A stretch of DNA of 64,000 bases, from NCBI GenBank assembly GCA_964019135.1, contig OZ025256.1:15197911-15261910 (forward strand), written 5' to 3'. The first letter of the stretch is position 1. Each line of letters opens with the position of its first letter. Both the position numbers and the translations under genes were made by a program. Shown here piece by piece: positions 1 to 64,000 of the stretch. The DNA comes from Arenicola marina (lineage: Eukaryota > Annelida > Polychaeta > Arenicolidae). The notes beneath the pieces are model-generated. The model was not told the DNA's origin. It saw nothing but the letters and a program-made list of their open reading frames with translations, and ran no database searches.

Positions 1-1449
1 GATGGTATAGAGTAGAGATAAGATGGTATAGGATATATCTTGTAACTAAAAGGACAATATAATGGCACTCGCAAAATGTACAAACAAAGAGTAGTAGCAT
101 ATGAACGAGATTGTGTCACCCATAGGGTGAGGATAAAGAAAAATTAGGCTCATTTCCACTATAATGACCTGGGTCTTAACAATTGACCTTGACCCGTCAA
201 AAACTAATCACATTATTTTGGAGCGAAAATCTAGTTTTACACGAAGTCTATGCTGCCTACGTCGCATAAGGAGTTTTTCTCTGTGATATTAGATAGGGAC
301 TTTTAACATGGGAAACCCAACAGGAAAATGTTTCGCCCCCTAGTGGGAAAAGTAAAATATGAAGTATACTATTTTAATTAAGAAACAAGTAAAAAATAAA
401 ACTAGGCGTCCTTTGCCCTTAATTCCATCTCGATATCTTCAATATTAAGCGTGTTATTAATTTATGTCGTATTTAATTATTTCAATTAATTATTTGACAA
501 CCTACTTGTCTGTAGCCATTAAAATTGTGGTTTAATTTTCTTCCTTTATTGACACGCAATGCATGTAGCCCCCCAAAAAAAGACTAGATAAGTTGCATGA
601 TGTTTGTGGGGAGTGGGCCGCAAATTTATGACGTACAGCACACCAAATAAACACAGCGATAAACGTTTTGAAAGTAATGAAATTCATATTAACCAAACAG
701 TTATGATAAACTGCAACAACATTTGTCATTTACATAATTGGAAGGCTGCTCATGCATGAACCGTCCGTATGATTATGATTTCCAGGACTTTTCAAACCGC
801 TTCAGAAGATTACGTTACCGCAAATATATATAAATGATTTATTCATTTTTGCGCTAATGTTCAACGAAAAGAGAGCGAGGTGATGTTGAGACAAATTGAT
901 CAATGCGGGTACCTATCTGCGGTGTATAGCGGCGTTTGTGTGGAGTGCACTATCAACATTCGGCAACCATATATCGCAAAATCGACGTAGCTATAGTATA
1001 ATAATAGTAACAATTTTATTGATTCAGGAGCACTTTAGGCACAATGCCCATGGTATATACATACACTTCACATAAATACATACAAATCAATACATGCGGC
1101 AAGTCTTCTGAAGCCCTGAGGGCTGGTTTCATATAAAATTAGTAGTAGCTATATGCCTAGTAGGTGATCCACTACTGAACGAGTAACAATAATAATTTAA
1201 ATGTTCGGTGTAATTTCTTAAAACGCCTTTCCTAGGTCATCCTACTGGCAGCCGATATAAATGATAAAATATAATCCCCTGAACTTGCTTCGGGTCGTGA
1301 AAAGATGGAGACCTCAGCAAGATTCACATCTCTGAAACCCATTATACTCTGATGTCAAGACTAATTGACCTTGTTTTCGGAACATACTATATTAGTTTAA
1401 AAACAATGACAGATGAGAGCGGTGATGAGATGAGAAATGGATGTCTTAC
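1..1449. other. Non-coding left edge, presumed intron of the gene starting at 1495
   Basis: The stretch is AT-rich with stops in all frames, and I found no exon with credible splice sites or a recognisable protein motif. If the signal-peptide exon at 1450-1495 is real, this is its first intron and the rest of the gene lies outside the window. The part around 1010-1140 looks like the terminal part of a dispersed repeat, but no coding motif backs this. Confidence 0.4.
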
Positions 1450-1495
1450 CCGACACGGCAGCAATGGCTACCAGAAGAACAAATATGGCGTCCAT
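1450..1495 (-). CDS. Signal-peptide first coding exon of an unidentified secreted protein (partial)
   Basis: On the minus strand an ATG at 1495 opens MDAIFVLLVAIAAVS plus one base, then a good donor (TCGG|GTAAGA) at 1449/1450. A short Met-Asp start followed by a hydrophobic stretch rich in small residues is what a cleavable signal peptide looks like, and a phase-1 intron right after it is usual for secreted proteins. A TATA box lies about 120 bp upstream. No later exon could be found between here and base 1, so the mature protein is unknown. The exon is too short to name a family. Confidence 0.55.
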
Positions 1496-1612
1496 CTTGA
1501 AAACAAATCAAGTGCTGTGATGGCCCGCCCAGATAATGTGCAGAATAAGCAGTGAATAGCTTGAGTCTGGATGCTGGCTGGCTGTCCGGACTGTATATTG
1601 GGTACTGCGAGG

Positions 1613-1620
1613 TTTATAAA
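1613..1620 (-). promoter_or_regulatory. TATA box upstream of the signal-peptide exon
   Basis: TTTATAAA on the minus strand, with GC-richer sequence downstream. A start site about 30 bp away (near 1585) would give a 5' UTR of about 90 nt before the ATG at 1495, normal for a TATA-driven animal gene. The core is palindromic, so direction is inferred from the downstream exon. Confidence 0.5.
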
Positions 1621-1951
1621 TAAGTATCTAATGAAACAGATAAGGAATCAAAAGATATGCTCTTAGATGGGTGAGAGATAAAGGATATGTTTGCGGAGCG
1701 TTTAGATAACAATGCCACCACAACGGCAAATCTAGACTTGGTATCGGCTTTTCGGTTATGAGAAGGTGTTGCTGATATGCGCACAAAAGGTTTGCCTTAC
1801 AGGTTGAAGTTGAACTTATGCATCGACTTATGCAAGTACCAAGTACCAAGGTTCACATATTGTAATTTGCATAATTTGTGTCAGCCCACGGATCTTGTTC
1901 CACTATCCTTGACACGAACCTTGTTGAACTATTCATAATTACGTGGACAAC

Positions 1952-2146
1952 ACATTGTACAAAACATAGCGGCTAGATGTGCTCTATTAATCTACGTCTG
2001 CAGGGCTATTCGATGAATGTTTTCGCCGGTGAATACCATATAATTGCGTGTGCAAAACATTGCACAACACATGCCGGCTAGATGTGCCCTCTGTATCTAC
2101 GTCTGCAGGGCTATTCGATGAATGTTTTCGCCGGTGAATACCATAT
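1952..2146. repeat. Direct repeat, two copies with a 105-bp period
   Basis: The stretches 1952-2041 and 2057-2146 are near-identical over about 90 bp, sharing the block ending TTTTCGCCGGTGAATACCAT. Differences cluster in the first third (CTCTATTAAT versus CCTCTGTATC). No gene is involved. It reads as a young local duplication. Confidence 0.8.
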
Positions 2147-3563
2147 CCCGCGTGGACACCCTTGTTTAGTGCAGATTTCACCGTCCTCCCTCGCTTTGAA
2201 AGTGCATATGCCCTTGATATGCCTTTAACAAGAATTATTGACAACTGTATTATAAGATAAGATGATGTATAAGAAATGTATATAATGTCGCGCCATAGTT
2301 CGATTGTCCTTTTGTTGTGTCGGTTTTGATGATGATGCGTGTATGATATCTGAACGAGACTCGGACTCATATTAAATATTCTTCCCGTTCATTAATGAGT
2401 TATGCCTGCTCTAATAGTATATCAAACACATCAACTATAGGTGGCTTTGTGCAATATGTTGCCCACCAGAGAATATATATCAAGCCGGCGGACAATCCCG
2501 CAGCAAATATTTATTTTATTTATTTATTTCGTACTCGTAGTACACGAAAATAAAAGGAGAAAAGGAAAGAAACAAAAACTGACGAACTTGTAACTTACAC
2601 TCCCCGTGAAGATGCCTGGTTTCGGCTTAAGCTGCGACATATTTACGACGAGTCGTAATTTTGCCGGGTGGTTTTAATTCATCACCACGATCATTGTTGT
2701 TTTGAGCATTATTTTGTGTACAATGAACGCAAACCAGCATATTCCCCGCCGAACGCGTCAAGGCATTCAAAACTCAGTTGGTGACGATTTTTTTTGCGAA
2801 TTTCCTTTTTCTTTTTCAAGAGTTTTTTTTAAAACACTGTGTAAGACGTATTACTTCGAATTAACATACCGCATTTGACTGCGGAAGATGTGTAGTTTTG
2901 TATTGTAATCGGGGTTACAACATATTTATTGCGTACTCGTGCAATTTTCAAACATGTCTCATGCACATTGAAGTACAGAAAGTAATGCCGTTCGATCTAC
3001 TGTGACAGGCATATAGTAAACGACAACATTGTTTGCATAAATAGTAAGTTACATCTCCATGCATTTGGTATTGTAAGGTATCATTCACTTATTAATTGTA
3101 TCTTCGTGAACAGTTTCCGTTGGTGGTTTAAAATGACCACTTTTGTATTATACTATTGTATATGTTGAACCAGGCTGTATGGAACGTGTTGAAACAATAG
3201 AAATATTTCCGCATATTTTGTTTCTTTTATAGTTCGGGCTGTACAATATAGGATGACTAGTAGGGTGGGTGGAGTGGGGGTTGGAAAGGGGTGGCATGGT
3301 GGGTTTCGAAGTTACATTGACTTGTGAGTGTCAGGCTCCTAGGTGGAAAAAAGGCCCTGTAGACAAATTCTGGAATATTCCTTATTTTGAACTACGTATG
3401 AGACATGTAATAATTGATAGGCACTTCATAAGCGCTCTTCCACTAGATTTAATACCTGCGCCCCTATTTCGCATCATCGTGTCCCTGACAAGGTCCAGGC
3501 CAATGGCCAATGTTTCGTTACGCTCGTGTTGACCTTCGCTGTCAGCCTCCTGGAAAGCAATAC
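2147..3563. other. Non-coding, includes the presumed 3' UTR of the SLC22 gene
   Basis: No supportable gene. An (ATTT)n tract at about 2505-2530 resembles a retroelement tail. For the SLC22 gene ending at 3564 on the minus strand, candidate poly(A) signals are ATTAAA at 3448-3453 and AATAAA at 2935-2940 (minus-strand reading). The nearer one would give a 3' UTR of about 110-140 nt. Confidence 0.35.
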
Positions 3564-3891
3564 TTATAGCTGTGTCGACTCATCTGTGGAAGGAAGGTAG
3601 GGATCAGTACTTTGTCGGCCGACTCGAGATCGACTTCGCGTGGTCACTGGTACATTGACCTTGCCATTTTGACCTTGACCTTTGCCCTCGTATGGCGTCG
3701 CCCACTCAACGTTTGTCTTGGCACTGTGATTTTTGGCGACTGCGCTGACGGGGTCAATTTCTGTTATACTTGGTTTCTCTTCGACATTTATTGTTGCATA
3801 ATCGCCATCCTCAAGGTCAAACCCCGCATTCGTGACGCCATCCATCGCAAGTTCGGCTTTCGCGGTCTTCTTTTTACACAACCCAATATTC
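3564..3891 (-). CDS. SLC22 gene, coding exon 12 (long cytosolic tail, stop)
   Basis: The acceptor CTATTTTTCAG|GAATAT is followed by a hydrophilic tail of about 108 residues: a basic start (GLCKKKTAKAE), an acidic middle (FDLEDGDYATINVEEK), a Ser/Arg-rich part (TTRSRSRVGRQS) and the end DESTQL. The tail is longer than in typical members. The last four residues STQL fit a class I PDZ ligand (S/T-x-hydrophobic), as does the STQF I recall for human URAT1. Confidence 0.9.
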
Positions 3892-6800
3892 CTGAAAAAT
3901 AGAGAACAAATATGACGCTCTTCAAGTATTCGATTTGTTTGAAAAGGTTTGAACAACTTAATATTACAAATTTCTTCTTTAAACTGTGTTACGGACGAAA
4001 GAATAATTAGTACATACTTGGCAAATTCCTCGCCTTCTTCCACCGTCTCAGGTAACTTCCGGTTCATAGTTTCAGGGAAAAAGATGGCGAATATTCCCGC
4101 CAATATGGACAAGATGCCATAGATGAGGAAGGGACCAGGGCTCCAGAATCCGGCCTGTGACGTCACAACAAAGACCCATCACTGATATATACACGAGGGT
4201 AATTCTGCGTAAGTAATATAGGTCAGACTTGCAAGTTAACTAGGATTTCATATTGTTGTCGTGAGAATCCACGACATGATAATACAACGTGACACCGCTT
4301 ATATAAATATATTTTGTAATCACTCATCGGTACAGGACGTGATTATAAGGCCGTAGCCAGGCCTATTTTTTTGTTTCGTTTTTTTAATAACATACTTTAT
4401 TTAGCAACCCACAATAAAATACAGATATATATATGTAATTACAAGTCAAAAGATAACCAGGTAAAGAAGTTGACTGATCAGACTAATTGGAAAAGAATGT
4501 TATCAATCACAGAACATATTTCATGGTTACCGCACTGACTATAAGTATATTTTCTAAAATGTAGTTCAAAATAAAAAAAAGGCACGACTCGATATTTCTC
4601 TCATGAGCAGAGAACCGCATTTGATATGATATCAAACACAATTATATTATTTGATAAGAATAATAACATCGCCGAATAAAATCATTTTATCTAATACTTG
4701 TTCAACATATGACCAGATACATTTTGCGCGGGGACATTCAAACAGAAGATGCTTGACGTCGTGGTCTTCGTTATATTCTTTGCACTGTGCGTCTTGAGAT
4801 AGTTTCATTCTGTAGCCAGGCCAATGACTCATCGGTATAGGACGCGATGATAAAGACTGTAGCCAGGCCTATGACTCATCGGTACAGGACGCGATGATCA
4901 AGGCCGTAGCCAGGCCTATGACTCATCGGTAAGGACGCGATGATCAAGGCCGTAGCCAGGCCTATGACTCATCGGTACAGGACGCGATGATAAAGGCCGT
5001 AGCCAGGCCTATGACTCATCGGTACAGGACGCGATGATCAAGGCCGGAGCCAGGCCTATGACTCATCGGTACAGGACGCGATGATCAAGGCCGTAGCCAG
5101 GCCTATGACGCATCGGTACAGGACCCGACGATAAAGGCCGTAGCCAGGCCTATGACGCATCGGTACAGGACCCGACGATAAAGGCCGTAGCCAGGCCTAT
5201 GACTCCTCGGTACAGGACGCGATAAAGGCCGTAGCCAGGCCTATGACTCCTCGGTAAGGACGCGACGATAAAGGCCGTAGCCAGGCCTATGACTCATCGG
5301 TATAGGACGCGATGATAAAGGCCGTAGCCAGGCCTATGACTCATCGGTACAGGACGCAATGATAAAGGCCGTAGCCAGGCCTATGACTCATCGGTAAGGA
5401 CGCGATAAAGGCCGTAGCCAGGCCAATGACTCATCGGTATAGGACCCGACGATCAAAGCTGTAGCCAGGCCTATGACTCATCGGTATAGGACGCGATGAT
5501 AAAGGCCGTAGCCAGGCCTATGACTCATCGGTATAGGACGCGATGATAAAGGCCGTAGCCAGGCCTATGACTCATCGGTACAGGACGCGATGATCAAGGC
5601 CGGAGCCAGGCCTATGACTCATCGGTACAGGACGCAATGATAAAGGCCGTAGCCAGGCCTATGACTCATCGGTAAGGACGCGATAAAGGCCGTGGCCAGG
5701 CCTATGACTCATCGGTATAGGACCCGACGATAAAAGCTGTAGCCAGGCCTATGACTCATCGGTACAGGACGCGATGATCAAGGCCGTAGCCAGGCCTATG
5801 ACTCATCGGTGCAGGACGCGATGATAAAGGCCGTAGCCAGGCATATGACTCATCGGTACAGGACGCGATGATCAAGGCTGTAGCCAGGCCAATGACTCAT
5901 CGGTAGAGGACGCGATGGTAAAGGCCGTAGCCAGACCTATGGCTCATCGGTACAGGACGCGATGATAAAGGCTGTAGCCAGGCCAATGACTCATCGGTAC
6001 AGGACGCGATGGTAAAGGCCGTAGCCAGACCTATGGCTCATCGGTACAGGACGCGACGATAAAGGCCGTAGCCAGGCCTATGACTCATCGGTACAGGACG
6101 CGATGATAAAGGCCGTAGCCAGGCCTATGACTCATCGGTACAGGACGCTATGATAAAGGCCGTAGCCAGGCCTATGACTCATCGGTACAGGACGCGATGA
6201 TCAAGGCCGGAGCCAGGCCTATGACTCATCGGTATAGGACGCGATGATAAAGGCCGTAGCCAGGCCTATGACTCATCGGTACAGGACGCGATGATAAAGG
6301 CCGTAGCCAGGCCTATGACTCATCGGTACAGGACGCCATGATAAAGGCCGTAGCCAGGCCTATGACTCATCGGTACAGGACGCGATGATAAAGGCCGTAG
6401 CCAGGCCTATGACGCATCGGTGTAGGACGCGATGATAAAGGCTGTAGCCAGGCCTATGACTCATCGGTACAGGACGCGATAAAGGCCGTAGCCAGGCCTA
6501 TGACTCGTCGATACAGGACGCGATAAATGCCGTAGCCAGGCCTATGACTCATCGGTACAGGACGCGATGATGAAGGCCGTAGCCAGGTCTATGACTCATC
6601 GGTACAGGACGCGATGATAAAGGCTGTAGCCAGGCCAATGACTCATCGGTAGAGGACGCGATGGTAAAGGCCGTAGCCAGACCTATGGCTCATCGGTACA
6701 GGACGCGATGATAAAGGCTGTAGCCAGGCCAATGACTCATCGGTACAGGACGCGATGGTAAAGGCCGTAGCCAGACCTATGGCTCATCGGTACAGGACGC

Positions 6801-9800
6801 GACGATAAAGGCCGTAGCCAGGCCTATGACTCATCGGTACAGGACGCCATGATAAAGGCCGTAGCCAGGCCTATGACTCATCGGTACAGGACGCTATGAT
6901 AAAGGCCGTAGCCAGGCCTATGACTCATCGGTACAGGACGCGATGATCAAGGCCGGAGCCAGGCCTATGACTCATCGGTATAGGACGCGATGATCAAGGC
7001 CGTAGCCAGGCCTATGACTCATCGGTACAGGACGCGATGATAAAGGCCGTAGCCAGGCCTATGACTCATCGGTACAGGACGCCATGATAAAGGCCGTAGC
7101 CAGGCCTATGACTCATCGGTACAGGACGCGATGATAAAGGCCGTAGCCAGGCCTATGTCGCATCGGTGTAGGACGCGATGATAAAGGCTGTAGCCAGGCC
7201 TATGACTCATCGGTACAGGACGCGATAAAGGCCGTAGCCAGGCCTATGACTCGTCGATACAGGACGCGATAAATGCCGTAGCCAGGCCTATGACTCATCG
7301 GTACAGGACGCGATGATAAAGGCCGTAGCCGGGCCTATGACTCGTCGGTACAGGACGCGATAAAGGCCGTAGCCAGGCCTATGACTCGTCGATACAGGAC
7401 GCGATAAATGCCGTAGCCAGGCCTATGACTCATCGGTACAGGACGCGATGATATAGGCCGTAGCCGGGCCTATGACTCGTCGGTACAGGACGCGATAAAG
7501 GCCGTAGCCAGGCCTATGACGCATCGGTACAGGACGCGATAAAGGCCGTAGCCAGGCCTATGACTCATCGGTACAGGACGCGATGATAAAGGCCGTAGCC
7601 AGGCCTATGACGCATCGGTACAGGACGCGATAAAGGCCGTAGCCAGGCCTATGACTCATCGGTACGGGACGGGATAAAGGCCGTAGCCAGGCCTATGACT
7701 CATCGGTACAGGACGCGATGATAAAGGCCGTAGCCGGGCTTATGACTCGTCGGTACAGGACGCGATGATAAAGGCCGTAGCCAGGCCTATGACTCATCGG
7801 TACAGGACGCGATGTTCAAGGCCGTAGCCAGGCCTATGACTCATCGGTACAGGACGCGATGATAAAGGCCGTAGCCAGGCCTATGACTCATCGGTACAGG
7901 ACGCGATGATCAAGGCCGGAGCCAGGCCTATGACTCATCGGTATAGGACGCGATGATAAAGGCCGTAGCCAGGCCTATGACTCATCGGTACAGGACGCGA
8001 TGGTAAAGGCCGTAGCCAGGCCTATGACTCATCGGTACAGGACGCGATGATAAAGGCCGTAGCCAGGCCTATGACTCATCGGTACAGGACGCGATGATCA
8101 AGGCCGTAGCCAGGCCTATGACTCATCGGTACAGGACGCCATGATAAAGGCCGTAGCCAGGCCTATGACTCATCGGTACAGGACGCGATGGTAAAGGCCG
8201 TAGCCAGGCCTATGACTCAACGGTACAGGACGCGAGGATCAAGGCTGTAGCCAGGCCTATGACGCATCGGTACAGAACGCGATGATAAAGGCCGTAGCCA
8301 GGCCTATGACGCATCGGTGTAGGACGCGATGATAAAGGCTGTAGCCAGGCCTATGACTCATCGGTACAGGACGCGATAAAGGCCGTAGCCAGGCCTATGA
8401 CTCGTCGATACAGGACGCGATAAAGGCCGTAGCCAGGCCTATGACTCATCGGTACAGGACGCGATGATTATGGCCGTAGCCGGGCCTATGACTCGTCGGT
8501 ACAGGACGCGATGATGAAGGCCGTAGCCAGGCCTATGACTCATCGGTATAGGACGCAATGATAAAGGCCGTAGCCGGGCCTATGACTCGTCGGTACAGGA
8601 CGCGATAAAGGCCGTAGCCAGGCCTATGACTCATCGGTACAGGACGCGATGATAAAGGCCGTAGCCAGGCCTATGACGCATCGGTACAGGACGCGATAAA
8701 GACCGTAGCCAGGCCTATGACTCATCGGTACAGGACGCGATGATCAAGGCCGTAGCCAGGCCTATGACGCATCGGTACAGGACGCGATAAAGGCCGTAGC
8801 CAGGCCTATGACTCATCGGTACAGGACGCGATGTTCAAGGCCGTAGCCAGGCCTATGACTCATCGGTACAGGACGCGATGATAAAGGCCGTAGCCAGGCC
8901 TATGACTCATCGGTACAGGACCCGACGATAAAGGCCGTAGCCAGGCCTATGACTCATCGGTACAGGACGCGATGTTCAAGGCCGTAGCCAGGCCTATGAC
9001 TCATCGGTACAGGACGCGATGTTCAAGGCCGTAGCCAGGCCTATGACTCATCGGTAGAGGACGCGATGTTCAAGGCCGTAGCCGGGCCTATGACTCGTCG
9101 GTACAGGACGCGATGATAAAGGCCCTAGCCAGGCCTATGACTCATCGGTACAGGACGCGATGATAAAGGCTGTAGCCAGGCCTATGACTCATCGGTATAG
9201 GACGCGATGATAAAGGCTGTAGCCAGGCCTATGACTCATCGGTATAGGACGCGATGATAAATGCTGTAGCCAGGCCTATGACTCATCGGTATAGGACGCG
9301 ATGATAAAGGCTGTAGCCAGACCTATGACTCATCGGTACAGGACGCGATGATAAAGGCCGTAGCCGGGCCTATGACTCATCGGTATAGGACGCGATGATA
9401 AAGGCTGTAGCCGGGCCTATGACTCATCGGTACAGGACGCGATGATAAAGGCCGTAGCCGGGCCTATGACTCAGCGGTATAGGACGCGATGATAAAGGCT
9501 GTAGCCGGGCCTATGACTCATCGGTACAGAACGCGATAAAGGCCGTAGCCAGGCCTATGACTCATCGGTAAGGACGTGATGATAAAGGCCGTAGCCAGGC
9601 CTATGACTCATCGGTACAGAACGCGATAAAGGCCGTAGCCAGGCCTATGACTCATCGGTAAGGACGTGATGATAAAGGCCGTAGCCAGGCCTATGACTCA
9701 TCGGTAAGGACGCGATGATAAAGGCCGTAGCCAGGCCTATGACGCATCGGTACAGGACGCGATAAAGGCCGTAGCCAGGCCTATGACTCATCGGTACGGG

Positions 9801-12800
9801 ACGGGATAAAGGCCGTAGCCAGGCCTATGACTCATCGGTACAGGACGCGATGATAAAGGCCGTAGCCGGGCTTATGACTCGTCGGTACAGGACGCGATGA
9901 TAAAGGCCGTAGCTAGGCCTATGACTCATCGGTACAGGACGCGATGTTCAAGGCCGTAGCCAGGCCTATGACTCATCGGTACAGGACGCGATGATAAAGG
10001 CCGTAGCCAGGCCTATGACTCATCGGTACAGGACGCGATGATCAAGGCCGGAGCCAGGCCTATGACTCATCGGTATAGGACGCGATGATAAAGGCCGTAG
10101 CCAGGCCTATGACTCATCGGTACAGGACGCGATGGTAAAGGCCGTAGCCAGGCCTATGACTCATCGGTACAGGACGCGATGATAAAGGCCGTAGCCAGGC
10201 CTATGACTCATCGGTACAGGACGCGATGATCAAGGCCGTAGCCAGGCCTATGACTCATCGGTACAGGACGCCATGATAAAGGCCGTAGCCAGGCCTATGA
10301 CTCATCGGTACAGGACGCGATGGTAAAGGCCGTAGCCAGGCCTATGACTCAACGGTACAGGACGCGAGGATCAAGGCTGTAGCCAGGCCTATGACGCATC
10401 GGTACAGAACGCGATGATAAAGGCCGTAGCCAGGCCTATGACGCATCGGTGTAGGACGCGATGATAAAGGCTGTAGCCAGGCCTATGACTCATCGGTACA
10501 GGACGCGATCAAGGCCGTAGCCAGGCCTATGACTCGTCGATACAGGACGCGATAAAGGCCGTAGCCAGGCCTATGACTCATCGGTACAGGACGCGATGAT
10601 AAAGGCCGTAGCCAGGCCTACGACGCATCGGTACAGGACGCGATAAAGACCGTAGCCAGGCCTATGACTCATCGGTACAGGACGCGATGATAAAGGCCGT
10701 AGCCAGGCCTATGACGCATCGGTACAGGACGCGATAAAGGCCGTAGCCAGGCCTATGACTCATCGGTACAGGACGCAATGTTCAAGGCCGTAGCCAGGCC
10801 TATGACTCATCGGTACAGGACGCGATGATAAAGGCCGTAGCCAGGCCTATGACTCATCGGTACAGGACCCGACGATAAAGGCCGTAGCCAGGCCTATGAC
10901 TCATCGGTACAGGACGCGATGTTCAAGGCCGTAGCCAGGCCTATGACTCATCGGTACAGGACGCGATGGTAAAGGCCGTAGCCAGGCCTATGACTCAACG
11001 GTACAGGACGCGAGGATCAAGGCTGTAGCCAGGCCTATGACGCATCGGTACAGAACGCGATGATAAAGGCCGTAGCCAGGCCTATGACGCATCGGTGTAG
11101 GACGCGATGATAAAGGCTGTAGCCAGGCCTATGACTCATCGGTACAGGACGCGATAAAGGCCGTAGCCAGGCCTATGACTCGTCGATACAGGACGCGATA
11201 AAGGCCGTAGCCAGGCCTATGACTCATCGGTACAGGACGCGATGATTATGGCCGTAGCCGGGCCTATGACTCGTCGGTACAGGACGCGATGATGAAGGCC
11301 GTAGCCAGGCCTATGACTCATCGGTATAGGACGCAATGATAAAGGCCGTAGCCGGGCCTATGACTCGTCGGTACAGGACGCGATAAAGGCCGTAGCCAGG
11401 CCTATGACTCATCGGTACAGGACGCGATGATAAAGGCCGTAGCCAGGCCTATGACGCATCGGTACAGGACGCGATAAAGACCGTAGCCAGGCCTATGACT
11501 CATCGGTACAGGACGCGATGAGCAAGGCCGTAGCCAGGCCTATGACGCATCGGTACAGGACGCGATAAAGGCCGTAGCCAGGCCTATGACTCATCGGTAC
11601 AGGACGCGATGTTCAAGGCCGTAGCCAGGCCTATGACTCATCGGTACAGGACGCGATGATAAAGGCCGTAGCCAGGCCTATGACTCATCGGTACAGGACC
11701 CGACGATAAAGGCCGTAGCCAGGCCTATGACTCATCGGTACAGGACGCGATGTTCAAGGCCGTAGCCAGGCCTATGACTCATCGGTACAGGACGCGATGT
11801 TCAAGGCCGTAGCCAGGCCTATGACTCATCGGTAGAGGACGCGATGTTCAAGGCCGTAGCCGGGCCTATGACTCGTCGGTACAGGACGCGATGATAAAGG
11901 CCCTAGCCAGGCCTATGACTCATCGGTACAGGACGCGATGATAAAGGCTGTAGCCAGGCCTATGACTCATCGGTATAGGACGCGATGATAAAGGCTGTAG
12001 CCAGGCCTATGACTCATCGGTATAGGACGCGATGATAAATGCTGTAGCCAGGCCTATGACTCATCGGTATAGGACGCGATGATAAAGGCTGTAGCCAGAC
12101 CTATGACTCATCGGTACAGGACGCGATGATAAAGGCCGTAGCCGGGCCTATGACTCATCGGTATAGGACGCGATGATAAAGGCTGTAGCCGGGCCTATGA
12201 CTCATCGGTACAGGACGCCATGATAAAGGCCGTAGCCGGGCCTATGACTCAGCGGTATAGGACGCGATGATAAAGGCTGTAGCCGGGCCTATGACTCATC
12301 GGTACAGAACGCGATAAAGGCCGTAGCCAGGCCTATGACTCATCGGTAAGGACGTGATGATAAAGGCCGTAGCCAGGCCTATGACTCATCGGTACAGAAC
12401 GCGATAAAGGCCGTAGCCAGGCCTATGACTCATCGGTAAGGACGTGATGATAAAGGCCGTAGCCAGGCCTATGACTCATCGGTAAGGACGCGATGATAAA
12501 GGCCGTAGCCAGGCCTATGACGCATCGGTACAGGACGCGATAAAGGCCGTAGCCAGGCCTATGACTCATCGGTACGGGACGGGATAAAGGCCGTAGCCAG
12601 GCCTATGACTCATCGGTACAGGACGCGATGATAAAGGCCGTAGCCGGGCTTATGACTCGTCGGTACAGGACGCGATGATAAAGGCCGTAGCCAGGCCTAT
12701 GACTCATCGGTACAGGACGCGATGTTCAAGGCCGTAGCCAGGCCTATGACTCATCGGTACAGGACGCGATGATAAAGGCCGTAGCCAGGCCTATGACTCA

Positions 12801-15800
12801 TCGGTACAGGACGCGATGATCAAGGCCGGAGCCAGGCCTATGACTCATCGGTATAGGACGCGATGATAAAGGCCGTAGCCAGGCCTATGACTCATCGGTA
12901 CAGGACGCGATGGTAAAGGCCGTAGCCAGGCCTATGACTCATCGGTACAGGACGCGATGATAAAGGCCGTAGCCAGGCCTATGACTCATCGGTACAGGAC
13001 GCGATGATCAAGGCCGTAGCCAGGCCTATGACTCATCGGTACAGGACGCCATGATAAAGGCCGTAGCCAGGCCTATGACTCATCGGTACAGGACGCGATG
13101 GTAAAGGCCGTAGCCAGGCCTATGACTCAACGGTACAGGACGCGAGGATCAAGGCTGTAGCCAGGCCTATGACGCATCGGTACAGAACGCGATGATAAAG
13201 GCCGTAGCCAGGCCTATGACGCATCGGTGTAGGACGCGATGATAAAGGCTGTAGCCAGGCCTATGACTCATCGGTACAGGACGCGATCAAGGCCGTAGCC
13301 AGGCCTATGACTCGTCGATACAGGACGCGATAAAGGCCGTAGCCAGGCCTATGACTCATCGGTACAGGACGCGATGATAAAGGCCGTAGCCAGGCCTACG
13401 ACGCATCGGTACAGGACGCGATAAAGACCGTAGCCAGGCCTATGACTCATCGGTACAGGACGCGATGATAAAGGCCGTAGCCAGGCCTATGACGCATCGG
13501 TACAGGACGCGATAAAGGCCGTAGCCAGGCCTATGACTCATCGGTACAGGACGCAATGTTCAAGGCCGTAGCCAGGCCTATGACTCATCGGTACAGGACG
13601 CGATGATAAAGGCCGTAGCCAGGCCTATGACTCATCGGTACAGGACCCGACGATAAAGGCCGTAGCCAGGCCTATGACTCATCGGTACAGGACGCGATGT
13701 TCAAGGCCGTAGCCAGGCCTATGACTCATCGGTACAGGACGCGATGTTCAAGGCCGTAGCCAGGCCTATGACTCATCGGTACAGGACGCGATGTTCAAGG
13801 CCGTAGCCGGGCCTATGACTCGTCGGTACAGGACGCGATGATAAAGGCCGTAGCCAGGCCTATGACTCATCGGTACAGGACGCGATGATAAAGGCTGTAG
13901 CCAGGCCTATGACGCATCGGTATAGGACGCGATGATAAAGGCTGTAGCCAGGCCTATGACTCATCGGTATAGGACGCGATGATAAATGCTGTAGCCAGGC
14001 CTATGACTCATCGGTATAGGACGCGATGATAAAGGCTGTAGCCAGACCTATGACTCATCGGTACAGGACGCGATGATAAAGGCCGTAGCCGGGCCTATGA
14101 CTCATCGGTATAGGACGCGATGATAAAGGCTGTAGCCGGGCCTATGACTCATCGGTACAGGACGCGATGATAAAGGCCGTAGCCGGGCCTATGACTCATC
14201 GGTATAGGACGCGATGATAAAGGCTGTAGCCGGGCCTATGACTCATCGGTACAGAACGCGATGAAGGCCGTAGCCAGGCCTATGACTCATCGGTAAGGAC
14301 GTGATGATAAAGGCCGTAGCCAGGCCTATGACTCATCGGTACAGAACGCGATAAAGGCCGTAGCCAGGCCTATGACTCATCGGTAAGGACGTGATGATAA
14401 AGGCCGTAGCCAGGCCTATGACTCATCGGTAAGGACGCGATGATAAAGGCCGTAGCCAGGCCTATGACTCATCGGTAAGGACGTGATGATAAAGGCCGTA
14501 GCCAGGCCTATGACTCATCGGTAAGGACGCGATAAAGACCATGGCCGGGCCTACGACGCATCGGTACAGGACCCGACGATCAAGGCCGTAGACAGGCCTA
14601 TGACTCATCGGTAAGGACGCGATGGTAAAGGCCGTAGCCAGGCCTATGACTCATCGGAACAGGACGCGATAAGAAAGGCCGTAGCCAGGCCTATGACTCA
14701 TCGGTAAGGACGTGATGATAAAGGCCGTAGCCAGGCCTATGACTCATCGGTACAGGACGCGATGATAAAGGCCGTAGCCAGGCCTATGACTCATCGGTAC
14801 AGGACTCGATGAAGGCCGTAGCCAGGCCTATGACTCATCGGTAAGGACGTGATGATAAAGGCCGTAGCCAGGCCTATGACTCATCGGTACAGGACGCGAT
14901 GATAAAGGCCGTAGCCAGGCCTATGACTCATCGGTATAGGACGCGATGATAAAGGCCGTAGCCGGGCCTATGACTCATCGGTACAGAACGCGATAAAGGC
15001 CGTAGCCAGGCCTATGACTCATCGGTAAGGACGTGATGATAAAGGCCGTAGCCAGGCCTATGACTCATCGGTAAGGACGTGATGATAAAGGCCGTAGCCA
15101 GGCCTATGACCCATCGGTAAGGACGTGATGATAAAGGCCGTAGCCAGGCCTATGACTCATCGGTACAGGACGCGATGATCAAGGCCGTAGCCAGGCCTAT
15201 GACTCATCGGTACAGGACGCCATGATAAAGGCCGTAGCCAGGCCTATGACTCATCGGTACAGGACGCGATGGTAAAGGCCGTAGCCAGGCCTATGACTCA
15301 ACGGTACAGGACGCGAGGATCAAGGCTGTAGCCAGGCCTATGACGCATCGGTACAGGACGCGATGTTCAAGGCCGTAGCCAGGCCTATGACTCATCGGTA
15401 CAGGACGCGATGTTCAAGGCCGTAGCCGGGCCTATGACTCGTCGGTACAGGACGCGATGATAAAGGCCGTAGCCAGGCCTATGACGCATCGGTGTAGGAC
15501 GCGATGATAAAGGCTGTAGCCAGGCCTATGACTCATCGGTACAGGACGCGATCAAGGCCGTAGCCAGGCCTATGACTCGTCGATACAGGACGCGATAAAG
15601 GCCGTAGCCAGGCCTATGACTCATCGGTACAGGACGCGATGATAAAGGCCGTAGCCAGGCCTACGACGCATCGGTACAGGACGCGATAAAGACCGTAGCC
15701 AGGCCTATGACTCATCGGTACAGGACGCGATGATGAAGGCCGTAGCCAGGCCTATGACGCATCGGTACAGGACGCGATAAAGGCCGTAGCCAGGCCTATG

Positions 15801-18800
15801 ACTCATCGGTACAGGACGCGATGTTCAAGGCCGTAGCCAGGCCTATGACTCATCGGTACAGGACGCGATGATAAAGGCCGTAGCCAGGCCTATGACTCAT
15901 CGGTACAGGACCCGACGATAAAGGCCGTAGCCAGGCCTATGACTCATCGGTACAGGACGCGATGTTCAAGGCCGTAGCCAGGCCTATGACTCATCGGTAC
16001 AGGACGCGATGTTCAAGGCCGTAGCCAGGCCTATGACTCATCGGTACAGGACGCGATGTTCAAGGCCGTAGCCGGGCCTATGACTCGTCGGTACAGGACG
16101 CGATGATAAAGGCCGTAGCCAGGCCTATGACTCATCGGTACAGGACGCGATGATAAAGGCTGTAGCCAGGCCTATGACTCATCGGTATAGGAGGCGATGA
16201 TAAAGGCTGTAGCCAGGCCTATGACTCATCGGTATAGGACGCGATGATAAATGCTGTAGCCAGGCCTATGACTCATCGGTATAGGACGCGATGATAAAGG
16301 CTGTAGCCGGGCCTATGACTCATCGGTACAGGACGCGATGATAAAGGCCGTAGCCGGGCCTATGACTCATCGGTATAGGACGCGATGATAAAGGCTGTAG
16401 CCGGGCCTATGACTCATCGGTACAGAACGCGATCAAGGCCGTAGCCAGGCCTATGACTCATCGGTAAGGACGTGATGATAAAGGCCGTAGCCAGGCCTAT
16501 GACTCATCGGTACAGAACGCGATAAAGGCCGTAGCCAGGCCTATGCCTCATCGGTAAGGACGTGATGATAAAGGCCGTAGCCAGGCCTATGACTCATCGG
16601 TAAGGACGTGATGATAAAGGCCGTAGCCAGGCCTATGACTCATCGGTAAGGACGTGATGATAAAGGCCGTAGCCAGGCCTATGACTCATCGGTAAGGACG
16701 CGATAAAGACCATGGCCGGGCCTACGACGCATCGGTACAGGACCCGACGATCAAGGCCGTAGCCAGGCCTATGACTCATCGGTAAGGACGCGATGGTAAA
16801 GGCCGTAGCCAGGCCTATGACTCATCGGAACAGGACGCGATAAGAAAGGCCGTAGCCAGGCCTATGACTCATCGGTAAGGACGTGATGATAAAGGCCGTA
16901 GCCAGGCCTATGACTCATCGGTACAGGACGCGATGATAAAGGCCGTAGCCAGGCCTATGACTCATCGGTACAGGACTCGATGAAGGCCGTAGCCAGGCCT
17001 ATGACTCATCGGTAAGGACGTGATGATAAAGGCCGTAGCCAGGCCTATGACTCATCGGTACAGGACGCGATGATAAAGGCCGTAGCCAGGCCTATGACTC
17101 ATCGGTATAGGACGCGATGATAAAGGCCGTAGCCGGGCCTATGACTCATCGGTACAGAACGCGATAAAGGCCGTAGCCAGGCCTATGACTCATCGGTAAG
17201 GACGTGATGATAAAGGCCGTAGCCAGGCCTATGACTCATCGGTAAGGACGTGATGATAAAGGCCGTAGCCAGGCCTATGACCCATCGGTAAGGACGTGAT
17301 GATAAAGGCCGTAGCCAGGCCTATGACTCATCGGTACAGGACGCGATCAAGGCCGAAGCCAGGCCTATGACTCATCGGTAAGGACGTGATGATAAAGGCC
17401 GTAGCCAGGCCTATGACTCATCGGTACAGGACGCGATGATAAAGGCCGTAGCCAGGCCTATGACTCATCGGTATAGGACGCGATGATAAAGGCCGTAGCC
17501 AGGCCTATGACTCATCGGTACAGGACGCGATGATAAAGGCCGTAGCCAGGCCTATGACTCATCGGCAAGGACGCGATAAAGACCGTAGCCGGGCCTATGA
17601 CTCGTCGGTACAGGACGCGATAAAGGCCGTAGCCAGGCCTATGACACATCGGTACAGGACGCGATGATAAAGGCCGTAGCCGGGCCTATGACTCGTCGGT
17701 ACAGGACGCGATAAAGGCCGTAGCCAGGCCTATGACTCATCGGTACAGGACGCGATGATAAAGGCCGTAGCCGGGCCTATGACTCGTCGGTACGAGACGC
17801 GAAGATAAAGGGCGTAGCCAGGCCTATGACGCATCGGTACAGGACGCGATAAAGGCCGTAGCCAGGCCTATGACTCATCGGTACAGGACGCGATGATAAA
17901 GGCCGTAGCCAGGCCTATGACGCATCGGTACAGGACGCGATAAAGGCCGTAGCCAGGCCTATGACTCATCGGTACGGGACGGGATAAAGGCCGTAGCCAG
18001 GCCTATGACTCATCGGTACAGGACGCGATGATAAAGGCCGTAGCCGGGCTTATGACTCGTCGGTACAGGACGCGATGATAAAGGCCGTAGCCAGGCCTAT
18101 GACTCATCGGTACAGGACGCGATGTTCAAGGCCGTAGCCAGGCCTATGACTCATCGGTACAGGACGCGATGATAAAGGCCGTAGCCAGGCCTATGACTCA
18201 TCGGTACAGGACGCGATGATCAAGGCCGGAGCCAGGCCTATGACTCATCGGTATAGGACGCGATGATAAAGGCCGTAGCCAGGCCTATGACTCATCGGTA
18301 CAGGACGCGATGATGAAGGCCGTAGCCAGGCCTATGACTCATCGGTACAGGACGCCATGATAAAGGCCGTAGCCAGGCCTATGACTCATCGGTACAGGAC
18401 GCGATGGTAAAGGCCGTAGCCAGGCCTATGACTCAACGGTACAGGACGCGATGATCAAGGCTGTAGCCAGGCCTATGACGCATCGGTACAGAACGCGATG
18501 ATAAAGGCCGTAGCCAGGCCTATGACGCATCGGTGTAGGACGCGATGATAAAGGCTGTAGCCAGGCCTATGACTCATCGGTACAGGACGCGATAAAGGCT
18601 GTAGCCAGGCCTATGACTCGTCGATACAGGACGCGATAAAGGCCGTAGCCAGGCCTATGACTCATCGGTACAGGACGCGATGATAAAGGCCGTAGCCGGG
18701 CCTATGACTCGTCGGTACAGGACGCGATAAAGGCCGTAGCCAGGCCTATGACTCATCGGTATAGGACGCAATGATGAAGGCCGTAGGCGGGCCTATGACT

Positions 18801-21800
18801 CGTCGGTACAGGACGCGATAAAGGCCGTAGCCAGGCCTATGACTCATCGGTACAGGACGCGATGATAAAGGCCGTAGCCAGGCCTATGACTCATCGGTAC
18901 AGGACGCGATGGTAAAGGCCGTAGCCAGGCCTATGACTCAACGGTACAGGACGCGATGATCAAGGCTGTAGCCAGGCCTATGACGCATCGGTACAGAACG
19001 CGATGATAAAGGCCGTAGCCAGGCATATGACGCATCGGTGTAGGACGCGATGATAAAGGCTGTAGCCAGGCCTATGACTCATCGGTACAGGACGCGATAA
19101 AGGCTGTAGCCAGGCCTATGACTCGTCGATACAGGACGCGATAAAGGCCGTAGCCAGGCCTATGACTCAACGGTACAGGACGCGAGGATAAAGGCCGTAG
19201 CCGGGCCTATGACTCGTCGGTACAGGACGCGATAAAGGCCGTAGCCAGGCCTATGACTCATCGGTATAGGACGCAATGATAAAGGCCGTAGGCGGGCCTA
19301 TGACTCGTCGGTACAGGACGCGATAAAGGCCGTAGCCAGGCCTATGACTCATCGGTACAGGACGCGATGATAAAGGCCGTAGCCGGGCCTATGACTCGTC
19401 GGTACAGGACGCGATGATAAAGGCCGTAGCCAGGCCTATGACTCATCGGTACAGGACGCGATAAAGACCGTAGCCAGGCCTATGACTCATCGGTACAGGA
19501 CGCGATGATAAAGGCCGTAGCCAGGCCTATGACGCATCGGTACAGGACGCGATAAAGGCCGTAGCCAGGCCTATGACTCATCGGTACGGGACGGGATAAA
19601 GGCCGTAGCCAGGCCTATGACTCATCGGTACAGGACGCGATGATAAAGGCCGTAGCCGGGCTTATGACTCGTCGGTACAGGACGCGATGATAAAGGCCGT
19701 AGCCAGGCCTATGACTCATCGGTACAGGACGCGATGTTCAAGGCCGTAGCCAGGCCTATGACTCATCGGTACAGGACGCGATGATAAAGGCCGTAGCCAG
19801 GCCTATGACTCATCGGTACAGGACCCGACGATAAAGGCCGTAGCCAGGCCTATGACTCATCGGTACAGGACGCGATGTTCAAGGCCGTAGCCAGGCCTAT
19901 GACTCATCGGTACAGGACGCGATGTTCAAGGCCGTAGCCAGGCCTATGGCTCATCGGTACAGGACGCGATGTTCAAGGCCGTAGCCGGGCCTATGATTCA
20001 TCGGTATAGGACGCGATGATAAAGGCTGTAGCCAGGCCTATGACTCATCGGTATAGGACGCGATGATAAAGGCTGTAGCCAGGCCTATGACTCATCGGTA
20101 TAGGACGCGATGATAAAGGCTGTAGCCAGGCCTATGACTCATCGGTACAGGACGCGATGATAAAGGCTGTAGCCAGGCCTATGACTCATCGGTATAGGAC
20201 GCGATGATAAAGGCTGTAGCCAGACCTATGACTCATCGGTACAGGACGCGATGATAAAGGCCGTAGCCGGGCCTATGACTCATCGGTACAGGACGCGATG
20301 ATAAAGGCCGTAGCCAGGCCTATGACTCATCAGTAAGGACGCGATAAAGACCGTAGCCGGGCCTACGACGCATCGGTACAGGACCCGACGATAAAGGCCG
20401 TAGCCAGGCCTATGAATCATCGGTAAGGACGCGATGGTAAAGGCCGTAGCCAGGCCTATGACTCATCGGTACAGGACGCGATAAGAAAGGCCGTAGCCAG
20501 GCCTATGACTCATCGGTAAGGACGTGATGATAAAGGCCGTAGCCAGGCCTATGACTCATCGATACAGGACGCGATGATAAAGGCCGTAGCCAGGCCTATG
20601 ACTCATCGGTACAGGACGCGATAAAGGCCGTAGCCAGGCCTATGACTCATCGGTAAGGACGTGATGATAAAGGCCGTAGCCAGGCCTATGACTCATCGGT
20701 AAGGACGTGATGATAAAGGCCGTAGCCAGGCCTATGACCCATCGGTAAGGACGTGATGATAAAGGCCGTAGCCAGGCCTATGACTCATCGGTACAGGACG
20801 CGATCAAGGCCGTAGCCAGGCCTATGACTCATCGGTAAGGACGTGATGATAAAGGCCGTAGCCAGGCCTATGACTCATCGGCACAGGACGCGATGATAAA
20901 GGCCGTAGCCAGGCCTATGACTCATCGGTATAGGACGCGATGATAAAGGCCGTAGCCAGGCCTATGACTCATCGGTACAGGACGCGATGATAAAGGCCGT
21001 AGCCAGGCCTATGACTCATCAGTAAGGACGCGATAAAGACCGTAGCCGGGCCTACGACGCATCGGTACAGGACGCGATGATAAAGGCTGTAGCCAGGCCT
21101 ATGACTCATCGGTATAGGACGCGATGATAAAGGCTGTAGCCAGGCCTATGACTCACAGGTACAGGACGCGATGATAAAGACTGTAGCCAGGCCTATGACT
21201 CATCGGTACAGGACGCAATGATCAAGGCCGTAGCCAGACCTATGACTCATCGGTACAGGACGCGATGATAAAGGCCGTAGCCAGGCCTATGACTCATCGG
21301 TACAGGACGCAATGATCAAAGTTGTAGCCAGGCCTATGACTCATCGGTATAGGAGGCGATGATAAAGGCCGTAGCCAGGTCTATGACTCATCGGTATAGG
21401 ACGCGATGATAAAGGCCGTAGCCAGGCCTATGACTCATCGGTACAGGACGCGATGATAAAGGCCGTAGCCAGGCCTATGACTCATCGGTACAGGACGCGA
21501 TGATAAAGGCCGGAGCCAGGCCTATGACTCATCAGTAAGGACGCGATAAAGACCGTAGCCGGGCCTACGACGCATCGGTACAGGACCCGATGATAAAGGC
21601 CGTAGCCAGGCCTATGAATCATCGGTAAGGACGCGATGGTAAAGGCCGTAGCCAGGCCTATGACTCATCGGTACAGGACGCGATAAGAAAGGCCGTAGCC
21701 AGGCCTATGACTCATCTATAAGGACGTGATGATAAAGGCCGTAGCCAGGCCTATGACTCATCGATACAGGACGCGATGATAAAGGCCGTAGCCAGGCCTA

Positions 21801-24800
21801 TGACTCATCGGTACAGGACGCGATAAAGGCCGTAGCCAGGCCTATGACTCATCGGTAAGGACGTGATGATAAAGGCCGTAGCCAGGCCTATGACTCATCG
21901 GTAAGGACGTGATGATAAAGGCCGTAGCCAGGCCTATGACTCATCGGTACAGGACGCGATGATAAAGGCCGTAGCCAGGCCTATGACTCATCGGTACAGG
22001 ACGCGATGATAAAGGCCGTAGCCAGGCCTATGACTCATCAGTAAGGACGCGATAAAGACCGTAGCCGGGCCTACGACGCATCAGTACAGGACGCGATGAT
22101 AAAGGCTGTAGCCAGGGCTATGACTCATCGGTATAGGACGCGATGATAAAGGCTGTAGCCAGGCCTATGACTCACAGGTACAGGACGCGATGATAAAGGC
22201 TGTAGCCAGGCCTATGACTCATCGGTACAGGACGCAATGATCAAGGCCGTAGCCAGACCTATGACTCATCGGTACAGGACGCGATGATAAAGGGCGTAGC
22301 CAGGCCTATGACTCATCGGTACAGGACGCAATGATCAAAGTTGTAGCCAGGCCTATGACTCATCGGTACAGGACGCGATGATAAAGGCCGTAGCCAGGCC
22401 TATGACTCATCGGTACAGGACGCGATGATAAAGGCCGTAGCCAGGCCTATGACTCATCGCTACAGGACGCGATGATCAAAGCTGTAGCCAGGCCTATGAC
22501 TCGTCGGTATAGGACGCGATGAGAAAGGCCGTAGCCAGGCGTATGACTGACCAGGAAAATGACAGCGAGTGTTTGATCAATACGCCATTCATATTTGCTT
22601 TCATAGGATGGCAGAAAAGATGATGACAGGAAAGATGATGGCAGATTAGATGATGACAGAGAAGATGATGGCGGAGCAGATGTTGGCAAAGAAGATTAAG
22701 GAAGATCAGATGATGGCAGATTAGATGACGGCAGACAGGAAGATGACAGAGAAGATGATGACATAGAAGATGATGACAGGAAAGATGATGGCAGATTAGA
22801 TGATGACAGATTAGATGATGACAGATTAGATGATGACAGAGAAGATGCTAGCAGATCGGATGATGGCATATCAGATGATGGCATATCAGATGATGACAGA
22901 TAAGATGATTGCAGACAGAGAAGATGATGACAGAGAAGATGATGACAAAGAAGATGATGGCAGACTAGATGATGGCAGACTCACCACGAGGTTGATCTGT
23001 GGCTGGATGAGGCCTCCGACCCGGGCACACATGGAGGATGACCCGACCCCCACCTGCCTCATGACGGTCGGGAACAGCTCGGCGGCATACACGTAGACAA
23101 TGGCGAAGGTCGCCGACAGGAAGAACTTGCCCAGCATCAGAAAGACCGTGAAGTAAATTTCCAACTCTGAGGAGCAGCAACGATATCAATTCATTCTGTC
23201 AGTTTACAGTTGGCTTGAACATAGGTTGTACATAACATCATGATATAAGTAACGCTTATTATAAACTGTTCTTACTTGTGTTAACAATTTAAAGTCCAAC
23301 AAAGGAAATTTCCCGGACAAGATAGGCCGCTTTTTACATTTGCTGTGCGGAATTATTTTATGGTAAGCCGTATAGCCTGACAGTTTGAAAGGGCCCTTAG
23401 GCCCCCAACTCATAATATTACAGTGGTATATTCTAGTCGCGGGTAATACGCGGCAAACACAAGAGATATTGACCTAGGAGATAAATGTAGCAGCACGATG
23501 TTTACTAATAAAAAGAACTCCACATACAATGCCAAACGGCAGGCGGGACTTTAAGGTAAAGATAAACTGCAACGCAAACATAAATAGTGAAGCGAATTAA
23601 GTATGGCTAGGGAGGGATGTTTAACTGACTTTGCCAATTCGACATTTCGATGCAATTATGAACGTCCTTCACCAGCACCAGTCGCACCCCACCCACATAT
23701 TCCTCCAATGACATACCCATAGGCTATATATACTCCACAAAATACAGGCACAAAATATGATATGTACCATAGAAATATATAAACCTTCGTTGTCTATGAG
23801 AGGCATACATGCAAGACAGCATGCGCCCCCTAGGACGAGAGTGATACACGTTGGCCACTTCCTTCCAGTCTTATCCAGCATCAGCATGGTGATGACGTAA
23901 GCAGGAATTTCCACCAATCCGGAGATGAAGGAGTTCATAAATATATCCCCGGGCAACAGATCGACTCCCAAACTCAAGCCATAGTAGACCATGCTGGTGA
24001 CGAACCTGCAGGTAAATTTACATCGCTTAGAATGCTACTTCTTGCATTAACTCGGATATTGAATAAACTCTTAAAGTTATTAACCATAATATACCATTTA
24101 AGCCTTTCGCTGCACGATTGGGGTCACTTGAACCTCAAGCAATTACATTGTTATCTAATCTGCTTTGTGATTCACAGAATGTAGGTGAGGCGATTAAAAT
24201 TAAAATTAGTCGCAATATGAAAGGATACATTCTATGGCGGTCAATTGTCCTGGTAATATACATCTCACGGTTACTTTACCAACAGTATAGGCGGATTCAT
24301 GTCAGGATACAAGCCCTGCTGTGTCATGTCTCCACTTCATTACATATCGTTATTACCTAATGATCGTCCATGTTCAAAGTTTGAGCCGACAAAATCGAGT
24401 ATCTATACTCATAAAATGAAGCTGTCCGTCTGTCTGTCTGTCTGTCTGTCCCACTATGCACCAGATGTACCCGCTGCATGCACCAGCACATTGGCAACCC
24501 GGTTGGCTGGGTGCCAACAGTAATAACATTAGTCTCAACGCCTTATCGCCGAATTCTACACCATGTCAGATTGTGGTAAATGATAAACAGGAGTCATTCA
24601 TGAGCTATGCTTCAATATTGCTTCGCCTTAACATAGAAGATAATTAGGAGAATTAATATCTTTACAGATTGGTATGTCAGTATATCCCCCAGATAAGAGT
24701 CAAACTAACAAATACGAGCGCCTGTATTGTTTAAAGCAGCAATTACGACGGATTTCCCACGTTAATATTGCCTGGACCCTGGCCCATCACGACGGTAATA

Positions 24801-27800
24801 TTGCCTGGACCCTGGCCCATCACGACGGTAATATTGCCTGGACCCTGGCCCATCACGACGGTAATATTGCCTGGACCCTGGCCCATCACGACGGTAATAT
24901 TGCCTGGACCCTGGCCCATCACGACGGTAATACTGCCTGGACCCTGGCCCATCACGACGGTAATAATAACAGCTTGGTTCCCGTAAACATTTGGCAAGTG
25001 ACAAAATGTTGCGCCCTCTGTCGGGAGAATGGTGCTGCCTGCGGCAATCTACTGACGTCATCACAATTGTAGTGGAAGCGTGGTCGACTTGCGTATAATA
25101 AACATGATATCGAAATAGACGCTTTAACTTAGGAACTATACATGTAGAATTTGGGATATAGGTTGGTCGGTACAAGGTGTTGGTGTTCTGTTCATTATAA
25201 TATAATAATTGCTCGATATTAGAAATCAGTGTATGATGAACGTCGAGCACTTTAATATTTTCTTTAAGTTCGGGAATCTTGATAAATTAGTAATCAACCA
25301 TTTGGCTTATTTTCTGATAATCTGATTGGGTCCCAGTCAGCTAACATACATACCAGCAGAACCACATGTTGAGGGTGATCTTTCGAATATTGGGCTTCCG
25401 GAATAGGTCCGGGAGTGATGCCTTGGTGTCGCCGACCTAACATTGATAACATAGGCTGAGGTAAGTCCCCCTTTATACCAATGATGACACAGACTCGGGT
25501 AAGTCCCCCTCCTAACAATGATAACACAAGCCGAGATAAGTCCCCCTCCCTAACATTGATAACACAGGCTGAGGTAAGTCCCCCTCCCTAACAATGATAA
25601 CACAAGGTGAGGTAATTCCCCCTCCTAACAATGATAACACAAGCTGAGGTAAGTCCCCCTCCCTAACATTGATAACACAGGCTGAGGTAAGTCCCCCTTC
25701 CTAACATTGATAACACAGGCTGGGGTAAGTCCCCCTCCCTAACATTGATAACACAGGCTGAGGTAAGTCCCCCTCCCTAACATTGATAACACAAGCTGAG
25801 ATAAGTCCCCCTTTACAACAATGATGGCACAGACTCGGGTAATTCCCCCTCCCTAACAATGATAACACAAGCTGAGGTAAGTCCCCTTTTATCACAATGA
25901 TAAAGCAGGCTCGGGTAATAACCCTGCCTAACAATGATGACACAAACTGATGTAAATCCCCCTCCCTAACATTGATAACGCAAGGTCAAGTCCACCTTTG
26001 CAAAAATGCTAACGCAAGCTGGGGTAAGTCCTCCTTCCTAACAGTGATAACACGGAGTTAAGTGCCTCTTCCTAACAATAATTGCGCAGGTTCATGCAAG
26101 TACCCTTTCATAACATTTCGGCCTTTATCCGACACTGAAAAACTTGAAGGAGATGCAGTCGTACGTGGTATACATTGGAGTTTTCAGCCGGTAAATATAT
26201 TGCAAACTGAAAACATTGAAGTGCTAGAACTTACGGTTTTCAATCGGTTATCCTCCAGATGTAAGTTTTCTGGTAGATGCTTCTCGTTGATGGCTGATAT
26301 CTTTTTCAACACTTTGATGGCTTTTTTGTCGTGCCCTTCTGATACCAGCCACCTGGGAGATTCCGTGGCCATGCTGTGGTAACCAAAACACACAATACAC
26401 GCTTAATTATTGTAAAATGCTGCTAGCAAAATGGGTTGAAGGCCTAGAATTAGTCAATGGTAATATATCCTGGCAAACGCATGGCTGAAATCCTAGATTT
26501 GCAATCGGCTATTTGGGTTATGTCGTCACTTCCGGTCTTCTATTAAACCGGCATCTACTCGGCTGTAACTCTTTTTCTTCTTATTTATTTATTTATTTCC
26601 ATAATAATTTACAGTACGCGGTACATCAAGATACAAGATTTCATATCGATAATGAAAGCAGGACAAAACAGTACATTGCCCAGTAGATCAAAGTTTCACA
26701 CCCACAATTAAAGCACGACTTATTCAGCTTAAAATATTCATTAGATAACACATAATGGTTTCTCGTTTTATTTTAAATATACTGAGAGACGAAAATGGCT
26801 TGTGTTTAAATTTCATGGATACTTCGTTTACCAAATTTGGGTCAATTAACCAAAGAGAGCCCACATCATGATCGGGCGGATGGTTGTACCGTACTCACGC
26901 GAAGAGAGCCCACATCATGATCGGGCGGATGGTAGTACCGTACTCACGCGAAGAGAGCCCACATCATGATCGGGCAGATGGTAGTACCGTACTCACGCGA
27001 AGAGAGCCCACATCATGATCGGGCAGATGGTAGTACCGTACTCACGCGAAGAGAGCCCACATCATGATCGGGCGGATGGTTGTACCGTACTCACGCGAAG
27101 AGAGCCCACATCATGATCGGGAAGATGGTTGTACCGTACTCACGCGAAGAGAGCCTACATCATGATCGGGCAGATGGTTGCACCGTACTCACGCGAAGAG
27201 AGCCCACATCATGATCGGGCAGATGGTTGCACCGTACTCACGCGAAGAGAGCCCACATCATGATCGGGCAGATGGTAGTACCGTACTCACGCGAAGAGAG
27301 CCCACATCATGATCGGGCAGATGGTAGTACCGTACTCACGGTAAGAGAGCCCACATCATGATCGGGAAGATGGTTGTACCGTACTCACGCGAAGAGAGCC
27401 CACATCATGATCGGGCAGATGGTTGCACCGTACTCACGCGAAGAGAGCCCACATCATGATCGGGCAGATGGTTGCACCGTACTCACGCGAAGAGAGCCCA
27501 CATCATGATCGGGCAGATGGTTGCACCGTACTCACGCGAAGAGAGCCCACATCATGATCGGGCAGGTGGTTGCACCGTACTCACGCGAAGAGAGCCCACA
27601 TCGTGATCGGGCAGATGGCACAGATGAGCTGCAGCTTAATGTGGTCTCTGACGGCGTATGACATCCAGGGAATCGTCATGAAGCCCATGGCGAACCAAGC
27701 CTGAACCATGATACCCGTCGCCATTCGATACTTGGGTCCAATGATCTCCATGCCTGAAAGGCGCAGGAAAAACATTCAAATACGTCGATAAATGTGTCGA

Positions 27801-30800
27801 TAAAACTGAATATCAGAACAGAGACTGTCATAAATATACTTTGGTTATTGATATCACGGTGGCGCCGCCTCGCGAATGTCTTGAATTTGAGACCACCTAG
27901 CGAGCACTCTTTATGGGCGATATTCTAGTGCATGTCAAATGTAATCAAAAATAAATAAGAATAAATATTAAAATCCGGACCTTTGATCATGTGTTATTTT
28001 ATTTTGAAAATCAATGCGTTTTATATCCCAGAAATCCCAGAAAGAGTGACAATGCTAAATATCTATTTGGAGTTCCGGTGGGACGGTTGAAAAAAGGGAC
28101 AAAATTAGCATGCATACTGTAGCAGAGCACACCAGTCAATACTAGACAATAACTAAATGGGCCAAGGAACGAGCGATTAGGATGTGGCAGGTATTTTATG
28201 TTTGTGTTTGTCTCGATACAGTGATTATAATAAACGATTCCAACTGACAATATATCTACATATGACGTCATTTCCTGTACTCACTCATGACGAATATCGT
28301 GGTGAAGCTGCCTGCCGCCGCTGTCCCAACGAAAAAGCGCAATGTGACGTAAGCAGCGTAGTTAGGGATAAAGGTGGCAACGGTCGCAAAGACAACCTCC
28401 ATCACCAGGGAGATGACCAGAGCGGTGTAACGTCCCCATCTGAAAGCCAAGTAGGACGAAATGTACATCATTTGTACACCAATCATTATTGCATACGGTA
28501 TTACATGATTTTCAATAACCTGGTTTGTTTTATATTATTATGGCTCAATGATTGAAGTTTGAGATTTTATAGACGATGTGCAAATATTGTCGATAACAAT
28601 GCTATTTCGAGGGTCATTGACATAACATGTTATGGACGAAATCCTGCTTAAATGACCTGGTAACTTAACCACATGTGTGTCTTTGTACAGAAAACTTGGC
28701 GATTAAATGTTGAAATTTGAAAAAAATATTTTAATTTAGTGATTTTATGGTGGTGTAGTAATCACATAATGCTGAATGCGCGTGCACCATGTGTCCCTTG
28801 TGTATAAAGCTACCATGAGTTAAGCACTCGATCCCTCTTATGTATATAATCTCCATCTGCCCCTCACTCTCTGTCTCTTTCTCTCGGTCTCTGTGTCTCT
28901 TCGATCTCTATCCGTTTCTCTCTGTGTGTCTCTCTCTATCGCTCTCTCTGTCTCACACACTATCTTTCCGTCTCTCGCCCTATATATATATATCATTACA
29001 ATACCTGTCTGAGACTTGGCCGAAGCCGATACAACCCAGTAGAAACCCGGCCATGTACACGGTCTGTATGATGGAGACAAGGTTGGCGTCATCACAGACC
29101 AAGTCAAACTGCGGAAAACCAGAAAAACACCCATGCATAGTGATCAACCAATGACCGGAACAAACAATCTAAATTGCCCAAAACCAATATACCCTTTCGC
29201 TAGTAAATAGGCTAACGGAAACATTCATTTGTCAAGATCAAAAGAATGATTTCATTTGTAAAACCAATATATCCATAATTTTTTCTTGGTAAATGGATAA
29301 AAATAATATTGTTGAAATATTAGGCGGTAAAGCTAATATTTCTATCAAACATTTCGGCTTTTAGTCAAAACAACTTCCTGTGGGATTTCCATGGAATTCT
29401 CAATGGACGTCACATTCCGCGTTGGCGACCGATATGAGATTATCCCAAGTAATATTAACTCACACGGTGGCCCGCGAAAAGGTAATAACACGATAAACTA
29501 GGACATGTTGCATTAACAAGCAAGATCGACAATCAATCGGAAATAATTGCAACGAAACGCATAGATGTCGCATTCTCTATTTTCATTTTGCGCCGCTAGA
29601 TGGCGCTGCTATTTAACCGACCTGGCTGACTACTGAGGACACAAACTGGGACTTGTCGTACACCCAGCCATCGGGACCGCACTTCCGGGTAGCGGTGCCC
29701 TCTGGCGACATCACCGAGCGGTTCCATGTCAGGAAGTCTTCCGTGTCGTACTGGCTGAGGGAGGACGAGAGGGTGATTAGTGGCGGCCATTTATACATAT
29801 TCACTTACATGTCTACCCCGGATATCATGCCAACGTTAAGTTAGATCAACGTTATCAGCTACGTTTCAGTTACGTTATATGTTAATGTTATTCTAACGTC
29901 ATTTTGCTCATTGATGTAACGTTGCATGTTAACGTTAAGAGCAGACATTTTAAAACTAATATTTAACGGTAGCGATCGGCAAAAGCCGGCCTTACTGCTG
30001 CTGGGCACCAAGTGACACTGCGTATTTCCCGAAAGGATGACCCAACCGACGCCGGCTTTATATTAAACCTATATCAAAGACCTGGTTCAATAAAGTATTA
30101 GGACAAGCATAATTTTATGTGATTTCTAACCCCCAAACTTATTCTTCGATATGCTCGATGTCCCAGTACATGACTTACCTGTTGTTAAGGATGCCCCAGT
30201 ACATGACTTACCTGTAGTTAAGGATGCCCCAGTACATGACTTACCTGTAGTTAAGGATGCCCCAGTAATTGACTTACCTGTAGTTAAAGATGCCCCAGTA
30301 CATGACTTACCTGTAGTTAAGGATATCCCAGTACATGACTTACCTGTTGTTAAGGATGCCCCACTACATGACTTACCTGTAGTTAAGGGTGCCCCAGTAC
30401 TTGACTTAGCTGTAGTTAAGGATGACCCAGTACATGACTTACCTGTAGTTAAGGATGCCCCAGTAATTGACTTACCTGTAGTTTAGAATGCCCCAGTACG
30501 TGACTTACCTGTAGTTAGGGATGCCCCAGCACATAACTTACCTGTAGTTAAGGATGCCCCAGTAATTGACTTACCTGTAGTTAAGGATGCCCCAGTACTT
30601 GACTTACCTGTAATTAAGGATGCCCCAGTACATGACTTACCGGTAGTTAAGGATGCCCCAGTACATGACTTACTGGTAGTTAAGGATGCCCCAGTACATG
30701 ACTTACCTGTAGTTAAGGATGCCCCAGTGCTGCACTTACCTGTAAATAAGGATGCCCCAGTACTTGACTTACCTGTAGTTAAGGATGCCCCAGTGCTTCA

Positions 30801-33800
30801 CTTACCTGTAGTTAAGGATGCCCCAGTGCTTCACTTACCTGTAGTTAAGGATGCCCCAGTACATGACTTACCTGTAGTTAAAGGTGCCCAAGTACATGAC
30901 TTACCGGTAGTTAAGGATGCCCCAGTACATGACTTACCTGTAGTTAAGGATGCCCCAGTAATTGACTTACCTGTAGTTCGAGCTGCCCCAGTACATGACT
31001 TACCTGTAGTTAAGGATGCCCCAGTACATGACTTACCGATAGTTAAGGATGCCCCAGTACATGACTTACCTGTAGTTTAGGATGCCCCAGTACGTGACTT
31101 ACCTGTAGTTAAGGATGCCCCAGTGCTTCACTTACCTGTAGTTAAGGATGCCCCAGTACATGACTTACCTGTAGTTAAAGATGTCCCAGTACATGACTTA
31201 CCTGTAGTTAAGGATGCCCCAGTACTTGACTTACCTGTAGTTAAGTATGCGCCAGTACTTCACTTACTTCTTGTTAAGGATGCCCCAGTACTTGACTTAC
31301 CTGTAGTAAAGGATGTCCCAGTACTTGACTTACCTGTAGTAAAGGATGCCCCAGTACATGACTTACCTGTTGTTAAGGATGCCCCAGTACATGACTTATC
31401 TGTTGTGCAGCATGCCCCAATACTTGACTTACCTGTAGTTCAGGATGCCCCAGTACTTGACTTACCTGTAGTTAAGGATGCCCCAGTACATGACTTACCT
31501 GCAGTTAAGGATGCCCCAGTAATGACTTATCTGTAGTTAATGGTGCCCCAGTACATGACTTACCTGTAGTTAAGGGTGCCCCAGTACTTGACTTACCTGT
31601 AGTTAAGTATGCCCCAGGACTTGAATTACCTGTAGTTAAGGATGTCCCAGTACTTCACTTACTTGTTGTTAAGGATGCCCCAGTACGTGACTTACCTGTA
31701 GTAAAGGATGCCCCAGTACTTGACTTACTTGTTGTTATGGATGGCCCAGTACTTGACTTACCTGTAGTAAAGGATGCCCCAGTACATGACTTACCTGTAG
31801 TTAAGTATGCCCCAGGACTTGAATTACCTGTAGTTAAGGATGCCCCAGCACGTGACTTACCTGTAGTTAAGGATGCCCCAGTACATGACTTACATGTAGT
31901 TAAGGATGCCCCAGTACATGACTTACCTGTAGTTAAGGGTGCCCCAGTATTTGACTTACCTGTAGTTAAGGACGTTCCAGTACATGACTTACCTCTAGTT
32001 AAGGGTGCCCCAGTACATGACTTATCTGTAGTTAAGGGTGCCCCAGTACATGACTTACCTGTAGTTAAGGGTGCCCCAGTACATGACTTACCTCTAGTGA
32101 AGGATGCCCCAGTAATGACTTATCTGTAGTTAAGGGTGCCCTAGTACATGACTTACCTGTAGTTAACGGTGCCCCAGTACATGACTTACCTGTAGGTAAG
32201 GATGCCCCAGTACTTGACTTACCTGTAGTTAAGGATGCCCAAGTGCATGACTTACCTGTAGTTAAGGATGCCCCAGGACTTGAATTACCTGTAGTCAAGG
32301 ATGCCCCAGCACGTGACTTACCTGTAGTTAAGGATGCCCCAGTACATGACTTACCTGTAGTTAAGGATGCCCCAGTACATGACTTACCTGTAGTGAAGGG
32401 TGCGCCAGTATTTGACTTACCTGTAGTTAAGGACGTCCCAGTACATGACTTACCTCTAGTTAAGGGTGCCCTAGTACATGACTTATCTGTAGTTAAGGAT
32501 GCCCCAGTACATGACTTACCTTTAGTTAAGGGTGCCCCAGGACATGACTTACCTTTAGTTAAGGGTGCCCCAGGACATGACTTACTTGTAGTTAAGGGTG
32601 CCCCAGTACATGACTTACCTGTAGTTAAGGGTGCCCCAGTATTTGACTTACCTGTAGTTAAGGACGTCCCAGTACATGACTTACCTGTAGTTAAGGATGC
32701 CCCAGTACATGACTTACCTGTAGTTAAGGGTGCCCCAGTATTTGACTTACCTGTAGTTAAGGACGTCCCAGTACATGACTTACCTCTAGTTAAGGGTGCC
32801 CTAGTACATGACTTATCTGTAGTTAAGGATGCCCCAGTACATGACTTACCTTTAGTTAAGGGTGCCCCAGGACATGACTTACCTTTAGTTAAGGGTGCCC
32901 CAGTACATGACTTACCTTTAGTTAAGGGTGCCCCAGGACATGACTTACCTGTAGTTAAGGATGCCCCAGTACATGACTTACCTGTAGTTAAGGGTGCCCC
33001 AGTATTTGACTTAACTGTAGTTAAGGACGTCCCAGTACATGACTTACCTGTAGTTAAGGATGCCCCAGTACATGACTTACCTGTAGTTAAGGATGCCCCA
33101 GTACATGACTTACCTTTAGTTAAGGGTGCCCCAGGACATGACTTACCTGTAGTTAAGGGTGCCCCAGTACATGACTTACCTGTAGTTAAGGATGCCCCAG
33201 TACTTGACTTACCTGTAATTAAGGATGCCCCAGTACTTGACTTACCTGTTGTAAAGGATGCCCCAGTACATGACTTACCTGTAGTTAAGGATGCCCCAGT
33301 GCTTCACTTACCTGTAGTTAAGGATGCCCCAGTACATGACTTACCTGTAGTTAAGGATGCCCCAGTACATGACTTTCCTGTAGTTCAGGATGCCCCAGTA
33401 CATGACTTACCGGTAGTTAAGGGTGCCCCAGTACTTGACTTAGCTGTAGTTAAGGATGACCCAGTACATGACTTACCTGTAGTTAAGGATGCCCCAGTAA
33501 TTGACTTACCTGTAGTTTAGAATGCCCCAGTACGTGACTTACCTGTAGTTAGGGATGCCCCAGCACATAACTTACCTGTAGTTAAGGATGCCCCAGTAAT
33601 TGACTTACCTGTAGTTAAGGATGCCCCAGTACATGACTTACCGGTAGTTAAGGATGCCCCAGTACATGACTTACTGGTAGTTAAGGATGCCCCAGTACAT
33701 GACTTACCTGTAGTTAAGGATGCCCCAGTGCTGCACTTACCTGTAAATAAGGATGCCCCAGTACTTGACTTACCTGTAGTTAAGGATGCCCCAGTGCTTC

Positions 33801-36800
33801 ACTTACCTGTAGTTAAGGATGCCCCAGTGCTGCACTTACCTGTAGTTAAGGATGCCCCAGTACATGACTTACCTGTAGTTAAAGGTGCCCAAGTACATGA
33901 CTTACCGGTAGTTAAGGATGCCCCAGTACATGACTTACCTGTAGTTAAGGATGCCCCAGTAATTGACTTACCTGTAGTTCGAGCTGCCCCAGTACATGAC
34001 TTACCTGTAGTTAAGGATGCCCCAGTACATGACTTACCGATAGTTAAGGATGCCCCAGTACATGACTTACCTGTAGTTTAGGATGCCCCAGTACGTGACT
34101 TACCTGTAGTTAAGGATGCCCCAGTGCTTCACTTACCTGTAGTTAAGGATGCCCCAGTACATGACTTACCTGTAGTTAAAGATGTCCCAGTACATGACTT
34201 ACCTGTAGTTAAGGATGCCCCAGTACTTGACTTACCTGTAGTTAAGTATGCGCCAGTACTTCACTTACTTCTTGTTAAGGATGCCCCAGTACTTGACTTA
34301 CCTGTAGTAAAGGATGTCCCAGTACTTGACTTACCTGTAGTAAAGGATGCCCCAGTACATGACTTACCTGTTGTTAAGGATGCCCCAGTACATGACTTAT
34401 CTGTTGTGCAGCATGCCCCAATACTTGACTTACCTGTAGTTCAGGATGCCCCAGTACTTGACTTACCTGTAGTTAAGGATGCCCCAGTACATGACTTACC
34501 TGCAGTTAAGGATGCCCCAGTAATGACTTATCTGTAGTTAATGGTGCCCCAGTACATGACTTACCTGTAGTTAAGGGTGCCCCAGTACTTGACTTACCTG
34601 TAGTTAAGTATGCCCCAGGACTTGAATTACCTGTAGTTAAAGATGTCCCAGTACTTCACTTACTTGTTGTTAAGGATGCCCCAGTACGTGACTTACCTGT
34701 AGTAAAGGATGCCCCAGTACTTGACTTACTTGTTGTTATGGATGGCCCAGTACTTGACTTACCTGTAGTAAAGGATGCCCCAGTACATGACTTACCTGTA
34801 GTTAAGTATGCCCCAGGACTTGAATTACCTGTAGTTAAGGATGCCCCAGCACGTGACTTACCTGTAGTTAAGGATGCCCCAGTACATGACTTACATGTAG
34901 TTAAGGATGCCCCAGTACATGACTTACCTGTAGTTAAGGGTGCCCCAGTATTTGACTTACCTGTAGTTAAGGACGTTCCAGTACATGACTTACCTCTAGT
35001 TAAGGGTGCCCCAGTACATGACTTATCTGTAGTTAAGGGTGCCCCAGTACATGACTTACCTGTAGTTAAGGGTGCCCCAGTACATGACTTACCTCTAGTG
35101 AAGGATGCCCCAGTAATGACTTATCTGTAGTTAAGGGTGCCCTAGTACATGACTTACCTGTAGTTAACGGTGCCCCAGTACATGACTTACCTGTAGGTAA
35201 GGATGCCCCAGTACTTGACTTACCTGTAGTTAAGGATGCCCCAGTGCATGACTTACCTGTAGTTAAGGATGCCCCAGGACTTGAATTACCTGTAGTCAAG
35301 GATGCCCCAGCACGTGACTTACCTGTAGTTAAGGATGCCCCAGTACATGACTTACCTGTAGTTAAGGATGCCCCAGTACATGACTTACCTGTAGTTAAGG
35401 GTGCCCCAGTATTTGACTTACCTGTAGTTAGGGACGTCCCAGTACATGACTTACCTCTAGTTAAGGGTGCCCTAGTACATGACTTATCTGTAGTTAGGGA
35501 TGCCCCAGTACATGACTTACCTTTAGTTAAGGGTGCCCCAGGACATGACTTACCTTTAGTTAAGGGTGCCCCAGGACATGACTTACCTGTAGTTAAGGGT
35601 GCCCCAGTACATGACTTACCTGTAGTTAAGGGTGCCCCAGTATTTGACTTACCTGTAGTTAAGGACGTCCCAGTACATGACTTACCTGTAGTTAAGGATG
35701 CCCCAGTACATGACTTACCTGTAGTTAAGGGTGCCCCAGTATTTGACTTACCTGTAGTTAAGGACGTCCCAGTACATGACTTACCTCTAGTTAAGGGTGC
35801 CCTAGTACATGACTTATCTGTAGTTAAGGATGCCCCAGTACATGACTTACCTTTAGTTAAGGGTGCCCCAGGACATGACTTACCTTTAGTTAAGGGTGCC
35901 CCAGTACATGACTTACCTTTAGTTAAGGGTGCCCCAGGACATGACTTACCTGTAGTTAAGGATGCCCCAGTACATGACTTACCTGTAGTTAAGGGTGCCC
36001 CAGTATTTGACTTACCTGTAGTTAAGGACGTCCCAGTACATGACTTACCTGTAGTTAAGGATGCCCCAGTACATGACTTACCTTTAGTTAAGGGTGCCCC
36101 AGGACATGACTTACCTGTAGTTAAGGGTGCCCCAGTACATGACTTACCTGTAGTTAAGGATGCCCCAGTACTTGACTTACCTGTAATTAAGGATGCCCCA
36201 GTACTTGACTTACCTGTTGTAAAGGATGCCCCAGTACATGACTTACCTGTAGTTAAGGATGCCCCAGTGCTTCACTTACCTGTAGTTAAGGATGCCCCAG
36301 TGCTTCACTTACCTGTAGTTAAGGATGCCCCAGTACATGACTTACCTGTAGTTCAGGATGCCCCAGTACATGACTTACCGGTAGTTAAGGATGTCCCAGT
36401 ACAAGACTTACCTGTAGTTGAGGTCGTACACTCTGCACTGGCTGTAGTCGCCGGCCTCATCGGCTGCCGCCACGTATTTCTGCGTGTTATAGGACAGGTT
36501 CGCCAGTTCCGGTACCAGGCACCAGTGGTCCATGTGGCCTCCGAAGAACGTCAGCCCCAGATTCTGCCATCCTGAAGTACAGGTCCTCAAGTTGGGGTCA
36601 CTGGTGTACTGAGTACTTGATTTAAAGGTCATTGGTCACCTGGTAGCCGAGTAAGTAGTTGGATGCATTTCGAACCTTGTCGACGTTGCCTGCCTGTGGC
36701 CTGCGAACGGTGCTTTAGTTCTCCTCTCCATTGAGTCAGTGTCCATATATAAACCAAATAATCATCCTCACACAGCATGGGTTTCCAAATACATGGGGAA

Positions 36801-38395
36801 AGTACGGTTTGTGAATTACGCCCATGACGATGTTTTAGAATGTGTGTTTAGTTGAACGAGTCTAGCCTGAACACTTAGTGGAGTGAAGATATTTTTGGTA
36901 AGACAGACAAAACAGCCCTTGTTCTTTTAAATTTAAATGTAGATGACGACAATAGAATGTTGGTCTGTCGTGAGCCAATCCTGGCTGTTAAAGTTGAGTT
37001 CAGAAGAAAAGCCAGAAAACCCTTGTCTATCACACGCACCACCCTTAGGCTCTTGCGCGGCGATTTGGTAAATTATGTAATCATAACGTTTGAGAGTTAT
37101 GCAATCATAACGTTGGTGAGTTATGTAAACATAACGATGGTGAGTTATGTAATCGTAACGTTGGTGAGTTATGTAATCGTAACGTTGGTGAGTTATGTAA
37201 TCATAACGTTGATGAGTTATGTAAATTCTTTGCTTTACGTAGTCATAACGTCTTTGAATGGTGTAAAATAATAACGTTTTGAATTGTGTACAATGATAAC
37301 ATTGGATTAAGCAAAATCCTTAGGTAATGTCATAACGGGTTTGCATTGTGTAAAATGTTATCATGTTATGCGAACTAATACTACTGCCATGGTCCACTGT
37401 GCATGGAAACGATTTGGCGCAAGTGCCCCCAGGCAAGCCCGCTTCTCTAAGGGCACAACGGTAACAATGTTAAAATCCTTCGACGTTAGTAGGGAATCGA
37501 CTGTAGCTTTTATTATAATGTGTCCTCGATCAATCATAGTGTTTACGTATTCTATATACCTTGTTCTATCATCTGACATCAAAAAAGTGTGTCGACACTA
37601 GGTTCTTTCGATTATATTTTCGCGAAGAAATGTTGGAGCACACAACTGTTCCCGACCAGCCATCCGCCATATTTGTTTTTGGCGGATGCCGGTACCTGTG
37701 AATGCGAGTTGGTTCCTTCTCGCCGTTAGCATATGACTCTCCACTAGAGGGCCTTGTCAGTCGCTCACTTTGAACTTAAGGACAACAGCAGCGCCCTCTT
37801 TCACAGGTCATTGACAGTTACAAAGTTTGGGACCCAGGCTACATATGGTTCAAATGGTGGCGGGATTCGCCAGGTGGCGCTGCATACACATGGCGGGTGG
37901 CAGGGAAAAGTTGCATGCTCCAACATTTGTTCGCGAAAATATGACTGGAACAATCTAGTGTTGACACAATTTCTTGATGTCACAAGATAGAACAAGGTAT
38001 ATAGAATACGTAAGCACTATTATTGTACGCGTCCGCATTATAATAAAAGCTACAGTCGATTCCCTACTAACGTCGAAGGATTTTAACATTGTTACCGTTG
38101 TGCCCCTAGAGAAGCGGAAACTGAAACTGAAACTGAAATTTGAATATTAAAATGAACACTTTTGTTTGGTGTACGATGTGATATACCACATACCCAATGA
38201 ACATTTAGATTGACCATAAATAATTTTCCGGGATTTCCGTGTTTTATAACCACAAGAGGCACAATTAACGAAGAAAGACACCGTGAAAACAGAACACTTA
38301 CCTGTCGGTAGTCCGACGAGACAAAGCAGGATATAGAGACATATTTGATATGGTCCGAGTTCCCCAATGGCTCGTAAAACATCGTCGAAAAGCAT
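3564..38395 (-). CDS. SLC22 family organic cation/carnitine/anion transporter, 12 coding exons, 634 aa
   Basis: Joined exons (minus strand): 38395-38302, 36571-36412, 29754-29622, 29108-29005, 28439-28285, 27753-27585, 26373-26235, 25436-25354, 24005-23785, 23166-22985, 4154-4018, 3891-3564; 1905 nt including stop, in frame throughout. The product is a 12-helix major-facilitator carrier of the plasma membrane. Hallmarks: start MLFDDVLRAIGELGPYQ; a large Cys-bearing extracellular loop (about 42-135) ending GPDGWVYD and FDLVCDD; motif D163-R-W-G-R167 after helix 2; ESPRWL at 276-281; D390-K-T-G-R394 between helices 8 and 9; AELFPT at 448-453; PETMNRKLPET near 507. Exons 4-6 are 104, 155 and 169 nt, lengths I recall for vertebrate OCT genes. 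The cytosolic tail is long (about 526-634; usual family length is about 550) and ends in STQL. Substrate cannot be read from sequence. Confidence 0.93.
4018..4154 (-). CDS. SLC22 gene, coding exon 11 (helix 12)
   Basis: The acceptor GACGTCACAG|GCCGG gives AGFWSPGPFLIYGILSILAG, helix 12 and the family sequence FPETMNRKLPETVEEGEEF, then donor GCCAA|GTATGT. Phase 0 in, phase 2 out. Confidence 0.92.
4319..22548. repeat. Giant 47-bp minisatellite array filling SLC22 intron 10
   Basis: The consensus unit is about 47 bp: GACTCATCGGTACAGGACGC followed by GATGATAAAGGCCGTAGCCA and GGCCTAT. Shorter variants lack ATGAT or the CAG of GTACAG, giving units of about 37-47 bp. Roughly 380-400 units run from 4813 to 22548, with one stranded unit at 4319-4366 on the other side of a LINE insertion. 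Variants recur in fixed order, so higher-order blocks exist: the rare GGTACGGGACGGGAT unit occurs at 7661, 9793, 12571, 17971 and 19583. Stops interrupt all frames, so it is not coding. No unique spacers, so not CRISPR. Confidence 0.97.
4367..4812 (-). mobile_element. 5'-truncated non-LTR retrotransposon (3' end) inserted in the 47-bp array
   Basis: On the minus strand the piece ends in an A-rich tail (reverse complement of the T-rich 4367-4385) and encodes near its start QCKEYNEDHDVKHLLFECP and a following IW, the C-terminal zinc-knuckle-like motif of LINE reverse-transcriptase proteins. Both flanks carry GTAGCCAGGCC(T/A)AT from the array (4353-4366 and from 4813), consistent with a target-site duplication of about 14 bp, although array repetition could imitate one. 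Coding capacity is lost after about 50 residues. Confidence 0.8.
22607..22984. repeat. GATGATGRCAGA-type minisatellite abutting the exon 10 donor
   Basis: Imperfect 15-bp units (GATGATGGCAGATTA, GATGATGACAGAGAA and variants), about 25 copies. On the minus strand the array begins within the donor itself: GTGAGTCTGCCATCATC, then repeated TCTGCCATCATC units. The Ser/Leu-rich open frames are a by-product of the multiple-of-three period. Confidence 0.9.
22985..23166 (-). CDS. SLC22 gene, coding exon 10 (helices 10-11)
   Basis: The acceptor GCTCCTCAG|AGTTGG is followed by ELEIYFTVFLMLGKF, helix 10, the AELFPTVMRQVGVG signature, and the start of helix 11 (CARVGGLIQPQINLV). The donor is CTCGTG|GTGAGT, phase 0. 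A GATGAT-type minisatellite starts immediately after this donor, and the following intron is 18.8 kb. Confidence 0.93.
23785..24005 (-). CDS. SLC22 gene, coding exon 9 (helices 7-9)
   Basis: The acceptor TACCTGCAG|GTTCG gives WFVTSMVYYGLSLG, helix 8 with SGLVEIPAYV, the D-K-T-G-R-K signature and helix 9 to PLIDNE. The donor is GAAG|GTTTAT, a weak site. It is chosen because it gives the correct frame and the usual family spacing to the next exon. An alternative end a few codons away is possible. Confidence 0.88.
24421..24450. repeat. (TCTG)n microsatellite in SLC22 intron 8
   Basis: About seven TCTG tetramers, interrupted once near the start. Simple slippage repeat, no other signal. Confidence 0.8.
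24764..24963. repeat. 33-bp minisatellite, six copies, SLC22 intron 8
   Basis: Unit AATATTGCCTGGACCCTGGC plus CCATCACGACGGT, six almost identical copies with one T-to-C change in the last (AATACTG). The 33-bp period leaves several frames open on both strands, which explains the repetitive open frames here. It does not touch either flanking exon. Confidence 0.95.
25354..25436 (-). CDS. SLC22 gene, coding exon 8 (end of loop, start of helix 7)
   Basis: A short exon (83 nt): acceptor CAATGTTAG|GTCGGC, then VGDTKASLPDLFRKPNIRKI and TLNMWFC plus TG, donor GCTG|GTATGT. The DLFR-P-IRK-T run and a Trp at the start of helix 7 are typical of the family. The acceptor has a poor pyrimidine tract, and the last 24 intron bases are multiplied in intron 7. 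Confidence 0.9.
25437..26090. repeat. 37-38-bp minisatellite derived from the exon 8 acceptor, SLC22 intron 7
   Basis: About 17 units, plus-strand core CCTAACATTGATAACACAGG then CTGAGGTAAGTCCCCCTC. On the minus strand each copy reads CTCAGCCTGTGTTATCAATGTTAG with one line break after 20 bases: CTCAGCCTGTGTTATCAATG, TTAG. The real intron end is the same with one difference (CCTATG). The array therefore duplicates the 3' splice site. Copies decay with distance from the exon (after about 25900). Confidence 0.92.
26235..26373 (-). CDS. SLC22 gene, coding exon 7 (cytosolic loop)
   Basis: The acceptor TTACCACAG|CATGG completes AMATESPRWLVSEG, the ESPRWL signature at the start of the large cytosolic loop, then a basic stretch DKKAIKVLKKISA and an acidic end. 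The donor is AAACC|GTAAGT, phase 0. The length is 139 nt. Confidence 0.92.
26570..26851. other. AT-rich intron 7/6 flank with an (ATTT)n tract
   Basis: Part of SLC22 intron 6. It starts with TTATTTATTTATTTATTT, the kind of tail found at 3' ends of some non-LTR elements, followed by about 250 bp without coding potential. I cannot identify an element. Confidence 0.3.
26852..27618. repeat. 49-bp minisatellite duplicating the exon 6 end and its 5' splice site, SLC22 intron 6
   Basis: Sixteen units at an exact 49-bp period (26852, 26901, 26950 ... 27587); the last is the real exon end. On the minus strand each unit has CCATCTGCCCGATCATGATG, TGGGCTCTCTTCGC, then donor GTGAGT and about 10 intron bases. 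Copies vary at a few sites (GGGCAG, GGGCGG, GGGAAG; GTTGTA, GTAGTA, GTTGCA) and one has lost the GC before the donor (27340s). Confidence 0.96.
27585..27753 (-). CDS. SLC22 gene, coding exon 6 (helices 5-6)
   Basis: The acceptor GCCTTTCAG|GCATGG gives MEIIGPKYRMATGIM...ICPITMWALF plus GC, donor TTCGC|GTGAGT (phase 2). The length is 169 nt. Its last 34 bases together with the donor are the sequence multiplied in the 49-bp array of intron 6. Here the exon reads CCGATCACGATG, where the array copies read CCGATCATGATG. Confidence 0.93.
28285..28439 (-). CDS. SLC22 gene, coding exon 5 (helices 3-4)
   Basis: The acceptor GGCTTTCAG|ATGGGG completes D-R-W-G-R and runs through helices 3 and 4 to FTTIFVM, donor ATGA|GTGAGT (phase 1). 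The length is 155 nt. A second GT (GTAC, six bases on) is excluded because only this donor joins in frame to the next exon's SMEIIGPKYR. Confidence 0.93.
28852..28993. repeat. CT-rich microsatellite and (TA)n, SLC22 intron 4
   Basis: A degenerate TCTC/TCTG tract of about 120 bp followed by TATATATATATA, ending 11 bp from the exon 4 donor. Open frames of Ser/Leu on plus and Arg/Glu on minus are artefacts of composition. Confidence 0.85.
29005..29108 (-). CDS. SLC22 gene, coding exon 4 (helix 2 and motif A)
   Basis: The acceptor TTCCGCAG|TTTGAC gives FDLVCDDANLVSIIQ...YMAGFLLGCIGFGQVSD plus two bases, donor GACAG|GTATTG. This is helix 2 and the first half of the D-R-x-G-R signature. The length of 104 nt equals what I recall for the corresponding OCT exon. 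Confidence 0.93.
29622..29754 (-). CDS. SLC22 gene, coding exon 3 (extracellular loop)
   Basis: The acceptor CTCCCTCAG|CCAGTAC gives SQYDTEDFLTWNRSVM...KCGPDGWVYDKSQFVSSVVSQ, the distal extracellular loop, with sequon NRS. The donor is CAGCCAG|GTCGGT, weaker than its neighbours but in the family position, leaving phase 0 before FDLVCDD. Confidence 0.9.
30145..36412. repeat. 33-bp minisatellite of about 190 copies carrying the exon 2 donor, SLC22 intron 2
   Basis: Plus-strand unit CCAGTACATGACTTACCTGT plus AGTTAAGGATGCC. On the minus strand each unit reads AACTACAG|GTAAGTCATG, the same 8 exon bases and donor as the true exon 2 end. A higher-order period of 3001 bp is visible: distinctive units at 30727, 31123, 31737 and 32243 recur at 33728, 34124, 34738 and 35244. 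The plus-strand frames of up to 443 codons (VKDAPVHDLPV repeats) follow from a period divisible by three and have no start context or family. Confidence 0.97.
36412..36571 (-). CDS. SLC22 gene, coding exon 2 (extracellular loop)
   Basis: The acceptor TACTTCAG|GATGG is followed by WQNLGLTFFGG...HWCLVPE...QCRVYDLNY and donor AACTACAG|GTAAGT (phase 2). It completes helix 1 and begins the Cys-rich extracellular loop, with an N-glycosylation sequon NLS. The donor and its last 8 exonic bases are the template of the 33-bp array that fills intron 2. The first copies of the array follow the donor without a gap. Confidence 0.92.
37067..37225. repeat. 24-bp minisatellite, SLC22 intron 1
   Basis: About six units of TTATGTAATCATAACGTTGG plus TGAG, with decaying copies up to about 37350 (GTAATGTCATAACGGG, GTGTAAAATGATAACG). 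The plus strand has GTTG|GTGAGT in each unit, a donor-like string on the strand opposite to the gene. Confidence 0.85.
37439..38117. mobile_element. Foldback-type inverted repeat, SLC22 intron 1
   Basis: Arms 37439-37670 and 37890-38117 are imperfect inverted copies (about 230 bp each) around a 219-bp centre. The outermost part is nearly perfect: CCGCTTCTCT then GGCACAACGGTAACAATGTT and AAAATCCTTCGACGTTAGTA. The structure suits a foldback/MITE-like DNA element. No target-site duplication is evident and no transposase is encoded. As intronic RNA it could form a long hairpin. Confidence 0.8.
38302..38395 (-). CDS. SLC22 gene, coding exon 1
   Basis: Encodes residues 1-31 plus one base: the cytosolic N-terminus MLFDDVLRAIGELGPYQ and most of helix 1. 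The donor is CGACAG|GTAAGT (phase 1). The ATG is chosen because the following residues match the usual SLC22 N-terminus. I see no TATA box in the 60 bp upstream, and a non-coding 5' exon further up cannot be excluded. Confidence 0.9.
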
Positions 38396-38930
38396 CGTGA
38401 GTGAAGTTACATAAAGAAATAAAGTAATTGGTAACTAAAGCATCTACATGGGTGTTGATCGCAGTAATTGTTGGCTCGCAGTTGCAGTGCTAACTTTACT
38501 AACGACTATATCCATGTGCACGTCACCCGAAGTGCTCAGTACTGACGAAGTGGCCTGCTCACTTGATAAGTGTGCCTTTCACAGGTACAGGCTGATTGTC
38601 TTGTCACTAATATATATATACATATATATATCATATGTATCACAGACAATATTCCCTCAGATGTCATTGTTGTCATATCCTTGAGCTATCTTTGTTGTAT
38701 CTTTTTAGGCTCGTGAACCTTGTAAGGTCACAAGCGTCACGCCGTATTATACCTTGAAGGAGGCCCGCGTAACCCTTTGTACTGGTGTGTTTGCGCTCTT
38801 CAGTAGAGAGGGGACATATTACAGGGGTGCTGTGAAGGGGAGCGGGCTAGTGGTATGTAGTGGAGGATGAGGATGAGGGGTGAGTGAGGGTAAGTGGGGC
38901 AAGGCAAGGGGTGAAGGTAAGAGTAACAGT
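38396..38930. other. Upstream region of the SLC22 gene
   Basis: Presumed promoter and 5' UTR of the minus-strand SLC22 gene plus intergenic DNA. No clear TATA box or initiator near 38395. An AT microsatellite (TATATATATA CATATATATA) lies at about 38609-38632. No open frame with support. Confidence 0.3.
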
Positions 38931-38939
38931 GATACTGAG

Positions 38940-39020
38940 GGTTGATGCTAAAGGTGAGAGTGAGAGTGATGGTGGGGGTGAGGATGAGGGTGAAGGTGAG
39001 GGTGAGGGTGGGGGTGAGGA

Positions 39021-39051
<31 letters not shown>

Positions 39052-39055
39052 AAGG

Positions 39056-39118
<63 letters not shown>

Positions 39119-39169
39119 CGGGTGAGGGTGGGGGTGAGGGTGAAGGTGAGGACGAGGGTGAGGCTGAAG

Positions 39170-39208
<39 letters not shown>

Positions 39209-39240
39209 ACGGTGAGGGTGAGGGTGAGGGTGAGGGTGAT
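38940..39240. repeat. (GGTGAG)n hexamer array
   Basis: About 50 tandem hexamers GGTGAG with scattered changes (GGTGGG, GGTGAA, GATGAG). Because six is divisible by three, the plus strand is open as GEGEGE and VRVRVR and the minus strand as LTLTLT and PSPSPS; these are composition artefacts. It is not the metazoan telomere repeat TTAGGG. Confidence 0.95.
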
Positions 39241-39726
39241 TGGTAACAAGTGAAGAGCCCTGAGGAATGGTCCATCAAAGAATAATTGAGTGTGCCAATA
39301 GACGTTTTTTATGTCTTCGGGGACCGTTTGAACATAGCTCACCTGGACGAAAATTGTTATATATAGACCGTCGCAAAGTTCATATCTGAATCAACAATTG
39401 GCTTAAGAGCCGATGGAAAGAAAGACTGATCAACACGTCACACATATCACCAATGTTACGGCTGCTCAAACGCATTAGTGTCAGCTATACATCATGATAT
39501 ACTCATAACTCTACAACGTGTTAGGTTATAACGGTGAAGGTTGTGGTGCACTTTCACGTGGATATTACACCATCCCTATAGACACGTTCTCATAACATTG
39601 ATAACATCCATTATAGTCCATGCACACCATGATATATTTATTATTGCCAGTACAATACAAATACATCCTTTTTAACTTAACGAGGAGGTAATCGGGTATT
39701 GATTGCATGCAATTCGTTAGTTCCAT

Positions 39727-39781
39727 AGATGTAACGTAGTCCGCTCCGATATGGGTCCACTCGCGGAACTACGTTACATCT
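39727..39781. other. Perfect-stem hairpin beside the LINE 3' end
   Basis: AGATGTAACGTAGT-CCGC pairs with GCGG-A-ACTACGTTACATCT around a 17-nt loop (one bulged base). It lies 42 bp from the poly(A) tail of the LINE at 39823. It could be the end of a small inverted-repeat element. Confidence 0.6.
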
Positions 39782-39938
39782 CCTAGCAATCTCTTTCCAT
39801 TAGCAGAATCCCGCTCGAAATCTTTTTTTTTTTTTTTTTTATTCCACTATAATGCACTTATAAATCATACAAAGCAGGAATGGAAGAACATCATACACAG
39901 TACAAACAAAAAACAAACATGACATTATTCGCTTAGTA

Positions 39939-41060
39939 TTACATAGAGTCTGATAGTGGTCTCCATTTCTTATAAAACATATCTGTACTAAAGTTCAGCT
40001 TCCTTTCTACCGCGCTCTTTTCGAGCCTATAGTAATGGTTTATATAGTTTTTCACAGCCTGAAAAACTGGAACTGTGTTGGACCACTTGCAGTAATATAT
40101 ATATTTTTTAGCAATTAAAGTCAAGTGATTAATAAGTTCGCTATGTGGGGACCAAACTACTCCAAACATACTTGATATTAGTGTAAATCGGGTACATATG
40201 GTCTGGGCTGATGCGGCCTCGAGCCAACGTTCTAACTCTTGCCAAATGGGTCTCACATATAGGCATTCAAAGAGAAGGTGCTCAATTGTTTCTGATGAAA
40301 CAGAGCAGAAAACGCACATCTCTGAAGTAGCTAATTTACTTCTGTGCAAGAAACGATTTGTTATTAGAACTCTTTGCAAAACTAAAAACTGGAAGCTCCG
40401 AGTCCTCTCGTCTACAGTAGCCTTTGATGCTCTAGTATATATATCACACCATTTACTTTTATCAATTTCTATTCCTAACACCTCTGACCACTTACTTTCG
40501 TTATTCGTGGTATACTGCAAGGACTCCACCAAACTGTTGTAAACCTTATTACATAAGCGTGTTGACGTAGATATATAATTTAAAAAGGAGTGTGGCACAT
40601 CTAGTAACTTATGTCCCTTATTTATACATTGACCTCGCCATTCTTTTGGTATGGCATGCATTATTCCATAGAAGTCGACAAAGTTAATGCTAATGCTATA
40701 TTTATCTGTAATTTTTTTCCAGTCTAATAGCGACCCTTCATTTTTCACAAGGTCGTTCATGTAAGTTACACCTTTCTCTATGAAATACTTTTTTCTCTTT
40801 ATTAGGTTCTTATTTCTCATAAAGTAAGTATTCCAAAGCGGTCGTTCTAAGACATTCTCGTTTGAACCAGTGTACATACAATTTTTTAGGTTTAGACACG
40901 CTCTGAAAACATCTGCCCAGAAAGGGTTGCATATATTAACAAAATACCTTAGTGACTTCGTATCTAGCTCCCAAACGAGTGCACGTTCGCTGCAAATCGT
41001 GCTGCAAAACAAATCTTGCCACGCTCCTTCATTCACAATAATTTTTCTAACCCATGACAT
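39939..41060 (-). pseudogene. C-terminal domain of the LINE ORF2-like protein, frameshifted from its RT
   Basis: Open for 373 codons from MSWVRKIIVNEGAWQDL to PLSDSM. The frame continues upstream of the Met as GGIKLPHIPSFLDAVK, meaning the domain is joined to the RT but shifted by one base. It has the C-x2-C-x9-H-x5-C type motif (CVFC, EHLLFEC) seen in such elements and an end-to-end ORF, so the copy is not very old. Confidence 0.85.
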
Positions 41061-42567
41061 TTTGACTGCATCTAAGAAGGATGGAATATGCGGCAGCTTT
41101 ATACCTCCATTTTTTTTCCTCTTGGACTAGTCTGTTAAGGGAAATCTTGGGTTTTTTGTTTTTCCAAATAAAAGCCCGTATGGCACGATTCATTCGATCA
41201 ATATAATGTTGCCCTGGGTTTGGTAAAACAGTCATGAGATGTATTAGTTTTGGAAGGGCTAAAGTTTTAACTACAGTTGCCCTCCCCCTCACTGATATAT
41301 TTCGTTTTCCGTATAGATTTAGTACTCTTTCAAATGCAGCCAATTTGGGTTCATAGTTTGAACTTACAATATTCTGAAGCTCGTTGCTACACCTTATGCC
41401 TAGTAATTGAAATTCATTGACCCAAGTTAGAGGCAGATCTAAAAACGACCCCTTGGTAATTGGGCTACGTGGTCCCAACCAAATTGCGTTCGTCTTGTCT
41501 ATATTGATTTTTAATCCCGAACAGACGCAAAACAGTTTTAAAACCTTCAAGGCATTTCTAAGGGACACATCTCTCCCATCTAATAGCAAAAAGGTGTCGT
41601 CTGCATATTGACCTATTTTATACTCTTTTCCATCAATCATGAACCCCTTAATTGTACAGTCGTTCTTAATGGCGTTGGCTAACGGGTCAATAGATAATAT
41701 AAATAGGTATGGCGAGAGGGGGTCTCCCTGTCGACATCCCCGACCGAGGCGAAAGAAACTAGAAAAAACGCCATTGTTTATAACACAACTTTCACAACTG
41801 CTATACAGGGTATTGTACCAACGTCTAAATTTGCATCCAAAGCCATATATTTTTAACACATGATTTATATAATTCCAACTTAGGGTGTCGAAAGCTTTTT
41901 CAAAGTCAATCAGGAGCAACATACCAGACTGTTTATTTGCAATTGCATAGTGCATGATATCGTAAATTAATCTAGTATTTTCTCCAATGTATCTTTCCTT
42001 TAGAAAACCTTTTTGCTCTGGGCTTATTACATGCGGCAGAATTTTTTTCATTCTGTTGGATAAAATGCCTGATACAAGTTTATAATCTGAGTTCAGCAAG
42101 GTAATTGGTTGTCAGTTTTTCATGTATTCACGGGGCTTGTCGCCTTTAGGTAAGCACGTTATGACCCCCTGCTTTTGCGTAATTGAAAGAGATCCAGATT
42201 TATAGGCATTTTGAAAGCTCCTCATGAGGTAGGTACCAAGTTCCTTCCAGAAAAAATTGTATAATTCTACTGGTATACCGTCACTGCCTGGTGACTTGTT
42301 ATTTTTCATGTTCTTTAATATAGTCGCCGCTTCGTGGCTATCAATGTCCTTCTCACAAATACCAGTTTGTTCGATGTTGAGTGGCTTAATATGTATGGCA
42401 TTCAAAAAGTACGTTAGGTTGGTGGAAGCCGCTGGGTCGTCTCTATTGGAGTACAATGTTTTGTAATAGTTCATCTGCTCTTTTAAAATTCGTCTTGGAT
42501 CCACCACCTCTTTACCATCCACATTTAATCTATTTATCAATTTACTGACATAATTTCTTTTTTCCAA
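41047..42567 (-). pseudogene. Reverse-transcriptase part of the LINE, interrupted
   Basis: The open part 42567-42115 and the open part 42111-41047 are in the same frame and separated by a single TGA where the family has Trp (N-W-R-P-I context, here N-stop-Q-P-I). Both changes in that pair of codons are G-to-A transitions, as expected from CpG/deamination decay. The frame then ends in 17 out-of-frame residues after the A8 run. The upstream start listed at 42567 would be TTG; the true start has been lost by truncation. Confidence 0.85.
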
Positions 42568-42600
42568 GTTGCAAAAATCTGGTCGGCCTTTACACGGTCA

Positions 42601-43545
42601 TAAAACTACTTTTCCACCTCGATATTAGCAATGAACTACATATTTACATAAAGTAACCTATTCTCTGTTGATTTGTTACCTATCTGGGATATGACGTTGC
42701 TTGATGCTTGTGTTTTGATGACTTTTCCCTCTGCTGTGTGATTTCTGAGCTCTGAAAATGTGCGTTCATAGACGGGTTGCCGCAAAAGATTAAAACGCCC
42801 CGACCGAGCGAATTTCGATGGTAAAACCTCGACCGAGCGGATGGGGGGGGGGGGGGGGCTTTACCGCGGACCCCCCCACCCCAAACCGAGCAATGAATTA
42901 AGTACCCCACCCCCCATCCCAGAGCCCAGCGGCGGCCCCGGCCCCGGCCCCGGCCCGTCACGGTGACAGTGGAGCATGCACGGGCCAACGGTAACGGCCA
43001 ACGGCAAGTTGTTTGTGCAATTCTTGGTTCAACGCGAGGAGTACGTAATTTCAGCTTCCGCCGTTCGCCGAAGTCACGCTTGTCAGTCTTGCCCCCCCCC
43101 CCCCCGCCCCGTCCCCCCCCCCCCCCCCGAGCTTGATACCAACAAAGTAGGGGATCTAGTACAAACAAGCGGGGGGCACCACATTCATTGTTGCTTAGGG
43201 AAGTTTCAGAAAAGCGGGCGGGTGAAGACTCCCGCCCCTGTGTCAGCCCCTGCTCTCACTAATTTGTGGGTTTTGGCGGCATCAGGTGTAGTCCCCTCGG
43301 AAACGGATGGGGAATGATGAACAGTTAAGACGAGCATCCACCTTTGAAAAATGCCGAAAAAGTAGCAATTGATCCCGCTCCGACCGTCAGCTACCTTTAT
43401 TCCCGCCGCAGGGGAGGGGGGGGGGGGAGGGGGGGTATTTTTCATCAAAATACACCTTTAGAAATAAAATATTCCTAAAAAATAGTAAATCCACAAAACC
43501 CACATTTTATATGAAACCAACATTAGAAGAGAACGTCTGGAAATT
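42601..43545. repeat. G/C homopolymer-rich non-coding stretch
   Basis: No gene. Runs of G at 42843-42858, repeated GGCCCC at about 42935-42956, runs of C at 43092-43128 (with GCCCCGTC break), and a G run at 43413-43434. The phrase CGACCGAGCG occurs twice (about 42801 and 42829). Proline/glycine open frames here are artefacts. Confidence 0.6.
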
Positions 43546-43689
43546 TTGGCTATATTTGGGCGGGTACCCCATCAACCCCCTCCATACTATTCATCACGCC
43601 GGGGGAACCCGCGGCACGAAGCCAGCGAGGAGTCTTTCAGTTACGGCGAGCACACAATTTGTACGTTAGTGCGCACCGCTTCTCGGCAG

Positions 43690-43800
43690 GAAGTGCAACT
43701 GCAAACATGGCGGAGCTTGATTCGTTTTCGGTTGTTACTGGTGCAAAGTTGTTGTTTCTCGCGCTCCAGAACGTCTGACAACAATTCTACTGCGCAAAAT
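43690..43800 (+). other. Possible promoter/first-exon start with YY1-like ATGGCGG element
   Basis: The string GGAAGTGCAACTGCAAACAT then GGCGGAG combines an ETS-like GGAAGTG and a YY1-like ACATGGCGGA, the pair often found at start sites of housekeeping genes. The ATG (43708) opens only 23 codons; a good donor (TATTG|GTAAGA) follows at about 43833. If real, the transcript would run into the sulfotransferase gene on the opposite strand. Weak evidence only. Confidence 0.25.
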
Positions 43801-43983
43801 TAGACGCTAATACCTTTTCCTGCAAGTTATATTGGTAAGAGAGCGCTGTACAATGTGTAGATTCACTTAAGCGATGCAAAACGTCCCGGGTGTTGTCGGT
43901 TTCTGCTAATGAGCGGGGTGCGCTTGGAAGCAAGACGTTGTTGGCGGTAGCCACAGCGGCTTGCTTGCAGGACTAACAATTCG

Positions 43984-45036
43984 TTAGCAGCAATTCTCCG
44001 TATCGTAGCCGCAGTCGCTGCCTCGCCCGCTGTGATCCCAGGTATAACCGAACAAATGCATGTCGGGAAAAACAAAACTCAAGACGGATTTAAATAAATT
44101 GGGGTCCTGCCTCTGTAGTTCTATTAGTTCGTCGTCATATTTCTGGAGCAGCACAGAGCCGGGAAATTCCGAACTTGTTCTCAGAGCGCTGGACCTATCT
44201 AGCGGAGGTTCGACAATTAAATGGTGCGGGTCTATTCCCAGGTGCGCGTTCAAGATTGGGTTGTCGAATTCAAGGGTTTCGGTTTTCAAGATGAAGTCAT
44301 AATCCAGCGAGCAGGGATAGCACATTTTGTGCTGTTCCTCCCAGAGAAGAACCTCTTTGTCCAGCAGAACCCGCTGGCTGAAGAATTGAGTCAGGTTGTG
44401 CAGTCCTTTACCGGCTTTATTGTTATCCGTCATGATTCTCTGGTATATCGAGACCAGGCGTTGTAACGGATGGCGCACGATCAACAACTTCCGGTATGTG
44501 CCGAAGCGGCGTACGACCTCCGCCAACGGGATATCCGTTATCATGTACCAATCACGTGGCATGTCAGACGCGCTCCGATTGGCTATATCCGAGAAAGCCA
44601 ATTTCTTCACGGTGGGGTCTCTTTCATTCCGCCTTGGGTTCAACCTCGCAAAGAATGTCTTTGCTGCCATATCGGCCGCTCTTGGCACCTTGCAATGAAA
44701 CACGTTTCTTTGATGACTGACAATGATGGAAGGCACAACAGGCGACATCGTCTTCTTGACTTTAACCATGTGACTACATACAGTAGCGACATGTTTCCGC
44801 CTCGTGGCGAAAGAACAGATTTGTCTCGTTGTGTCGGGAATGCCCGGATCAGTAATCATGCTTGCTCCGGAGTCAACAAACTTTTTAGCCCTTCGTCTAT
44901 CGGGACGCTTTCTTTGCTTGGACTCACTCTCCAATGGTTTGACCGCATCCCGTTCGACATATAGGAACAAAATGGCAGAGATTAGCAGTAAGAAAAAGAT
45001 ATACTGTCCCCGTTTCACGTTCTTAATAATTTTCAT
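43984..45036 (-). CDS. Carbohydrate sulfotransferase family 2 (HNK-1/chondroitin 4-O type), single exon, 350 aa
   Basis: A Golgi type II membrane enzyme that would transfer sulfate from PAPS to a sugar. The start is the ATG at 45036 (MKIIKNVKRGQ); upstream there is no ATG before an in-frame TAG near 45140, although an acceptor-like CCACAG at about 45103 would allow a longer spliced N-terminus. Residues 11-27 form the signal anchor, followed by a basic stem. PAPS-binding: 5'-phosphosulfate loop FHCKVPRAADMAAK (K116, P118) and 3'-phosphate site LLIVRHPLQRLVSIY (R188, S196). Family block CYPCSLDYDFILKTETLE and the end LFGYTWD follow. The 5' loop differs from the usual CxxPKVACTNWK, so substrate or activity may differ. 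Conserved R-H-P and DYDF argue for a working fold. The gene is intronless. Confidence 0.88.
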   Translation of the reverse strand: MKIIKNVKRGQYIFFLLLISAILFLYVERDAVKPLESESKQRKRPDRRRAKKFVDSGASMITDPGIPDTTRQICSFATRRKHVATVCSHMVKVKKTMSPVVPSIIVSHQRNVFHCKVPRAADMAAKTFFARLNPRRNERDPTVKKLAFSDIANRSASDMPRDWYMITDIPLAEVVRRFGTYRKLLIVRHPLQRLVSIYQRIMTDNNKAGKGLHNLTQFFSQRVLLDKEVLLWEEQHKMCYPCSLDYDFILKTETLEFDNPILNAHLGIDPHHLIVEPPLDRSSALRTSSEFPGSVLLQKYDDELIELQRQDPNLFKSVLSFVFPDMHLFGYTWDHSGRGSDCGYDTENCC

Positions 45037-45960
45037 CTTGTGTACACGTCTATTATATCGTCTAAACAATCGCTTTACTGAATCACGTTGAGATGTCTCT
45101 TCCCTGTGGCCGTTCAAACCGCCATAACCAAGTGGCCCAGGCGGCTATAAATGTGAGTAAATTTCAGAATACGGCAGAAGGCTCCGTTAACCAACTGCGT
45201 TCGAAGTATGGATTAACGTACTGTGTATTAAATATAACAGGACCGCGCCGGGGCTGAACCATCGTTACAGCAGGAGACGAAACATTAGCCGCATTGGTAA
45301 TCGCTGAATTGTGTCAATAATGCTCCATCGCGAGGGGAAAAGCCAACACACATGCAAGCAAACATACGCTGGTCGAATCACTTGCATTAAGTGATGGCCC
45401 CTGTGGTAACGTGGATCGATATAACATCGATAATTTCAAAAAATTGGATACACCACTCGCAATATAATTGATCAATGGTTATTTATTGCCTCGCTCGCAA
45501 TGGTAATTATCGCATTACTGATGACTGAAACGTCATAGTTTGCGCGGCGTGTTCGGCTCTCCACCAGACGGGTTACATGACCTTATATATTAACAATAAT
45601 CTATATTGCCATGAAGAGTACCCAAATCACTATAATACAGAACTGGTTGGCAAGGAGCAGAAGCCGCGGCTTATTCGCTCTAAAAAAAAAAAAAAAAGAG
45701 AAAAACAAAAAAAAAACCCGAGAAAAACAGAAAAAAACGGAACATGGAGGAACAGTAGTATAACAATCTAGATAATATCGATTTGGACCAATCGTTGCGC
45801 TATAATAGTTCTTTATGGCAACCGGCTGCTGAGGTGGGTAGATCCGGGGATCATCGGCTTCTCTTTTGGAGCCTAAAGGGATCATCTGCTTCGCGCCTCC
45901 TTGATTGAAAATAAAATTAAAAACATTTGGCGCTTTAGGACGTTTTTTTGCGCAAATGAA
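45037..45960. other. Non-coding upstream of the sulfotransferase gene
   Basis: Presumed 5' region of the sulfotransferase gene. Contains an A-rich run (45681-45738, mostly A with GAG and CCC breaks). No TATA box or RNA gene recognised. Confidence 0.35.
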
Positions 45961-45995
45961 GGCTGTGGACCTAAGAAACCCCCAGGAACCACCAA

Positions 45996-46345
45996 AGGAG
46001 GGGGGGCGGCGGGGGGGGGGGGGGAAGGGTTACTTAAGTTCCTCGGGATTTGGCTTTTCATTTTACCCCGTGAACTAGGAATGAGGAAAATAATTCTTCG
46101 TGAACTGGGAATGGGGTATTAGCCGACCGTCGTGATCAAGGATTTTCGTTAATCGCGAACTTGGAAGTTTTATATTTTAAATAACCGAGAATCGGGAAAT
46201 CGTCCATTTAGTACCGTGTATCCGCCGTTCCATTGCATGCGGAGCGTTCTGCTTTTAATTCATCGTGACCTGGGAACTTATTTTTCGTGATCTGGGAACA
46301 CGACCCCCCTTGCCTCCCACCCATCAAAGGGGGTTTTCGCGCAGA
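45996..46345. repeat. Dispersed repeat, copy 1 (GTGAACTGGGAATG family)
   Basis: Starts with a G-run (46010-46025) and contains TTCTTCGTGAACTGGGAATG, GGGTATTAGCCGACCG and GTGATCAAGGAT, ending in GACCCCCC. It matches the copy at 48288-48625 at about 85-90 per cent by eye, same orientation. Non-coding, possibly a MITE or SINE family flanked by G and C runs. Confidence 0.75.
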
Positions 46346-46856
46346 AGTCAGGGTCCTTAATCAAGGCGAAGCGAGATAGCCGTGCTATTTGTGGGAGCAA
46401 ATATTCAGTCAATAACTCGATATTCTGCGTATCGAATACCCGTCAAACAGCCCAAATGGACTGAGCTGCGTGTTTGATCAATGCGTAATACTGCAATTTG
46501 GTAGCGTTTCAAGCAAAGATGTAGACATCCCCTGGTGAAGCTTGCATGACAACGAAGCAGAATTTTGAGGCATGTTTGGTATGCATGTTGTTATGCCAAA
46601 CGCGTCTTGTCGATCTTTACCATAGCAGGTAGCCGTGATTGGTTCATTCAAGTAGGCCGTTTCCCAGGGGTTGGGGATTATAGGGATTAAACACACATAG
46701 TGGGGTGAGGGGAGGGGGAGGGGGAGAGGGAGGTGCCTGTACGCCCAGTAATGTCTGAGGGAGCGGGTATTTATTATAAAGAAGATATGCCTGTAGAGCG
46801 GATATGTCGTAAAATAAAAACCAGAAGTAAAATATTCATAAAGTTACCCAAAAGCA

Positions 46857-46863
46857 CTATAAA
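46857..46863 (+). promoter_or_regulatory. TATA-like box upstream of the ATG at 46995
   Basis: CTATAAAAC in moderately GC-rich context, 135 bp before an ATG in a good context (CAACATGG). It could be the promoter of the small open frame downstream. No other promoter element was recognised. Confidence 0.3.
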
Positions 46864-46994
46864 ACGGCGCTAAATGCGTACATGCCTCTAACAGACCGAA
46901 ACAAGTAAGCTGTTGATGCCACGCCAAACCACTTTAGCTCATAGTCTTCAACACCAGATTAATACGCATCCCGGACAGTTCACAACCTGACAAC

Positions 46995-47171
46995 ATGGAG
47001 CAACTAGACGGTCAAGCAGAGCTTGAGAAGGAAGACGAAAATGGGTCTATTATGGAATATTGCTTTGCGTCTGCCTCCGAAGGATACTATGAAACAAACC
47101 CCGAATCTCTAGACCAAATATTAACGAAGTTACGCGGGAAAACATGCTTCGTAACCTTGATTTTGATGTGA
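46995..47171 (+). CDS. Small acidic open frame, 58 aa, unidentified; possible first exon or gene fragment
   Basis: MEQLDGQAELEKEDENGSIM then EYCFASASEGYYETNPESLD and a short tail. Composition is protein-like and acidic, with a TATA-like box upstream. The last third lies in a repeat (47070-47260) with a second copy at 47570-47757, so the end (TCFVTLILM, stop) probably comes from the inserted repeat rather than the original gene. Family not recognised. A spliced product leaving earlier is possible, but no donor stands out. Confidence 0.3.
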   Translation: MEQLDGQAELEKEDENGSIMEYCFASASEGYYETNPESLDQILTKLRGKTCFVTLILM

Positions 47172-47757
47172 CCTTGACCTTGGAAGCGTGACCTTGATCA
47201 ATATAGTACTTTGCGCCCAAATACTAATGTCATGTCTCACGCAAGGTGTCGTTTGTCAATATCGACGGGGTTATAGGCCGAAACGTCACCACACCGTCAG
47301 TCATTTGGCGTATCGAGGCTTTATAATTGGATTGGCCATGTTAAAGTGTGATTATTTGCCAGCGTCGAAACTACTGGTTCGATTTCTATGGCATTTGGCA
47401 TACATGATGCCAGTAATATGGGTACATATTCCACCACATATGAGTCATCTACCTGCATTTATGTGGTCACAGCGATGTCTTTGCAGTTTCGGCAATGTCA
47501 AAATTGATTATCCAATAACTCGAAAACTATCAATGTAAGGGGAAATCTGAGGGCACATTACTTTGGCGCCAGTCTCTAAAGAATACTATGAAACAAACCG
47601 CGAATCTCTAGACCAAATATTAACGAAGTTACGCGGAAAACATATTTCGTAACCTTGACCTTGATGTGACCTTGACCTTAGAAGCGTGACCTTGATCAAT
47701 ATAGTACTTTGCGCTCAAATACTAATGTCATGTCTCACGCAAGGTGTCGTGTGTCTG
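47070..47757. repeat. Direct repeat pair (about 188 bp each) with TGACCTTGACCTT motifs
   Basis: 47072-47259 and 47571-47757 match nearly throughout (ACTATGAAACAAACC...CTCTAGACCAAATATTAACG...GTAACCTTG...ATATAGTACTTTGCG...CTCACGCAAGGTGTCG). The 310 bp between is non-coding. Both copies hold TGTGACCTTGACCTTRGAAG, i.e. direct AGGTCA half-sites on the minus strand. Confidence 0.85.
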
Positions 47758-47939
47758 ACATGTCCCCTTCATTGAGAAATTGGGGAGGCCATTTTCCCGC
47801 CAAAATTCTCCCGTAGGGTCCCATATTAAACTTTGGGAATTTTTAGCGGGAAAACTGTTTGGGCGATTTGCACAAATGAAAGACAATATAGAAGGTACTA
47901 ATGGGCCCAATACGTGAAATAATTTTCAGTGAGATTAAT

Positions 47940-48185
47940 AAATGGAATCTGTGAACGTTATAGCGATTTTCCCGTTTTTTTGTCCGATCTTTCAATGGTT
48001 AAGCGAGTTTCGAAAAATTCCTGTGACCTTGACCTTTGACCTACATGGCCCATCCACGAACTTAGCCTGACGATTGCCATTCTGCATCATTTTGTGAATT
48101 TTGAAGTCGATACCTTAAGGCATTCGACAGAAAATGTCTCACGTGACAAACAGACAGAAAAACGAAACACACCCTCATAAAATTA
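47940..48185. repeat. Dispersed-repeat-like segment ending in GACAGAAAAACGAAAC
   Basis: Contains CCTGTGACCTTGACCTTTGA CCT and the tail ACAGACAGAAAAACGAAACA CACCC. Such composite segments (steroid-receptor-like half sites, then GACAGAC tail) are familiar as dispersed repeats in marine invertebrates. No second copy of this tail is in the window, so the call rests on general resemblance. Confidence 0.4.
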
Positions 48186-48287
48186 AAAAAGGGGTCTGGC
48201 ATGTTTATTTCTGGGAGCATTGCCGATGAGAGCTATTTGGAAAATGATAAGATATGTGAGCTTAACGCTGTACATAGGTATATGTTG

Positions 48288-48625
48288 TCGACTAGGGGGG
48301 GGGGGGGGGTCGCAAGGAGTATTTCCGTTCCTCGGGAATGGGCTTTTCAATTCACCGTGAACTGGGAATAAGGAAAATAATTCTTCGTGAACTGGGAATG
48401 GGGTATTAGCCGACCGCCGTGATCAAGGATTGTCATTAATCGTGGACTGGGAATTGTAATTAAATAACCGTGAATCGAGAAATCGTCAATTTAATATCAT
48501 GTATCCGTCCTTCCATTGTAAGCGGGGAGTCATTTTTTTAATTCATCCTGATCTGGGAAGAAAAAAATTTATTCTTCGTGATCTGGGAACATGACCCCCC
48601 CCCCCTTGCGCCCCCCCCCCTTTCC
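48288..48625. repeat. Dispersed repeat, copy 2 (GTGAACTGGGAATG family)
   Basis: Second copy of the element at 45996-46345, again beginning after a G-run (48295-48309) and ending in GACCCCCCC. Shares AGGAAAATAATTCTTCGTGA and GGGTATTAGCCGACC. Homopolymer runs at both ends of both copies suggest they belong to the element. Confidence 0.75.
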
Positions 48626-50080
48626 CCCGTGATAACACGTGGGTTTGTGTTTCTCTGCGACGTCATTTTCTTCCCTCGTACAGTTCAGCGAGGAAGCTAT
48701 GAAATTCACTCAGAATATTACTGCTACTTATTATATGAACATTGTAACTTAGGATATAAGCGCGTAAACGCATGCCGGACTCCATTTTTCTCCTTTCATA
48801 AAGGCGTTTTGCGTGATTTTATAGAATAAAACCTATAACCTTTTATTAAAATACATTCTTATTTGTCTATATTCTATAGACAAAGTTAACTTTGAACTAC
48901 ACAATAGGGTGTCACCGACAGCGTGACTTTTACTACATATAGGTGAAGTGATAAGAACGGCGGTCGGCAAGAGACTTTGCTCCCGGACATAAGTAGGGCG
49001 ATAATGAGGGGCCTTAGTTGATCCGTGAGGCGGACACATACCATCTAAAGTGCAGGGCACATAAAAAAGGACCGCATACGTTTTCGCGGATTTGTATTGC
49101 AGTGGACTCTAAATTGCTGGTAGGTGAAGGAATCTTAGTTGTAGTTAGAACATGGTAATGCATGCAAGGTGAGCTTTTCATTATATCTGCGTATAGGCCT
49201 CCATGTATAATGAATATACTGGTTCGGATTATCTATGATGGTCGCAGGTAAGCTCTCCAAGGAGGGTTACCAGGTGAGATGCTGGGATGAGATTTTGCTG
49301 GCAGTGGAGTAGGATAGTACATGTAACTTACTTATGTACGTGATGCATACCGGATACACATGTTTGCCGTTTATATGACTATAAGCTACTACAGAGCAAT
49401 CGGTGGTACCAGGTACATCACTTGTGCGTCAGTTTTATATATCATTTCTCGACTGTCCCGCTTGGGGAACACCCTTCCCTTCTAGAGTATCTTTGAGAAA
49501 TTAGAGGCGTTCATTATGCCGCTTTATATATTATTTTAATCCCGTGGTTCTCGCAGCTGCTATATGAGCCATCATTGTCTATATAATAGGTATGTAATGG
49601 ACGGCACGAAGTGGTGTAAGGTGGTACGAAATATACGCTATCATTGTGTGAGCTATATCAGACCCGTCCCTGGGAAGCCTCTTGGATATCGATAGTGGTG
49701 GTCGGGGGGGGGGGGGGGGGTCGTGTGTGGGAGGGCCTTTTGGGTGGATTAATTTTTCAAGAAATAGAGGACATTTTAATTCGGTAACTGGCAGCGTAAT
49801 CCGCAGCGCTCAACAACTGATGCATGACACAGTGACAGCCTTACAATAAGCAGTCTTTACACAGATCACAATGTCTTATCATAACGCGCCCTTGAGAGCG
49901 TTCCAGAAAACTGTCGTAAGTGTGAGTAAAACCTGTTTTTTCTTGACCCGCGAATAGCTGTTGCTTGAAAATTAAACAAAATTTAAATTTATCTAGTTGT
50001 GGACTAAAATGAAGGCTCGTGATTCAAAATTGAGAAAATGAGGAATTGTGGTTTCGACATAGATCTAGGTCTATCGATTA
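48626..50080. other. Non-coding, no feature recognised
   Basis: AT-rich DNA with a C run near 48595-48625 and a G run at 49705-49721. No open frame with protein character, no tRNA, no tandem repeat. Confidence 0.4.
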
Positions 50081-50082
50081 TT

Positions 50083-50140
50083 GAGGTCCGGTTTACCACG
50101 GCACGTGGATCGATGGTTCGAACCCCTTTTGTCAGTTGAC
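50083..50140 (+). mobile_element. tRNA-derived SINE remnant (B-box part)
   Basis: TTTACCACGGCACGTGGATC then GATGGTTCGAACCCC resembles the second half of the tRNA-like head of the SINE at 52204 (ACGGCACGTGGGTCGGTGGT TCGAGCCC). The A-box half is missing or decayed. Confidence 0.45.
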
Positions 50141-50679
50141 AGTGGATTTACTTTTCCTGTTTATCTCCTTAGATTTAGAGAATCGGGACTCGTTTTCCTA
50201 CCTGTATCTGCTAAATTCCCGCTGTCAGCCTAAATTGCAGTTTAATTTTTATTATCTGACAGTTGGAATGTATTTTGTTTTGAATCGCGCAAAAGTCGTC
50301 TGCCAGAAATGTTGAACGTCCTTGAACCTTGCTTTGTATTGGAGCTGTAGACACCAGTATTTAAGCCCCTGTCGCGAGGTTTGTGTCTTCCTTGCTGTCG
50401 TCTTTCGAGAGGTGGGTGGGGGGGGGTCGCATCCACTGCGCTCCACTCTAACCTTCACAGGGAAAACCTGTGGTGGAGGCCCTGCCTTCTTTCAGGTATA
50501 CTAATTTCCCCGCCTGTGTCTTTCAGTAGCAACGAGTGGTTTAAAGGTGTTCAATGTGCTCCATTTGTAGAGCTATTTCTGGTACAAAGGTAACAATAGT
50601 CTAGAGAGTAGTCTCACGTGGTGTCGTGTGAATTATAAAAAGTTTGTTTATACTAGTTAAAGAACGAGCTGGAGTGCAT

Positions 50680-51970
50680 TTGCCCCCCGAAAATGAGGGA
50701 TCTAACACTTCTGCTTGAAACTAAATCATCCATATATGTCGTGTTTCCATATTTTTCCCATATAGTTTGAGCTTTCTAATCTAACCCCCCGCCCCCTTGG
50801 AGCTAAGCATTGACTTATGCATTCCATTGTTTGTCTTGCAATTGGCAGGTTCTGGAAACATCAGCCAGCTCGCCTCCGCTCAGCTTATCAAGATAATGCA
50901 CAGTTTTTCCCCTAATTATTAAAATAATGCACTGTTTTGTCGTTCTTTATTTAAATAAAGCACAAGTATGTCAATGAAACACGGTTAGGTCTATTTTCCT
51001 ATGCATTCTTCTAGATAATAAACACTTAAGACAAAGGCGTGACGTCACACAGTTTTTTAAAATCCCTATAGCTATTAGGTTGAAGTACATGTAGAATTAC
51101 ATGCAGGGACACATAAAGTGCTTGCTTATAGGAGCTGTGAATACAAATGACTTAATTTAGACAGATAAGTTAATTTATGATCACAGGATTAATGATTAAT
51201 AATGTGTTTACTGGCTGGGTTAACTATAGGTTGTATCATCAGCCTAGTTATAATTTTGTAGTCCTGTGCTGCCTTCTTTCAGAATATACGACAGCGAGTT
51301 CTTTAACGCACTTATAAAATTGTTACAACAAGGCATTAGTACTGCTCATGATTAGCGCGGTTAATTTCCATGTTTGGACACAGGAAATCGACTATTGTAG
51401 CAATTGCACTGCCCGACTGATAGTGAGCATTAGGGGAACACCGGTTTGGCCTTATAGTGACAAAACGACCCATCATCTAATGCGCCAGTCAATGTGAAGC
51501 CCCAGAGGGGAGGGCGGGGGTGGTAGAGCGTGGGAGAAGCAGACATTTTTAAAGTGTTGTTTTTAAATACCCACACAAGGGCAAGCCATCCCGTCTAACT
51601 TCCCTGAAAACAACGCCCCATGAAAAGCAATATTAGGGATTTTACGTTTCTACTTGAAAATAGATCATCCATATGTCATGTCTTTTGTAATAAGATTTAT
51701 TCTGATCAAATACACCCCCACCCCCTAGCTCGCCTCAGCTCAGCTCAGCTTGGCTCAACTGATTACACTGTGAAACTTAGCGGGGTGAAGCGAGTCAATA
51801 TTAACAGTAACTGTTTTCTCCGTTTTTTTCCGTTTATTATCAAGATAATGCACTGTTTTGTCGTTCGTTATTTAAATAACGCACACCTACGTTAATAAAA
51901 CACGGCTAGGTCTTCTAAATATTGAACACCTAAGAGAAAGGCGTGACGTCACAAGTTTTAAAACTAAAGG
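50680..51970. repeat. Diverged direct duplication, copies at about 50690-51065 and 51615-51965
   Basis: Blocks recur in the same order about 925 bp apart: CTTGAAA(C/A)TA(A/G)ATCATCCATAT; GCTCGCCTC(C/A)GCTCAGCT; AGATAATGCACTGTTTTGTC GTTC then TTATTTAAATAA; AAACACGG(T/C)TAGGTCT; AAAGGCGTGACGTCACA. Non-coding. Either two insertions of one element or an old tandem duplication. Confidence 0.7.
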
Positions 51971-52190
51971 TCACCCCGATGGATCATGACCTATGGGAAA
52001 TCTTATTGTCTGGACATGCGTTGGGACAAGCCCATAGGTTATTTTATGACCGATAGGTCTTGTCGGGTGCAATAGAAGAGGCTCTATTGGCTAGGTCAAA
52101 CCTCCAGGTCATAAAATCTCTGGCCAATCAGTACATGTCTTTCGGTCACGTGATGGAAACTGACTCATGTGATTCGATAATAAGAATATG

Positions 52191-52473
52191 ACGCATGGGA
52201 TAAGGGGCCGCCCCGATAGCTCAGTGGGCTAGAGCGCCCACATTGAGTGCTCTGGTCACCTGAGAGCCTAACGGCACGTGGGTCGGTGGTTCGAGCCCTG
52301 CTGTGGCCGTGTCTATGTGGTCGCAGGCGAAAGATCCCATGTTTTCCTTCGTAAAGAGTAGAGGGTTACCTCCGGGGACATGGCTCCACTCTCCCTTCCT
52401 TCTCCCATTGACGCGATATGACCAAAGGTGGTTAAAGCGTCCTGAATAACCATTCAACCAACGCATGAGATAA
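52191..52473 (+). mobile_element. tRNA-derived SINE with target-site duplications
   Basis: The body 52204-52460 opens with GCCCCGATAGCTCAGTGGGC TAGAGCGCC (RNA polymerase III A box) and has GGTGGTTCGAGCCCTG (B box) about 60 bp on, then a non-tRNA tail (GTCGCAGGCGAAAGATCCC...). It is flanked by ACGCATG(G/A)GATAA at 52191-52203 and 52461-52473, a 13-bp duplication with one mismatch. The tRNA-like part has a very long interval between boxes, so it is not a functional tRNA gene. It ends about 115 bp before the ATG of the next gene. Confidence 0.85.
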
Positions 52474-52589
52474 TTCCACCATATGGACATTGATGTCTCA
52501 TAGGTAAACAGACGTATGAGAAACTATCGTCTGGACGAGACTTTGTACTTGATTCTATCTCCAGGTTGGTGTTCAACGGATAACCAAGG

Positions 52590-53969
52590 ATGTGGCTGGT
52601 TGTGGCTATAACCTTAGCCTCCCTAGTGGCTGCCCTGATCTTCCTTAAAAGGTCATCCGACGAATCTGATTCGTCCACTCGGCTAGACGCCTTGACCAAT
52701 CAGAAATGGAACTACAGGAAGATGAAGCAGCTGATTGGTCAATCGCAAATCAGCTTACCGGCCATGTTTGTTGACCTAGATATCTTCGACGCCAACGTTA
52801 AGCTCATTATGAGTATGGTGCGACCAACGGGGAAGAGTCTACGGATAGCTACAAAGAGTATCAGGTCCCCCGAGCTCATTAAGAGGATATCGAGCCTCAG
52901 TGGTGGTGTGGTGGTCAGCTTCATGTGCTACTCCATACAAGAGGCCCAGTTGCTGGCGCGGGAAGGGCTCGACGATTTCTACATCGCTTACCCTATAATG
53001 CAACGTTCGGATGTAGCTACAGCGCTGTCATTGGTCGTGAGCGGCCGCAAGGTGACGCTTACGATTGACTGTGTCGCGCATGCGCAGAGACTGGATGACC
53101 TATGCGAAGAGATTTGGGGACGTAAGCGGCAGGAAAGTGGGGAAGTAAAGAGTTCTCCCGAGCTGAGAGTGGCGATAGATTTAGACGTGTCCTATAAGTT
53201 ATGCTGGGGGAAGATTCACTTAGGGGCACATCGCTCCAAAGTCGATTCGGTTGAGACATTCGCTCCAGTGGCTGATGCAGTGTTTAAGTCACGTCATCTC
53301 CGCTTGGCTGGTGTCATGGGTTACGAAGCCCACGTGGCAGGTCTCCCTGACAACGACCCGTATTCGCCACTTCCAAATCAACTCGTACGCCACATGAAGA
53401 AACTATTTTACGGAAAGACGACAAATCTGCGTCACCAAATTGCGCGTTATTGTCACGAGCAAGGGATAATTCTGGATTTCTTCAACGGAGGGGGTTCAGG
53501 GAATATAGGCGACGTGGCACGTGACCAAGTCCTGACAGAGGTCACGGCGGGGTCAGCGTTCCTGCAAGCTAAACTCTTCGATTATTACGTCAGCAACGAG
53601 TGTTCCCCGGCCTTCGCCTTCGCCCTCCAAGCCACACGGATCAACTCGGACTATTTGTGTTGCCAGAGCGGGGGATTCGTAGCCAGCGGGTCGTGTAATC
53701 TGGATAAGGTTCCGGTCCCGTTTGCCAACCCGCTCCAGCTTAGCTCATATCCGGATGAAGGGTTCGGCGAAGTTCAAACTCCTCTCCGGATCGGCGGTAG
53801 AAATCCGGGCACTGAAGACGATGTCATCGGCATCGGCGATCCCGTCTTCTTTCGTCCGGCCAAATCGGGAGAAATCGGCGAACACTTCCGAGAGTATATC
53901 CTAAAACGAGGATACCAAATCGTCGGCAAGGCAGCTACGTACAGAGGTGTAGAGAAAGTGTTCTACTGA
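52590..53969 (+). CDS. PLP-dependent fold-type III enzyme (D-threonine aldolase/D-serine dehydratase-like, amino acid deaminase/aldolase type), intronless, 459 aa
   Basis: Residues 3-19 are a hydrophobic anchor (MWLVVAITLASLVAALIFLK). From about 55 an alanine-racemase-type barrel begins: PAMFVDLDIFDANV, then RIATKSIRSPELI with the candidate PLP lysine K89; MGYEAHVAGL mid-protein; NGGGSGN (phosphate loop type); TEVTAGSAFLQAKLFDYY; GGFVASG; GFGEVQTPL; and a C-terminal D-serine-dehydratase-like domain GDPVFFRPAKSGEIGEHF, ATYRG. These blocks are those I recall from bacterial amino acid deaminase/aldolase proteins. The bacterial pattern FRHAKAGE has His where P423 stands here, so a metal ligand may be missing and activity cannot be assumed. 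The single exon and bacterial-like blocks raise possible lateral transfer. ATG chosen for the anchor and CCAAGGATG context. Confidence 0.85.
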   Translation: MWLVVAITLASLVAALIFLKRSSDESDSSTRLDALTNQKWNYRKMKQLIGQSQISLPAMFVDLDIFDANVKLIMSMVRPTGKSLRIATKSIRSPELIKRISSLSGGVVVSFMCYSIQEAQLLAREGLDDFYIAYPIMQRSDVATALSLVVSGRKVTLTIDCVAHAQRLDDLCEEIWGRKRQESGEVKSSPELRVAIDLDVSYKLCWGKIHLGAHRSKVDSVETFAPVADAVFKSRHLRLAGVMGYEAHVAGLPDNDPYSPLPNQLVRHMKKLFYGKTTNLRHQIARYCHEQGIILDFFNGGGSGNIGDVARDQVLTEVTAGSAFLQAKLFDYYVSNECSPAFAFALQATRINSDYLCCQSGGFVASGSCNLDKVPVPFANPLQLSSYPDEGFGEVQTPLRIGGRNPGTEDDVIGIGDPVFFRPAKSGEIGEHFREYILKRGYQIVGKAATYRGVEKVFY

Positions 53970-54480
53970 GTCACCAGAAGGACAATTTTTACCTTTTATG
54001 CATCGCTTTGCTAAGGTAGCGTCTGCGATAACCGTGGACAAACGATTGGTTATAACAGTAAGCACTCTCGGGGTTTGAGAGGGGCGGGGGGGGGGGGCGA
54101 GGGGGTTATTGAAGGAATATGCACCCTTGCCTCCTTTGCTATGGACCCCAGAGACCACGCATTTGCGTTCTACAAATCTTCGATCCGGTCTTCCTAGATG
54201 TTTTGTTCATTGCCAAAATACGAACTGAATGAAAACGTAAAATGCTATTTACAGTATTAATATCCTTATCTATGATTTATTGCAATTAAATTACAGCAAC
54301 GGTTTTGATGATGTATTTAGATTTTGCAGTGTATAGGCACACCTATATGGTATACAATGAAGAACAGGGCATGCTGTTAATGCACTTTGTTTCCATCCAA
54401 ACTGTTGCATCTCATGTGAGAAATGTGGTTTTCTAATATACTTTGCTATCCAAAATAACATTGCTGTCGTTTTAACATAT
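53970..54480. other. 3' flank of the PLP-enzyme gene, non-coding
   Basis: Contains a G run (54085-54101). Presumed 3' UTR. ATTAAA at 54486-54491 is the clearest poly(A)-signal variant, about 515 bp after the stop; no AATAAA in between. Confidence 0.3.
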
Positions 54481-54504
54481 CTACATTAAAGCCGAGTTAA
54501 CATT

Positions 54505-55080
54505 CACACAGTCAGACAATCTGTCAAAGGCTTGTCCTCAAACGATGTTGCAATTCATCATTCATCATTCATCTTCTATTGCAAGATATATTACTGATTG
54601 CGCCCGTTACCTTCATGACATGCAAAGCGTAAAGGAAAGCAGTTACTTTGTTAAAAATGGGCCAAATATATGTATGTCACGCGTTAAGACAACAGCTTAT
54701 GGCCATAATTCAGTGAAGTATCAAGCTGGCAAGTCGTGGAACATGGTCAACAAGCAAACGAAGTTAGTCAAATCTGCCAAGGAATTTAAAACAACGCTGC
54801 CAACCTCGGATGTGTTCTTGTGTCACTGTAATTCGTGCACATTATGCAACATAGCTAATATATAAGGTTTAAAGAGATGCAATGGTTGTTATATTTTTAT
54901 TATCATATATACATATATCCCATCCGCTCATGTAATTTTATATGTATTGTCATATAAGCTTATACATATATCTCATCCGCTCATGTAATTTTTGTTGACT
55001 TTTACATACCGATGTTAAAAAAAACGTTATCTTATCTGTTCTTATCTTATCCTATCTTATCTGTTCTTATCTTATCCTAG
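54505..55080 (+). mobile_element. Non-LTR retrotransposon 3' end (RT C-terminal fragment and pentamer tail)
   Basis: The plus-strand frame 54545-54865 encodes RVKTTAYGHNSVKYQAGKSW N, then KSAKEFKTTL and CHCNSCTLC. The YG-x-N-S-x-x-x-x-A-K-x-WN pattern followed by a FK-x-x-L helix is the C-terminal signature of jockey/CR1-type LINE proteins. Upstream, NIHTVRQS fits the HxYxTRxS motif usually preceding it. A short duplicated block (ATACATATAT, CATCCGCTCATGTAATTTT, twice) and a (TATCT)n tail to 55080 follow. Family not settled. Confidence 0.7.
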
Positions 55081-56087
55081 GAGTGTTGCGTTCTGCTTGT
55101 TTTAATGGGTGCTTCAGGCCATACGTAATATTTATCCAAGTTCACATAAGAAAAGAATAAAACATTTTTTACTCACCGTGTCTTGGTGAAAATGTATTAT
55201 GATATGCAATGGTTACTGCTCCTCCGACCTGATATTTGGGACCTTATATGTACCGGTTATATTTTAAAATAGTAAACGAAATATAAAAAAACACTCAATA
55301 CACTCGCTTGCCCAGGGGCGAGCGGAAACGCGCGAAAACCGTGGCCTCGCTTCCCGCTGGAATTGTTACAATTCCAAGCCGCACAGTACACCATCTCTTC
55401 TAGAAATTAGGCCCGAGAACCACTTTCGACTTAGCAACTAAAAATTCAACAGATTGTATCCGTCTAATATTAGTGTTTAGACTCTAAACTGCGTTTTTTT
55501 TATAGTGTGTTGAATATGAGCCAAGTTAAACAACGAAGGTAAACAACCAAGAGGGCGGCGCTCGGGAAAGCTGCGCTTTCTCGACAGGCGCTTCAAAAAT
55601 ATATTGCGACCAACTGGGGCGTCACAAAAATCTGCGCTTTGGAGGGTTGACGCATGGATAGCAAATAAACGCTTGGGTCAGCTACAAGGGCTAATATTTT
55701 ATTTCCTTTAAAGAATAAGCATACGGCACCAACATAAAAAGGTGATTTGAATAGCCCAATAGTCCTAACTATTTTTCACATTTAGTTTATTGAATTAGTC
55801 TTAATGATATCGTTCAAGCACATTCTTCTTGAGTGTCGCCTTGACATCGAACTGATTGCGCTACTCCATTTTATTTTCCATCAGCACGCTTCCCATTTTT
55901 AACGAAGCCACACATACAAACAGAACATACGGAAAATATGCCACATTGCGTGACAAAATATTTGACACTAACATGCTCCTTTTTACCTGAGTGTTCAGCC
56001 TGGTTTTAGAATATAGGTAAGCCAAAGCTTTCGGTAAACCCAGTATATATTTTTGCCTGTATAAGAGGTGCGCGTAGTACCCGGTTA
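55081..56087. other. Non-coding, downstream of the IL-17-like gene
   Basis: No supportable gene. It includes the presumed 3' UTR of the minus-strand cytokine gene. Minus-strand AATAAA-like signals are seen at 55714-55719 (ATTAAA-type context TTTATT nearby at 55696) without a clear favourite. Confidence 0.3.
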
Positions 56088-56525
56088 TCACACAGTTTGA
56101 CTCATGACCGCTGTACAGCCCACGGCCACAGATTCCCACTTCTTAGTATATAAACAACTACCGTCTTCCCCCGTTTCTCCGCTCTCATACAACACCAAGA
56201 GGCGGTATCGTACTTTCTCGCAGTGAAAGCTGCCGAGCGGCGTTGACGCGTTCACTTCTCGCGAGACTCTCGCGGGATCGCAGCAACGCGCTTCCACCAA
56301 CTCTTGCGGGAAACGCTTCCGGTCCTGCGTCACATGGTACGTCCATGGGCACAGCGACGAGAGACGTTGGACGTTCAATCCGGTCCGTGCACCCGGGGAC
56401 CCGTGCGGGCAGTGGTAGGGCCACCTAGTGGGGTAACATCGGTCGTAGACCCGGAAATCCCGACACCGATGGCCGGAACACTCGTGGGGGCAGAAGGACG
56501 CTGTCGTGGCGTTGTCTTCAGTAGT
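56088..56525 (-). CDS. IL-17-like gene exon 2 (cystine-knot domain)
   Basis: The acceptor TTTGTGTCCAG|ACTACTG is followed by 145 codons open to TGA at 56088-56090. The exon is GC-richer than its surroundings, as real coding DNA is here. It carries the whole IL-17 domain including CPW, EARC and VGCT motifs. Confidence 0.87.
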   Translation of the reverse strand, partial: TTEDNATTASFCPHECSGHRCRDFRVYDRCYPTRWPYHCPHGSPGARTGLNVQRLSSLCPWTYHVTQDRKRFPQELVEARCCDPARVSREVNASTPLGSFHCEKVRYRLLVLYESGETGEDGSCLYTKKWESVAVGCTAVMSQTV

Positions 56526-57127
56526 CTGGACACAAATTATTTAATTTATTTATTTATGACCTAGGCAATCATTCGCCAAACAGTAAATAACATTAGCCTT
56601 ATAATCCATCCAATAAATCATATAGTATCTCCCATGTCAATTTGACATAATAATTCATTCCATTTCCTTTAAATAATTATGTTTATAATAAATGGCATAA
56701 TGATATACACAATATTCATGTTAACTATACAGCAATAATCTTAGAATTAGACACTTAGACTATAAATGTCATCGAGATGGAGATCTGAACTCTGATACAA
56801 ATACCAAACAAAACTACTCTGATAATTATCAAGGCAGACAACTAGACATGCCAATATTGTTCATCGCAGGAACGCAGAAATCACAGGATCAATTAGCAAT
56901 AAGGCTTCATTCAGAGACAGGTGATTAATACCTACCACATATGGCTGTATTAGGAAGCCATCTATTAGTCGAGTCGCGTGGTCTCTTAGCAACCCGTTGT
57001 ACTCCGCTTGAAGTAGTTCTTTGTCTGGTGCAAGGCAACTTGTATCCATCACAAGAGCGCATGCGCAAACTACCAGTTCTGTACAAAGCAAACATGCTAT
57101 GCTTGCTCGCCATGTGCTGTAAGGCAT
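56088..57127 (-). CDS. IL-17 family cytokine, two exons, 209 aa
   Basis: Exons 57127-56936 (192 nt) and 56525-56088 (438 nt with stop) join in phase 0 across a GT-AG intron (TATGTG|GTAGGT ... TGTCCAG|ACTACT). The product is a secreted homodimeric-type cytokine: signal peptide about 1-25 (ACLLCTELVVCACALVMD), a pro-like linker, then the IL-17 domain. Signature residues: SSLCPWTYHVTQDRKRFPQE at 120-139, LVEARCC at 140-146, HCEKVRYRLLVLYE at 165-178 and WESVAVGCTAV at 194-204. Vertebrate IL-17 ends V-G-C-T-C-V; here the second Cys is Ala, but extra cysteines lie at 82, 86, 91, 94 and 103, so the disulfide pattern has shifted as in other invertebrate members. Sequons at N69 and N156. Length is close to IL-17D. 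Confidence 0.85.
56936..57127 (-). CDS. IL-17-like gene exon 1 (signal peptide)
   Basis: ATG at 57127 opens MPYSTWRASIACLLCTELVV and continues to FLIQPYV. The donor GTG|GTAGGT is chosen over GTAG|GTATTA four bases on because only the first keeps phase 0 with exon 2. No TATA box seen in the 60 bp upstream. Confidence 0.75.
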
Positions 57128-58895
57128 CTATAATGAGAAAACATCACATGAATACTAAACACTGAAATTCTTAGACGTACCCAGGGCATCAGTGCCTATT
57201 GTGAGTTTCAATGGAAAGGAGTCTGAGGTTTTTATGGCTATTCAAACAGTTGCTTCTCTCCAAAACCATGTCAGGACCTAATTTTTTTTACATATTGTTA
57301 TGGCATGATTAGAGCAAGAATTATCCATTGTTATCAATTAATTGTCACTGAAATTGATTACATGGAGCATGCAGAATCACTAAAATGGTCTGCAAAACCG
57401 GTAAACTACGCACAAAATCTGTGACGTAGTGCACGTGGCTTTCAAATTACGGTAAAAGATTTCTAGAAGGCTTGCTGAAGTAAATGTTACACTTGTGTTA
57501 AATCGGCGTTTCATTTTAGTATCCTTTGCAGTTCTGTTTTTATCGGTGGAAACTATTGTGTAAATAGCTGTCCGGTGCAAAAATGGTGCGTGAATAACAA
57601 CATATTGATACATCTGTCATACATACCAAGATACATATTGCTGATAGGCCAACCCATGTCTCACTAGAAATAACCGCGTCAAACTATTACTTATCGAGGA
57701 GAAATAATAATAATAAATACTAAATAATAAATAAATAATAAAGCGACTGACATAATAAATGCCGATATGACTTGCCTCGATCAGCATTAAATATGTTGCC
57801 GCTGCGTTGTAGGTTTGTCGAATGCCCCCTCTGATCCAAATTCAGTCCCCTTACAGATGATGTGTTGTGCTGATGCTCAGTTGGTCTACTGCAGAACACC
57901 TTAAATAGGATTGCAATGAAGGAATAATGAACCTGTTTCGGAATATCCTTTGGTCAAATCTTTGCCGGGAAAAGTCCCAGCCATGTCATTCTGGAATCTT
58001 CCACGTGTTTTTTTTTTGGCATTTGGGTTTACTATGTTATCCGGGAATATCCAGGACAGTTATGCTAATATACTTATCGTAATGACCCGCGAAGACGTTC
58101 GAGGATTTACCGAAAACAGTTCTGACTGGTACTGGAGACTTACCTTGATTATCACGAGGGGGGGTCATGGTATTCACAAATAGAAGAGATCTTGGCAATG
58201 CATGTGGAAGAGACGAACCTGTGGCAGAGTCATAGAAAGAAAAAAGGTTCATCGCCACTAGACACCATGCCTCATGAGTAACAGTCATTGATTCATTGCA
58301 CGTTTTTCGTTAGTTTAGTACATCCGACCGTCACCTGATTGATAGCAGGTTTGTGTGTCTTATCTCATCCTAGTATCACTGATCTTGATCACCTTCGCCG
58401 GTACCCAAGTAAAACGCCTGATTGGGGATCTAAACACCCGGATGTCATGAATGTCAATACGGCTCACGTGACCCCCATAATTCCATACTGACTCGCACAT
58501 ATGCCATTGGTAAAGACAACTGGCACGTGACGCTGAATTGCTATAGTTGTATTTACATTCCATTTGGGATTGGCGTCACTATCGCATTTCTATTGGGATT
58601 TCTGTAACACATTGATAGCTATTATTGCGAATATGTCACTATAGATGATGCTTATCTCGGCGAATAAGCCCGTTCACGACGATGAATATTCCATTCTCGG
58701 CGTTATGGTCCAAATGTTTTCATTATTTAGTCAATAAAGTCCTTGTATTTTAATCCACTGCATGGTTTTAACAATCAAGAGATGCATCTAAGTATCTAAC
58801 CTGTCAGTTATAAGCAGTGATAAAGGGCTGATCTGAAAAAAAACAGGTAAAAATCTCTCTAAGAAATTTTAAGTGTGCGTTGTAAAATCTCGCGT
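57128..58895. other. Non-coding, upstream of the IL-17-like gene
   Basis: AT-rich with an (ATAA)n-type tract at 57697-57741. No open frame with protein character and no RNA gene recognised. Confidence 0.4.
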
Positions 58896-59910
58896 GACAA
58901 GTCTCTTTCTCAGACGCTGACAACTCTCTTTCTCAGACGCTGACAACTCTCTTTCTCAGACGTTGACAACTCTCTTTCTCGGACGTTGACAACTCTCTTT
59001 CGCGGATGTTGACAAGTTTCGTTCTCGGACGTTGACAACTCTCTTTCTCGGACGTTGACAACTCTCTTTCTCGGACGTTGACAACTCTCTTTCTCGGACG
59101 TTGCCAACTCTCTTTCTCGGACGTTGACAACTCTCTTCCGCGGACGTTGACAAGTCTCTTTCTCAGACGTTGACAACAGTTTTTCTCGGACGTTGACAAC
59201 TCTCTTTCTCGGACGTTGACAACTCTCTTTCGCGGACGTTGACAAGTCTCTTTCTCAGACGTTGACAACAGTTTTTCTCGGACGTTGACAACTCTCTTTC
59301 TCGGACGTTGACAACTCTCTTTCGCGGACGTTGACAACTCTCTTTCTCGGACGTTGACAACTCTCTTTCGCGGACGTTGACAAGTCTCTTTCTCAGACGT
59401 TGACAACAGTTTTTCTCGGACGTTGACAACTCTCTTTCTCGGACGTTGACAACTCTCTTTCGCGGACGTTGACAAGTCTCTTTCTCAGACGTTGACAACA
59501 GTTTTTCTCGGACGTTGACAACTCTCTTTCTCGGACGTTGACAACTCTCTTTCGCGGACGTTGACAACTCTCTTTCTCGGACGTTGACAACTCTCTTTCG
59601 CGGACGTTGACAAGTCTCTTTCTCAGACGTTGACAACAGTTTTTCTCGGACGTTGACAACTCTCTTTCTCGGACGTTGACAACTCTCTTTCGCGGATGTT
59701 GACAAGTTTTGTTCTCGGACGTTGACAACTCTCTTTCTCAGACGTTGACAACTCTCTTTCGCGGATGTTGACAAGTTTCGTTCTCGGACGTTGACAACTC
59801 TCTTTCTCGGACGTTGACAACTCTCTTTCGCGGACGTTGACAAGTCCCTTTCTCAGACGTTGACAACACTTTTTCTCGGACGTTGACAACTCTCTTTCTT
59901 GGACGTTGAC
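58896..59910. repeat. 23-bp minisatellite, about 44 copies
   Basis: Unit GACAACTCTCTTTCTCGGAC GTT, exact 23-bp period with a few variants (GACAAGTCTC, GTTTTTCTC, CTCAG for CTCGG, GCGGATGTT). Since 23 is not divisible by three and the minus unit has no stop in any register, all three minus frames are open and give the same 23-residue repeat (STSEKESCQRPRKRVVNVRE). That is an arithmetic effect, not a protein gene. On plus each CTCAG unit resembles a 3' splice site. Confidence 0.96.
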
Positions 59911-60250
59911 ATGCCGGACTTGCCCGAACTACGGAAACGACTGACACGCCTGGCGCCATCATTGAAGACATTGGCCGAGAAATGGAGTTGGTATGTTGGG
60001 AGAAAAGGCGTTGTCAATTTTGGTCGTGCATGAACATGTAAGTACGATGTTTATATTCCTTCTAGATCAATACCGATGGACTAGGATACCAAAAGAAGAC
60101 TTTCTTTCCTTCGCCCCTTGGTGTTTTCGATTCGACGTGAGTCAGAGAAAAGTTTAATTTGTTAATGGAATGAGTGCATTTTCGCTGAGAACATGGGCGG
60201 GGGGTGGGGGGGGGGGGGGTTGGCTCTCTACTTTCTGAAAACATGCGGTT
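59911..60250 (+). other. Short stretch between two arrays, possible small exon (59908-59993)
   Basis: From the last array unit an ATG (59910) opens MPDLPELRKRLTRLAPSLKT LAEKWSW, with a donor GAGTTG|GTATGT at 59993/59994. Unspliced, the frame stops at 60031. Charged, helix-like composition but no family recognised. The rest is non-coding with a G run (60199-60219). Confidence 0.25.
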
Positions 60251-60252
60251 GA

Positions 60253-62605
60253 AAATGACCAGGGGAGCGGGTAAATGACCTGGGAAGCGGGGGAAATGAC
60301 CGGCGGAGCGCGGAAATGACCGGGGAAGCGGGGGAAATGACCGGGGGAGCGGGGAAATGACCGGAGGAGCGGGGGAAATGACCGGCGGAGCGGGGAAATG
60401 ACCGGCGGAGCGGGAAAAAAGACCGGGAGAGCGGGGAAATGACCGGAGCGGGGAAATGACCGGGGGAGCGGGGAAATGACCGGGGGAGCGGGGAAATGAC
60501 CAGAGGAGCGGGGAAATGACCGGTGGAGCGGGGAAATGACCGGGGGGGCGGGGAAATGACCGGGGGAGCGGGGAAATGACCGGCGGAGGGGGGAAATGAC
60601 CGGCGGAGGGGGGAAATGACCGGAGGAGCGGGGAAGTGACCGGAGGAGCGGGGAAATGACCGGGGGAGCAGGGAAATGACCGGGGGAGCAAGAAAATGAC
60701 CGGGGGCGGGGAAATGACCGGAGAAAGGGGGGAAATGACCGGAGGGGCGGGGAAATGACCGGGGGAGCGGGGAAATGACCGGGGAAGCGGGGGAAATGAC
60801 CGGGGGAGCGGGGAAATGACCGGAGGAGCGGGGGAAATGACCGGCGGAGCGGGGAAATGACCGGCGGAGCGGGAAAAAAGACCGGGAGAGCGGGGAAATG
60901 ACCGGAGCGGGGAAATGACCGGGGGAGCGGGGAAATGACCGGGGGAGCGGGGAAATGACCGGGGGAGCGGGGAAATGACCGGCGGAGGGGGAAATGACCG
61001 GCGGAGGGGGGAAATGACAGGAGGAGCGGGGAAGTGACCGGAGGAGCGGGGAAATGACCGGGGAAGCAGGGAAATGACCGGGGGAGCGGGAAAATGACCG
61101 GGGGCGGGGAAATGACCGGAGAAAGGGGGGAAATGACCGGAGGGGCGGGGAAATGACCGGAGGAGCGGGGAAATGACCGAAGGAGCGGGGAAATGACCGG
61201 CGGAGCGGGGAAATGACCGGAGGAGCGGGGAAATGACCGGGGGAACGGGGAAATGACCGGAGGAGGGGGGAAATGACCGGGCGAGCGGGGAAATGACCGG
61301 AGGAGCGGGGAAATGACCGGCGGAGCGGGGAAATAACCGGCGGAGCAGGGAAATGACCGGCAGAGGGGGGATGTTGACCGGGGGAGCGGGGAAATGACCG
61401 GAGGAGCGGGCAAATGACCGGAGGAGCGGGCAAATGACCGGCGGAGCGGGGAAATGACCGGGGGAGCGGGGAAATGACCGGGGAAGCGGGGGAAATGACC
61501 GGGGGAGCGGGGAAATGACCGGAGGAGCGGGGGAAATGACCGGCGGAGCGGGGAAATGACCGGCGGAGCGGGAAAAAAGACCGGGAGAGCGGGGAAATGA
61601 CCGGAGCGGGGAAATGACCGGGGAAGCGGGGAAATGACCGGGGGAGCGGGGAAATGACCGGGGGAGCAGGGAAATGACCGTGGGGGCGGGAAAATGACCG
61701 GGGAAGCGGGGGAAATGACCGGGGGAGCGGGGAAATGACCGGAGGAGCGGGGGAAATGACCGGCGGAGCGGGGAAATGACCGGCGGAGCGGGAAAAAAGA
61801 CCGGGAGAGCGGGGAAATGACCGGAGCGGGGAAATGACCGGGGAAGCGGGGAAGTGACCGGAGGAGCGGGGAAATGACCGGGGGAGCAGGGAAATGACCG
61901 GGGGAGCGGGAAAATGACCGGGGGCGGGGAAATGACCGGAGAAAGGGGGGAAATGACCGGAGGAGCGGGGAAATGACCGAAGGAGCGGGGAAATGACCGA
62001 AGGAGCGGGGAAATGACCGGAGGAGCGGGGAAATGACCGGGGGAACGGGGAAATGACCGGAGGAGGGGGGAAATGACCGGGCGAGCGAGGAAATGACCGG
62101 AGGAGCGGGGAAATGACCGGCGGAGCGGGGAAATGACCGGCGGAGCAGGGAAATGACCGGCAGAGGGGGGATGTTGACCGGGGGAGCGGGGAAATGACCA
62201 GAGGAGCGGGCAAATGACCGGAGGAGCGGGCAAATGACCGGTGGAGCGGGGAAATGACCGGGGGAGCGGGGAAATGACCGGCGGAGGGGGAAAATGACCG
62301 GCGGAGGGGGGAAATGACCGGAGGAGCGGGGAAATTACCGGAGGAGCGGGGAAATGACCGGAGGAGCGGGGAAATGACCGGGGAGCAGGGAAATGACCGG
62401 GGAAGCGAGGGAAATGACCGTGGAGCGGGGAAATGACCGGAGGAGCGGGGTAAATGACCGACGGAGCGGGGAAATGACCGGGTGAGCGGGGAATCACCGG
62501 GGGAACGGGGAATCACCGGCGGAGGAGGGAAATGACCGGCGGAGCGGGGAAATGACCAGCAGAGCGGGGAAATGACCAGGGGAACGGGAGAAATGACCGG
62601 ATATG
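60253..62605. repeat. 20-bp minisatellite, about 117 copies
   Basis: Unit GGGGAAATGACCGGAGGAGC with 17-22-bp variants (missing GGAG; GGGGGA; AAAAAAGACC). Blocks recur in order: the GGAAAAAAGACCGGGAGAGC variant is at about 60412, 60870, 61569 and 61790, showing higher-order duplication. Minus frames are open for up to 811 codons (HFPAPPVISPL type) because the unit has no minus stop; there is no domain or conserved start, so I do not call a gene. Confidence 0.95.
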
Positions 62606-62870
62606 ACCCCGTCAGTTGCGTGCATGACGGGGTGGGGCGGGGGGGGGGGCCGTGGGGCGGGCGTCAAGATCTCAGATCGCCTTGATCTTGCATGATAAAA
62701 CAGCGTTCTTCCTCAACAAGAACCATGAACAAAAATTCTAATTTTAATTTAAAAATCATGAACATACCCTAGCTTGCATGGGGTAAAGCTTACAACACTT
62801 AACTCCCACCCACTCTTGGAACTGTCACTGGGTGAATGCATCCATTTCTGTCACTGTTATTGTATTTTAC
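62606..62870. other. Non-coding spacer with G run
   Basis: GGGGTGGGGCGGGGGGGGGG region at 62629-62658, then AT-rich DNA. Nothing recognised. Confidence 0.4.
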
Positions 62871-62992
62871 GCAACGATTTTCTGCCGAGACAGGGATGTT
62901 TGCAACGATTTTCCACCGAAACATGGATGTTCACAACGATTTACCACCGAGACAGGGATGTTCACAACGATTTTCCACCGAGAGAGCGATGA
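62871..62992. repeat. 31-bp minisatellite, four copies
   Basis: Unit GCAACGATTTTCCACCGAGA CAGGGATGTTC at an exact 31-bp period, with changes in each copy. Open frames across it are by-products. Confidence 0.9.
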
Positions 62993-63059
62993 TTGATCAC
63001 ACCATGTGGTACTGGGGATTCCCAAGAGGATATCAGAGAGGGTTTGCGGGTGTGAACAT

Positions 63060-63330
63060 GAATGATGTAAATAAGAAGTAAATTAAGTAAAGAATACGCA
63101 AATGATGTAAACAATATCAATATATAAATGGTGAAACCCAAATGTAAATGATTTAAACAACGTGTAAAAGATGTAAACACCCCTAAATGATGTCACCAAA
63201 TACGTAGATGATGTCACCAAATATGCAATTGAAGTAATCAATACCTAAATGATGTACAAAATATGCAAATGATTTAGACAATATGTAATTGTTTTAAACA
63301 CTATAAAATGATGTAAACAGTATTGTTTAA
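63060..63330. repeat. Degenerate ATGATGTAAACAATAT repeat
   Basis: About ten decayed units of AAATGATGTAAACAATATGT with 25-30 bp spacing (variants ATGATGTCACCAAATA, ATGATTTAGACAAT). An old array. Confidence 0.7.
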
Positions 63331-64000
63331 CAGAGGTTATAGCGTCTACTTACACCAATTAGCTGATGCAGGCTACTGTCACCATAATACTTAGTGTTGA
63401 ATACACCTCCATCTGGCTATACTTGTATGTAACTGGTGTCACTTTTTGGATGGTACAGTTTTTGTTTGGGAACGATATAAGATGGTTCTTATAATTCTTT
63501 CTTATTTCTCAGTTTGGACGAGAAACAACACAGAACCATAGTCTGGCCTTGGTAATTGATCATTTATTTACTCAAATGACGAAAATGGGTTATGTAGGTT
63601 GTATATCATGACAACATAAAGCGTTGCACAAACCGAAAACCGCGTACACAATACGCGCGAAGGTTGGGGCCAATCCACCCGCACAATGCAAACTAACAAT
63701 GGAAACACAGCGGAGGAGGAGAGAGCAGGCGGGTGTTCGAAGCCAGGGCTGCAGGCGTGGAAGAGGACAAATGTCGCCGGCACAGTCCTAATATAGGCGA
63801 AAGATATATTACTATGCGGGTCACAAGGAGTGATACAAAAACGATTACCTCTTAAACATCCGGGATTGTGCTATGGCAAGCGGGTTGTGCAGCAAACCCT
63901 ATAAACGATAAACCCGGTTTATCGATTGATTTTTCGCAATAAACATGGATATAGATCGAAAATCTGAGTTTATCACTTGAAAAGCAGAGATCTTCGGCAA
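63331..64000. other. Non-coding right edge
   Basis: No supportable gene. Around 63895-63930 CGATAAACCCGGTTTATCGA is a 20-bp perfect palindrome. Nothing else recognised. Confidence 0.4.

Follow-up and report, generated by a model that had tools for sequence, protein, structure and literature searches.

Minisatellites that span intron-exon borders, termed mirages, have been described in amphioxus, where excerpts of two reports place them at Adh3, the globin genes BflGb6 and BflGb9, TnC, and PGBD5 (PMC3087553, PMC3902484). The same excerpts report undisturbed splicing at Adh3, TnC, and the globins, and BflGb6 haplotypes that differ in mirage copy number. Internal tandem repeats at exon-intron boundaries are also described in human segmental-duplication genes, with 27 intron modifications given in an excerpt of the source (PMC2812944). 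The Rogers model, in which introns are gained by tandem duplication of AGGT-bearing segments, appears in excerpts of PMC3087553, and a potato RdRp case in PMC4974935. Repeats in intron 1 of earthworm metallothionein (mean monomers of 178 and 181 bp) were considered and set aside; the monomers lie within the intron, and the excerpt of the source states no link to a border (PMC12783039). A search of the open literature, with most subscription papers and bioRxiv outside its reach, found neither a genome-wide survey of splice-border arrays nor an annelid case.

Here, we describe a gene of the annelid Arenicola marina in which tandem arrays occur at four of 22 splice borders. Two have grown from an exon end together with its donor, one lies at an acceptor AG, and one begins at +5. 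The original prediction for this DNA had named the amphioxus mirages as a possible known class, and the two reports cited above describe that class.

A transporter gene with arrays at its splice borders

The window, which is the whole 64-kb stretch of DNA analysed, holds one gene of 12 exons on its minus strand (3564-38395), every intron of which is GT-AG (Table 1). The coding sequence of 1905 nt encodes 634 amino acids without an internal stop. Among solved structures, the predicted protein matches OCTN2 (E 5.6e-83, residues 3-520) and OCT2 best, and it contains the Pfam domains Sugar_tr (4.7e-34) and MFS_1. By this full-length similarity, the gene is an SLC22 transporter. Counting arrays of at least three copies with a period of at least 9, seven arrays make up 26,128 (75.0%) of the 34,832 bases of the gene. 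A retroelement lies about 1.5 kb upstream (39939-42597, minus strand), with reverse transcriptase and zf-RVT domains in several frames, and the window holds two further arrays of considerable size outside the gene (58895-62600), one of 23 bp x 44 and one of 20 bp x 117.

Table 1 Exons and tandem arrays of the SLC22 transporter gene (window coordinates).
Feature	Position	Strand	Description
Exon 1 (coding part, from ATG)	38302..38395	-	gene model
Intron 1 array	37065..37224	-	24 bp x 6.7; 493 nt to nearest junction, not a border array
Exon 2	36412..36571	-	gene model; final 11 nt open repeat unit 1
Intron 2 array	30157..36423	-	33-bp unit, ~190 copies, CTTAACTACAG|GTAAGT..., donor-spanning
Exon 3	29622..29754	-	gene model
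Exon 4	29005..29108	-	gene model
Exon 5	28285..28439	-	gene model
Exon 6	27585..27753	-	gene model; final 33 nt open repeat unit 1
Intron 6 array	26853..27618	-	49 bp x 15.6; exon 6 end 33 nt + intron 16 nt, donor-spanning
Exon 7	26235..26373	-	gene model
Intron 7 array	25436..26053	-	~38-bp unit x 16.4; exon 8 acceptor from last copy (..ATCAATGTTAG|GTCGGC)
Exon 8	25354..25436	-	gene model
Intron 8 array	24759..24965	-	33 bp x 6.3; 388 nt to nearest junction, not a border array
Exon 9	23785..24005	-	gene model
Exon 10	22985..23166	-	gene model
Intron 10 array	22607..22979	-	15 bp x 24.6; begins at +5, inside donor consensus
Intron 10 second array	4812..22548	-	47 bp x 383; 436 nt from donor, not a border array
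Exon 11	4018..4154	-	gene model
Exon 12 with stop	3564..3891	-	gene model

The first unit of the intron 2 array consists of the last 11 nt of exon 2, the donor, and 16 further intron bases, and the edge of the array lies about 11-12 nt inside the exon. The unit consensus joins ..CTACAG to GTAAGT; GT is retained in 174 of 190 units, and 129 of the 190 carry the perfect 9-mer CAGGTAAGT. There are 71 distinct unit sequences, and a one-base shift occurs in 4/190. Units 91 apart are 97.5% alike (99 pairs), which corresponds to an internal block duplication of 91 units (about 3.0 kb) and attests to past turnover of the array. By duplex energy, U1 pairing in 128 of the 189 further units is as strong as at the real donor. 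The nine donor columns have a mean variability of 0.047 versus 0.099 for the rest of the unit, a difference that ranks 3 of 33 rotations and is not significant. Since the copies still pair with U1 and their donor columns are no more variable than the rest, the decoy donors appear to be neither purged nor clearly kept. Read-through past exon 2 or exon 6 meets a stop codon at once, in the donor itself, so only the exon-proximal donor would keep the frame at these two introns.

In intron 6, the array edge lies about 33-34 nt inside exon 6. The unit sequences of introns 2 and 6 each occur at a single place in the 867-Mb assembly, in a search that skipped very common words, which makes both arrays look like local growths rather than members of a dispersed family. 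This agrees with the independent births that had been proposed for the arrays of this gene. The intron 7 unit ends in ..GTTAG, and the AG of its last copy is the exon 8 acceptor, placing the array edge at -1; this AG is in frame with the SLC22 alignment, and the unit contains no exon sequence except a shared G. On the plus strand of this acceptor-side array (25436-26053), the donor-like motif GAGGTAAG is present six times, that is, a strong donor motif in antisense. The 15-bp array of intron 10 does not copy the GT of the donor and is the weakest of the four border cases.

The original prediction that four arrays start at or copy splice junctions of this gene is confirmed, with edges about 12 and 34 nt into the exons, at -1, and at +5. 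Introns 2 and 6 hold true copies, intron 7 extends to the AG only, and intron 10 does not copy the GT. The largest array of the gene, with 383 copies of a 47-bp unit, was not among the arrays that it named. A lone 47-bp unit lies at 4310-4370 of the window, about 440 bp off the main array.

A Branchiostoma host, which had been presumed earlier, is not borne out by the gene content of the assembly, in which the innexins and the annelid-type haemoglobin linkers make an annelid-like protostome quite probable. Innexins are few in amphioxus, which has GFP and sialyltransferases, and number about twenty in annelids. In the assembly, 29 innexin matches from more than 20 genes were found. No candidates for the GFP and sialyltransferase families were obtained in the assembly search, which by itself does not prove absence, and the mollusc haemocyanin family gave 14 candidates and no matches. 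The family "Annelid erythrocruorin linker subunit C-terminus" had four exon matches, apparently from two neighbouring genes, and the best solved relative of one of them is the extracellular haemoglobin linker L3 of an earthworm (2gtl, E 8e-6). The best solved match of a tektin exon was 8snb, a sea urchin structure, and does not settle the matter. Contigs C390, C504, C536, and C621 (locus L035) have kinesin and sugar-transporter matches with in-frame TAG or TAA, and L035 is open under the ciliate code. These contigs look as though they came from a ciliate, present in the assembly as a companion or contaminant.

Border arrays against the array density of the genome

The assembly of 867 Mb has 17 contigs of 33-77 Mb besides C9. 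Array density was sampled in 17 stretches of 10 kb (L001-L017), taken at position 5,000,001 of contigs C1-C20; C9 was left out, and C15, C16, and C21 were too short. Tandem arrays with a period of at least 6 occupy 75,734 of the 170,000 sampled bases (about 45%). Three of the 17 stretches are fully array, and six are at least 80% array. Arrays with a period of at least 9 number one in every 1,813 bp of non-array DNA, with a median unit of 30. The motif AGGTRAG occurred in 0/51 array units of these stretches against a null mean of 0.30, a sample too small to judge. Because nearly half of the sampled genome is tandem array, some border arrays are expected anyway. The SLC22 gene has four, compared with 0.66-1.24 expected at the density of the genome or of the gene itself (P 0.005-0.04), which is not a fair test since the gene was picked for its striking arrays.

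For a fairer sample, exons were taken by family (tektin, kinesin, and transporters) irrespective of arrays. The tektin sample comprised 27 exon matches, 26 of which belong to five genes with approximately 22 introns; the remaining match (C19, below the family cut-off) was left out. Among the 133 kinesin matches, five on C390, C504, and C536 and an intronless gene (C1:27.41 Mb) were left out. The first kinesin set consisted of the first 20 remaining matches in list order with 350-bp flanks, and the second of 18 of the next 20 matches, on the donor side only and 180 nt beyond. Nine of 110 transporter candidates (PF00083) were scored. Four of the nine loci showed one uninterrupted open frame and no intron across the match, and a fifth was located on a contig carrying in-frame TAG, which left four usable exons. 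Outside the window, splice sites were set by eye with the domain matches as a guide, and the sample denominators are slightly too large because a few matches stop before the true exon end (e.g., L037). An array at +28 whose splice site is uncertain (L058) was counted as a control.

Junction-spanning donor arrays were found in two tektin loci (L027, 40 bp, at least 174 copies; L026, 33 bp x 9.7), three kinesin loci (L042, 71 bp; L048, 89 bp; L065, 61 bp), and one SLC22-like exon (L036, 44 bp), where, by eye, most copies have lost the GT. Arrays that do not span the junction but lie within 25 nt of it occur on the donor side at L054 and L057 and on the acceptor side at L039, L049, and L018. With several genes affected, arrays at borders look like a common trait of this genome and not a peculiarity of the SLC22 gene. 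The tektin loci L027 and L018 (C11:2043500-2056819) delimit one intron of about 8.4 kb, which opens with the donor-spanning array (at least 174 copies) and closes with a 34-bp array whose unit has a pyrimidine tract like that of the acceptor.

If duplications hit introns evenly and some simply touched a border in an array-full genome, 3.3-6.1 border arrays (no more than 25 nt away, or entering the exon) would be expected in this sample with founder units of 29-75 bp; there were 11 at 110 borders (P 0.0006-0.045). Junction-spanning units were present at 6 of 64 donors against 0.67-2.3 expected (P 7e-5 to 0.03). Within the kinesin set, eight arrays lie farther from borders in 12.5 kb of flank, and the naive border rate exceeds that of the flanks 7.5-fold (Fisher p 3e-4), with P 0.002-0.08 in a conservative count. 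These figures speak against coincidence. On its side are the sampled density itself, with one array in every 1.8 kb of non-array DNA, and the three of seven arrays of the SLC22 gene that lie far from borders. The result also depends on the founding-unit count, and long founders (75 bp) shrink the excess to P 0.045 for all borders or 0.08 for kinesin alone. Overall, we regard coincidence as unlikely.

The first bin had been set in advance at -30 to +20 nt and was widened, after the data had been seen, to any array that lies no more than 25 nt from the border or enters the exon. Three kinesin units that extend about 40-55 nt into the exon prompted this change; of 58 kinesin borders, the strict bin holds 4 and the widened one 7. 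With moderate confidence, arrays appear to be over-represented at borders, two- to nine-fold depending on the counting method, on the basis of 110 borders. The description of the SLC22 gene as an extreme case in the original prediction is weakened by the array content of the genome and by the junction-spanning units at donors of other genes.

Donors and acceptors differ. No unit holding exon bases was found at 46 acceptors, compared with 6 of 64 donors in the sample (Fisher p 0.039); with the SLC22 gene of the window included, the counts are 0/57 and 8/75 (p 0.010). The acceptor side of this comparison is thin, consisting of three sampled acceptor-side border arrays and intron 7. Under the usual rules of splicing, a surplus donor located downstream of the correct one is passed over, a surplus acceptor located upstream of the correct one is used, and the AG that first follows the branch point tends to be chosen. 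The asymmetry therefore matches what splicing rules let through, and it offers a simple prediction that can be checked wherever a genome of this type has been annotated. Exceptions to the rule exist, since acceptor-side units with exon sequence occur in the amphioxus globin BflGb6, according to an excerpt of PMC3087553.

Origin and persistence of border arrays

We consider it probable that these arrays are splice-border minisatellites working like the amphioxus mirages, in an annelid genome saturated with minisatellites, where tolerance acts together with an excess at borders. Short tandem duplications would arise very often in such a genome, and some of them, as in introns 2 and 6, cover an exon end and its donor. 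The exon-side copy remains joined to the coding sequence, and each extra copy lands in the intron. From the reading frame and known splicing rules, a duplication of this type would be nearly harmless: exon definition would favour the exon-proximal donor, and splicing from any later donor of intron 2 or 6 would bring in a stop codon immediately. Free of coding constraint, the intronic copies have multiplied and diverged, as the 71 distinct units and the 91-unit block duplication of intron 2 show, presumably through slippage and unequal exchange; the first copy meanwhile retains its coding role. On the acceptor side, arrays come up to the AG or close to it and do not enter the exon, as copies bearing exon sequence would disrupt the message if the first AG tends to be chosen. 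The tolerance proposed in the original prediction fits both the immediate stops of introns 2 and 6 and the restriction of junction-spanning units to donors. Beyond tolerance, arrays at borders appear to exceed the array density of the genome.

That prediction had also suggested a specific process by which tandem duplication begins at exon-intron borders, such as slippage in replication or repair. Breaks or template switching where chromatin or base composition changes, or damage linked to transcription at 5' splice sites, would be further candidates. The excess over local intron density favours such a process, and it recurs in genes not picked for their arrays; tolerance alone cannot lift the rate above that of introns. 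Genome-wide, three copies of CAGGTAAGT spaced 20-50 bp apart gave 1490 matches compared with 593 for the backward pattern. Of the 1490, 62 fall in the window, and the places listed form five clusters, all on C1; given this clustering, the census supports an excess of tandem donors rather than a tally of independent events. The excess is moderate and comes from 110 borders, no mark of a process was found, and better detection or longer survival of arrays at borders is an alternative. A border-initiating process is a possible but quite unlikely cause. Far less probable is a function of the arrays, either as many U1-binding donors that protect a long transcript from premature 3' end cleavage or as AG|GT stepping points of recursive splicing: the AG|GT joint of the intron 2 unit, its frequent perfect 9-mer, and its slightly less variable donor columns would suit such a role, but units and periods differ among introns and genes, the intron 2 unit has by eye no clear pyrimidine tract or well-spaced branch point, most L036 copies have lost the GT, and the rank of the donor columns is not significant.

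A more general proposal can be put forward tentatively, and we would not count on it: donors may be preferred birthplaces of minisatellites across animal phyla, with about one donor in 11 (6 of 64 sampled) a founder here, owing to a higher rate of duplication at donors and to the first-donor rule, which would admit the copies into the intron. If so, the introns of such genomes would grow largely from their own 5' splice sites. Should the border excess hold with full annotation, it would provide a concrete source both of minisatellites and of longer introns, together with a natural experiment in the choice of one donor among nearly 200 nearly identical ones. It would also mean that mirages, described mainly in amphioxus, occur in a distant phylum, and for that reason their cause would likely be general, lying in duplication and splicing rules, rather than lineage-specific.

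Comparison with mirages and other boundary repeats

The amphioxus mirages and the SLC22 arrays have in common tandem copies of exon ends with a splice signal and a unit length that varies from gene to gene. Taking as a mirage any unit that spans the border and holds the splice signal, two of the four arrays belong to the class, namely those of introns 2 and 6; the intron 7 array reaches only the AG, and that of intron 10 falls outside, as it starts at +5 without a copy of the GT. Amphioxus mirages occur at both 5' and 3' borders, as do the arrays described here. Unlike the mirages, the present arrays are found in an annelid genome, with approximately 190 copies in one intron and four borders affected in one gene. 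Further differences are that unrelated families are affected, that the few acceptor-side units contain no exon bases, and that the arrays are known from DNA alone.

The human boundary repeats resemble the SLC22 arrays in their units of about 30 bp and variable number. In the excerpt of their source, they are linked with young primate duplicates and with either the birth of introns or alternative splicing; the SLC22 arrays are far longer, and they extend the introns of a gene that is intact. The Rogers model, as given in the excerpts, shares the starting event, a tandem duplication of an AG|GT segment; there, the copy makes a new intron, whereas here an existing intron is lengthened. The border arrays of the SLC22 gene would work like mirages and are best described as a probable variant of that kind, not as the amphioxus mirage itself: the kind is already known, and the host and the scale differ.
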